Shown: piece after piece, positions 1 to 64,000 of the stretch
Position numbering within the stretch: the first letter of the stretch is position 1
How the letters are laid out: each line of letters begins with the position of its first letter
Assembly: GCA_030142905.1 (NCBI GenBank)
Contig: JASJOG010000564.1
Location: 47,667 to 111,666 of the forward strand
Direction of reading: 5' to 3'
From: Heliopora coerulea
Lineage: Eukaryota > Cnidaria > Anthozoa > Scleralcyonacea > Helioporidae
Length of the DNA: 64,000 nucleotides
Translations under genes and position numbers: made by a program
Notes under the pieces: model-generated
The model's input: only the letters and a program-made list of their open reading frames with translations
The model's database searches: none
Told to the model about the DNA's origin: nothing

Positions 1-45
1 TCATCAAGGGGATGAGCCTTGCCCCTTAATGAATTAAACTTGAGG
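1..45 (-). repeat. Partial copy of a dispersed palindromic repeat (family P)
   Basis: The stretch resembles one end of the copies at 5799-5901, 13990-14070 and 16719-16821. They share a GGGGCAAGG-type terminal motif ending near TTAA and an inner GATGAG motif. This copy lies in minus orientation and is cut by the window edge. The terminal motif occurs inverted at both ends of the fuller copies, which suggests a small foldback or MITE-like element with no coding capacity. Confidence 0.55.
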
Positions 46-1080
46 GAGCACAGTTAAGCTCTATGGAACAGTTTTGCATAAGGAAAGGTACCTTCAAATA
101 GATACTATTGACTATACATCCTTATTGTCAAATGAATGCATTTTTAAAAAGAAAAAAGTACTTTGATTTCATCTCCTTGAGAAAATGTTTTGTGAGCATG
201 TGCCCCTCTTGTCCGCTAGTTACTACGCCCCTCACTTTCTTGGACCACAATTTATTTGTTCCACAACTTCATAAAGTCAAGTTTATTGGCTTCAAAGATG
301 AGCAGCAATATGCCTTTATGATGGTTCAGGTCTGCTTCACAAATTTGGGGGGAAGGCAATTCACCTGGTATCAAAAAAGGTAGGGCTTCACCCTTAAGAT
401 TTATTGCATCGTAGGCTGGAAAAAATGTGTTTTCATCATGTGAAATGAGAATCAGAGTCTTTCTAACAGCTGATGTAATTATAAATTGAATTACAATTAG
501 AGTTTTGGGCAAAGATCACCAAATGAAAAATCTTTGCCAGTATTTCAGTACATTCAGTTCCTTGATTATTTTTAAATCTGTAATTTCTGCATAAATAAGT
601 TAACTGGTGATTCAAATGAACTGTCCTCAGCAACTGCAATATTTCCTAGGTAAAAACGTCTCAACCCCCTTAAGGCGAAGACGTCAAATCTCAAGCGAGA
701 ATATCACAACATATTTACCATCCCTAAAGTTAGCACCGACAACAGTCGACTTTCCCCATGAAATATACTTGGAAAATTACAGCATAAATTATGGCTGTAA
801 AACCAATGAAGTACTTTTTTAACTAAGTAAATTTACTTTCATCTCGGAAAAATACTTTAGTAATGGCCAAACCACAACTCTTACCAAGGTCATATGGTAT
901 CTGAAGTGATATCGACCACAATGCACGGCTTCGTTTCACATTTCTCCATCGTTCACAACACCGATACAAATGATTTCCCAAAGAATTATATCATTTCCTG
1001 CCACTTCGCAACATTAAAATCAAAGAATTTTCGAAATTTACATTCCGTAATTACTCTCGGAACAGACGGTGATCACCGAC
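46..1080. other. Upstream intergenic sequence, no gene seen
   Basis: Short open frames occur here on both strands, but none shows a recognisable domain, splice context or sustained coding bias. From about 860 CpG dinucleotides become more frequent, which fits the approach to the promoter of the gene starting at 1347. Nothing else can be supported. Confidence 0.5.
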
Positions 1081-1346
1081 GATATTCCGATTACAAGTGC
1101 AATCGTAACTGAATCGGGACTAGACGTGCGTTACGTTTTTGGTCACGTGCTACTATGTTTTGCTGATATGTTCGAAAGTTATCTTAGGTGATTTGATAGA
1201 AATATTTTAAAGCTTTGGTGATCGGTTTCCGTTTCTTATGATTCGTGGACGTGTTAATGGTGTTGCTTAAAAAATAAATTCGGTGTCGTAAGTTGAAATT
1301 TGTAGTTAGAAGTGGCTGGAAACGACAGGAAGTTCGTTGAGAAGTC
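1081..1346 (+). promoter_or_regulatory. Probable promoter and 5' UTR of the TAB2/TAB3-like gene
   Basis: The segment is richer in CpG than its surroundings, contains a CACGTG E-box-type hexamer near 1145, and leads directly into the initiator ATG at 1347. No TATA box is evident at a convincing distance. The transcription start cannot be fixed from sequence; the 5' UTR probably covers the last 50-150 bases. Confidence 0.35.
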
Positions 1347-4300
1347 ATGGCTGCAGAAAGCCAGGAAGATGGGCAGCCATTGATTGAAAAATACCTAGGA
1401 AAGTTCCCAGAAATTCCGGAGCAAATTCTGGCAAGAATAGTTCGAGAGGTGAGTCTTTGAAATGTTCCGGTCTCCTGATCCTTGTACTTGTTAGTCACGT
1501 CAAGTTCCAGAGAGCATTTTTAGATCAAGAGCAAGTTTACTATGGCAATCTGAGAATGGATTCCGAGTTGTTTATTTAAAATAGCAACCCCTTTATCAGA
1601 AGCCATTTCATGTCAGGTTTCTGACACTCGTCAAAAAACTTAGAAACAAGACAGTTACTTTCAGCCCTAACAACGACGTGGACGTTTTCGCAGTCTCGAA
1701 ACAGGATATCAACGTTAGTTCACGTAGAGCCTTTCGTCCCTATTTTATAAAATGACAAGGATCTTCGACGCAGTGATGGGGATTGCCAAATGGAACGGCC
1801 TTTGTTTGGGTGTAATTAATTTGGTACTGTAATTAATGAAATTATGTAAGTATTCCAAAAAATCGGGCTTGGCAAGAATGTCACTTAGTCGCTGTTTTGT
1901 TGAGAAGTTTATGTGAAGTATTTTTAGCAATTTAATCGTTGTGGTTACCATGTCGGGAGGAGAATTTCCTCCTCCAGGGGAAGTTACCACTCAATGGGGA
2001 ATCGCTGGGTCAACTGAAGTATCTAATTCACATTGAGTTTTGACAAAAATACATTGGCATAATCTTAAATTTACTTAATATCTTAAGTTTGCTTAAACAT
2101 CTTGGAACAAAATCTTGTGGTGAAAAATCTAAAGACAGAAAAATTTGAAAGGATACTGTAAAATATGTCATCCTTCATGTATTGGAAATAATAGTTTTCT
2201 TGTAATGGTGATGATTTATTATCCCATGGGTTTTTTACATGTGTATGAACCAATTTTTTTATGGTTAAGACAGCTTTTTCAAATTTCTGTTGCACTTTCT
2301 TTTTTCAGTATGGGACTGATCCAGATTACTGCCTCAGGATTTTGGAAGGAGAAAGCATAAAATGTCTCTATGGAAGTTCCCCAACTCATGACATTCCTAA
2401 TTTTCTCATGAAAGGGCTTAAAGCTATTGGACCTAAAGTTGGTCCTGGATCAACTGCCAATTCAGGCTCTCCGGTTGGCTTCAACCGTAGCAATTCAACG
2501 GGCAGCACTAGTTCAGGACATTCAAGTGGTCGTTCAACCCCTGTCAATGTAATACCAACCCCATGGGTTGTCCCCAAGTCTCATGCACCAGTAACAAATG
2601 CTGGTTACACCCTGACACCTAACCAGTACTCAAGTGTTCCACCTAGTCATATGTCATCTGGAATGGTATATTCACCTATTAATAGCAGTTATCATCATCC
2701 AACAGCTGGTGCAGGTCACCATGGTTTATTGACCACTCCAGGTGGTATTCTTCATTTTACAGCCATGCCTAGTGGCAGGCAGATTTCACCCAGAGAGAGC
2801 TATCCACCATTAAATGACAATGCTTATACACAAGGTACCATTCCTGGTTTGACGGGGGCAGGTAATAGGATTAATCAGACATCACCAAATGTTGTTTATC
2901 CACTCCATAGCACAAATGATTTTTACCAGATTAATACCACAGATGTTACAACATCAACTGGTAGCAGTAGGACTTCTCCAGCTAGTGTCTGTCCATTGAC
3001 TAGTGGTGCTCAAGAGGTATGTCTTGATCCAACTTATTACTCATTGGCTAGCAATCATAGTTCACATTCTGGTCAGATGCACCATCCAGTGAGCACTGTT
3101 GGTGATAAATCAGCTTACTATGTTACCACAAATCCACCTCAATTTGACACCAGAAGTCAGACACTGCCTGCTGGTTCATCTCGTGTTCCAGGAGCTGTTA
3201 TTTTACCAAGTCCATATAGTACAGTTACGGGAAATGAGACACAACGTCTGCCAGTAAATGCTGGGTTTGTACCAATAAATCCTCTGACAATGGTAAACAG
3301 ACCTGATACTGAACAAACGTATGTTTCAACATCAAGTGAAGCTCTCATTCCTGCCATTCCCAATCAAGTGGTAAGACCAGGGGTTCCTAGTCCAGAAGAG
3401 TATCAGAGACCCATATTCAGTGGCATTGGGCCAGTATCAACAGCATCAAGACAACCCATCGCTAATGATGAATATCTTAAAGGTTTGTCATGGCAGTTAT
3501 GTCACTAAGGAATAATAAAAATTGAGAGGTCAAAGGAGTGTAAGAACTTTAGATTGATTTATTGTTGTTTTTTGCTTTGGTTTGATAAAAGTCTTTGGAA
3601 CTTAGAGGGTCCTTTGATGCTTAGAGCACTTCAACTCAAGTTTCACTTGAGTTAATTATAATCATGTGAGCTTAATTCGTACATTCAAACTCTCTCACAC
3701 CCCATGGGATTACTTTAATTCATAACACCTTGCATTGCATAGCGAGAGTGCTAAGATTAAGGACCACAAACCTTAGTGTACACCTAAGCACGTGGTTAGT
3801 TTCTGAATCAAGCTGACAATTGCAAACACAGCTGGTTATACCCACATTATCCTATGCTTGAAATCTCTTTAGCCAAATACCCAGTATATTTTTACTTTTT
3901 TTTTCCAGCTTGTCTTTCACAACAAAGGAAGAGGTTTCAAAATCTCCGTAAGGTATTTTATACCAATGTCTATGTTGTTAAGACATAAGTCATTATTAAG
4001 TTTTGATGGTGTAATCATTTACTATTAAAAACAACAGATTTGAAATATGTGAGTACAGGTTTGAAACACAACAGTGTTATTGTGTAATTTGAGCAGTTGT
4101 CTGTCAGTTTATTTGAAGAATGAAAGTATGGTACTTGCATAAAAATACTGAGTGTATAATGTTTATAGATTTTTTTGGTAGGAATTAAGAAAGTATTGAT
4201 GAGAGCTTGGCCATAACTTAATAGAGATGAAAGATCGTCAAGCTCTATACTCAGAAAACAATTTCTGAGCCCCAGACAGGGGGCTCTATACTCAGGAATC

Positions 4301-7300
4301 ATTTTCTGAGTATAGAGCTTGATGGTCTTTCATCTCAAGTTATATCCAAGCTCTCACATTTCTAAAATCATAAACTGCATCCATCATTATTAATATATAG
4401 TGGCTTCCACTTAGGTCACACATTCATGTCGAACTTCCACCTAGCTCACCATCTGAGTCTTGGTAGCTCAATGGTTGGAGCATCTCACCAGTCATCAGAA
4501 GGTTGTAGGTTTGATCCCTGTCTGGGGCTCAGAAATCATTTTCTGAGTATAGAGCTTGATGATCTTTCATCTCTCTTAAGTTATATCCAAGCTCTCACAT
4601 TTCTAAAAAGTAAAATGTTGGTTATTGATTTTTATTAAGGAGCATGTCCATGCATATATACATAATTTCACAGTTTTTTTCCTCACAACTTAATCCAAGG
4701 GTCAACTTTTTTAAAGGAGGTTCACATTGAAAAAGAACGACTGGAAATACTTATCAAGGAAATATCAGATCGAGATCATGACTTGTACGACCTGAGGTAT
4801 CTTGTGGCTCCTAATCCAACAGTAAGTTTCCTTAAAAAATTTTAAGTGCTGTATTATTATGTTAGTGCCTTAGTTTTGAAACTTGTTCCCTGGCATTTCA
4901 CCCCATTTAAATGACTGCATTTGGTTACTGTTTCTTTCAATAATATATTTAAAGAAATATGATTTCATTCAACAGTGAAATGGGAAAACTTTGTCTTCTG
5001 TGTTTGGTATTTATTAGAACGAGCAAATACAACAGCTTTTGAAAGAAAATGATCATTTGAAAAGGGCTATTGAGGAAATATCTAAAAACATTGATAAAGT
5101 GGAAAATGGCCAAGGTAAGGTCAAAGTGTTTTATTTAGTTTTGGTCTGTGTGATAGTCAAGGCATAACTTTTTTAAACTTTAAAAAGACTTTGAAGACTT
5201 TTCTCAGCTTATTCAAGTCCTTATCCCATTGTACTATAGAGCTTCAGGAAGATGATGATTCATCCAAATAATAATAATAATAATAATAAATTATAATCTC
5301 TTCAATTTCAATTTTTTAAATTTAATTTTCTCTTAAACAATCTTGTGAACCCTTTGACATTAAATTTTTCTGTCTCGTGGTTCACTTTATATGTTGGGTT
5401 TACTAATACTATGAAATGATATGGATAGTAGTTGTTAGGTTAGGAATTTGATTTCTATTTCCTTGGATGTTCACTTTTCAAAAACATGGATTGATAGTTC
5501 TTTCTCCATTTGCAGATGTTTTGCGTCCACCTGATCCCAGGCTTCACACACCTCATCGCATTGTTCCCAGTCCTCGGCCAAAGGGTAAGGTTTATGGGTT
5601 GGGTTGTTCCTAATTTTAAGATGTGACCTGGGACTTTATAAGGATTTGAAAGTCAAAGCATCTTAGTTTAAATTGTGAGGTGAGTTGAAAGTAAGCCTTG
5701 TTTGATGCTTTTGAGCACTAGATGTTTTGCATTTCTAAATCGTCAAGTTAACCCAGCAAAATTGAAGAACTTAATCTGAACATGAAAGTTTCTGGAAATT
5801 AACCGGTTAAGGGGTAAGGACACACTCTATCATTTTACTCTGGCTAATGCCAGACAATTTTACTTGTCAAGGGGATTAGCCCTGCCCCTTCATGAGTTAA
5901 AGACCGAACTATATATATAGAGTAGAGTTGGTATTTATTAGGTTATCAAGAAAATCTTTATGTTGATGGTTAGCAGCTTACAATCCTACAATAACATCAA
6001 CAATTTGAGAATAATACACCCTGGGGCAGTGGTATTTTTAACATGAGTATTGACTGGAAGTACCAAAAATGGGGGAGTAAAAGCAAACAAAAAGAAATAA
6101 ATAATAGTAGCATAGCAAAATAAATATATCTCATTTAAAATCCTATACACTGTAGTCATTGGTAAGAACACTGCAATTTCTGAATTTGAATTCTGGTAAG
6201 AGAGAATCAGCAATCCAAATTTCTGATAGTCACATTAATTTAGGTAAAATGCTTTACTGGTTCTTGATAGTGGGGTACTGTAATTCTTAAACTTCATTTT
6301 GTTTCATTTACTCTAGAACCATTTGATAGGTCCAATAGTGTTCCTTGTCTGCCAGCTTCCATTGATAATGGTAAGGTCAATATTATTTTTATGACTGAGA
6401 TTTTGAACCATCTAATGAGAGCAGAATGCATGTACACTGTAGAGGACTGTGGAAATAGTGATTATGATGAGTTGCTGGAGACAGGGCAAACACTTGAGCA
6501 CAAAATAAAAATGTAAAAATGGACAGATGCACCAAGCTGTCCTTAGGCTAGATTTTACAGTTGATTTTTCATGACATTTTATATATTTACATAATGTACA
6601 CTAAATAAATTGGTATCTTTTAAAATGTTTGAAATGAAAACATATTTAATGTTGGAGTAACATAAATCCATGCCATAAACATGTCAGTGTGATAAAGATT
6701 GTATAATGGTTTTCCCAGAAAAAAACTAGAAACCTATGAAACAAATTGAAATGAATACTGTTAGTTTCACAATGTTATTTCATTTTAAAATGGGTTTGAT
6801 GCTTAACTTGTTTGTTAAAGCTGCCTGGATGTCTATTAAATAATTTTCAAAGTCTAGCTTTATATTCAAGTTATAAGTTCAGTTTCACTGGTTTGTGTTG
6901 ATTTTCATTAGGTCAAAAACCACCATTAGGCAGACCTCTTTCAGAACATGATCTTAATATCAATCTTGATCAAAGGACTGTGCAATGTAAGTACTGCATG
7001 TTTAGTTTAAAACAGTTAGTAATTAAAAGGCTTTGATTTGGAAATGGCTTATCATTGCCAACTGTCAGCTGGAAAAGGCTTTTGCTAATTACTGATGTTA
7101 ACAAACCTTTTGTGAAGCATACACAAATTTCATTGTTTACACAATTGTAAATTCATGTCTAGATCGGCTGACTCCACCTTCAGACTCAAGTTTGGAAGAC
7201 TGGAGCTTGGTAAATCGAGAAATAAACTGTATCCTACCAGATCCAAACGTAGGACCAACACATAATGATGAAGGTACAGTCAGTATTCATGTTAGTAAAT

Positions 7301-9346
7301 AAGATTTTAAAAAAATTTAAAGGGAATTTGATACTTCTTCAGGCATAATTTGTGGATTGTGCTAGGACATTTTGGTGTAAAATGTATTGAAAATAGTTCT
7401 AGCATTTTGATTATATTTGTTTGGCTGGATTCAAAATTTTATAGCCTTTGGATTTGAGAAGGTGAAAATGGAAAATAAAGTATGGTCAATTGTCAGATAT
7501 CAATTAAATCACTAAGCCTCATAAGTCATTGTTTTGGGTATGTCTTATTGAGGTAGTTTCCCATACAGTAGAACTTTGCTGACTTGAACTACCAAAGGCA
7601 GTGAGAAATAGTTTGAGTTAGCAGGGGTTTGAGTTATTGGGGTGGGCATTGGATTTCAAGCATCATGCTAACAGTTTATAAGGTATTGTGGTTTTATGAT
7701 AACTATTACAAGTCATTTTGGTGCAGTCAGTTAAGAATATTTTAATTTTTCTTCATGGATAGGGTTGATTGTGTTGTCGTTAATACTGATATTACCATAC
7801 TGCAATGTCTGCCACTATGGGTTGAGTAGCTGTCTATAATGAAATTGCTATTCCACAACACATGTACAAGTTCAGTGAATTTGAATGTCTGGCTCTTTTA
7901 GATATGGCAGTACAAATTTATGAAAGCCCCACAAAATAAACTGGATAAACTAGAACGGTTATGATAGGCTATTCACAACTAATTTGTAAGACATTTTAAG
8001 GATTGTTGTGCATTATTCACCCTAGATAATACTCTGGAAAGGTCTTTCATGGGCTTGAATTACATTTCCATACATTGTCATGTTATCAGTAAAGATTCAA
8101 GATTCTGACTAGTCAAACAGCTATGCCCAGACACTTTCAGGCTCACTGACCAACATTTGCAAGATAGAGTTCAAATTAACATGGTAAATCTGAGCCTAGG
8201 GAGTATAAAATTGGTTTGAGTTAGCAGGGAGTTCAAATTAACTGAGTTCAAGTTATATGATAGTAAATGATAGGGAAAATGGGATCAAATCTGAAAGAAA
8301 TTGAATTTGGTTCAAGTTAGCAAGGTTCTCCTGTGTTAAAAATTAATTTTTACTTGGGAATTTTCAAGTTTGTCTGAGAAAGATATGCTTTTGTTACAAA
8401 CATTCTCATGTTTGTAATTTAAAAGAATCATTGCTTCCAAGTAAGGCAAATGAGGTCACTAAGATGAACATGAGAGAATGTTTAATTATTGAGCAATTTT
8501 TAATAGAGTCAGTAAAACCTTAAATTTTGCCAATTACATTTGAAGATGATAATAACAATCCCCCAAACGAAGCACAACCAGATCTTTGGCAACATGATTC
8601 TGGGTGGGAGAAGTGGATTTGGCATAGATTTTAGTTGTTGCAACCTCTTCATTTAATGAAAACAATGTCAGGATTGCCAATCATGAAATGTTAGCACTCT
8701 CAACAACTTTATTGACAAGCTCAAATTTGGAGCTAGGTAATAATGGAACTGCTAACCATGATGATGTTGGAAGTTCTCACTTATTATTCCTGTTCAGGTT
8801 TACTGCTTTGATATAAAAGGATAAAAATACTTTTTATTGTTAAGGTATCTTGTATTTGTATTAGCTTGTTTTTCAGTTCAGTTTTGAGGTCAAGAATATC
8901 CCTTTAACTGAAAAAAAATTTTCTGTGATGTTTAAAGTACCTCTTAAAGTAATGTGTGCTAAACAAGCAGTAGGTGCTTTATTGCATTTAAAACATGAAG
9001 CTACAGTGGAATGTATTAGAAACAGTTAAGCATGTACTGCCAGATTTTTTCATGGCTTTAAAAATTAACTTAAGTTAACCATTTCATATGTTAATTAAAG
9101 AATTAGTTTGATGTTGTGTGAGCAGAAGGAACTAGACAGTGGATCTATGTTAAATTTGAAAGACAAGACACGTCACAATTATGATTTACTCCATGAATTA
9201 TCAAGGAATTTCTTAAAACTGCTTTTAACAGCTTACTTATGGTTTTCTGGATTCTTTCTTTAGGTGCACAGTGGAGTTGTTCTAAATGCACCTTCCTGAA
9301 TCATGGAAGCCTTCTTGTTTGTGAGATATGTGGTACTAACCGATAG
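1347..9346 (+). CDS. TAB2: TAB2/TAB3-like TAK1-binding adaptor (CUE, coiled coil, NZF)
   Basis: Nine coding exons join in frame to 628 residues plus stop: 1347-1448, 2309-3482, 4700-4821, 5018-5114, 5516-5584, 6317-6370, 6912-6986, 7163-7273 and 9264-9346, all with GT-AG introns. Residues about 11-52 form a CUE ubiquitin-binding domain (FPEIPE core), split by intron 1. Residues about 55-425 are a long Ser/Thr/Pro-rich low-complexity linker encoded by one large exon. Residues 430-500 are charged and heptad-like, where family members have a coiled coil that helps bind TAK1. The C terminus is an NZF finger with W605 and zinc ligands C607, C610, C621 and C624, including the CTFLN motif that contacts ubiquitin in this family. 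TAB2 and TAB3 bridge K63-linked ubiquitin to TAK1 upstream of NF-kB and JNK signalling in the cytoplasm. Length is near vertebrate TAB2/TAB3 (about 700). The sequence probably predates the TAB2/TAB3 split. The exon 3 acceptor is the least certain: 4699 keeps frame, whereas the AG at 4716 does not. Confidence 0.92.
4201..4280 (-). mobile_element. Truncated tRNA-derived SINE (family 1), reverse copy
   Basis: The block is the reverse complement of the 3' body of the full element at 4455-4606. It keeps the motif around TATACTCAGAAA and the GAGAGCTTGG end, and lacks the tRNA-like head. It sits back-to-back with the forward fragment at 4281-4366, so the two form a near-perfect inverted repeat in intron 2 of the TAB2-like gene. 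Confidence 0.6.
4281..4366 (+). mobile_element. 5'-truncated tRNA-derived SINE (family 1), forward copy
   Basis: It matches the 3' body of the full element at 4455-4606, running from the CTCTATACTCAG-type segment to the AAGCTCTCACATTTCTAAA end. The tRNA-like promoter head is missing. Its pairing with the preceding reverse fragment could form a stable hairpin in the intron RNA. Confidence 0.6.
4455..4606 (+). mobile_element. tRNA-derived SINE (family 1), most complete copy
   Basis: The 5' head has a Pol III A-box-like segment (GGTAGCTCAATGGTTGGAGC) and, about 40 bases later, a B-box-like segment (GGTTTGATCCC). A unique body ending AAGCTCTCACATTTCTAAA follows. Acceptor-stem pairing and an anticodon arm are absent, so it is not a functional tRNA. 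Related heads occur at 18630-18915 in the OSCP1 gene. Confidence 0.75.
5268..5290 (+). repeat. (AAT)n microsatellite
   Basis: A short run of ATA/AAT trinucleotides lies in intron 4 of the TAB2-like gene. Confidence 0.85.
5799..5901 (-). repeat. Dispersed palindromic repeat (family P), near-complete copy
   Basis: Both ends carry inverted versions of a motif around TTAAGGGGTAAGG / CCTGCCCCTTCATGAGTTAA, enclosing a middle with GGCTAATGCCAGACAATTTT. The reverse complement aligns along its length with 16719-16821. It lies in intron 5 of the TAB2-like gene. The structure fits a non-autonomous MITE; no transposase source can be named. Confidence 0.65.
7566..8335. mobile_element. MITE with pogo/Tc1-mariner-style ends
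   Basis: The left end CAGTAGAACTTTGCTGACTT is matched, inverted, by the right end, whose reverse complement reads CAGGAGAACCTTGCTAACTT. TA lies outside the left end and close to the right. Further copies of the 'GAGTTAGCAGGG / TTCAAGTTAGC' motif lie inside. At about 770 bp with no intact reading frame it is non-autonomous and decayed. It sits in intron 8 of the TAB2-like gene. Confidence 0.6.
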
Positions 9347-9849
9347 TGGGCTGTATTTGATTCATCCAAAAACATTCAAGACTTCCTTGATGGTTTTATA
9401 GTAAATATTTTTACATGGGTCAATATAGCATGCAAAGAAATTATTTAACTGTTGTTAGTATTCAGACTCTTGTGACAAATATCAATGTTTAAAAAAAAAT
9501 ATAAATGACAAATTGAAGCAAAAAAGAATTACATGGTTTTTAAAAACTCACTAGTGCATGTTCTTCCAAGTTCCACGAGAAACCATGATATATCCAATTA
9601 ATAATATGCTCATTACTGTCACCTTAAAATTGCACTGCTCTTAGCCAATCAGAAATGAGGAATTTTTTTCATATATATCATGGGAGTTTAAGTCTTAAGC
9701 CCATTTTCCACTAGGTGAATTTTGTTTTGCAGATCAACTTCTCATTGTTCAAATTCAATAGACCCATCATCAGATCCAGCTGAAAGTCCATGATAGAAAA
9801 AAAAGTGCTTCTCACGAAAAATTTGTGCAGTGGAAAAGGACCTTTAAAC
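9347..9849. other. Convergent intergenic region and 3' UTR of the TAB2-like gene
   Basis: This AT-rich sequence lies between two genes that point at each other. No canonical AATAAA was found for the plus-strand gene; weak variant hexamers such as AATATA and TATAAA occur near 9500. No coding region is seen. Confidence 0.5.
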
Positions 9850-9855
9850 TTTATT
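9850..9855 (-). terminator. Polyadenylation signal AATAAA for the MGME1-like gene
   Basis: On the minus strand the canonical AATAAA hexamer lies about 42 bases beyond the TGA stop at 9897-9899, a suitable position for 3' end formation with a very short 3' UTR. Confidence 0.55.
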
Positions 9856-9896
9856 CTTACTCAGCAAACATTTCTTTTCATGTCATTTCACAATGG

Positions 9897-12679
9897 TCAG
9901 TGAAGATTTGAATCCTTCTGTAGAGTTTGTTCACAATCTATATTGTTGTTGTCACATTCAGAACTGTCTTTAAATTCAACCAATGTTGGATCTTCCTCTA
10001 AAATATCAATACTAGTTTCCAACCATTCACTTGATGCAGTGTTGCAACAACCATCTTCCAGTACTTTATTCCCATATCCTGCTGCAGGTTCAGGCTCTGA
10101 TGCAACATTGCCAAGTTGTGCTAAAACTGACATACCTCCAATGTATTGAGCCAGATCATTAATGCTGTTTCCTTTTTTTTGGTGGAGTGAAGTGGCTGAA
10201 CATCCAGGCTGCTCCAGCTGCCTAAATAATTCAACTCGAAGAAGCCACTCACTCCAGTAATGCTGGCAAGTGTCAGTTTGCATCCAAATTGTATCTGCTG
10301 GACTGCCATCACTATAGGCTAAAACAAGTAAGCCAGAACAGACCTGTGAAAATAAATACACAAAGTTGGGTTTAATAGAACTGTCTGATGTCTGTGTACC
10401 ATGCATTAAGTCTTGCACAGTGCAATAATATTTGATGTAATGCACATGATAAATCCATCCCAATGTACAAGTTTGTCTAGGATAAAACATGATGTGAAGA
10501 ATTAACATCATCATGGAACTTTTTTTGTCTCATTTTAGTGTCATCTTGAAACTCATGTGTAAAGATGATATTAAAACTAAACAAAAAAAATAAGTATGGT
10601 AATAGTTTTGCTCTATTTCAGGATCAGACTACATACCATAAAGCTTGGAAAGAAAAGGCTTGCTATGAGTTATATAGTATATATACATAGTATAAATGTA
10701 TATACATATTGATTTAAAATACCTTTGATTTAAAAAAAAAATGTAACAGTAAGGATGGATAATCATGGTATCAAATGATATCTTTGTTTTCTTTTTCAAA
10801 AGCCAGTGTGCCCCATAACTCAAATGTGCTTCCTATGCACCTGCTGGGAAATTTTTAGATGAGTGAACACCTTTTAGAAGACTACCTGAATAGGAGAATA
10901 GTTGTGATCAAAATTTACTGCACCAGCATATGCCACAATTTGATGAGGATAGGAGAAGCAATCTTTAAGTGTGGTGCGCTTTTTTCCTGAGGTTTTCCAG
11001 TCAATTACACAAAGTTTGCCCTGATAGTAGACCAGGCCATCTAATGTGCCAGCGTATTGTAATTGTGGGTGGACAACGGCACTTTCCAGTGCAATAACAT
11101 GATCAATTTTGGACAGAACATGTTCTATGCTCTTCCAGTGGCCTTTGTTTGGTTCCAGTAGTCCAGGTTCATTGCCAGTAGACAGATACTGATTGATGGC
11201 CTAAAAAAAATAGAAATTCCTAATACAATAATCTGAGCTAAGGTGGCAGATACATATAAGAGACATACCTGTATGCCAATATGGGAAAACTAACCACCAA
11301 ATTATGTTAAACCCAAAGCTGTAGGGGCCATGTAATATCAAACTGGGCCAGCTTCATGCTATTAAATTGTTCTTATATATACCAGATAACCCTATCAGTT
11401 ACTGAAGCTGTTCTTCCTCATGGGTCCAGTGTTATTACAGGAAGAAACTAGAGTGCCTGGGCAAAACCTGGAATGCTTGGTCGAGTGGAACTGGACGACA
11501 CTCTTCTCACATATGACCAAGGTAACTTTAATCAGATAACTGCATGGACCTGGAATCAAACCTTACTCACAGAGGTGGAAGACAAATGCACTGACAACCA
11601 CTGTTTCGCCATAATTAGATAAACTTTGATACTCAGTGCATTAGTACACTGTATGTAGCAAAAAGCAGTAAAAAAGATTCAAGTAAAATTCTGTTCCTGA
11701 ACTACACTGCAGAATTATGAATATGTTCGAGGTGTCATACCTTATGGAATGTCATACCATGACTTCTTATGTTAGCCACCTTTTCCTCATATCCAGTCTT
11801 ACCCAAGTTCAAAATCTGTTTCCGCTTCCAGTTGAACAGAGCAAAGAGGTCAGATTTGGGTCTAGTTGCATCCAGAATGGCAGTCACACTAGGAAGATTG
11901 CCTGCATAAATTCTCCCTCTGTTTTCATGGTTTTGGGCTGCTAATTTCACACTTAATGGGGGCTTAATTTCAGCACTCAATTCTGTTGCACTGCACTTCC
12001 TGTCAGGATTTGTGAAAGCTATGTGCGAAATGTCTAAACCAATTTTGATACAAGCAAACTTATTTAGAAGTGACAGCTTTGGGTTGAATGAAGCCTAAAA
12101 AATGAAATAAACTACAAACTAGAATCTTGATTACCTGTATACTTAATGGTGTATAACCTCAGATAATACATATGACAATAGATGTATGTATGCATATTAT
12201 ACTATATATATAGTGTATATGTATGTTGACTTTGTATGTTATTATGGATTTGGATGGGATGTATTATATATTACATATTATGGATATTGTATCCATGTGT
12301 GTATGTAGGTATCTATATATGTATGTATGGATGAGCGTATCTGTTAATGCATAATAAGCAACTATACATGTGTGAAAGAATTTGTTTAAGTAAAATGAAA
12401 CAATTGATGCAATGCATTAACTCAATAAAATGGTCACATTTAAACGTACAAATTATTCCCAAGTTTCAAAGGCTTCTCCAGCCTTTAAAACTTGGGAACT
12501 TGAAACTTCGTACTTCAATGTACACTGTACGTAAAGCACTCGGATGACATGTACATGTTCTTAAATGTTAATGAATAAAATTTATTAATATTTAACATTT
12601 ATTATATTTATTAAAATAGCACTCCTACCTTATGTCTTCCTTGTGAAAGAAATGGTTGAAAAGAAAGAAGAACTTTCAT
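9897..12679 (-). CDS. MGME1: MGME1-like mitochondrial genome maintenance exonuclease
   Basis: Four minus-strand exons join in frame to 388 residues: 12679-12629, 12094-11741, 11200-10886 and 10343-9897, all phase 0 with GT-AG borders. The ATG at 12679 follows an in-frame TAG directly and starts a basic, hydroxylated N terminus lacking acidic residues, consistent with a mitochondrial presequence. The PD-(D/E)XK core is intact: D189 in GTLDG, D202 and K204 in the IDWKTS motif, and Q222 in the YPHQIVAY helix. The flanking motifs PSVTAIL, GMTFHKAI and QYWSEWLLR-type segments also match the family. MGME1 is a metal-dependent single-strand DNA exonuclease that processes flaps and 5' ends during mtDNA replication. 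Family members are about 340 residues; here about 104 residues (285-388), acidic toward the end, follow the conserved core without recognisable homology. It is head-to-head with OSCP1. Confidence 0.92.
11365..11612 (-). mobile_element. tRNA-derived SINE (family 2), reverse copy
   Basis: The reverse complement aligns over most of its length with 16419-16710. It has a head with a B-box-like GGTTTGATTCC, then shared body motifs such as TGCAGTTATCTGATTAAAG, GAGAAGAGTGT and AACACTGGACCCATGAGGA. The body lacks an internal segment of about 30 bases present in the other copy. It sits in the intron between MGME1 exons 2 and 3. Confidence 0.75.
12165..12335. repeat. TATG/TA-rich degenerate microsatellite
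   Basis: Imperfect runs of ATGTATGT, TATATA and related short words fill much of intron 1 of the MGME1-like gene. No coding or RNA feature is seen. Confidence 0.7.
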
Positions 12680-13053
12680 CTACTTTAGCATTTTCTGGCG
12701 TTGTAGTTTCTAAAAGTTGGACTAAAGACGTACAACAAGTCGCGATGTAAACAACCGCATCAACGTGAACTCTGGGACTACAACGTGCATCATTGGATAC
12801 GAAAGACACTTGGGGATACCTCAACTTTAAACGGGATACTTGTGGTCAGTGTGTTGTCTGGAAAGTTTCTAACCAGTTGTCAAACTAAGCGAACGGTTTT
12901 TTCAGAATGGATTAATCCTTTTGCACTGGAAACATCTGCAAAGTCTTTTTATCACTTATATTGCTTTGTTAGCGAGGCGACCGTGGTTGGGGTCGCCTCT
13001 TGATACGGCTTCATAGATTGAGAGGTTATTGATTCATCGAATATTCAGCAATT
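12680..13053. promoter_or_regulatory. Candidate bidirectional promoter between MGME1 and OSCP1
   Basis: The two start codons point away from each other across 374 bp. The interval has more CpG than the introns, an inverted CCAAT (ATTGG) near 12791, a GGTTGGGGTCGCC segment near 12985 and no clear TATA box, as is typical of broad bidirectional promoters. Both 5' UTRs must lie inside it. Shared regulation is inference. Confidence 0.55.
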
Positions 13054-16000
13054 ATGTCGAACAAGACTCTACCCATACTTTTCCTAAATCTTGGTGGAGA
13101 GATGCTGTATATTTTGGATCAACGACTGAGAGCACAATCCATTCCTCAAGAGAAATCACGGAAAGGTAAGGACTTCGAAATAAAGTTGTTGCATGGAGAT
13201 AAAGTTGTGTGTGTTGTGTTACCGTACATTTGTCGTTGTACAAAACTGTCCCATCTTTGAACAAGTCTTGGGCAGTTTGGACCTGTAATCTAATTTAAGC
13301 TGCTCGGCCGAGACTTAAAACACCTACACTATCTCGTGAACGTTTAGTTACAGTATTTCTAAGTATTATTCATCGAAGTTCAGCTAGTTTTGGAAAGTAA
13401 ATCATTGTCGGTGTTTTTGATACTAATTACTTTTATTCGTTTTGGCCTGCAGCTGTCCAAATATCCATGAGTGATCACCCTTTTATGTCTGTTTGTTTAA
13501 CCAACGGTAATCTGTTTTCACTAAAGTTCATCTTAAGCGTTTGACAGCGTTAAATTTATTGTGGCTTTGTGTGGGAAGCGTAATTTGTTGGGCATGATAA
13601 AGGGAATAAGTGGTGAATGTTTTAGTACGATGTGGCGTTAATCCTCTTGTCCATTCTCAATGACAGCAACTAGTTCAGTGCTTCCCCACCTTCTTACACC
13701 TTCTGTGGGCCCCGCTATTATTTATACAGTAACTCACCGACATTCACATGTTAAAGATGTCGCTCAGGTGATGGACACCTCAAGTTGGACTGTTTTCCAA
13801 AATCTTCTCATACTGCAGCACACTGACGTAACACTCACTCAGACTTTTACCTTAATGAGACGTTCCTCAGTAGCATGCTGTCTCAACTTGTAATGTTCCC
13901 CAAATCTTCTCTCATGACTGTAATACACAGACCTTCAATGCTCTGGGTGTTGATGACTCTCATTTCTGTTCACCCTTAGAAACCAGTGGCTCATCCTTGT
14001 GATGAGTAAAGTTAACTGACATTAGCCAGAGTAGAATACTCTAGTGCACCCTTTCCCCTTCAAGAGTTAATCTTCAAATGTTCTCATATTATTTTAATGC
14101 TCAACCATTCACCTAAATAAAACTAAACCAAAGGCTACAGTATCTTAACTTGTTGTTTGCTAAGCCTTATTACACCAAATAACACTAACTAGACTTCTAC
14201 CTGCATTGTCTACTTCTTTGGTGAACCGTACAGTCTTTCTTATCTTCACTTCTCTTACTTTTCTAGTACTCCATGATATTATTGGCAGTATGTTTAATAA
14301 AAGATTTATGGAAGAACTGTTTAAGCCTCAAGATGCTTACTCAAAGAAGGCCATGAGAACAGTATTTGATCGTTTAGCCCATGCTTCCATAATGAGACTC
14401 AACTCTGCAAGTATGGATAAGGTAATTGAGATTGAGATCATTAAGAAAAGTTATTAGGCACTGGAGTTATTAATTTTTTGTAATATTACCAGTGAGGCAG
14501 AATAAAGTATTTTGTCCCAGATACAGTTAAGGGAACACACTTGGTATTTGGTTCAGGGGACTGGTCACTTAACTATGCTGTAAATGATCACCAGTTCTGC
14601 CATGTTATAGAAATAAAGAAGAGTCTACAGAGTAATAGTACACAGCCTCATGTGTTAATGGTTTTCTGTGATAATTTATCAAACACTTAGTGTTCAAACA
14701 ACTTTTGATAAAGTATCATGGAAAACCATTAACATGTTTTCAGACATTTAAAACTCCTGAAAAACACTCATTTCTGCCTCATTTTTTGTTACACTTTTCC
14801 CCCATTTCTGAACTTCATTTTATATTTCTGTAAAATGATATTTATTGGCTGGCTATGCCTTACTTTTGAATCATTACATTTAGCTGTATGACTTGATGAC
14901 AATGGCACTGAAATATCAGGTACAGTGATTTACTGCATGAGTAATAACTTGCTCCCAAAATGTCAGTTCTTTACTTGTCTTTTGTAATGGTTCTATTATT
15001 TAGAATTTTGTGTATGATTTTACTTACAGTTCTTATTACAGCAAAATTCAAAGCTAATCTGTCAAAGCCCTATTTCATTAAATTGCATAATATTATGTGA
15101 CTTCTCTGTAGCAGGTTTAACCACTACACTTAATACTGTATTTAATCCTTGAAATTGAAAAATCCTTTAATAATCCAATTTGATCTTTGCTGAGTTCTAC
15201 AAGGGGAATAAGGGAGATTATCAGAAACCTTGATGGATGCTGAAGGGGGCTCAAACAATGCATTAACTCACTGAAAAATCTTCCTGGACTGCTCAAAGAT
15301 CAATAGAACATTCTTGCAGGAATTCATGTGGAAGATGTAATGCATCATCTAGTCAACTTTTCTTTCCTTATCTGCAGGTTTCATTAAGCATGAGCCCTCG
15401 TGATATTCTCTTGGTAACTTTGAATCATGTGGATGCTGTCAGAAAATTTGTAGAAGGCAATGATAATGTGATGGAACAAGTGAACAACGTCTACAAACTG
15501 TTGTATCAGGTAAGTACTGCAAACCATGACCAGAGGACAATTTGAAAAAGTAACAGATAAAACACAGACCAAAAAATGTTATCTTGTGACTTGATATTCA
15601 AGTTATAACAAGAAACAGACAAATTGGAAACGGTGATATTTCAGCTCTATTTCCAAGTCATCATCAGACCAAGTGAAAGAAAGAGCCGAAATATTACTGT
15701 TTTCAACTTGTCTGTTTCCTGTTCAAACTTGAATATCAAGTCACAAGATGACATTTTTTTAGGTAATTACCTGCTTTTAGTTTTAATAAAAATTGAAAAG
15801 ATTTTTCTCTCCATTATTAAGTTAATGAATACAGCAAATAATGTCAACTGTCTGCAACCTAAAATCCTTCATATGAGACACTTTACTCTGACATGTAAGA
15901 AACAAAATTTCTTAAAAATTATGCAGTGTTTTTAAGCATAACCTTAGAACTATTCAGAAATGCATATTGTGTTGACAATATACAGTAGCCTGATGCAGTT

Positions 16001-19000
16001 GTCCATTTATTTAATCTTCTAGAATTACGCTTCTCTTAGTATATCACAGTTCCAGCTAATTAGACAATCACTTCTGGCCTTTCTACAAGACCTTCACATC
16101 AGGGTATGAATCACAGAATTTTATACAACTCATGTAATTCCTGCATGTTTAGTTCACCAAGTGTGAGATTCAGATGGAAGCCAGATAACAGGCCAATCAA
16201 AATATTAATAACAGCTTCAACATCAACAAGTCTGATGTATTAATTTTGATGAATTGAAATGGTGATCACATTGGTTGTCCGTGAACAAAAGAATCTCATT
16301 GGTTGATATTGTATGTAACCTTGAGTACACCTGCTATATCTTTGTCATTTGAATGTCAAAGGATTGAAGCAACTTGGCAGTATAAACATCCCTCACTCTC
16401 CTGTTTTAATTTGCTATAAGGGGTGATGGTTACACAGTGGTAGTCCACATGTCTCTCACCACTGTGACCAGGGTCTGATTCTAGCTCTGTGCAGTTATCT
16501 GATTAAAGTTACCTTGGTCTCATGTGAGAAGAGTGTTGTCCAGTTTGACTGCACCAAACATTGCAGGTTTTCTCCAGGTGGTCTGGTTTCCTCCTGTAGT
16601 AACACTGGACCCATGAGGAGTGGCCCTTACTGGACCTCAAGGGAGAACAGCTTGGGTAGCTGATCAGGTTATCCAGTACAAATAAAGATGCTTTACTTCA
16701 CTTCACTTTACTGATGTGTTTAACTTGTTAAGGGGCAAGGCTCATCCTGTTGATGAGTAAAATTGTCTGGCATTAGCCACAGTAGAATTATTGAGGGTAC
16801 CCTTGCCCCTTAATGGGTTAATATAATCAGTGATTATTGAGACATCTTATTACCATTGGCAAATCATTTGAATTTGGTGTAATTATATTTTCTATCGTTT
16901 AGGTTTCAATATTTCTAAAAGACAAAGTGCAGAATACTAATGGAAAGTTTGTTTTGTCAATTGATGGAGCGGTTCCATGGGGTACCGAAGTACCAGGACT
17001 CATAAGGTATTAATGATGAAGGCTTGTGGGATTGACTACCATAATTCTCAAGCCATTAAGAAAATGAAACGCTGGGTTTTGCCGTAGGGCAACAAATACT
17101 GCAATGTTTTTTGTCTGAAGTGCTGTATGACTCTTTTAAACAAACCAGTCTTTAAATTATCTTTTGTACTTTTGAGATTTGCTGGTCCATTTTGCTTTTT
17201 TTATCCTGCTAGATATTTTGATGAGAATGGCAAAGTTTGCAGGACAAACGGATTTGACAGTGGATGCAAACATCATTTATCAGACAAGCAAGGCTCCTTT
17301 GAACTGTTTGGTGATCGAGTGGTAACTTTAGGAACAAATATGTACGAAAACTTTAAACATATATAAGTAATAAGATGAGTAGATGGAAATTAGTTCATGT
17401 AGTTAAATTATACTTCCTTCTTACATTCTTTCATTACTTTCTTCCAAACTTCGATCGGACTTTTCTTTCTTCCTTCCCTCCAATGGTCCTTCCTTTCAAA
17501 ACTCATTCCTTTTTTGTTTTTATCCGTTTCTTTCTTTATTCCTTCACTCCCTACAAGCACTCAAATATCCCAATTGCTCACTTCAAGGTACACAGTTGCT
17601 CGCCCGGTGGAAACATCTTCCAAAACCACCAATCAAGAATCAAATAAATCAGGATCAATGACAACTCTCACTGAAGCTGTAAGTATGGTGTAGGTGTTTT
17701 TTTCCAAAAATACTAAATTATAACTTTTAAAATAGTTTTAAGTAATCTCATTTTTCATGCGGAAGTAAGTGTTTATTGTCGTCGTTGGTGGAAAATTAAT
17801 CTCAGAAACTCGGACACTTGGTCCTGTTACCCTTTCCTGATACCATGATGAAACATTACCAAAAGTTAAACCAACGGTTAACTCGATATATTGTTTGTTT
17901 GAGAAGACATATTTAACACCTTTGAGAGTGTTTGCCCCTTTGACCAAACATCACTAAGAACGTTTATACAAAACTCGGCTTCGCGTCGTTTTTACAATAA
18001 CTTATCTGTCATGTTTGACCTCGTGGCAAACGTTCTCTATCATGTTCAATGTTTTACGTATCACCAATTTTTTCATTCTCATTTTTATGGAAAAAGGAAT
18101 CGACCGAAAATCCAAACCCAATGGCGAAAGCTGAGTTAAATCTTCTTGCTCATCTGATGGGAAACTCAGATCAGGTCACTGAAAAAGGTATGAGCTCGAC
18201 TTGGTGAACATAGTTTTCTCTTTGCGGTCTTCATGCTTTAAGTTATTATGCATTCGTGGATACACGCAATGTTGCAGCGTCTACAAGACAGCATGAACGA
18301 GGAACAGTCTTCAAATCAGCTGGAAAATATTAGAAGAGCAAGGCTTGAATTAAGCTAGGCTGAATTTTCCGCGCTGATGAAATTTTGTCTTGGTCTTACG
18401 AGTTTTCAAGTGAATATAATTTGAAAAAAAAAAAAAGAAAGTTTTGCCAGCCTACCTTGTGGAAATCAGGTTTTATGGTAAGCGTTAAAGAAAAAAAAAA
18501 AAACGATCAGAATACGAGTTAGGGTTGGGCTTTCGTAAATCGGTTGTTTTCCTCTATGTAAGCTTAATACGCGAGTGTTTAACATGTGGAGGACTTGAAG
18601 TTACTGAATATAATAAAAGGAAGTTCGTCGACGTTTTGTACCCCAGACGGGGATCAAACCCACAAACTTATAATGATCGGTGAGACTCTCTACATAGGTA
18701 GCATAAGTCTCCAACCAATACTTTGGCACCTTATGTAAGTACTTAGTAGCTCATTGGTTAGAGCGTCTCACCAGTCATCAGAAGGTCTCGGATTGTCCCT
18801 AATTCTAACCTTCGCTGTCGACCTGAATGCTCGGTAGCTCAATGGTTAGAGCGTCTCACCAGTTATTATCAGGTCACGGGTTCGATCCCCGTCTTTGACT
18901 CAGAAATCGTTTTTGACTAACTTTGCGTTTTTGACGTAATGTATTTTCTTCCTAGGCCACACATTCCGACTTAATCTTTTTAGTTCAGACGAAGAAGAAC

Positions 19001-20710
19001 AGTAAGTTTATTACTAAACAATGAAATACCCGTAAATACCGAAAAATCCTGACATCTTTAAAAGACAAGAGTTTTGAGATTGCGACGATACTCGGAGGGA
19101 TGTTAATATAGTTTTTGGTTATTTGCTTTATCCTTAATTTTTAAACAGACTGCTGGCACTGCATATTAGGCTTATTACTTTTCACAAATCCTTGTTTGTT
19201 TTGGCTTCCACGTTTCCAAGAATGCTTGTCCCATTTGCACATGAATCTTGATGAAACCATGGGGTAATCTCTGAGAATTTTTGCTGTTCGTTTCAGGCAA
19301 GCTGAAGTCAAAAATGTGAAGCAACAATCAGGAAAAGTCATTACTGTGGACGCCACTAAAGTAAGGACAAAATTTGCAAGACTAAGTGATGCCGTAACCA
19401 AGGCTGGGACCAGTTAACTGTTTAACTAGTTAACCAGTCAAAGAAATTTTGACCAGTCAAAAAAGTTTTGACTGGTTTAACTGGTAAAACAGTCAAAAAA
19501 AAAAAAGAAAAGTCATGTTAAATGATGAAAAAAGTATCGTTCTGAATGGTGAAAGCTAACAATTCGGGTGTGAAGATCGTCAAAATAGCGTTCTATAAAG
19601 GCAAAACCATGATCATGACGTCAGATTTGGAGAACCCTCACCAAAGAGAGAATCTTATAAATGTTTCTTTTAAATTTAACTGAAATATTTGACGTTCTGT
19701 GTTCGATAATTGTTTTTTATCCTTTCTTCTTCATTTTGACTGTTTTAACTGGTTAACTGGTTTTCCTTTGACCAGCTAACCAGTCAAAGGAAAATTTTAA
19801 CTGGTCCAAGCCCTGGCCGTAACAGTTTAGAGATGTTACGAAATACCTCGAGAACTTCTCAAGTAATTCCCAACATTTTGTGGTACAGGTCGAGCATTTC
19901 GCGACATGCTTCGACATATTTACCACAAATTCCAAACACTGATGTAAGAGATTGCAGTAATGTTCTACGTGCCTTGCTAAAATTCGTGTTTTCTCATTTC
20001 ACTTCGTAGGCCAGTCAACGTAATGAGCTAACACAATTGATGAACGAGTTTTCAATCGAAGGATCTTTAAGTAGCGGTATGATAAACTACTTGTTATGTT
20101 GTATCTTTAGGTTATGACTTAACCGCTCGTTAATAGTAGCTCGTTAATAGTAAAACCGCTCGTTAATAGTAGCTTAATCCTTAGGGGATACTGAGGCAAG
20201 CTATGGGCAAGTCGAGGCAATTTCTGAAAGTGATTGATGGGTGTCGGAATGTGCCCTGTTAGCTTTAGAGTATTCTGGGTCATCGCGGCAGTATTTACCC
20301 CAGGAACTTGAGCGTAGCGGCCCGCTATGCCCGCCATGCCCGCCCTTGAGAAAGCATATGTGGAACAATGGCTTTAATCACGATATACTTCTGGCAATTT
20401 TTTTTTTTGCACTCCCGACAGCGAGCCATGGATCGATCTTTTATCCAGTGAACAGCAGATTGTGTCAGAGGACTCTCCAATGCTCTTAATAAGGCAAACA
20501 TGCCCTTAATTAATGAAAGTGTCCTTGTCTGACTTACGTAGGAGTGGTCTTTTTAATTTCTAGGAGAAACGCCGAGCATAAATTGCTCTGGTTAATCTCT
20601 GAATTTACTCAAACAGTGTTTAATTGAAGTAATCTCATGATTACTTGTTTTTACGATTCTTCGTAGGCAGTAGAGGTGATGACTTGCTCGAGTTAATGGA
20701 TTCAACTTGA
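13054..20710 (+). CDS. OSCP1: OSCP1 (organic solute carrier partner 1 / NOR1 family)
   Basis: Thirteen exons join in frame to 383 residues: 13054-13165, 14267-14421, 14884-14919, 15378-15509, 16023-16103, 16903-17006, 17213-17341, 17588-17678, 18097-18187, 18956-19001, 19297-19360, 20010-20076 and 20667-20710. All introns are GT-AG; exon 3 is a 36-nt microexon. The N terminus (TLPILFLNLGGEMLYILDQR) is the family signature. Other recognisable blocks are MFNKRFMEELFKPQ, RLAHASIMRLN, PWGTEVPGLIR, GSFELFGDRV and the acidic C terminus GDDLLELMD. Length equals that of vertebrate OSCP1 (about 380). The family was linked to organic solute uptake in mammalian placenta and testis and is widely conserved in ciliated eukaryotes; its molecular role is unsettled. 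No transmembrane segment is evident. Introns hold many small mobile elements without disturbing the exons. Confidence 0.95.
13990..14070 (+). repeat. Dispersed palindromic repeat (family P), 5'-truncated copy
   Basis: It aligns with 16719-16821 from the CTCATCC...GATGAGTAAA segment through ATTAGCCAGAGTAGAAT to the CCCCTTCAAGAGTTAAT end. The left inverted terminus is missing. It lies in OSCP1 intron 1. Confidence 0.6.
14648..14736. repeat. Foldback (inverted repeat) element
   Basis: Arms of about 34 bases, starting CATGTGTTAATGGTTTTC and ending GAAAACCATTAACATG, pair almost completely around a loop of about 20 bases. It resembles a very short MITE in OSCP1 intron 2 and could form a strong hairpin in the intron. 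Confidence 0.75.
15571..15760. mobile_element. Foldback MITE with long terminal inverted repeats
   Basis: The left arm holds CTTGTGACTTGATATTCAAG and the right arm CTTGAATATCAAGTCACAAG, its exact reverse complement. Pairing continues inward through ACAGACAA/TTGTCTGT and GATATTTC/GAAATATT blocks. The arms span about 75 bases each. It has no coding capacity and lies in OSCP1 intron 4. Confidence 0.75.
16419..16710 (+). mobile_element. tRNA-derived SINE (family 2), forward copy
   Basis: The head carries A-box-like (TGGTTACACAGTGGTAG) and degenerate B-box-like (GGTCTGATTCTAG) segments. A body of about 200 bp shared with 11365-11612 follows, ending in a short CTTCACTTCACTTTA tail. It lies in OSCP1 intron 5, directly before another repeat. 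Confidence 0.75.
16719..16821 (+). repeat. Dispersed palindromic repeat (family P), complete copy
   Basis: Termini TTGTTAAGGGGCAAGG and CCTTGCCCCTTAATGGGTTAA are inverted repeats of each other, enclosing AAAATTGTCTGGCATTAGCC. It is the clearest of the four copies in this window. Confidence 0.7.
18630..18722 (-). mobile_element. tRNA-derived SINE head (family 1 relative), reverse copy
   Basis: On the minus strand it reads TTGGTTGGAGAC-like A-box sequence, GTCTCACCGATCATTA, then a B-box GGGTTTGATCCCCGTCTGGG. It lies in OSCP1 intron 9 beside two forward copies. Confidence 0.6.
18743..18802 (+). mobile_element. tRNA-derived SINE head fragment, forward copy
   Basis: It contains the A-box-like TAGCTCATTGGTTAGAGCG and the shared TCTCACCAGTCATCAGAAGG segment of the 4455 copy, then a decayed B box. 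Confidence 0.6.
18828..18915 (+). mobile_element. tRNA-derived SINE head with intact Pol III boxes
   Basis: A-box-like GGTAGCTCAATGGTTAGAGC and a canonical B-box GGGTTCGATCCCC are both intact, and the D-stem and T-stem can pair. The acceptor ends do not pair and no proper anticodon stem forms, so it is a SINE head and not a tRNA gene. It ends about 40 bp before OSCP1 exon 10. Confidence 0.65.
19399..19815. mobile_element. hAT-type MITE with 8-bp target-site duplication
   Basis: The 417-bp element is bounded by perfect GCCGTAAC copies at 19391-19398 and 19816-19823. Its ends, CAAGGCTGGGACCAGTTAA and (inverted) CAGGGCTTGGACCAGTTAA, match at 17 of 19 positions. Subterminal regions repeat an AACTGGTTAACTGGTT-type motif in both orientations. 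An 8-bp duplication with CAGGG-type ends is characteristic of the hAT superfamily. It has no transposase frame and lies in OSCP1 intron 11. Confidence 0.85.
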
Positions 20711-21040
20711 ACGATATTAGGAAAGTGTACAATTGAACCACTTGAACGTTTCTTCAACACTGAAACTTTAATTTATCATATCTTCTGTACATATCAAAGT
20801 AATATATAATGTTCTTCATGTTGATAGATTAAAAATTAAACTGTGAATACTTTTTGAAACATATTGGTGAAACTTTCTTATCGAAGAGAGTGGCTGAGCG
20901 GAAACATAGGTCGTGGTGAAGGAATAACGACAATGCGGTAATAATGTGATGTAAGAATTCAGACGATCCGTCAAACCACAGTTGCAATACAGAGGAACTA
21001 CTGTGGGAGAACAGACTAGAGGGAATATAGAAGAAATACA
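20711..21040. other. 3' flank of OSCP1
   Basis: AT-rich sequence follows the stop codon. No canonical AATAAA is present close by; the variant AATATA occurs near 20800. No gene is seen. Confidence 0.4.
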
Positions 21041-21330
21041 GTAGCAAGGTAGGATAAGGTAAAGACAGAGAGGAAATACGTTGGTAGGATTAAAGAGCGA
21101 AAAAGGAGGAGTACAGAGAGAAACGGTGATAGTATAAAGTAGAGACAGAGGATCGAGTAGAAATACAACGGGAATACCGATAGCATTAGGGAATATACAA
21201 TCGGAATAGAGAGAAAAACTTTGGGAATGTTGAGGAAATCCAATAGACGTATTAGGGAATACAGAAGAAATGCAAAAACACTTCTAAGGAGATACAGGGA
21301 GAAGACAGGAAATTTGAAGAGGATATGAAG
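21041..21330. repeat. Purine-rich degenerate short-period repeat
   Basis: The plus strand is strongly A/G-biased, with loosely repeated words such as GGGAATA, AGAAATAC, ACAGAGAG and AGGAAATAC at irregular spacing of roughly 15-35 bases. It looks like a decayed minisatellite. Open frames on the opposite strand come only from the composition. Confidence 0.5.
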
Positions 21331-21344
21331 GGATTTTTTTTAGA

Positions 21345-21445
21345 TGTTCTGGTTTCTTTACTTTTCTTCTCCCTTTTCTTTTCTCTTTTCCATTCTTTTA
21401 ATTTGCTTTCCTTTATTTTCTTTTTTGCTTCTGATTTTTTTTTTA
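21345..21445. repeat. Polypyrimidine tract
   Basis: About 100 bases of nearly pure C/T on the plus strand (TTTCTT, CTTTTC words) follow directly after the purine-rich block, giving an abrupt strand-composition switch near 21340. Confidence 0.7.
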
Positions 21446-22145
21446 ATTCTTGAAAGAAAATGCTTACTATCAACATTGTAGTGACGTGTGTATTTCGAAA
21501 GTAGATCTTGTCAGTGGATCAGTGATAAGTTTAACTTTCACCTCTCTATAAGCATGATACCAGTTTAAGAGACAAGATCCTGTTTATCTCGCAAATTTAT
21601 CCTCAAGTATAATAGTAAGTCGATGTATTGGGTAAAAGGCGAAACAGAAAAATTGTCCCCGTTTCGGTTTGAGTTCTACCTATGGGACATGTTCATGTTC
21701 CGCTTCTTAGTCTTGAGGACATATCGGCAGTCACCCATGAAAACTAGGCTCGTTAGATATTGATATTTGAATGGCATGAAAATGCACTGGATGATGTCAG
21801 TGAGGGACAACAGCGATGGTTGGTATCCTCTCTTGGGATCACAAATTATTCGTAGATGTGTTTTTGGGAGAAAGATCGTTGAGAAAGAGGACGCCCGGGA
21901 CTCTAAAATTAACTCTCCTCTTCTGCCGTCTCTCATCAAGTAAAGTAGTTGGGCGTTAGCGAGAGAAGAATTAGGAAAGAGCCATCCAGGTGGAAAAGAA
22001 ATTAGGCGAAAAGCTAACAACCCATGTGTGCAGAGGTGTGGCTTTGGTCAGGAAAGTCACCCGGCATTTGTCACAGACATCAGATGATCAAAACAATGGG
22101 AAACAAACTCTGGCTAGCTGGAAAGAGTTAATTATCTTGCTAGCC
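21446..22145. other. Intergenic, no gene recognised
   Basis: A minus-strand open frame of 114 codons at 21676-22020 has no recognisable domain and no supporting context. I see no RNA gene or repeat structure. Confidence 0.4.
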
Positions 22146-22405
22146 TTAAGCCTGGTTCATATGAGCGATATAAGCATAAGGACAAGACCAATACGAAAAC
22201 AAAGCATGATATCTGCTCAGAGACTTGCAAAGATAAAACAAGAATTTTTCTTTGTTTTATCTTTTGTCCGACTCTAGGCTTGTGCTTGGACTATGGTCTT
22301 ATGCTTATGATTACGACGATCCTTACGTCGCAGGCTTGACTTCATTCCTATGTTTTGCCTTTTGTTCTGTCCTTATGCTTATGCTCGCGTGTGAACCAGG
22401 CTTAA
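22146..22405. mobile_element. MITE flanked by TTAA (piggyBac-like)
   Basis: The element starts TTAAGCCTGGTTCA and ends TGAACCAGGCTTAA. Inverted similarity runs about 37 bases inward (CATAAGGAC / GTCCTTATG). TTAA at each edge is the target-site signature of piggyBac-type transposons. At 260 bp with no intact transposase it is non-autonomous. Confidence 0.7.
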
Positions 22406-24437
22406 CCTACGCAGTCTTGAATTGTGAGCCTTGTGGAGTGAGAAATCAGGCTTCATCACCTGCAGGAAGATGGACTGTCTCAGCCCTCCGGACAAGCTCC
22501 CACGCCCTCTAGCTGACTACTAGATGTCCCTTGGACAGCAATTTGAAGGTAGGCAAGCAAACATTCACCATAATCTTGTCAGTCGTATCACAACAACCAT
22601 GTTGACATCCGGTCGGTTTATTTTGTAACCGCAAGTTTTGTTTAAAGTTCTTAACTGACGGTTCCAGTTTGTTGAACATCTTTTCCTTTCAAACCTATTG
22701 TCCTGTTGGTTGAATGAGGAAATATGAATATGTCGAAATATAAGCGTGAACTATTTGCGAAAAGGGAATTGCAGTTTAAGTTATCCAATCAAAACCCCTC
22801 TCCTTTTCTTGTTCCACCAATTAGATGCATTCTGGACGTTTTCGCGCTGAAAGCTTCCACGTGACCCTTTCAGATATTACAGAAGAAGCATTCCAACTTC
22901 CAAATTACCTGGTCGTTCACTTTCGTCTGGTAGAAGAAGTTGTGTGAATTATTATTGCGGATTACGTCTTTCAAATTACAGTAAATTCAGTGGAAGCAAG
23001 ACGGTTACAGTGACATTGGAAACAGTTTGTTGTTCAAAGCCAGTCCTTGGGCGTAATTCAGGTAAGGTGTTATCTTAAAAATGGTTAAGGAAATTAAGTC
23101 ACCTGTATTCAGTGAGAACGCGAGGAGCCGACTTTTCAAAGTATTGGAGGAAGGAAGAGCTTATTTCATCTTTTGTCGACTGTTCAGTAGGAAAATTATT
23201 TTTTTCAATTTGTGCCAGGTCGTGGCTTGACAAGTTTGGGTAAGGACCCCCAAAATTTGAACAAATATTTCTACCGTGTTTTGTTGCCTCGAGGCAACCA
23301 AGATGGCTGGTAAATTCCAAAGACAGTTACCGCTTCTTTTAGTTATTTATGCCCCACGAAATATCTTGAAAACCATTGTAAGTGTTGAGACCGATTTCTT
23401 GGATGGATTCGTGTCGAAAACAAAAGGGAATTTACAGCAATTTTGAGATATGGTGTAAAAGTTGAAGGCATGGGTAAGGAACGTTAAAGGGAAGTCAAGC
23501 GGAAAATCGCTCGCCATTCGCCCGTTTCTGCGAAAAATTCCTGAGAGTTTCCTGACTAGTCAGCTATTTTGAGGAAATTTGAAGCTCAGTTTTACGGTGA
23601 TATGTTTATTTTGAAGTTTTATTTGGCAGAATTTGTGTCGTCATGTCTCATTTTCCGACACGCTTTTCGAAATGGACGCGAAAGGTTTAACTTGTAAAAG
23701 TAAATTGACCGTCAAAGATGCGACAGGAATATCTCAAAAACTGTCGAAATATAACAACTGGTGATTATGAAGATAAAAAATGAACTGAACTTTAGTTGGA
23801 AACAGCGAAGCAGTTGCATCAGAAAGAAAGAAATTTGTCTGGTTGAAAATGAAGTCAATGGACAAATGAGTCGCTTCAAGTATGATGTCAGTCACTGTGA
23901 CTGACATTGAACTTGACAAGTTTTCAATATCTGTACAACATTTTGTGATGTGATTACAAGTTTTCGAAAAATATTTCCTTCTTTTAACGCGTATCTTATG
24001 AAGTCCAAACGAAATATCTCCGCCTATCCTTAGCCGTTTGTTGCGTTGTCAAAGTTCCCCTCGAGGCACTTTCAAACGCTCAGAACAAAGTTAAAATTTT
24101 CCAACAAAGTTAAAATTGTTTACACTGGAAAAACGAGCTTTTTTTGATAGTCAAACTTGTTAGTTGTCGTAGAAATTGGTGATCCAGAGTTCGGGAGCTC
24201 TTTTATTCGCGGTTTTTCCTTTTCAGTTACCATTAAGTTTGCTTTACCTCGTTTGACTGCTGGAAAAAATTAATATTACTCAGCGCTTTTACGTTTCAAT
24301 TTCGAATCACCAAGTTTTCCTTCAATCATGGTTAGAAGCCAGTTATGAACGTGACCATCATGTTCCCCTAATGACCCGTAGTGTCCTGTTCGTAACAAAG
24401 GTATTACAGTGGGATTTTGCCATCTCAAACTAACGTT
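22406..24437. other. CpG-rich intergenic segment; possible noncoding first exon near 22850-23061
   Basis: CpG is clearly more frequent here than in the AT-rich sequence after 24.5 kb. A strong donor-like site (TTCAG followed by GTAAGG) occurs at 23061/23062 with no matching open frame before it. This would suit a promoter with an untranslated first exon on the plus strand. No downstream coding exon was found in the window, so this is speculative. Confidence 0.25.
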
Positions 24438-24488
24438 TAAAAAAAAAAAAAAGAAAGAAAGAAAGAAAGAAAGAATGAAAGAAAGAAT
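24438..24488 (+). repeat. Poly-A followed by (GAAA)n microsatellite
   Basis: A run of A leads into imperfect GAAA/GAAT tetranucleotide repeats. It could mark the 3' tail of a decayed retroelement, but no body is identifiable. Confidence 0.75.
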
Positions 24489-24527
24489 GATAGAAATAGG
24501 GAGTTTCGACATACTGAGGGTAGCTTC

Positions 24528-24966
24528 AAGTGATGTGACATTCAAGAAAAGTTGCTTTTAGCTTAAGGTTTCAAGATTTATTAGAATAATCAGATGGCTA
24601 AGCTTGAGAGAGAGCAGAATTCCCCTGTAATGCTATAATATTTCTTCCTCTATTTAAAATGAGTTACTAGTGAGGAGGCTAGAAAGATTAGATTTGTCTG
24701 CAAGTTCACCATTTTTGTTCATAGCAAATAATGTCCCCATCTTACATTAAGTGATGTGACATTCAAAAAAAGTTGCTTTTAGCTTAAGGTTTCAAGATTT
24801 ATTAGAATAATCAGATGGCTAAGCTTGAGAGAGAGCAGAATTCCCCTGTAATGCTATAATATTTCTTCCTCTATTTAAAATGAGTTACTAGTGAGGAGGC
24901 TAGAAAGATTAGATTTGTCTGCAAGTTCACCATTTTTGTTCATAGCAAATAATTTCCCCATCTTAC
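24528..24966 (+). repeat. Tandem duplication of a 221-bp unit
   Basis: Two adjacent copies start AAGTGATGTGACATTCAA at 24528 and 24749 and differ at only a few positions (for example GAAAAG versus AAAAAG, and AATGTCCCC versus AATTTCCCC). The near-identity shows a recent event. The unit has no recognised function. Confidence 0.95.
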
Positions 24967-26860
24967 TGGTTTGGGGAATCATCAACTTGGCTGTATTTGT
25001 CATCATGGGGTCTAACCCCCTGGTTTTGCTGTCCCTGCATCAAAATCCTTAGGCAATACTCCATGTGGTTGAAACAGGGGTTTTAAAAAGTAGTAAATAA
25101 GTTTATTGAAAGTAGAGAATAATTGTGATAATAACTTTTAATCTCAATGTTCTTGCTTAGTATTGTGAACTGGATAACATGTCAGACCATCCAATGCTCG
25201 ACCTGTACAGCCAAATCAAGACTCCTGGACATTTTTTCACCATTAAAGCAAGTTTAATGTACAGTTACTGTACATTCAGCGCATTGGTCAGGTTAGAACG
25301 TGTGGCTTCAGTGTTTAGGAACCATAGGGTATGGGTAAAGTGTTACACATTTCCTAGAAGTATCACTTGCTCATATAGGTTAGGAAAAGGGAGAAATTAA
25401 ACCATCAATGCCGCAACTCTAAAACGGTATCTGTTGCTGACATGTTGCTGTTTAATTTCTCTTTTGTGCTCATATTTGTAGATAAAAAGACTGGGCACTG
25501 TAGGCTTATAAATGTCTAGCTAGGTAAGGACAATTAAAGACAACTAATAAATTGACCAAACAACATTTCATTGTCAGTTTATGGTTGGGTTTGATTTTCC
25601 TTGGACTTTCTGGCATGAATCAGATTGTCCATAGGTTAGGTGAAGAAGATGCTCCCATTACTGGAAGGTACGTGGCGCTGGCGAACTAGGCAAATTTGCG
25701 CAGCTCATCACTTTTCATTAGTGCGGACAAACAGTTTAGGGTCCCCCTGGGTAATATATATGTTTGCTGTTAGTATAACTTTGTTGCAGTGCCTATAGAG
25801 GCAGTAGTACAACTTATTTCTCTCAGACTAGGTTAAGGAAAACTAAAAATAATTAATTTTATGCTTGGACAGGGAACCTCTCTCCAAGTTCTTTAACGTT
25901 TATATTTAACTGTACTGCCACACTACAGTTTAGTATTAAATTTTACTGTTAAATAACTGTCCAATACTAATTTTACTCTTACAACTTGTAAGAGAAAACT
26001 TAGTGTAATTTAAGATTTTCGGAACTTCAGTCTTCGGTGTTGAGTAATCTTCGGTTTGTGGCAAAGAAAATCTGGAATGTAAGATTAAAGCTAATTTTAC
26101 TCTTACAATTAGAGAAGAGTTAGCTCTTTCAGATTTTGATAGCTCCAGTCCTGGCGGCATTCAAAGCTTTCTGGTGTTCACACAAAAAGGAAGTCAGTTT
26201 GTTACTGGGTCCTTACAAATGCATTTGTTGAATCTGTTTACATGGCATCTTCTCCATACACAATGTTTGATATTCATCACAATTTAAATCACTTTTTTTT
26301 GTAATAGCTAATCTAATGGCAATAAAAATCTCAAAAGACTATGGTTTGTCAACTTTTTGTTTGCTTGATTTGTTAGATAAAATCATAAACCAGTGTGCTT
26401 GATTATTTAAATGGCCTGTCACGGGTATTAATTATGAGCAATAAGAAATCTTTCATTTGGCCATGAGTACTTTTAATATCATGAATGCCTGTTTTGTGAC
26501 AAGTGTTTCAATACAATTATTCCCGTGTAAGTACATGTAATTACTTTGTGCCATTATTGGAAAATGATGTAGTTTCAAATAAAACTTAAAAAACCAATGT
26601 GTGTAAATGGGGTTATTCACTGTACACTGATCGTGCATTCCTCAACAAAAATCAATCAGCAACATGAATCAGTAATCATTACAATATTATCAAACAAATT
26701 TATGGCAATTTTGTTCTCTTATTGCACATGCAGTTTTAAAACCTCAAAAAAAGAACATGTATGAATATTCTGTCTTTAATTTCATTGCTTTAACATCAGC
26801 TCAAACCTCCAACAACTCAATCAATCTCCTCACTAAAGCAACTTTGAGTTCTTTGTTAAC
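24967..26860. other. Intergenic, no gene recognised
   Basis: This is AT-rich noncoding sequence with only short random open frames. A TTTTACTCTTACAA segment recurs near 25970 and 26095 but without a convincing larger unit. Confidence 0.45.
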
Positions 26861-29230
26861 TTTTTATCCCTTCACATAATTAATTTTGGTGCTGGGCATG
26901 TTGGTTTTCTACCTAAAGTATTTCAACAGGTAGTGAAGGTTAAAAACTCCTACTCATTACAGAACAATATGAAACTTTCTGTGTAATAGCTAAAGATGCT
27001 TTTATCAATAAAAGTTGAAAAAATGATGTTTGAAGTGCTTTATTTCAATAGATTTTGCTGCAGATTGCCTTCTTTCTTAAGTGACTGATATTGCTGCTTG
27101 ATCAACGTTTCATTATGATGTTTAATATTCTGTAAGGTCATCATGATTCACATGGCAAACTTGGACTAATGCCTAAATAGTTCGGTTTCAAAAATTGTAC
27201 AAGTCCCTGTTGCTTATAACAACTAACTAATCTTTGTTCAAGTGATTGCTTAATTAGTGAAATTTAATTTGATGTTTGAGAAACAACAATGTCAAATCTT
27301 GCTTTGGGTTTTATGTGACCCTTAGAAAAAAACAAACAGGTTAGAGTAACAGAGTGGCATAAGAAACTAAGAGTGAGTAGAAAATTGACAAATTACTGTG
27401 GGCAAACATGTGGAAATGGCTCTCATCATGAGCATGTGAATAAGTTGATCATTTATTTGACAAACAGATCAGGACAGTTATAAAGTCACCCTTTTATTTC
27501 ATGGGTGGATTGCTCAACAACATTCATGACAAAACTTTAAAATTGTGGCATTATGAGGCAGCATTCTGAGAACAGAGTATAAGTGTCATTGGTAATGAGG
27601 CAGACATTTTTTCCATAGGAAAATTACAATTTCAGTTAACATGTGAAACAAACATACCAATGATTTTTCATAACCAAAAAGTGTTCTTGATGGTAACCTT
27701 TCCTGACAAATCAACTGATAATGGGCAATACAAATTGAGAATATTAGAATAATATTTTAGAATAATACAAACTCAAAAGAAAACAATTATCATGTGCATA
27801 TGGTTTTCAATCCTTTTGCATTGACACTAAATGCAAGATCTAATTCAGCAAATCAATCACTCTGTTGGAACACTCATAATTGTGGTGTTCACCTAAATTT
27901 ACTTTCAGATTGTTAGACAAATTTTGTTATAAGACTGAGATTCCACAAATAACCTGTACAATAGACAGCATCTTCTCTCTGTAATAGTTATGTGGAAAAT
28001 TAAATAAAATGTCAAGTTCTTTGTAGTGTTGTGTCTATTGATCTTACTTGCTGGAAACCTCTTCCTTGCTTAATGTTTTTGATGCAAGGTATTCAGGTTA
28101 AAGTGAGCTGCATTGCAGCTTATAGTTTAAGTTGGAATTCCAACTCATAACAGTACACTACACTTTCAATGTAATAGTTAAATGTTCTTTTATGAATAAA
28201 AATGGGAACAAATCTAATGGCAGAAGTGGTTTATTTAAACAACATGATTAGCAGATCTGACTAATAGATTCGCAATCTAACATCACAATCCACATCATAA
28301 ATTTTGGACAGTAGGCCATTTGAGTAGTTTTAAAAGTTTAGGAATTTATTTGCTTGTTACAAATGAATAATCTTTGCACTTGCAGATCCTCTAGCTGAAG
28401 TGTTTCACTTAATGTTTTCAATTCGTAAAATGCCATTTTCACAATATTGCATATTATTTTTCATCCAGCCAACATTTTAATTTCTATATTTTGGATGGCA
28501 TTGCCCATGAGCCCAAGAAAGAGAAAAATATTACATTAATGATCATCTTTAGGTAAACCAAAACTAATGTGAGTATGAATTGATAACTTATCAAGAAAAT
28601 GATTGGAATAATTGTTCTCTTCAAACATGAGTACAGATTTAGTCATCCCATAGACAATAGTTAGGACTGCACTTAAGTCAACAGCCTTCCATCTCACTGG
28701 CCAAGGCTCTACCATAAGCACAGCAAAAATGGCAAATTATAGCACCAAAAAAAATAGTTATTCCTTAGCCAAAGAAAGGCAAAGTATCTGAAACAATTCA
28801 CATCATAACTTTTGGATAACAGGTCATTTAATTGGTTTTAGAAAATTCAAGAATTGATTGCTTTATTGTTACAAAGAAAATTTTTGATATTGCAGATTGC
28901 CTAGCTAAAAACTTCATTCGATGGTTTTCATTCATAACATACTGTGTAACATACATACATAATTGCTGACATTACCCCAAGTTAACTGACAGTCATTAGG
29001 TAGACCAAACACAGGAGAATATAAAAACTAATTTTGACAAATTACAGAGAAAATCATTGAAAAATTGCACTTGGCATAAACAGGAGTGCAATGTGCTTAT
29101 CCCATTGATAAACAAATGTGAGGACAGTTAAGTCAACAGCATTTCATTTCACTGGCCAAGGTTCTACCATAAGCACAACAAACGTAGCTGGTTGTAGCAT
29201 CAAAAACTGATTACTCCTTTGACACATGAT
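26861..29230 (+). repeat. Block of diverged tandem-like repeats
   Basis: Two levels of internal similarity are visible. Sequence around 26890-27250 aligns loosely with 28050-28400 (offset about 1.19 kb), with shared order of segments such as AACTC(C)TA/ACTCATAACAG, TGTAATAG, TTTTAT(C/G)AATAAAA and GCTT/GTTTATTT. Sequence around 28290-28740 aligns better with 28795-29215 (offset about 450-505 bp), sharing CACATCATAA, TTGGA, AAGTCAACAGC and TACCATAAGCACA. No open frame spans the units. Confidence 0.55.
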
Positions 29231-31479
29231 GACTCAGGACTGCAATATTTAATCAACAAAATTTCATTGTCCAGTACTCCATAATTTGCACAATCAAGCA
29301 AACCAATTTTGGAAGTGCACACTAGCTTTAAATGCCAAAACAATGACGCACAACGTTTGTCACTCTATCAGTTAGGCTACAAGCCCTGTTGTAAGTCTAG
29401 TTCCCTTTAGGCACATCAAACTAACAAGCTTTTGTTCCATAGGTAAAGGTAAGTGATGTTGTCAGGTGAGAACAGCCTTTTTAACCAAATAAGAACAGTA
29501 GGTATCAGTACCATGGACCAGGAATCCACCTGGAAGAACTGACTGGGAATGCCAACCATTCATGTAATTGCTGGGGCAGGAGCCAGCCCCCTAAAAATTT
29601 ACTGGGCCACCCCAACTTAACAGTGAGTACAATCATGAACCTCTGAAAGTAGACATTTCCACAATTACAGGTGTGCAACAAGACATGATTATTTGTATGT
29701 TTGAGAGGCACTCCTTAAAATCTGTACTAATTGATGTTGACCCCCCAAATTTGCTGAGGCCCCTTATGGTCCCCCACAAGAAATGTCCTAGTTGGGCTAC
29801 TGATGCCAACCTCAAAATGCTTTATAAACTGATCAGTCACTAGGCTTTGACCAACAGTCTTTATCAATGAGGAAAGCTTTATTGAGATACTAGGCCATGG
29901 GTAACTGATGAACAAACACTCTCACAGCTTGGAACACAAGTACACTGTACTTCCCTTCTCAGCAGAGCAAGATAGTTAAAATTTGTGTTGCTTTTTCATA
30001 GTCACTTTCATTTTCCCACAAAGCAATTTCTAAGCCAACACAAGCCAGTATTTTATTTCACTGAACTATGTTAAGACTTTGCTTGAAAATAAAAACTTGT
30101 TGTGCTCTTCTGAGCATCTTTCCTGGCTTTCAGCCTACAACTGTTTCTATCTTCAAGTAACCCTCAGACACACCTGTAGGATCCAACTAATTGTATTGTA
30201 GGCAAATTAATGGCCTACCAACTAAACGACAAGTTGATTAGTGCAACTACATTTTGATACCACCGGCCAACCATCAACCAATTGAGTTATTAGCTACCAT
30301 GAAGATACAGCAATTACCAAGATGGATCCACCCTCCAAAGTTCCAAACACTGCTCATCAGGGGGTATTAAGCTGACCTTTTCATACCTAGCTGGTGCTCT
30401 TGAAACTGTCTACTTCACAAATGTATACCAACGGTCTTACATACCTAGGAACAGTTATCTCAAACTAGACCAGCATGATTAAACTGACACTAGACTGCTG
30501 TTGTTCACTATGCTACACATCTCAAAGTTATGCCATAACCTGTAAACTCTTACAACAATGGACCCAGGACTGGTTGTACCAAGTCTGCATTTATTGTGCA
30601 AGAGATAGTTGTGACCAAGGGAATAGCACTACCCAGAGTTGAACACTGGTGTCAGGAATTTCCTGATGCAGGAGCAAAACATCCCAGACAGGGGGTGTTA
30701 AACCATAGAGGCCAGGATCATGCCTCCTTATAATTTCCTTACTTGAAGGTCGAAAAACAATGTTATTTTTCCAAAGAATAATTGCAACAACTGACTAGGA
30801 TCAGTTAACTTTTAGACTTGACATGGCAAGAATGAGTCTATTATCTTTCTCAGCTAAATCAATAACAAGTACTCAGTTTGTACAATAATTACATAAATGC
30901 GTTATCATTAGTGAAAATTCTTTTACAAATTGTTAATCGACAGGAGGATAAGGTTCCCCAACTAGGGGATGTTGCCCCCTGTTCCTCTCTGGTGTCAGCC
31001 CTGAAACAAACTTGAATTTTTGGCAACTATATGGCACTAAAAGAAAGATAAATGCTGATTAGTATAAGTCACACTGTTCAAAACATGCATACTGGATAGT
31101 GCAAACCACTAGTGACAACTTATCTGCAAGATGAACTGCCTGTGCTTGGTGCAACTTGTGCCTGAACCCAAAGTATGAGCCAGTAATGTTAAACTAACAG
31201 TTTGATGTTTTACAGGTTGGTGTCGCACAATTTAGCTTGGATGTTCGACCCATCAACCATTGGTTTATGGTCTGTTAGTGGAAAGCTACTGCAAGATCTT
31301 CAACCATGCATCTTTGGTGGCATAAGCCATCATTTTGGGAGGTGAAAAGAAGTGTCAAAATAACCGCTTGTTTTGTAGATCAGTGGGGAGACTTGATGGG
31401 TATTAAGCTCATCTGTGCATTGAGCTTATTCTCATTTCTGTACTGTGGTGGTTAACATTGTCTAATCTTTTTCTGTCTT
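29231..31479. other. Intergenic, no gene recognised
   Basis: No exon-like coding blocks, RNA genes or clear repeats were found. Open frames on the minus strand around 29505-29915 overlap each other in different frames and look random. Confidence 0.4.
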
Positions 31480-34400
31480 TCAGGAATATTTTATCACGTA
31501 AGTAAACAACCTTAAATTTTAAAGTACTTTTAAGCATAAATTTACGTTGAAAAAATTTGTTCTAAGTAAAGGATTTTTTTGTGTTTCCTCACGATAATAT
31601 GTTGTTCTGTCATCTTAAATCCTAACAAACTGATATATTTTAATTTCTTTTTCAGACTAAACCGTTGACATGTGCTAATTAGGCATGAGATTATGGTTGT
31701 GTAAATAATTTGTCTAATGCCTTCTATTTTTAATCTGTTAGCACTAACAATGATTTTCTTTTTAAAGGATTTTTCTAGTGTGCATAAATTTAAACATTTC
31801 TCTCGTGTCACTTTCGAGTTCAACACTTCACATTTTAATGAGCAGACTATTCATTGTGAATTTTTAGGAGGTTGAACATTTAGGTTTGTCTTTTTTTCTT
31901 CACTTCCCTTCCAGTCTTAACATTATGTTGTACTTCTTTAAAGTTTTGATTGGTGTTAAAAATATATGAATTGTTTTTCTTTACTTCCAGCTAAAACACT
32001 TGACATTTCAATAGGCATATATTTCATTTGCAGATTTTTCAGGGGTACTGCTATTCATTGGGCGTCTTCGTTCACGTCCGTTTAGCGCTAACAGCTTGAA
32101 TTGAAAGATTTTTCAGGTTTTGACTGGAATTTCTCTTTCAGCTTTAACACCTGACATTTCAAGTGGCAGGTTATTCATTGCAGATCTTTCGGGGATAGTG
32201 CTATTTTTTTACTTTCTTCTTTTTAGCGCTAACATTTTGCATTAAAGGATTTTTTTTGGTATTAGCGAATAATTTTGGGTTTTTTTGTGATTTCACTTTC
32301 AGCTAAAACACTTGGCATTTCAAGTGTCAGATTACTGATTGCTGATATTTTAGCGCTAACATTTTGCATTTAGGGATTTTTGTGGTCTTAGTAAATAACT
32401 TTTTTTATGATTTTCTTTTTCAGCTTAAACATTTGACATTTCAAGTGGTAGATTATTCATTGCAAATCTTTCAGGGATAGTGTTATTTTTTTCAATCATG
32501 TCCTTGTAGCACTAACACTTTGCATTTAAGGATTTTTCTCATCTTAGCAAATTTATCTTTTTTACGATTTCTATTCCAGCTTAAACACTTGACATTTCAA
32601 GTGTCAGTTTGATTGTTGATTTTTCAGAGGTTTTACAACTTGATAAAACTTCTTAACTGACGTCCTTTTAGCATTAACACTTTGCATTTAAGGATATTTC
32701 TTATTGTAGCAAATATTTTTTTGTGATTTCACTTTCGGTTTAAACACTTGAATTTCAAGTGTAAGATTACTGATTTTTCATGGATAATGCTGCTTTATCA
32801 GACTTCTTAGATAACGTCCTTTTAGCACTAACATTTTGCATTCAAAGACTTTTCTAACTTTAGCATAACTTTCTTTATGATTTCTCTTTCAGCTTAAACA
32901 TTTGACATATTGAGATGATCGTTTTAGTTGTAGATTTTTGTGGTTGCTCAAATTTGTGTTCCGTCTGCTTTTTCCGCTCACTATGTAGGGTATTAACAAC
33001 TGTTTTCTTTCTGAAGGACTTTTCTACTGCTAACAAATTTAAATTTTTCTCGTTTCACTTTCAGCTTAAAATTATGACATTCTTATTGGCAAGTTATTTG
33101 TATGTTTTCAGGGGTTCTTGCATGTCTTTTGTACTCACTTTCTTTTAGCACTAACATCAACACGTGCTTTTTAAAAAGCTAGTTTCGTGTTAATAAAATT
33201 TCTGTCATTTCACTTTCAGCTTATTAAATACTTGACATTTTAGTAGGCAGATTATTCACTGCAGATTTACAGGGAATGGTGTTTTCTCACCTCTTTCATT
33301 TCCTTTCAGCGCTGACATTTTTACTGGTTTTTTAGCTATTTTTCGTAATGTTTGCAAATCATTTTTCTAGTGATTTTCTGTTGCAGTGTGAATACACGAC
33401 GTTGCAATTGAGCGTGTGATTTTTGGCTGTTGTGTAGTTTCATCAAACTTCTTTTCCACACCCTTTTTAGCGCTAACATCTTTGTTCACTTCCTTTTTAG
33501 CGTTAGTGTTTTTTATCCAAATATTACAAAAATCCCACTCCCTTGATATTTATTTCAGCTTATTCATTTTAACATTTCGCAATGCAGATTATTCACAGTG
33601 TATTTTAAGAGATAGTTCAATTTTCTTCAAATTTATTGTGAAAATATATTTTCAATCATGTCCTTATAACACTAACACTTTGCATTTAAGGATTTTTCTC
33701 ATCTTAGCAAATTTATTTTTTTTACGATTTCTATTCCAGCTTAAACACTTGACATTTCAAGTGTCAGTTTGATTGTTGATTTTTCAGAGGTCTTACAACT
33801 TGATAAAACTTCTTAACTGACGTCCTTTTAGCATTAACACTTTGCATTTAAGGATATTTCTTATTGTAGCAAATATTTTTTTGTGATTTCACTTTCGGTT
33901 TAAACACTTGAATTTCAAGTGTAAGATTACTGATTTTTCATGGATAATGCTGCTTTATCAGACTTCTTAGATAACGTCCTTTTAGCACTAACATTTTGCA
34001 TTCAAAGACTTTTCTAACTTTAGCATAACTTTCTTTATGATTTCTCTTTCAGCTTAAACATTTGACATATTGAGATGATCGTTTTAGTTGTAGATTTTTG
34101 TGGTTGCTCAAATTTGTGTTCCGTCTGCTTTTTCCGCTCACTATGTAGGGTATTAACAACTGTTTTCTTTCTGAAGGACTTTTCTACTGCTAACAAATTT
34201 AAATTTTTCTCGTTTCACTTTCAGCTTAAAATTATGACATTCTTATTGGCAAGTTATTTGTATGTTTTCAGGGGTTCTTGCATGTCTTTTGTACTCACTT
34301 TCTTTCAGCACTAACATCAACACGTGCTTTTTAAAAGGCTAGTTTCGTGTTAATAAAATTTCTGTCATTTCACTTTCAGCTTAAATACTTGACATTTTAG

Positions 34401-34800
34401 TAGGCAGATTATTCACTGCAGATTTACAGGGAATGGTGTTTTCTCACCTCTTTCATTTCCTTTCAGTGGTGACATTTTTACCGGTTTTTTAGCTAGTTTT
34501 CGTAATGTTTGCAAATCATTTTTCTAGTGATTTTCTGTTGCAGTATGAACACACGACGTTGCAATTGAGCGTGTGATTTTTGGCTGTTATGTAGTTTCAT
34601 CAAATTTCTTTTCCACACCCTTTTTAGCGCTAACATCTTTGTTCACTTCCTTTTTAGCGTTAGTGTTTTTTATCCAAATATTACAAAAATCCCACTCCCT
34701 TGATATTTATTTCAGCTTATTCATTTTAACGTTTCACAATGCAGATTATTCACACCGTGTTTTAAGAGGTTGTTCAATTTTCTTCAAATTTATTGTGAAA
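31480..34800 (+). repeat. T-rich degenerate tandem array, unit about 120-175 bp
   Basis: A loose unit recurs about twenty times. Its order is CTTTCAGCTTAAACACTTGACATT, a GCAGATT/TTTCAGG segment, TTTTAGC(A/G)CTAACATTTT, a GCATTTAAGGATTTTTCT segment, then AGCAAAT and a T-rich run. Successive TTGACA-type anchors at about 32000, 32151, 32312, 32433, 32589, 32748, 32902, 33074 and 33232 are 121-172 bases apart. The plus strand is strongly T-rich. Open frames such as 32915-33148 and its duplicate 34075-34314 are products of the repeat and not genes. Confidence 0.85.
32491..34800 (+). repeat. Recent 1.16-kb tandem duplication inside the T-rich array
   Basis: The block 32491-33650 recurs at 33651 to about 34800 with a constant offset of 1160 bases, dropping to 1157 after a 3-base difference near 33220/34380. 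Mismatches are few, in contrast to the strong divergence among the basic units. Confidence 0.95.
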
Positions 34801-36039
34801 AGTGCTTTTCTCCTACAACTAACTAATTGCAAACAGTGGGAATACTTGGTCAAATTATATCTATTTGAAGGTGCTCGAACGTTCGAGCACACGGCCAGCC
34901 TCCAATTCAGATTTTAGGGTTTTAAGCAGAATGTGTCTCGGTTGCTTTTTATCTAACTCAGGATGTAGTTAGCCAATTCTGGTTTGTATGTGGCTGTCAT
35001 AAACTGATCGTCCGTGGTAATATTTTAGTATTAACTCCAACTCCTGAATTTTGTTCCTTTTGTTCTTTGTTCCCTCTTTGTTTTTCCTTTGTTCACTCAC
35101 TGGTTCTTTTGTTTTTTGCCGGGTCATTTTGACCCCTATTCGTACTTAGAGTTAATTAGTAGTTGAAATACACGTGTATGGGAATTGAGGGGGTGGGGTG
35201 TTTCACATGTTCCTTTTAGGTCTGTCAGGCTGTTATTCGTTTGGTTTCGTCGTCTCCTCTTTTTTTCTCTTCTGTTTCTTTTCTTTATTTTTCTTTTGTT
35301 TAGAGATTTTTTACAACCTCGTCGTTCGCCGATACAAATATTTGACTGTAAACAATCAACAATAGGGAGTTCAAGCAAATACTACGGCAACGTGGTTTTA
35401 CGGTATAAATTTTCATTCAAAATAAAAGGAATAATCCATCTGCCCTCCTAAGACTCGGCTGAGTATTTTCAATGCCGTCCTACGTCTATTTAGTAACTCT
35501 TTGACAGCATATCCACGGTTTTACAGCTACGTCCGCACACAATACGCTGAACGTTTTTGGTAGTTTAAATGTCAACAGATAAGAGCTGCTGGGGAGAGCT
35601 TCTGAGGTGTAAACAACATTCATTTACAATGTCAATAGAATGCAGTTCTATCCATAAAAACTAATCTATTTTGTCAAATGCCTTCACCGTACTAGCTTGC
35701 TTAAACTCCCTGGTGTCTGTGTGTCTGTGTGTTACAGACAGAAAGCTTTTTGCTTTAATTTTTACATATGTTCTCGTTCATCTGATTCAATGCAACGACA
35801 AAGATTGCAGCTTGTAAGAAGTGGACTGACTTTGATTGTTGATCGAAATGAAATTTAAGAGACGAACAATTGTCATTCACTGTGTTATCCAAAGAAGAAA
35901 ACTGAAAAGCTAACTTTTTGTGTCGATTATAGTTAAAATCGGTAGCCTAGTTCACCTGGCGTTAGGAGTTCCCATCAAACTGCAGCAAAATAAACTACAT
36001 TCATAAATGGCCGCCAGTTTTGTATTGCATTAATGTATA
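34801..36039. other. Spacer between arrays, no gene recognised
   Basis: Mixed AT-rich sequence with a pyrimidine-rich patch around 35240-35300. An 88-codon open frame at 35185-35451 is driven by that patch and shows no domain. A perfect palindrome lies inside at 34871-34890. Confidence 0.4.
34871..34890. repeat. Perfect 20-bp palindrome
   Basis: GTGCTCGAACGTTCGAGCAC equals its own reverse complement. It lies just after the T-rich array ends and is far more GC-rich than its surroundings. It may be a cruciform or protein-binding site, or the remnant of an inverted repeat. Confidence 0.85.
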
Positions 36040-36046
36040 CATATGC

Positions 36047-36077
<31 letters not shown>

Positions 36078-36203
36078 GTATGTATATATATATATATAGT
36101 ATATATATATATATATATATATAGTATATATATAGTATATATATATATATATATATAATATATATATATATAATATAATATATATAATATATATATATAT
36201 ATT
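36040..36203. repeat. (TA)n-rich microsatellite
   Basis: Long alternating TA runs are interrupted by TAGTATA and TAATATA motifs. It lies directly before the hairpin elements. Confidence 0.95.
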
Positions 36204-36254
36204 TAGTAGAAACTTAGTAGAGTACTATTGCAAATGCTGCATTCTGATTGGCTA

Positions 36255-36294
36255 CGCTACTCGCTATCTATTTGTCGATAGATAGCGAGTAGCG
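36255..36294. repeat. Perfect inverted repeat, 16-bp arms
   Basis: The arms CGCTACTCGCTATCTA (36255-36270) and TAGATAGCGAGTAGCG (36279-36294) are exact reverse complements with an 8-base loop. The right arm ends three bases before the ATG of the short open frame at 36298. Confidence 0.9.
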
Positions 36295-36297
36295 AAA

Positions 36298-36411
36298 ATG
36301 GCTTCCGCCTCTCGTTTTTGTGAAGTTTCTGAACACGATATAGAATGCTTACTTGAAAGTGCAATCCCAGAGAAGACGAAAAATGTTCTTTGCAAAGTGT
36401 GCTTCTACTAA
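36298..36411 (+). pseudogene. Orphan 37-codon N-terminal fragment, perhaps of a Crypton/DUF3504-type protein
   Basis: The frame begins MASASRFCEV and continues with an acidic, Leu-rich helix-like segment (DIECLLESAIPEKTK) before a TAA stop. It resembles, from memory of style only, the short N-terminal segments of tyrosine-recombinase-related DUF3504 proteins that are common in cnidarian genomes. It is flanked by hairpin elements on both sides, so it is probably a captured or abandoned transposon fragment and not a gene. A splice donor is not evident at its end. Confidence 0.3.
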
Positions 36412-36514
36412 AACAATTAGATTATAAGCTCGAGATTTCTGAGGTGATAGTTGACGAGGGCTTCGCCCTCGTCAACTATCACCTCATAGAAATCTCCAGC
36501 ATATAATCGAATTG

Positions 36515-36516
<2 letters not shown>
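36412..36516. mobile_element. Foldback/MITE hairpin with about 50-nt arms
   Basis: The left arm AACAATTAGATTATA...GATAGTTGACGAGGGC and right arm GCCCTCGTCAACTATC...ATAATCGAATTGTT are near-complete reverse complements around a 3-base TTC centre. The core GATAGTTGACGAGGGC is perfectly paired. It begins exactly at the stop codon of the preceding fragment. Confidence 0.8.

Positions 36517-36517
<1 letters not shown>

Positions 36518-36556
<39 letters not shown>
36518..36556. repeat. (AT)n microsatellite
   Basis: A pure alternating AT tract of nearly 40 bases lies between the hairpin element and the satellite array. Confidence 0.95.
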
Positions 36557-36559
<3 letters not shown>

Positions 36560-39500
36560 CACCTTAACTTTTTACCAATTTTTATTATTTCAACTTAATT
36601 CCCCTGGGATTTATTACACCACTGCTTCTACAGGAGATAATCGTACAAAAATCTTTGGTTTTTCCCCATTTTTCGACCCCTTTTTAAAATTCCGAAATAG
36701 GTCCAAAACATGAAATTTTCAGGTGAGTAGAATAGATTTCCATATTTTGAGGCATTTTACAACGAAATTTAGAATTTTTAAGGTACAAAAGTTTCGCCAA
36801 AACTTAAAGGGGTTAACCTTTGCTTTTTCACTACTTTTCAACCAAATTTAAACTTTCGAAATAACCTTTAAATATGAAAGTTTAAGGCAAATAATATCGT
36901 TTGGCATCAATTGGAGGCACTTTACGCCGAAACTAAACAAAATATTTAACTTGGAAAAATTCAAGCAAAAAGTAAAGGGATTAACCTTTGCTTTTTGATC
37001 AGTTTTCGACCAATTTTAAACCTTCGAAATAAGCTCTAAATATGAAAGTTTAAGCCAAATAATATCGTTTTGCATCAATTGGAGGCACATTACAGGGAAA
37101 CTGAACAAAAAAATAGACTTCGAAAAATTCGACCAAAATGTAAAGGGGTTAACCTTTGGTTATTGACCAGTTTTTGACCAATTTTAAACTTTCGAAATAA
37201 GCCTTAAATATGAAAGTTTAAGGGAAATAATATCGTTTTGCATCAATTGGAGGCACTTTACACCTAAACTGAACAAAAAATTAGACTTCGAAAAATTCGA
37301 CCAAAAAGTAAAGGGATTAATCTTTGGTTTTTGACCAAATTTCGACCAATTTTAAACTTCGAAAAAACCCTAAAATACGAAAGTTTAAGGCAAATACTAT
37401 CGTTTTGCATCAATTGGAGGCACTTTACGCCGAAACTCAACAAAATATTAGAGTTGGAAAAATTCGACCAAAACGTAAAGGGGTTAACCTTTGGTTTTTG
37501 ACCAAATTTCGACCAATTTTAAATCTTCGAAAAAACCATAAAATACGAAAGTTTAAGGCAAATAATATCGTTTTGCATTAATTGGAGGCACTTTACGCCG
37601 AAACTCAACAAAATATTAGAGTTGGAAAAATTCGACCAAAAAGTAAAGGGGTTAACCTTTGGTTTTTGACCAAATTTCGACAAATTTTAAACCTTCGAAA
37701 TAAGCCTTAAATATGAAAGTTTAAACCAAATAATATCGTTTCATCAATTGGAGGCACTTTACACCTAAACTGAACAAAAAATTAGACTTCGAAAAATTCG
37801 ACCAAAAAGTAAAGGGGTTAACCTTTGGTTTTCGACCAAATTTCGACCAATTTTAAACCTTCGAAAAAACTCTAAAATACGAAAGTTTAAGGCAAATAAT
37901 ATCGTTTTGCATCAATTGGAGGCACTTTACGCCGAAACTCAACAAAATATTAGAGTTGGAAAAATTCGACCAAAACGTAAAGGGGTTAACCTTTGGTTTT
38001 TGACCAAATTTCGACCAATTTTAAATCTTCGAAAAAACCATAAAATACGAAAGTTTAAGGCAAATAATATCGTTTTGCATCAATTGGAGGCACTTTACAC
38101 CTAAACTGAACAAAAAATTAGATTTGGAAAAATTCGACCAAAAAGTAAAGGGGTTAACCTTTGGTTTTTGACCAAATTTCGACCAATTTTAAACATTCGA
38201 AAAAACCCTAAAATACGAAAGTTTAAGGCAAATAATATCGTTTTGCATTAAGTGGAGGCACTTTACACCTAAACTGAACAAAAAATTAGACTTGGAAAAA
38301 TTCGACCAAAAAGTAAAGGGGTTAACCTTTGGTTTTCGACCAAATTTCGACCAATTTTAAACATTCGAAAAAACCCTAAAATACGAACGTTTAAGGCAAA
38401 TAATATCGTTTTGCATCAATTGGAGGCACTTTACACCTAAACTGAACATAAAATTAGAGTTGGAAAAATTCGACCAAAAAGTAAAGGGGTTAACCTTTGG
38501 TTTTTGACCAAATTTCGACCAATTTTAAACCTTCGAAATAAGTCTTGAATACGAAAGTTTAAGGCAAACAATATCGTTTTGCATCAATTGGAGGAACTTT
38601 ACGCCGAAACTGAACAAAAAATTAGACTTGGAAAAATTCGACCAAAAAGTAAAGGGGTTAACCTTTGGTTTTTGACCAAATTTCGACCAATTTTAAACCT
38701 TCGAAATAAGTCTTGAATACGAAAGTTTAAGGCAAATAATATCGTTTTGCATCAATTGGAGGAACTTTACGCCGAAACTCAACAAAAAATTAGAGTTGGA
38801 AAAATTCGACCAAAAAGTAAAGGGGTTAGCCTTTGGTTTTTGACCAAATTTCGACCAATTTTAAACATTCGAAAAAACCCTAAAATACGAACGTTTAAGG
38901 CAAATAATATCGTTTTCCATCAATTGGAGGCACTTTACACCTAAACTGAACATAAAATTAGAGTTGGAAAAATTCGACCAAAAAGTAAAGGGGTTAACCT
39001 TTGGTTTTTGACCAAATTTCGACCAATTTTAAACCTTCGAAAAAACCCTAAAATACGAAAGTTTAAGGCAAATAATATCGTTTTGCATCAATTGGAGGCA
39101 CTTTACGCCGAAACTCAACAAAATATTAGAGTTGGAAAAATTCGACCAAAAAGTAAAGGGGTTAACCTTTGGTTTTTGACCAAAATTTCGACCAATTTTA
39201 AACCTTCGAAATAAGTCTTGAATACGAACGTTTAAGGCAAATAATATCGTTTTGCATCAATTGGAGGCACTTTACGCCGAAACTCAACAAAATATTAGAG
39301 TTGGAAAAATTCGACCAAAAAGTAAAGGGGTTAACCTTTGGTTTTTGACCAAATTTCGACCAATTTTAAACCTTCGAAATAAGTCTTTAATACAAAAGTT
39401 TAAGGCAAATAATATCGTTTTGCATCAATTGGAGGAACTTTACACCGAAACTGAACAAAAAATTAGACTTGGAAAAATTCGACCAAAAAGTAAAGGAGTT

Positions 39501-41274
39501 AGCCTTTGGTTTTTGACCAAATTTCGACCAATTTTAAACATTCGAAAAAACCCTAAAATACGAAAGTTTAAGGCAAATAATATCGTTTTGTATCAATTGG
39601 AGGCACTTTACACCTAAACTGAACAAAAAATTAGAGTTGGAAAAATTCGACCAAAAAGTAAAGGGGTTAACCTTTGATTTTTGACCAAATTTCGACCAAT
39701 TTTAAACCTTCGAAAAAACTCTAAAATACGAAAGTTTAAGGCAAATAATATCGTTTTGCATCAATTGGAGGAACTTTACACCGAAACTCAACAAAATATT
39801 AGAGTTGGAAAAATTCGACCAAAAAGTAAAGGGGTTAACCTTTGGTTTTTGACCAAATTTCGACCAATTTTAAACCTTCGAAATAAGTCTTGAATACGAA
39901 AGTTTAAGGCAAATAATATCGTTTTGCATTAATTGGAGGAACTTTACACCGAAACTCAACAAAATATTAGAGTTGGAAAAATTCGACCAAAAAGTAAAGG
40001 GGTTAACCTTTGGTTTTTGACCAAATTTCGACCAATTTTAAATCTTCGAAAAAACCATAAAATACGAAAGTTTAAGGCAAATAATATCGTTTTGCATTAA
40101 TTGGAGGCACTTTACGCCGAAACTCAACAAAATATTAGAGTTGGAAAAATTCGACCAAAAAGTAAAGGGGTTAACGTTTGGTTTTTGACCAAATTTCGAC
40201 CAATTTTAAACCTTCGAAATAAGTCTTTAATACGAAAGTTTAAGGCAAATAATATCGTTTTGCATCAATTGGAGGCACTTTACACCTAAACTGAACAAAA
40301 AATTAGAGTTGGAGAAATTCGACCAAAAAGTAAAGGGGTTAACCTTTGGTTTTTGACCAAATTTCGACCAATTTTAAACCTTCGAAAAAACCCTAAAATA
40401 CGAAAGTTTAAGGCAAATAATATCGTATTGCATCAATTGGAGGCACTTTACACCTAAACTGAACAAAAAATTAGAGTTGGAGAAATTCGACCAAAAAGTA
40501 AAGGGGTTAACGTTTGGTTTTTGACCAAATTTCGACCAATTTTAAACCTTCGAAAAAACCCTAAAATACGAAAGTTTAAGGCAAATAATATCGTTTTGCA
40601 TCAATTGGGGGCACTTTACGCCGAAACTCAACAAAATATTAGAGTTGGAAAAATTCGACCAAAAAGTAAAGGGGTTAACCTTTGGTTTTTGACCAAATTT
40701 CGACCAATTTTAAACCTTCGAAAAAACCCTAAAATACGAAAGTTTAAGGCAAATAATATCGTTTTGCATCAATTGGAGGCACTTTACACCTAAACTGAAC
40801 AAGAAATTAGAGTTGGAAAAATTCGACCAAAAAGTAAAGGGGTTAGCCTTTGGTTTTTGACCAAATTTCGACCAATTTTAAACATTCGAAAAAACCCTAA
40901 AATACGAACGTTTAAGGCAAATAATATCGTTTTGCATCAATTGGAGGCACTTTACACCTAAACTGAATATAAAATTAGAGTTGGAAAAATTCGACCAAAA
41001 AGTAAAGGGGTTAACCTTTGGTTTTTGACCAAATTTCGACCAATTTTAAATCTTCGAAAAAACCCTAAAATACGAAAGTTTAAGGCAAATAATATCGTTT
41101 TGCATCAATTGGAGGCACTTTACACCGAAACTCAACAAAATATTAGAGTTGGAAAAATTCGACCAAAAAGTAAAGGGGTTAACCTTTGGTTTTTGACCAA
41201 AATTTCGACCAATTTTAAACCTTCGAAATAAGTCTTGAATACGAACGTTTAAGGCAAATAATATCGTTTTGTAT

Positions 41275-44200
41275 CAATTGGAGGCACTTTACGCCGAAAC
41301 TCAACAAAATATTAGAGTTGGAAAAATTCGACCAAAAAGTAAAGGGGTTAACCTTTGGTTTTTGACCAAATTTCGACCAATTTTAAACCTTCGAAATAAG
41401 TCTTGAATACGAAAGTTTAAGGCAAATAATATCGTTTTGCATCAATTGGAGGCACTTTACACCGAAACTGAACAAAAAATTAGACTTGGAAAAATTCGAC
41501 CAAAAAGTAAAGGGGTTAGCCTTTGGTTTTTGACCAAATTTCGACCAATTTTAAACATTCGAAAAAACCCTAAAATACGAACGTTTAAGGCAAATAATAT
41601 CGTTTTGCATCAATTGGAGGCACTTTACACCTAAACTGAACATAAAATTAGAGTTGGAAAAATTCGACCAAAAAGTAAAGGGGTTAACCTTTGGTTTTTG
41701 ACCAAATTTCGACCAATTTTAAATCTTCGAAAAAACCCTAAAATACGAAAATTTAAGGCAAATAATATCGTTTTCCATCAATTGGAGGCACTTTACGCCG
41801 AAACTCAACAAAATATTAGAGTTGGAAAAATTCGACCAAAAAGTAAAGGGGTTAACCTTTGGTTTTTGACCAAAATTTCGACCAATTTTAAACCTTCGAA
41901 ATAAGTCTTGAATACGAACGTTTAAGGCAAATAATATCGTTTTGCATCAATTGGAGGCACTTTACGCCGAAACTCAACAAAATATTAGAGTTGGAAAAAT
42001 TCGACCAAAAAGTAAAGGGGTTAACCTTTGGTTTTTGACCAAATTTCGACCAATTTTAAACCTTCGAAAAAACCCTAAAATACGAAAGTTTAAGGCAAAT
42101 AATATCGTTTTGCATCAATTGGAGGAACTTTACACCGAAACTGAACAAAAAATTAGACTTGGAAAAATTCGACCAAAAAGTAAAGGAGTTAGTCTTTGGT
42201 TTTTGACAAAATTTCGACCAATTTTAAACATTCGAAAAAACCCTAAAATACGAAAGTTTAAGGCAAATAATATCGTTTTGTATCAATTGGAGGCACTTTA
42301 CACCTAAACTGAACAAAAAATTAGAGTTGGAAAAATTCGACCAAAAAGTAAAGGGGTTAACCTTTGGTTTTTGACCAAATTTCGACCAATTTTAAACCTT
42401 CGAAATAAGTCTTGAATACGAAAGTTTAAGGCAAATAATATCGTTTTGCATCAATTGGAGGCACTTTACACCGAAACTCAACAAAATATTAGAGTTGGAA
42501 AAATTCGACCAAAAAGTAAAGGGGTTAACCTTTGGTTTTGACCAATTTTCGACCAATTTTAAACCTTCGAAATAAGTCTTGAATACGAAAGTTTAAGGCA
42601 AATAATATCGTTTTGCATCAATTGGATTAACTTTACACCGAAACTCAACAAAATATTAGAGTTGGAAAAATTCGACCAAAAAGTAAAGGGGTTAACCTTT
42701 GGTTTTTGACCAAATTTCGACCAATTTTAAATCTTCGAAAAAACCATAAAATACGAAAGTTTAAGGCAAATAATATCGTTTTGCATTAATTGGAGGCACT
42801 TTACGCCGAAACTCAACAAAATATTAGAGTTGGAAAAATTCGACCAAAAAGTAAAGGGGTTAACCTTTGGTTTTTGACCAAATTTCGACCAATTTTAAAC
42901 ATTCGAAAAAACCCTAAAATACGAAAGTTTAAGGCAAATAATATCGTTTTGCATCAATTGGAGGCACTTTACGCCGAAACTCAACAAAATATTAGAGTTG
43001 GAAAAATTCGACCAAAAAGTAAAGGGGTTAACCTTTGGTTTTTGACCAAATTTCGACCAATTTTAAACCTTCGAAATAAGTCTTGAATACGAAAGTTTAA
43101 GGCAAATAATATCGTTTTGCATCAATTGGAGGCACTTTACACCGAAACTGAACAAAAAATTAGACTTGGAAAAATTCGACCAAAAAGTAAAGGGGTTAGC
43201 CTTTGGTTTTTGACCAAATTTCGACCAATTTTAAACATTCGAAAAAACCCTAAAATACGAACGTTTAAGGCAAATAATATCGTTTTGCATCAATTGGAGG
43301 CACTTTACACCTAAACTGAACATAAAATTAGAGTTGGAAAAATTCGACCAAAAAGTAAAGGGGTTAACCTTTGGTTTTTGACCAAATTTCGACCAATTTT
43401 AAATCTTCGAAAAAACCCTAAAATACGAAAGTTTAAGGCAAATAATATCGTTTTCCATCAATTGGAGGCACTTTACGCCGAAACTCAACAAAATATTAGA
43501 GTTGGAAAAATTCGACCAAAAAGTAAAGGGGTTAACCTTTGGTTTTTGACCAAAATTTCGACCAATTTTAAACCTTCGAAATAAGTCTTGAATACGAACG
43601 TTTAAGGCAAATAATATCGTTTTGCATCAATTGGAGGCACTTTACGCCGAAACTCAACAAAATATTAGAGTTGGAAAAATTCGACCAAAAAGTAAAGGGG
43701 TTAACCTTTGGTTTTTGACCAAATTTCGACCAATTTTAAATCTTCGAAAAAACCTAAAATACGAAAGTTTAAGGCAAATAATATCGTTTTGCATCAATTG
43801 GAGGAACTTTACACCGAAACTGAACAAAAAATTAGACTTGGAAAAATTCGACCAAAAAGTAAAGGAGTTAGTCTTTGGTTTTTGACAAAATTTCGACCAA
43901 TTTTAAACATTCGAAAAAACCCTAAAATACGAAAGTTTAAGGCAAATAATATCGTTTTGTATCAATTGGAGGCACTTTACACCTAAACTGAACAAAAAAT
44001 TAGAGTTGGAAAAATTCGACCAAAAAGTAAAGGGGTTAACCTTTGGTTTTTGACCAAATTTCGACCAATTTTAAACCTTCGAAATAAGTCTTGAATACGA
44101 AAGTTTAAGGCAAATAATATCGTTTTGCATCAATTGGAGGCACTTTACACCGAAACTCAACAAAATATTAGAGTTGGAAAAATTCGACCAAAAAGTAAAG

Positions 44201-44633
44201 GGGTTAACCTTTGGTTTTGACCAATTTTCGACCAATTTTAAACCTTCGAAATAAGTCTTGAATACGAAAGTTTAAGGCAAATAATATCGTTTTGCATCAA
44301 TTGGATTAACTTTACACCGAAACTCAACAAAATATTAGAGTTGGAAAAATTCGACCAAAAAGTAAAGGGGTTAACCTTTGGTTTTTGACCAAATTTCGAC
44401 CAATTTTAAATCTTCAAAAAAACCATAAAATACGAAAGTTTAAGGCAAATAATATCGTTTTGCATTAATTGGAGGCACTTTACGCCGAAACTCAACAAAA
44501 TATTAGAGTTGGAAAAATTCGACCAAAAAGTAAAGGGATTAACCTTTGGTTTTTGACCAAATTTCGACCAATTTTAAACATTCGAAAAAACCCTAAAATA
44601 CGAAAGTTTAAGGCAAATAATATCGTTTTGCAT
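41275..44633 (+). repeat. Ten-monomer higher-order duplication (two copies of about 1,680 bp)
   Basis: Segments 41275-42954 and 42955-44633 are adjacent and nearly identical, offset 1680 then 1679 after a 1-base deletion near 43754. They share rare variants such as TTGGATTAAC (42624 and 44303) and TTTGACCAATTTTCG (42536 and 44215). Similarity breaks sharply on both outer sides. Confidence 0.85.
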
Positions 44634-47600
44634 CAATTGGAGGCACTTTACAACTAAACTGAACAAAAAATTAGAGTTGGAGAAATTCGACCAAAAAGTA
44701 AAGGGGTTAACCTTTGGTTTTTGACCAAATTTCGACCAATTTTAAACCTTCGAAAAAACCCTAAAATACGAACGTTTAAGGCAAATAATATCGTTTTGCA
44801 TCAATTGGAGGCACTTTACACCTAAACTGAACAAAAAATTAGAGTTGGAGAAATTCGACCAAAAAGTAAAGGGGTTAACCTTTGGTTTTTGACCAAATTT
44901 CGACCAATTTTAAACCTTCGAAAAAACCCTAAAATACGAAAGTTTAAGGCAAATAATATCGTTTTGCATCAATTGGAGGCACTTTACACCTAAACTGAAC
45001 AAAAAATTAGAGTTGGAGAAATTCGACCAAAAAGTAAAGGGGTTAACCTTTGGTTTTTGACCAAATTTCGACCAATTTTAAACCTTCGAAAAAACCCTAA
45101 AATACGAAAGTTTAAGGGAAATAATATCGTTTTGCATCAATTGGAGACACTTTACACCTAAACTGAACATAAAATTAGAGTTGGAAAAATTCGACCAAAA
45201 AGTAAAGGGGTTAACCTTTGGTTTTTGACCAAATTTCGACCAATTTTAAATCTTCGAAAAAACCCTAAAATACGAAAGTTTAAGGCAAATAATATCGTTT
45301 TGCATCAATTGGAGGCATTTTACGCCGAAACTCAACAAAATATTAGAGTTGGAAAAATTCGACCAAAAAGTAAAGGGGTTAACCTTTGGTTTTTGACCAA
45401 ATTTCGACCAATTTTAAACCTTCGAAAAAACCCTAAAATACGAAAGTTTAAGGCAAATAATATCGTTTTGCATCAATTGGAGGCACTTTACACCTAAACT
45501 GAACAAAAAATTAGAGTTGGAAAAATTCGACCAAAAAGTAAAGGGGTTAACCTTTGGTTTTTGACCAAATTTCGACCAATTTTAAACCTTCGAAAAAACC
45601 CTAAAATACGAAAGTTTAAGGCAAATAATATCGTTTTGCATCAATTGGAGGCACTTTACACCGAAACTCAACAAAATATTAGAGTTGGAAAAATTCGACC
45701 AAAAAGTAAAGGGGTTAACCTTTGGTTTTTGACCAAATTTCGACCAATTTTAAACCTTCGAAATAAGTCTTGAATACGAAAGTTTAAGGCAAATAATATC
45801 GTTTTGCATCAATTGGAGGCACTTTACACCGAAACTCAACAAAATATTAGAGTTGGAAAAATTCGACCAAAAAGTAAAGGGGTTAACCTTTGGTTTTGAC
45901 CAAATTTCGACCAATTTTAAACCTTCGAAATAAGTCTTGAATACGAAAGTTTAAGGCAAATAATATCGTTTTGCATCAATTGGAGGAACTTTACACCGAA
46001 ACTCAACAAAATATTAGAGTTGGAAAAATTCGACCAAAAAGTAAAGGGGTTAACCTTTGGTTTTTGACCAAATTTCGACCAATTTTAAATCTTCGAAAAA
46101 ACCATAAAATACGAAAGTTTAAGGCAAATAATATCGTTTTGCATCAATTGGAGGAACTTTACACCGAAACTGAACAAAAAATTAGACTTGGAAAAATTCG
46201 ACCAAAAAGTAAAGGAGTTAGTCTTTGGTTTTTGACCAAATTTCGACCAATTTTAAACATTCGAAAAAACCCTAAAATACGAAAGTTTAAGGCAAATAAT
46301 ATCGTTTTGCATCAATTGGAGGCACTTTTCACCTAAACTGAACAAAAAATTAGAGTTGGAGAAATTCGACCAAAAAGTAAAGGGGTTAACCTTTGGTTTT
46401 TGATCAAATTTCGACCAATTTTAAACCTTCGAAAAAACCCTAAAATACGAAAGTTTAAGGCAAATAAAATCGTTTTGCATCAATTGGAGGCACTTTACAC
46501 CTAAACTGAACAAAAAATTAGAGTTGGAAAAATTCGACCAAAAAGTAAAGGGGTTAACCTTTGGTTCTCGACCAAATTTCGACCAATTTTAAACCTTCGA
46601 AATAAGTCTTTAATACGAAAGTTTAAGGCAAATAATATCGTTTTGCATCAATTGGAGGCACTTTACGCCGAAACTCAACAAAATATTAGAGTTGGAAAAA
46701 TTCGACCAAAAAGTAAAAGGGTTAACCTTTGGTTTTTGACCAAATTTCGACCAATTTTAAACCTTCGAAAAAACCCTAAAATACGAAAGTTTAAGGCAAA
46801 TAATATCGTTTTGCATCAATTGGAGGCACTTTACACCTAAACTGAACAAAAAATTAGAGTTGGAGAAATTCGACCAAAAAGTAAAGGGGTTAACCTTTGG
46901 TTTTTGACCAAATTTCGACCAATTTTAAACATTCGAAAAAACCCTAAAATACGAAAGTTTAAGGCAAATAATATCGTTTTGCATCAATTGGAGGCACTTT
47001 ACGCCGAAACTCAACAAAATATTAGAGTTGGAAAAATTCGACCAAAAAGTAAAGGGGTTAACCTTTGGTTTTTGACCAAATTTCGACCAATTTTAAACCT
47101 TCGAAATAAGTCTTGAATACGAAAGTTTAAGGCAAATAATATCGTTTTGCATCAATTGGAGGCACTTTACACCTAAACTGAACAAAAAATTAGAGTTGGA
47201 AAAATTCGACCAAAAAGTAAAGGGGTTAACCTTTGGTTTTTGACCAAATTTCGACCAATTTTAAACCTTCGAAATAAGTCTTGAATACGAAAGTTTAAGG
47301 CAAATAATATCGTTTTGCATCAATTGGAGGAACTTTACACCGAAACTGAACAAAAAATTAGACTTGGAAAAATTCGACCAAAAAGTAAAGGGGTTAACCT
47401 TTGGTTTTTGACAAAATTTCGACCAATTTTAAATCTTCGAAAAAACCATAAAATACGAAAGTTTAAGGCAAATAATATCGTTTTGCATTAATTGGAGGCA
47501 CTTTACGCCGAAACTCAACAAAATATTAGAGTTGGAAAAATTCGACCAAAAAGTAAAGGGGTTAACCTTTGGTTTTTGACCAAATTTCGACCAATTTTAA

Positions 47601-48273
47601 ACATTCCAAAAAACCCTAAAATACGAAAGTTTAAGGCAAATAATATCGTTTTGCATCAATTGGAGGCACTTTACACCTAAACTGAAAAAAAAATTAGAGT
47701 TGGAGAAATTCGACCAAAAAGTAAAGGGGTTAACCTTTGGTTTTTGACCAAATTTCGACCAATTTTAAACCTTCGAAAAAACCCTAAAATACGAAAGTTT
47801 AAGGCAAATAATATCGTTTTGTATCAATTGGAGGCACTTTACACCTAAACTGAACAAAAAATTAGAGTTGGAGAAATTCGACCAAAAAGTAAAGGGGTTA
47901 ACCTTTGGTTTTTGACCAAATTTCGACCAATTTTAAACCTTCGAAAAAACCCTAAAATACGAAAGTTTAAGGCAAATAATATCGTTTTGCATCAATTGGA
48001 GGCACTTTACGCCGAAACTCAACAAAATATTAGAGTTGGAAAAATTCGACCAAAAAGTAAAGGGGTTAACCTTTGGTTTTTGACCAAATTTCGACCAATT
48101 TTAAACATTCCAAAAAACCCTAAAATACGAAAGTTTAAGGCAAATAATATCGTTTTGCATCAATTGGAGGCACTTTACACCTAAACTTAAAAAAAAATTA
48201 GAGTTGGAAAAATTCGACCAAAAAGTAAAGGGGTTAACCTTTGGTTTTTGACCAAATTTCGACCAATTTTAAA

Positions 48274-49290
48274 CCTTCAAAAAAAACCCTAAAATACGAA
48301 AGTTTAAGGCAAATAATATCGTTTTGCATCGATTGGAGGCACTTTACGCCGAAACTCAACAAAATATTAGAGTTGGAAAAATTCGACCAAAAAGTAAAGG
48401 GGTTAACCTTTGGTTTTTGACCAAATTTCGACCAATTTTAAACATTCGAAAAAACCCTAAAATACGAAAGTTTAAGGCAAATAATATCGTTTTGCATCAA
48501 TTGGAGGCACTTTACACCTAAACTGAACAAAAAATTAGAGTTGGAAAAATTCGACCAAAAAGTAAAGGGGTTAACCTTTGGTTTTTGACCAAATTTCGAC
48601 CAATTTTAAACCTTCGAAAAAACCCTAAAATACGAAAGTTTAAGGCAAATAATATCGTTTTGCATCAATTGGAGGCACTTTACGCCGAAACTCAAAAAAA
48701 TATTAGAGATGGAAAAATTCGACCAAAAAGTAAAGGGGTTAACCTTTGGTTTTTGACCAAATTTCGACCAATTTTAAACCTTCAAAAAAAACCCTAAAAT
48801 ACGAAAGTTTAAGGCAAATAATATCGTTTTGCATCGATTGGAGGCACTTTACGCCGAAACTCAACAAAATATTAGAGTTGGAAAAATTCGACCAAAAAGT
48901 AAAGGGGTTAACCTTTGGTTTTTGACCAAATTTCGACCAATTTTAAACATTCGAAAAAACCCTAAAATACGAAAGTTTAAGGCAAATAATATCGTTTTGC
49001 ATCAATTGGAGGCACTTTACACCTAAACTGAACAAAAAATTAGAGTTGGAAAAATTCGACCAAAAAGTAAAGGGGTTAACCTTTGGTTTTTGACCAAATT
49101 TCGACCAATTTTAAACCTTCGAAAAAACCCTAAAATACGAAAGTTTAAGGCAAATAATATCGTTTTGCATCAATTGGAGGCACTTTACGCCGAAACTCAA
49201 AAAAATATTAGAGATGGAAAAATTCGACCAAAAAATAAAGGGGTTAACCTTTGGTTTTTGACCAAATTTCGACCAATTTTAAACCTTCGA
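48274..49290 (+). repeat. Three-monomer higher-order duplication (two copies of 505 bp)
   Basis: Both copies share a 1-base insertion in the A run after CCTTC (48279 and 48784), the rare GCATCGATTGG variant, and an AGAGATGG variant near 48705 and 49210. The offset of 505 equals three monomers plus that shared extra base. Confidence 0.8.
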
Positions 49291-49837
49291 AAAAACCCTA
49301 AAATACGAAAGTTTAAGGCAAATAATATCGTTTTGCATCAATTGGAGGCACTTTACGCCGAAACTCAACAAAATATTAGAGTTGGAAAAATTCGACCAAA
49401 AAGTAAAGGGGTTAACCTTTGGTTTTTGACCAAATTTCGACCAATTTTAAACCTTCGAAAAAACCCTAAAATACGAAAGTTTAAGGCAAATAATATCGTT
49501 TTGCATCAATTGGAGGCACTTTACACCTAAACTGAACAAAAAATTAGAGTTGGAAAAATTCGACCAAAAAGTAAAGGGGTTAACCTTTGGTTTTTGAACA
49601 AATTTCGACCAATTTTAAACCTTCGAAAAAACTCTAAAATACGAAAGTTTAAGGCAAATAATATCGTTTTGCATCAATTGGAGGCACTTTACGCCGAAAC
49701 TCAACAAAATATTAGAGTTGGAAAAATTCGACCAAAACCTAAAGGGGTTAACCTTTGGTTTTTTACCAAATTTAGACCAATTTTAAACCTTCGAAATAAG
49801 TCTTGAATACGAAAGTTTAAGGCAAATAATATCGTTT

Positions 49838-52800
49838 TGCATCAATTGGAGGAACTTTACACCGAAACTGAACAAAAAATTAGACTTGGAAAAATTCGAC
49901 CAAAAAGTAAAGGGGTTAGCCTTTGGTTTTTGACCAAATTTCGACCAATTTTAAACATTCGAAAAAACCCAAAAATACGAACGTTTAAGGCAAATAATAT
50001 CGTTTTGCATCAATTGGAGGCACTTTACACCTAAACTGAACATAAAATTAGAGTTGGAAAAATTCGACCAAAAAGTAAAGGGGTTAACCTTTGGTTTTTG
50101 ACAAAATTTCGACCAATTTTAAATCTTCGAAAAAACCATAAAAAACGAAAGTTTAAGGCAAATAATATCGTTTTGCATTAATTGGAGGCACTTTACGCCG
50201 AAACTCAACAAAATATTAGAGTTGGAAAAATTCGACCAAAAAGTAAAGGGGTTAACCTTTGGTTTTTGACCAAATTTCGACCAATTTTAAACATTCGAAA
50301 AAACCCTAAAATACGAAAGTTTAAGGTAAATAATATCGTTTTGCATCAATTGGAGGCACTTTACACCGAAACTCAACAAAATATTAGAGTTGGAAAAATT
50401 CGACCAAAAAGTAAAGGGGTTAACCTTTGGTTTTGACCAAATTTCGACCAATTTTAAACCTTCGAAATAAGTCTTGAATACGAAAGTTTAAGGCAAATAA
50501 TATCGTTTTGCATCAATTGGTGGAACTTTACACCGAAACTCAACAAAATATTAGAGTTGGAAAAATTCGACCAAAAAGTAAAGGGGTTAACCTTTGGTTT
50601 TTGACCAAATTTCGACCAATTTTAAATCTTCGAAAAAACCATAAAATACGAAAGTTTAAGGCAAATAATATCGTTTTGCATTAATAGGAGGCACTTTACG
50701 CCGAAACTCAACAAAATATTAGAGTTGGAAAAATTCGACCAAAAAGTAAAGGGGTTAACGTTTGGTTTTTGACCAAATTTCGACCAATTTTAAACATTCG
50801 AAAAAACCCTAAAATACGAAAGTTTAAGGCAAATAATATCGTTTTGCATCAATTGGAGGCACTTTACACCTAAACTGAACAAAAAATTAGAGTTGGAGAA
50901 ATTCGACCAAAAAGTAAAGGGGTTAACCTTTGGTTTTTGACCAAATTTCGACCAATTTTAAACCTTCGAAATAAGTCTTGAATACGAAAGTTTAAGGCAA
51001 ATAATATCGTTTTGCATCAATTGGAGGCACTTTACGCCGAAACTCAACAAAATATTAGAGTTGGAAAAATTCGACCAAAACGTAAAGGGGTTAACCTTTG
51101 GTTTTTGACCAAATTTCGACCAATTTTAAATCTTCGAAAAAACCATAAAATACGAAAGTTTAAGGCAAATAATATCGTTTTGCATTAATTGGAGGCACTT
51201 TACACCGAAACTCAACAAAATATTAGAGTTGGAAAAATTCGAACAAAAAGTAAAGGGGTTAACCTTTGGTTTTTGACCAAATTTCGACCAATTTTAAACC
51301 TTCGAAATAAGTCTTGAATACGAAAGTTTAAGGCAAATAATATCGTTTTGCATCAATTGGAGGAACTTTACACCGAAACTGAACAAAAAATTAGACTTGG
51401 AAAAATTCGACCAAAAAGTAAAGGGGTTCGCCTTTGGTTTTTGACCAAATTTCGACCAATTTTAAACATTCGAAAAAACCCTAAAATACGAACGTTTAAG
51501 GCAAATAATATCGTTTTGCATCAATTGGAGGCACTTTACACCTAAACTGAACATAAAATTAGATTTGGAAAAATTCGACCAAAAAGTAAAGGGGTTAACC
51601 TTTGGTTTTTGACCAAATTTCGAACAATTTTAAATCTTCGAAAAAACAATAAAATACGAAAGTTTAAGGCAAATAATATCGTTTTGCATTAATTGGAGGC
51701 ACTTTACGCCGAAACTCAACAAAATATTAGAGTTGGAAAAATTCGACCAAAAAGTAAAGGGGTTAACCTTTGGTTTTTGACCAAATTTCGACCAATTTTA
51801 AACCTTCGAAAAAACCCTAAAATACGAAAGTTTAAGGCAAATAATATCGTTTTGCATCAATTGGAGGCACTTTACACCTAAACTGAACAAAAAATTAGAG
51901 TTGGAGAAATTCGACCAAAAAGTAAAGGGGTTAACCTTTGGTTTTTGACCAAATTTCGACCAATTTTAAACCTTTGAAAAAACCCTAAAATACGAAAGTT
52001 TAAGGCAAATAATATCGTTTTGCATCGATTGGAGGCACTTTACGCCGAAACTCAACAAAATATTAGAGTTGGAAAAATTCGACCAAAAAGTAAAGGGGTT
52101 AACCTTTGGTTTTTGACCAAATTTCGACCAATTTTAAACCTTCGAAAAAACCCTAAAATATGAAAGTTTAAGGCAAATAATATCGTTTTCCATCAATTGG
52201 AGGCACTTTACACCTAAACTGAACAAAAAATTAGAGTTGGAAAAATTCGACCAAAAAGTAAAGGGGTTAACCTTTGGTTTTTGACCAAATTTCGACCAAT
52301 TTTAAATCTTCGAAAAAACCATAAAATACGAAAGTTTAAGGCAAATAATATCGTTTTGCATTAATTGGAGGCACTTTACGCCGAAACTCAACAAAATATT
52401 AGAGTTGGAAAAATTCGACCAAAAAGTAAAGGGGTTAACCTTTGGTTTTTGACCAAATTTCGACCAATTTTAAACATTCGAAAAAACCCTAAAATACGAA
52501 AGTTTAAGGCAAATAATATCGTTTTGCATCAATTGGAGGCACTTTACACCTAAACTGAACAAAAAATTAGAGTTGGAGAAATTCGACCAAAAAGTAAAGG
52601 GGTTAACCTTTGGTTTTTGACCAAATTTCGACCAATTTTAAACCTTCGAAAAAACCCTAAAATACGAAAGTTTAAGGCAAATAATATCGTTTTGCATCAA
52701 TTGGAGGCACTTTACGCCGAAACTCAACAAAATATTAGAGTTGGAAAAATTCGACCAAAAAGTAAAGGGGTTAACCTTTGGTTTTTGACCAAATTTCGAA

Positions 52801-55800
52801 CAATTTTAAACCTTCGAAAAAACCCTAAAATACGAAAGTTTAAGGCAAATAATATCGTTTTGCATCAATTGGAGGCACTTTACACCTAAACTGAACAAAA
52901 AATTAGAGTTGGAGAAATTCGACCAAAAAGTAAAGGGGTTAACCTTTGGTTTTTGACCAAATTTCGACCAATTTTAAACCTTCGAAATAAGTCTTGAATA
53001 CGAAAGTTTAAGGCAAATAATATCGTTTTGCATCAATTGGAGGAACTTTACACCTAAACTGAACAAAAAATTAGACTTGGAAAAATTCGACCAAAAAGTA
53101 AAGGGGTTAGCCTTTGGTTTTTGACCAAATTTCGACCAATTTTAAACATTCGAAAAAACCCAAAAATACGAACGTTTAAGGCAAATAATATCGTTTTGCA
53201 TCAATTGGAGGCACTTTACACCTAAACTGAACATAAAATTAGAGTTGGAAAAATTCGACCAAAAAGTAAAGGGGTTAACCTTTGGTTTTTGACAAAATTT
53301 CGACCAATTTTAAATCTTCGAAAAAACCATAAAAAACGAAAGTTTAAGGCAAATAATATCGTTTTGCATTAATTGGAGGCACTTTACGCCGAAACTCAAC
53401 AAAATATTAGAGTTGGAAAAATTCGACCAAAAAGTAAAGGGGTTAACCTTTGGTTTTTGACCAAATTTCGACCAATTTTAAACATTCGAAAAAACCCTAA
53501 AATACGAAAGTTTAAGGTAAATAATATCGTTTTGCATCAATTGGAGGCACTTTACACCGAAACTCAACAAAATATTAGAGTTGGAAAAATTCGACCAAAA
53601 AGTAAAGGGGTTAACCTTTGGTTTTGACCAAATTTCGACCAATTTTAAACCTTCGAAATAAGTCTTGAATACGAAAGTTTAAGGCAAATAATATCGTTTT
53701 GCATCAATTGGTGGAACTTTACACCGAAACTCAACAAAATATTAGAGTTGGAAAAATTCGACCAAAAAGTAAAGGGGTTAACCTTTGGTTTTTGACCAAA
53801 TTTCGACCAATTTTAAATCTTCGAAAAAACCATAAAATACGAAAGTTTAAGGCAAATAATATCGTTTTGCATTAATTGGAGGCACTTTACGCCGAAACTC
53901 AACAAAATATTAGAGTTGGAAAAATTCGACCAAAAAGTAAAGGGGTTAACGTTTGGTTTTTGACCAAATTTCGACCAATTTTAAACATTCGAAAAAACCC
54001 TAAAATACGAAAGTTTAAGGCAAATAATATCGTTTTGCATCAATTGGAGGCACTTTACACCTAAACTGAACAAAAAATTAGAGTTGGAGAAATTCGACCA
54101 AAAAGTAAAGGGGTTAACCTTTGGTTTTTGACCAAATTTCGACCAATTTTAAACCTTCGAAATAAGTCTTGAATACGAAAGTTTAAGGCAAATAATATCG
54201 TTTTGCATCAATTGGAGGCACTTTACGCCGAAACTCAACAAAATATTAGAGTTGGAAAAATTCGACCAAAACGTAAAGGGGTTAACCTTTGGTTTTTGAC
54301 CAAATTTCGACCAATTTTAAATCTTCGAAAAAACCATAAAATACGAAAGTTTAAGGCAAATAATATCGTTTTGCATTAATTGGAGGCACTTTACACCGAA
54401 ACTCAACAAAATATTAGAGTTGGAAAAATTCGAACAAAAAGTAAAGGGGTTAACCTTTGGTTTTTGACCAAATTTCGACCAATTTTAAACCTTCGAAATA
54501 AGTCTTGAATACGAAAGTTTAAGGCAAATAATATCGTTTTGCATCAATTGGAGGAACTTTACACCGAAACTGAACAAAAAATTAGACTTGGAAAAATTCG
54601 ACCAAAAAGTAAAGGGGTTCGCCTTTGGTTTTTGACCAAATTTCGACCAATTTTAAACATTCGAAAAAACCCTAAAATACGAACGTTTAAGGCAAATAAT
54701 ATCGTTTTGCATCAATTGGAGGCACTTTACACCTAAACTGAACATAAAATTAGATTTGGAAAATTTCGACCAAAAAGTAAAGGGGTTAACCTTTGGTTTT
54801 TGACCAAATTTCGAACAATTTTAAATCTTCGAAAAAACCATAAAATACGAAAGTTTAAGGCAAATAATATCGTTTTGCATTAATTGGAGGCACTTTACGC
54901 CGAAACTCAACAAAATATTAGAGTTGGAAAAATTCGACCAAAAAGTAAAGGGGTTAACCTTTGGTTTTTGACCAAATTTCGACCAATTTTAAACCTTCGA
55001 AAAAACCCTAAAATACGAAAGTTTAAGGCAAATAATATCGTTTTGCATCAATTGGAGGCACTTTACACCTAAACTGAACAAAAAATTAGAGTTGGAGAAA
55101 TTCGACCAAAAAGTAAAGGGGTTAACCTTTGGTTTTTGACCAAATTTCGACCAATTTTAAACCTTCGAAAAAACCCTAAAATACGAAAGTTTAAGGCAAA
55201 TAATATCGTTTTCCATCAATTGGAGGCACTTTACACCTAAACTGAACAAAAAATTAGAGTTGGAAAAATTCGACCAAAAAGTAAAGGGGTTAACCTTTGG
55301 TTTTTGACCAAATTTCGACCAATTTTAAATCTTCGAAAAAACCATAAAATACGAAAGTTTAAGGCAAATAATATCGTTTTGCATTAATTGGAGGCACTTT
55401 ACGCCGAAACTCAACAAAATATTAGAGTTGGAAAAATTCGACCAAAAAGTAAAGGGGTTAACGTTTGGTTTTTGACCAAATTTCGACCAATTTTAAACAT
55501 TCGAAAAAACCCTAAAATACGAAAGTTTAAGGCAAATAATATCGTTTTGCATCAATTGGAGGCACTTTACACCTAAACTGAACAAAAAATTAGAGTTGGA
55601 GAAATTCGACCAAAAAGTAAAGGGGTTAACCTTTGGTTTTTGACCAAATTTCGACCAATTTTAAACCTTCGAAAAAACCCTAAAATACGAAAGTTTAAGG
55701 CAAATAATATCGTTTTGCATCAATTGGAGGCACTTTACGCCGAAACTCAACAAAATATTAGAGTTGGAAAAATTCGACCAAAAAGTAAAGGGGTTAACCT

Positions 55801-56222
55801 TTGGTTTTTGACCAAATTTCGAACAATTTTAAACCTTCGAAAAAACCCTAAAATACGAAAGTTTAAGGCAAATAATATCGTTTTGCATCAATTGGAGGCA
55901 CTTTACACCTAAACTGAACAAAAAATTAGAGTTGGAGAAATTCGACCAAAAAGTAAAGGGGTTAACCTTTGGTTTTTGACCAAATTTCGACCAATTTTAA
56001 ACATTCGAAAAAACCCTAAAATACGAAAGTTTAAGGCAAATAATATCGTTTTGCATCAATTGGAGGAACTTTACACCTAAACTGAACAAAAAATTAGACT
56101 TGGAAAAATTCGACCAAAAAGTAAAGGGGTTAGCCTTTGGTTTTTGACCAAATTTCGACCAATTTTAAACATTCGAAAAAACCCTAAAATACGAACGTTT
56201 AAGGCAAATAATATCGTTTTCC
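49838..56222 (+). repeat. Nineteen-monomer higher-order duplication (about 3.19 kb, two copies)
   Basis: The first copy begins near 49838 and the second near 53030 (offset 3191-3192). Shared rare variants include AACCCAAAAATACG, CATAAAAAACG, AAGGTAAATAA, ATTCGAACAAAAAG and GGGGTTCGCC. From about 55.1 kb the offset changes to about 3,023, showing that one monomer was lost from the second copy or gained in the first. Confidence 0.8.
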
Positions 56223-57639
56223 ATCAATTGGAGGCACTTTACACCTAAACTGAACATAAAATTAGAGTTGGAAAAATTCGACCAAAAAGTAAAGGGGTTA
56301 ACCTTTGGTTTTTGACCAAATTTCGAACAATTTTAAATCTTCGAAAAAACCATAAAATACGAAAGTTTAAGGCAAATAATATCGTTTTGCATTAATTGGA
56401 GGCACTTTACGCCGAAACTCAACAAAATATTAGAGTTGGGAAAATTCGACCAAAAAGTAAAGGGGTTAACCTTTGGTTTTTGACCAAATTTCGACCAATT
56501 TTAAACCTTCGAAAAAACCCTAAAATACGAAAGTTTAAGGCAAATAATATCGTTTTGCATCAATTGGAGGAACTTTACACCTAAACTGAACAAAAAATTA
56601 GAGTTGGAGAAATTCGACCAAAAAGTAAAGGGGTTAACCTTTGGTTTTTGACCAAATTTCGACCAATTTTAAACCTTCGAAAAAACCCTAAAATACGAAA
56701 GTTTAAGGCAAATAATATCGTTTTGCATCAATTGGAGGCACTTTACGCCGAAACTCAACAAAATATTAGAGTTGGAAAAATTCGACCAAAAAGTAATGGG
56801 GTTAACCTTTGGTTTTTGACCAAATTTCGACCAATTTTAAACCTTCGAAAAAACCCTAAAATATGAAAGTTTAAGGCAAATAATATCGTTTTCCATCAAT
56901 TGGAGGCACTTTACACCTAAACTGAACAAAAAATTAGAGTTGGAAAAATTCGACCAAAAAGTAAAGGGGTTAACCTTTGGTTTTTGACCAAATTTCGACC
57001 AATTTTAAATCTTCGAAAAAACCATAAAATACGAAAGTTTAAGGCAAATAATATCGTTTTGCATTAATTGGAGGCACTTTACGCCGAAACTCAACAAAAT
57101 ATTAGAGTTGGAAAAATTCGACCAAAAAGTAAAGGGGTTAACGTTTGGTTTTTGACCAAATTTCGAAAAATTTTAAACATTCGAAAAAACCCTAAAATAC
57201 GAAAGTTTAAGGCAAATAATATCGTTTTGCATCAATTGGAGGCACTTTACACCTAAACTGAACAAAAAATTAGAGTTGGAGAAATTCGACCAAAAAGTAA
57301 AGGGGTTAACCTTTGGTTTTTGACCAAATTTCGACCAATTTTAAACCTTCGAAAAAACCCTAAAATACGAAAGTTTAAGGCAAATAATATCGTTTTGCAT
57401 CAATTGGAGGCACTTTACGCCGAAACTCAACAAAATATTAGAGTTGGAAAAATTCGACCAAAAAGTAAAGGGGTTAACCTTTGGTTTTTGACCAAATTTC
57501 GAACAATTTTAAACCTTCGAAAAAACCCTAAAATACGAAAGTTTAAGGCAAATAATATCGTTTTGCATCAATTGGAGGCACTTTACACCGAAACTGAACA
57601 AAAAATTAGAGTTGGAGAAATTCGACCAAAAAGTAAAGG

Positions 57640-60600
57640 GGTTAACCTTTGGTTTTTGACCAAATTTCGACCAATTTTAAACCTTCGAAAAAACCCTAAA
57701 ATACGAAAGTTTAAGGCAAATAATATCGTTTTGCATCAATTGGAGGCACTTTACACCTAAACTGAACAAAAAATTAGAGTTGGAGAAATTAGACTAAAAA
57801 GTAAAGGGGTTAACCTTTGGTTTTTGACCAAATTTCGACCAATTTTAAACCTTCGAAAAAACCATAAAATACGAAAGTTTAAGGCAAATAATATCGTTTT
57901 GCATCAATTGGAGGCACTTTACGCCGAAACTCAACAAAATATTAGAGTTGGAAAAATTCGACCAAAAAGTAAAGGGGTTAACCTTTGGTTTTTGACCAAA
58001 TTTCGACCAATTTTAAACCTTCGAAAAAACCCTAAAATACGAAAGTTTAAGGCAAATAATATCGTTTTCCATCAATTGGAGGCACTTTAAACCTAAACTG
58101 AACAAAAAATTAGGGTTGGAAAAATTCGACCAAAAAGTAAAGGGGTTAACCTTTGGTTTTTGACCAAATTTCGACCAATTTTAAACCTTCGAAAAAACTC
58201 TAAAATACGAAAGTTTAAGGCAAATAATATCGTTTTTCATCAATTGGAGGCACTTTACGCCGAAACTCAACAAAATATTAGAGTTGGAAAAATTCGACCA
58301 AAACGTAAAGGGGTTAACCTTTGGTTTTTGACCAAATTTCGAACAATTTTAAATCTTCGAGAAAACCATAAAATACGAAAGTTTAAGGCAAATAATATCG
58401 TTTTGCATTAATTGGAGGCACTTTACACCGAAACTCAACAAAATATTAGAGTTGGAAAAATTCGACCAAAAAGTAAAGGGGTTAACCTTTGGTTTTTGAC
58501 CAAATTTCGACCAATTTTAAACCTTCGAAATAAGTCTTGAATACGAAAGTTTAAGGCAAATAATATCGTTTTGCATCAATTGGAGGAACTTTACACCGAA
58601 ACTGAACAAAAAATTACACTTGGAAAAATTCGACCAAAAAGTAAAGGGGTTAGCCTTTGGTTTTTGACCAAATTTCGACCAATTTTAAACATTCGAAAAA
58701 ACCCTAAAATACGAACGTTTAAGGCAAATAATATCGTTTTGCATCAATTGGAGGCACTTTTCACCTAAACTGAACATAAAATTAGAGTTGGAAAAATTCG
58801 ACAAAAAGTAAAGGGGTTAACCTTTGGTTTTTGACCAAATTTCGACCAATTTTAAATCTTCGAAAAAACCATAAAATACGAAAGTTTAAGGAAAATAATA
58901 TCGTTTTGCATTAATTGGAGGCACTTTACGCCGAAACTCAACAAAATATTAGAGTTGGAAAAATTCGACCAAAAAGTAAAGGGGTTAACCTTTGGTTTTT
59001 GACCAAAATTTCGACCAATTTTAAACCTTCGAAATAAGTCTTGAATACGTACGTTTAAGGCAAATAATATCGTTTTGCATCAATTGGAGGCACTTTACGC
59101 CGAAACTCAACAAAATATTAGAGTTGGAAAAATTCGACCAAAAAGTAAAGGGGTTAACCTTTGGTTTTTGACCAAATTTCGACCAATTTTAAACCTTCGA
59201 AAAAACCCTAAAATACGAAAGTTTAAGGCAAATAATATCGTTTTGCATTAATTGGAGGCACTTTACACCTAAACTGAACAAAAAATTAGAGTTGGAGAAA
59301 TTAGACCAAAAAGTAAAGGGGTTAACCTTTGGTTTTTGACCAAATTTCGACCAATTTTAAACCTTCGAAAAAACCATAAAATACGAAAGTTTAAGGCAAA
59401 TAATATCGTTTTGCATCAATTGGAGGCACTTTACGCCGAAACTCAACAAAATATTAGAGTTGGAAAAATTCGACCAAAAAGTAAAGGGGTTAACCTTTGG
59501 TTTTTGACCAAATTTCGACCAATTTTAAACCTTCGAAAAAACCCTAAAATACGAAAGTTTAAGGCAAATAATATCGTTTTCCATCAATTGGAGGCACTTT
59601 AAACCTAAACTGAACAAAAAATTAGGGTTGGAAAAATTCGACCAAAAAGTAAAGGGGTTAACCTTTGGTTTTTGACCAAATTTCGACCAATTTTAAACCT
59701 TCGAAAAAACTCTAAAATACGAAAGTTTAAGGCAAATAATATCGTTTTTCATCAATTGGAGGCACTTTACGCCGAAACTCAACAAAATATTAGAGTTGGA
59801 AAAATTCGACCAAAACGTAAAGGGGTTAACCTTTGGTTTTTGACCAAATTTCGAACAATTTTAAATCTTCGAGAAAACCATAAAATACGAAAGTTTAAGG
59901 CAAATAATATCGTTTTGCATTAATTGGAGGCACTTTACACCGAAACTCAACAAAATATTAGAGTTGGAAAAATTCGACCAAAAAGTAAAGGGGTTAACCT
60001 TTGGTTTTTGACCAAATTTCGACCAATTTTAAACCTTCGAAATAAGTCTTGAATACGAAAGTTTAAGGCAAATAATATCGTTTTGCATCAATTGGAGGAA
60101 CTTTACACCGAAACTGAACAAAAAATTACACTTGGAAAAATTCGACCAAAAAGTAAAGGGGTTAGCCTTTGGTTTTTGACCAAATTTCGACCAATTTTAA
60201 ACATTCGAAAAAACCCTAAAATACGAACGTTTAAGGCAAATAATATCGTTTTGCATCAATTGGAGGCACTTTTCACCTAAACTGAACATAAAATTAGAGT
60301 TGGAAAAATTCGACAAAAAGTAAAGGGGTTAACCTTTGGTTTTTGACCAAATTTCGACCAATTTTAAATCTTCGAAAAAACCATAAAATACGAAAGTTTA
60401 AGGAAAATAATATCGTTTTGCATTAATTGGAGGCACTTTACGCCGAAACTCAACAAAATATTAGAGTTGGAAAAATTCGACCAAAAAGTAAAGGGGTTAA
60501 CCTTTGGTTTTTGACCAAATTTCGACCAATTTTAAACATTCGAAAAAACCCTAAAATACGAAAGTTTAAGGCAAATAATATCGTTTTGCATCAATTGGAG

Positions 60601-63450
60601 GCACTTTACACCTAAACTGAACAAAAAATTAGAGTTGGAGAAATTCGACCAAAAAGTAAAGGGGTTAACCTTTGGTTTTTGACCAAATTTCGACCAATTT
60701 TAAACCTTCGAAAAAACCCTAAAATACGAAAGTTTAAGGCAAATAATATCGTTTTGCATCAATTGGAGGCACTTTACACCTAAACTGAACAAAACATTAG
60801 AGTTGGAGAAATTCGACCAAAAAGTAAAGGGGTTAACCTTTGGTTTTTGACCAAATTTCGACCAATTTTAAACCTTCGAAAAAACCCTAAAATACGAAAG
60901 TTTAAGGCAAATAATATCGTTTTGCATCAATTGGAGGCACTTTACGCCGAAACTCAACAAAATATTAGAGTTGGAAAAATTCGACCAAAAAGTAAAGGGG
61001 TTAACCTTTGGTTTTTGACCAAATTTCGATCAATTTTAAACCTTCGAAAAAACCCTAAAATACGAAAGTTTAAGGCAAATAATATCGTTTTCCATCAATT
61101 GGAGGCACTTTACGCCGAAACTGAACAAAAAATTAGACTTGGAAAAATTCGACCAAAAAGTAAAGGGGTTAACCTTTGGTTTTTGACCAAATTTCGACCA
61201 ATTTTAAACCTTCGAAAAAACTCTAAAATACGAAAGTTTAACGCAAATAATATCGTTTTGCATCAATTGGAGGCACTTTACGCCGAAACTCAACAAAATA
61301 TTAGAGTTGGAAAAATTCGACCAAAACGTAAAGGGGTTAACCTTTGGTTTTTGACCAAATTTCGACCAATTTTAAATCTTCGAAAAAACCCTAAAATACG
61401 AAAGTTTAAGGCAAATAATATCGTTTTGCATTAATTGGAGGCACTTTACACCGAAACTCAACAAAATATTAGAGTTGGAAAAATTCGACCAAAAAGTAAA
61501 GGGGTTAACCTTTGGTTTTTGACCAAATTTCGACCAATTTTAAACCTTCGAAAAAACCCTAAAATACGAAAGTTTAAGGCAAATAATATCGTTTTGCATC
61601 AATTGGAGGCACTTTACGCCGAAACTCAACAAAATATTAGAGTTGGAAAAATTCGACCAAAAAGTAAAGGGGTTAACCTTTGGTTTTTGACCAAATTTCG
61701 ACCAATTTTAAACCTTCGAAAAAACCCTAAAATATGAAAGTTTAAGGCAAATAATATCGTTTTCCATCAATTGGAGGCACTTTACACCTAAACTGAACAA
61801 AAAATTAGAGTTGGAAAAATTCGACCAAAAAGTAAAGGGGTTAACCTTTGGTTTTTTACCAAATTTCGACCAATTTTAAATCTTCGAAAAAACCATAAAA
61901 TACGAAAGTTTAAGGCAAATAATATCGTTTTGCATTAATTGGAGGCACTTTACGCCGAAACTCAACAAAATATTAGAGTTGGAAAAATTCGACCAAAAAG
62001 TAAAGGGGTTAACGTTTGGTTTTTGACCAAATTTCGAAAAATTTTAAACATTCGAAAAAACCCTAAAATACGAAAGTTTAAGGCAAATAATATCGTTTTG
62101 CATCAATTGGAGGCACTTTACACCTAAACTGAACAAAAAATTAGAGTTGGAGAAATTCGACCAAAAAGTAAAGGGGTTAACCTTTGGTTTTTGACCAAAT
62201 TTCGACCAATTTTAAACCTTCGAAAAAACCCTAAAATACGAAAGTTTAAGGCAAATAATATCGTTTTGCATCAATTGGAGGCACTTTACGCCGAAACTCA
62301 ACAAAATATTAGAGTTGGAAAAATTCGACCAAAAAGTAAAGGGGTTAACCTTTGGTTTTTGACCAAATTTCGAACAATTTTAAACCTTCGAAAAAACCCT
62401 AAAATACGAAAGTTTAAGGCAAATAATATCGTTTTGCATCAATTGGAGGCACTTTACACCGAAACTGAACAAAAAATTAGAGTTGGAGAAATTCGACCAA
62501 AAAGTAAAGGGGTTAACCTTTGGTTTTTGACCAAATTTCGACCAATTTTAAACCTTCGAAAAAACCCTAAAATACGAAAGTTTAAGGCAAATAATATCGT
62601 TTTGCATCAATTGGAGGCACTTTACACCTAAACTGAACAAAAAATTAGAGTTGGAGAAATTCGACCAAAAAGTAAAGGGGTTAACCTTTGGTTTTTGACC
62701 AAATTTCGACCAATTTTAAACCTTCGAAAAAACCCTAAAATACGAAAGTTTAAGGCAAATAATATCGTTTTGCATCAATTGGAGGCACTTTACGCCGAAA
62801 CTCAACAAAATATTAGAGTTGGAAAAATTCGACCAAAAAGTAAAGGGGTTAACCTTTGGTTTTTGACCAAATTTCGACCAATTTTAAACCTTCGAAAAAA
62901 CCCTAAAATACGAAAGTTTAAGGCAAATAATATCGTTTTCCATCAATTGGAGGCACTTTAAACCTAAACTGAACAAAAAATTAGGGTTGGAAAAATTCGA
63001 CCAAAAAGTAAAGGGGTTAACCTTTGGTTTTTGACCAAATTTCGACCAATTTTAAACCTTCGAAAAAACTCTAAAATACGAAAGTTTAAGGCAAATAATA
63101 TCGTTTTTCATCAATTGGAGGCACTTTACGCCGAAACTCAACAAAATATTAGAGTTGGAAAAATTCGACCAAAACGTAAAGGGGTTAACCTTTGGTTTTT
63201 GACCAAATTTCGAACAATTTTAAATCTTCGAGAAAACCATAAAATACGAAAGTTTAAGGCAAATAATATCGTTTTGCATTAATTGGAGGCACTTTACACC
63301 GAAACTCAACAAAATATTAGAGTTGGAAAAATTCGACCAAAAAGTAAAGGGGTTAACCTTTGGTTTTTGACCAAATTTCGACCAATTTTAAACCTTCGAA
63401 ATAAGTCTTGAATACGAAAGTTTAAGGCAAATAATATCGTTTTGCATTAA
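57640..63450 (+). repeat. Nested 9-, 20- and 29-monomer higher-order duplications
   Basis: A block containing the rare CACTTTAAACCTAAAC and TTAGGGTTGG variants occurs at about 58090, 59602 and 62962, that is 1,512 bp (9 monomers) and then 3,360 bp (20 monomers) apart. The flanking block with the rare TTTCGAAAAATTTT variant occurs at about 57161 and 62032, offset about 4,871 bp (29 monomers). Nine plus twenty equals twenty-nine, so one history of unequal exchange explains all three spacings. Confidence 0.8.
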
Positions 63451-64000
63451 TTGGAGGCACTTTACACCGAAACTCAACAAAATATTAGAGTTGGAAAAAT
63501 TCGACCAAAAAGTAAAGGGGTTAGCCTTTGGTTTTTGACCAAATTTCGACCAATTTTAAACATTCGAAAAAACCCTAAAATAGGAACGTTTAAGGCAAAT
63601 TATATCGTTTTGCATCAATTGGAGGCACTTTACACCTAAACTGAACATAAAATTAGAGTTGGAAAAATTCGACCAAAAAGTAAAGGGGTTAACCTTTGGT
63701 TTTTGACCAAATTTCGAACAATTTTAAATCTTCGAAAAAACCATAAAATACGAAAGTTTAAGGCAAATAATATCGTTTTGCATTAATTGGAGGCACTTTA
63801 CGCCGAAACTCAACAAAATATTAGAGTTGGAAAAATTCGACCAAAAAGTAAAGGGGTTAACCTTTGGTTTTTGACCAAATTTCGACCAATTTTAAACATT
63901 CGAAAAAACCCTAAAATACGAAAGTTTAAGGCAAATAATATCGTTTTGCATCAATTGGAGGCACTTTACACCTAAACTGAACAAAAAATTAGAGTTGGAG

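Follow-up and report, generated by a model that had tools for sequence, protein, structure and literature searches.

A 168-bp satellite family of Heliopora coerulea with arrays on at least five contigs and a shared 3′ flank

Does the tandem array that fills the right part of this locus mark the edge of a centromere, or did it reach its place in another way? The first-pass annotation of the stretch analyzed here (64,000 nucleotides, hereafter the window) proposed that its satellite is possibly centromeric or pericentromeric. The DNA of cnidarian centromeres and heterochromatin is little described. A 183-bp repeat of Hydra was proposed as a centromere candidate on its abundance, far above that of other tandem repeats (PMC4053949); like the repeat described below, it is a cnidarian, nucleosome-length tandem repeat. 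In a stony coral, a marker has been mapped by FISH to one centromere (PMC12355185), and putative centromeres of Acropora have been associated with peaks of LINEs and with low recombination (PMC11577847). The titles and abstract openings of the best 1–25 of up to thousands of matching papers describe no octocoral satellite, and the main text of the paper on the H. coerulea assembly contains the word “satellite” 0 times (PMC10267220).

Organization of the array in the window

TRF revealed a repeat of period 168 at positions 36,793–63,999, with 162 copies and 94% matches, and cutting at a fixed anchor yielded 162 anchors and 161 monomers, 144 of which are exactly 168 bp long. A long head-to-tail array of near-identical units (162 copies, 94%), it is satellite DNA, and we designate it family A, C517 subtype (36,793–64,000, forward strand, by TRF, monomer cutting and alignment). 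The annotated nucleosome length, about 160 copies and single monomer orientation were all borne out, the last by 149 forward and 0 reverse matches to the monomer core (described below) within the window. The annotation also had the array extending past the window, which needs correcting: the window and contig C517 (111,666 bp) end at the same base, and the array runs into the assembly break.

The left edge was annotated at position 36,645, rightly, as a monomer profile traces the array back to 36,650 (36.5 bits, E 2.2e-10). This 5′ edge consists of two decayed partial monomers on the forward strand (36,650–36,892), one at 36,650–36,728 (36.5 bits) and one at 36,744–36,892 (90.3 bits), followed by two monomers at 88.1 and 88.7% of the consensus and then by monomers at 93.5–99.4%. 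The edge is thus diverged, as had been claimed, but the divergence is confined to about three to four units, without a long gradient inward.

Mean monomer identity in the array is 0.945–0.956 at every lag from 1 to 59, and no lag in this range stands out as a fixed higher-order period. By contrast, consecutive monomer pairs at 98% identity or more form 37 runs of at least three, versus a mean of 10.0 and a maximum of 20 in 200 permutations of monomer order, and the longest near-identical run comprises 13 monomers, versus a permutation maximum of 6. The array thus contains block duplications that are irregular and span up to 13 monomers, and not a fixed higher-order unit. Four such duplications, all on the forward strand, appear as diagonal runs: (i) a 10-monomer block duplicated adjoining itself (41,261–44,619; lag 10, 99.6%; m26–m35 versus m36–m45); (ii) a 13-monomer block (49,829–55,202; lag 19, 99.8%; m77–m89 versus m96–m108); (iii) an 11-monomer block (56,715–63,433; lag 29, 99.7%; m118–m128 versus m147–m157); and (iv) a 7-monomer block that overlaps the 11-monomer duplication (within 56,715–63,433; lag 9; m124–m130 versus m133–m139).

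The 22 common variable sites of the array combine almost freely. Linkage disequilibrium between sites falls from an r2 of 0.41 at less than 6 bp to 0.09 at 15–30 bp and 0.02 at 110–140 bp (about 0.01 after permutation), and all four allele combinations occur in 58% of site pairs. The monomers are mosaics of shared alleles, and the near-free combination of sites and the steep fall of linkage disequilibrium mark frequent exchange between monomers.

Outside the array, and 33 kb from it, the window holds an open frame of 419 aa for a TAB3-like animal gene (2,249–3,508, forward strand). Of its 8 protein hits, 2 carry a name, both as TAB3-like proteins of octocorals, in agreement with the cnidarian origin that had been suggested. 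Pfam returned no match for this frame or for five other open reading frames of the window, and Rfam identified one tRNA in the window.

Two further signals were set aside. A DNA hairpin at AAAGGGGTTAACCTTT (z −1.5 to −1.9) was equaled by 11–18 of 200 shuffles and is not claimed, and the peaks of AA/TT periodicity are harmonics of 168 and were uncontrolled.

The family and its relatives in the assembly

The assembly is described as a HiFi assembly of 429.9 Mb in 769 contigs (PMC10267220), and our search covered 429,824,877 bases in 769 contigs. A 38-base core of the monomer, with at most 3 mismatches allowed, matched 1,649 times (1,217 forward and 432 reverse), and a control pattern 0 times; with an 80-base pattern, 119 matches were obtained. 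Confinement of the monomer to a single locus, which had been set beforehand as refuting the centromeric proposal, is therefore not observed. Arrays were placed from the first ~100 places of each search and from fetched stretches, and about 420 of the 432 reverse matches lie outside these placements. Binning and haplotig purging took the assembly from 1,309.7 to 428.2 Mb (PMC10267220, Table 2), and contigs of pure satellite may have been discarded on the way, so that abundance in the assembly does not measure true abundance.

Arrays were located on at least five contigs, namely C42, C77, C317, C517 and C534, and are about 2–86 kb long as assembled. C77 bears a family A array at 205.5–226.2 kb of 742 kb. 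C317 bears an interrupted family A array at 27.6–73.9 kb of 216 kb, of which the 52–67 kb part is placed from pattern hits only, and a second array at 81.0–84.5 kb. The array of C534, also interrupted, lies at 1,368.1–1,405.1 kb of 1,787 kb, with the 1,376.0–1,402.5 kb part from pattern hits only; its monomers decay at the right edge through 142, 63, 38, 22 and 13 bits. A 1,589-bp stretch interrupts the arrays of both C317 and C534 and is 98.6% identical between them. C42 (925 kb) bears a reverse block at 313.1–315.1 kb and a forward array at about 641.5–727.2 kb, where all 10 of the stretches that were sampled or read contained the family. The arrays of C42, C77 and C534 are interstitial, with non-satellite DNA on both sides (contigs of 0.7–1.8 Mb).

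Comparison of the C517, C77, C317 and C534 arrays revealed monomer identities of 0.925–0.947 within arrays versus 0.88–0.915 between arrays, and none of the 6 array pairs has an identical monomer in common. With arrays on five contigs and private variants in the four arrays compared, the family behaves like other concertedly evolving nucleosome-length satellites. The C317 array contains a higher-order repeat, a 12-mer of 2,016 bp with a lag-12 mean identity of 0.990 (51 pairs) versus 0.925 overall; long stretches at 167–168 of 168 positions are interrupted by less alike or out-of-register stretches. As to the higher-order structure reported in the first-pass annotation, the window array has irregular multi-monomer duplications but no regular period, and a true 12-mer occurs on C317.

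C42 bears a second array of 168-bp monomers (about 315.1–355 kb), which adjoins the reverse family A block and which we designate subfamily B. It has 48 copies at 91% in its contiguous part, and 4 of 4 samples at 330–355 kb were positive. The B and A arrays of C42 are about 285 kb apart. The A and B monomers align over 168 bp without a gap at 75.6% identity; columns 0–83 are 88% alike and the remainder 63%. None of 5,000 permutations was as strongly clustered, which could mean that one half is constrained. With the mixed C42 reverse block set aside, the five A arrays show no clustering of conservation (P 0.99). The halves differ within only 2 of 6 arrays (P 0.009 and 0.014), and a sliding entropy over four arrays gave P 0.21. 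A conserved box was clear only between A and B and in a seven-group comparison that included B; we do not claim a binding box, because the five A arrays lack clustering. C42 also bears a 187-bp satellite, more homogeneous and with 355 matches genome-wide, for which Rfam gave only matches far below the family cutoff. Contig C374 bears this 187-bp repeat as well, and 0 of 18 samples there contained the 168-bp family.

A common sequence at the 3′ array edges

One non-satellite sequence, which we designate X, adjoins all 6 of the outer 3′ array edges that could be read: those of C77, C534, the C42 reverse block, the C42 forward array and both C317 arrays, on four contigs. In their longer pieces, the copies of X are 86–95% identical over up to about 6.6 kb. 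Those of C534 and C77 match in collinear pieces of 91–94% that sum to about 5.9 kb, and the C317, C42 forward and C42 reverse edges carry X at 86–95% over shorter lengths. The decayed edge monomers are also common to the X-joined 3′ edges. The pairwise similarity of C534, C77 and C317 stops in each case no more than about 0.2 kb from a single point near 6.6 kb, judged by matches of at least 150 bp and, for C317, by the sequence outside 75.5–80.0 kb. At about 3 kb, both C42 copies part from the C534/C77 sequence; one of them takes it up again beyond insertions. On C317, the order is array–X–array–X. Beyond the arrays, the contigs extend about 130–515 kb on the X side. On C534 and C77, X includes a telomere-like tract of 36 bp, and none of 7 ORFs of at least 80 aa in 5 kb of X reached the Pfam cutoff, although 2 had sub-cutoff matches.

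The left flanks differ. Inverted, diverged pieces of X (75–87%) were found in 2 of 5, those of C534 and C317, and the left stretches read at the C77, C42 forward and C517 arrays contain no piece of the C534 copy of X. In the window, the 36.6-kb flank on the left of the array does not match the C534 copy over 100 bp or more anywhere; its only matches, 82–83% over 153–319 bp, are to an interspersed repeat in the C77 flank. The left edge of the window array is not among the shared edges. The right edge lies beyond the contig end, so that membership of this array in an array-plus-X module is only predicted.

Since the shared flank includes decayed monomers, a decayed edge in this family may be no more than a junction that was copied, and it argues only weakly for the edge of a centromere. 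The 3′ edges seem to be such junctions, and the X-joined arrays appear to descend from one ancestral array-plus-X unit.

Possible origins of the arrays

We give a probability of about one half to the reading that the family is a multi-locus octocoral satellite carried in a duplicated array-plus-X module, likeliest in heterochromatin near centromeres or chromosome ends. Segmental duplication or interchromosomal exchange would have carried copies of an ancestral module to several chromosomal places. At each place, unequal crossing-over and gene conversion would then homogenize and lengthen the array, while edge monomers would leave the exchange and decay. One monomer per nucleosome would make for regular heterochromatin, and the function, if any, would be the packaging of duplicated heterochromatin. 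Pericentromeric and subtelomeric duplicons that carry satellites have kilobase flanks common to several loci beside the satellite. X resembles them as a shared kilobase flank with a telomere-like tract (C534 and C77); here, however, the contigs run about 130–515 kb past the arrays on the X side. Several observations run against the duplicated module: the end of similarity near 6.6 kb is no less expected of a mobile element than of a duplicon, the two C42 copies of X follow the common sequence for only about 3 kb before they leave it, and a shared left flank is not the rule (2 of 5 have inverted X pieces).

X could instead belong to a non-autonomous transposable element with the 168-bp repeat as its cargo, the arrays having grown inside inserted copies, a reading that we hold possible though less probable. 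A constant sequence adjoins the arrays at several sites (the 6 readable outer 3′ edges), as expected of an element-borne repeat; the three-way similarity stops near one point, and the inverted, diverged X pieces left of the C534 and C317 arrays resemble terminal inverted repeats. Oyster Helentron-type elements carry satellite repeats (PMC7492417), and retrotransposon-derived satellites are described in plants (PMC7004042); in both, as here, a tandem array with a constant non-satellite flank occurs at several loci. Against an element, the Pfam search of the ORFs revealed no element hallmarks in X (0 of 7 at the cutoff, 2 below it), and no piece of the C534 X occurs in what was read to the left of the C77, C42 forward and C517 arrays. 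The arrays here, which reach about 40–86 kb, also set the family apart from the oyster and plant cases. That the arrays bear CENP-A nucleosomes and a kinetochore, and are thus an active centromere satellite, is doubtful. Centromere identity is possible in that nucleosome length, array-private variants and the true higher-order repeat of C317 are as expected of a candidate; Hydra has its 183-bp candidate repeat (PMC4053949), and cnidarians can have CENP-A, with one gene in Hydractinia (PMC5011920). The argument is weakened because decayed edges and private variants need no kinetochore to arise. As assembled, the arrays are short (about 2–86 kb), those of C42, C77 and C534 are interstitial, the B and A arrays lie about 285 kb apart on one contig, the more homogeneous 187-bp satellite of C42 would compete, and the shared X edges point to copied modules. 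No CENP-B box was found in the monomer: the best match to the motif was 11 of 17, and 131 of 500 shuffles did at least as well. Many centromeric satellites lack this box.

A neutral or selfish interstitial satellite that has no chromosomal role and spread by chance and unequal crossing-over would agree with the interstitial sites, the unclustered conservation among the five A arrays (P 0.99) and a low assembled abundance (1,649 × 168 bp = 277 kb, 0.06%, a lower bound). The exact length and gapless alignment kept between A and B, with conservation concentrated in one half (88% versus 63%; 0 of 5,000 permutations), make it highly improbable. Least credible is an artefact of assembly or DNA from a contaminant: the assembly was shaped by binning and haplotig purging (PMC10267220), but it is built from HiFi reads (PMC10267220), the four compared arrays carry distinct variants on four contigs, and the animal gene lies on the array's own contig.

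A rather unlikely extension is that octocoral (peri)centromeric satellites travel as a module, the array fixed to the ~6.6-kb X and copied between chromosomes. If so, array edges would be inherited junctions, and new heterochromatin or centromere sites would be seeded by module movement, not by local amplification.

The primate alpha satellite has a monomer of 171 bp and higher-order repeats. Family A resembles it in nucleosome-length monomers, array-specific variants, a multi-monomer higher-order repeat (the 12-mer of C317) and decayed edge monomers. It differs in that (i) it has no CENP-B box; (ii) its assembled arrays measure tens of kilobases, not megabases; (iii) the higher-order structure of the window array is irregular; and (iv) a shared flank stands at the array ends.

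Insertions interrupting the 168-bp arrays

The array of the 168-bp satellite family on contig C77 of the Heliopora coerulea assembly (G000) contains an inserted inverted repeat (C77:208,337–210,342), which is composed of two 907-bp arms that are 100% identical. Part of one of these arms has coding capacity for a GIY-YIG domain, presumably of Penelope-like type, which scores 26.2 bits against a cutoff of 22.6. The arrays on contigs C317 and C534 are interrupted by a common sequence of 1,589 bp (C317:28,561–30,149 and C534:1,372,992–1,374,580), the 2 copies of which are 98.6% identical.

Repeats flanking the 168-bp arrays

Near the edge of the window array, an interspersed repeat containing inverted repeats (window 36,203–36,521) shares 88% identity with sequence in the left flank of the array on C534. 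Two further repeats lie left of the window array: (i) diverged repeats of ~154 bp (window 32,221–34,801), which sit within a 1.16-kb direct duplication whose copies are 98% identical; and (ii) two 221-bp tandem copies (window 24,528–24,966), which are 99% identical to each other. The C317 array is preceded on its left by a 66-bp tandem repeat (93–96%; C317, ~12–18.5 kb).

A 187-bp satellite on C42 and C374

Contig C42 carries a 187-bp satellite (C42:607,235–630,673), which is distinct from the 168-bp family and more homogeneous. This block holds 96 of the 100 matches listed, and among these listed matches 88 of the 96 are exact over 72 bases. The genome total is 355 matches, some of which are carried by contig C374. 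The satellite on C42 has a GC content of ~0.5, and includes a long near-palindrome.
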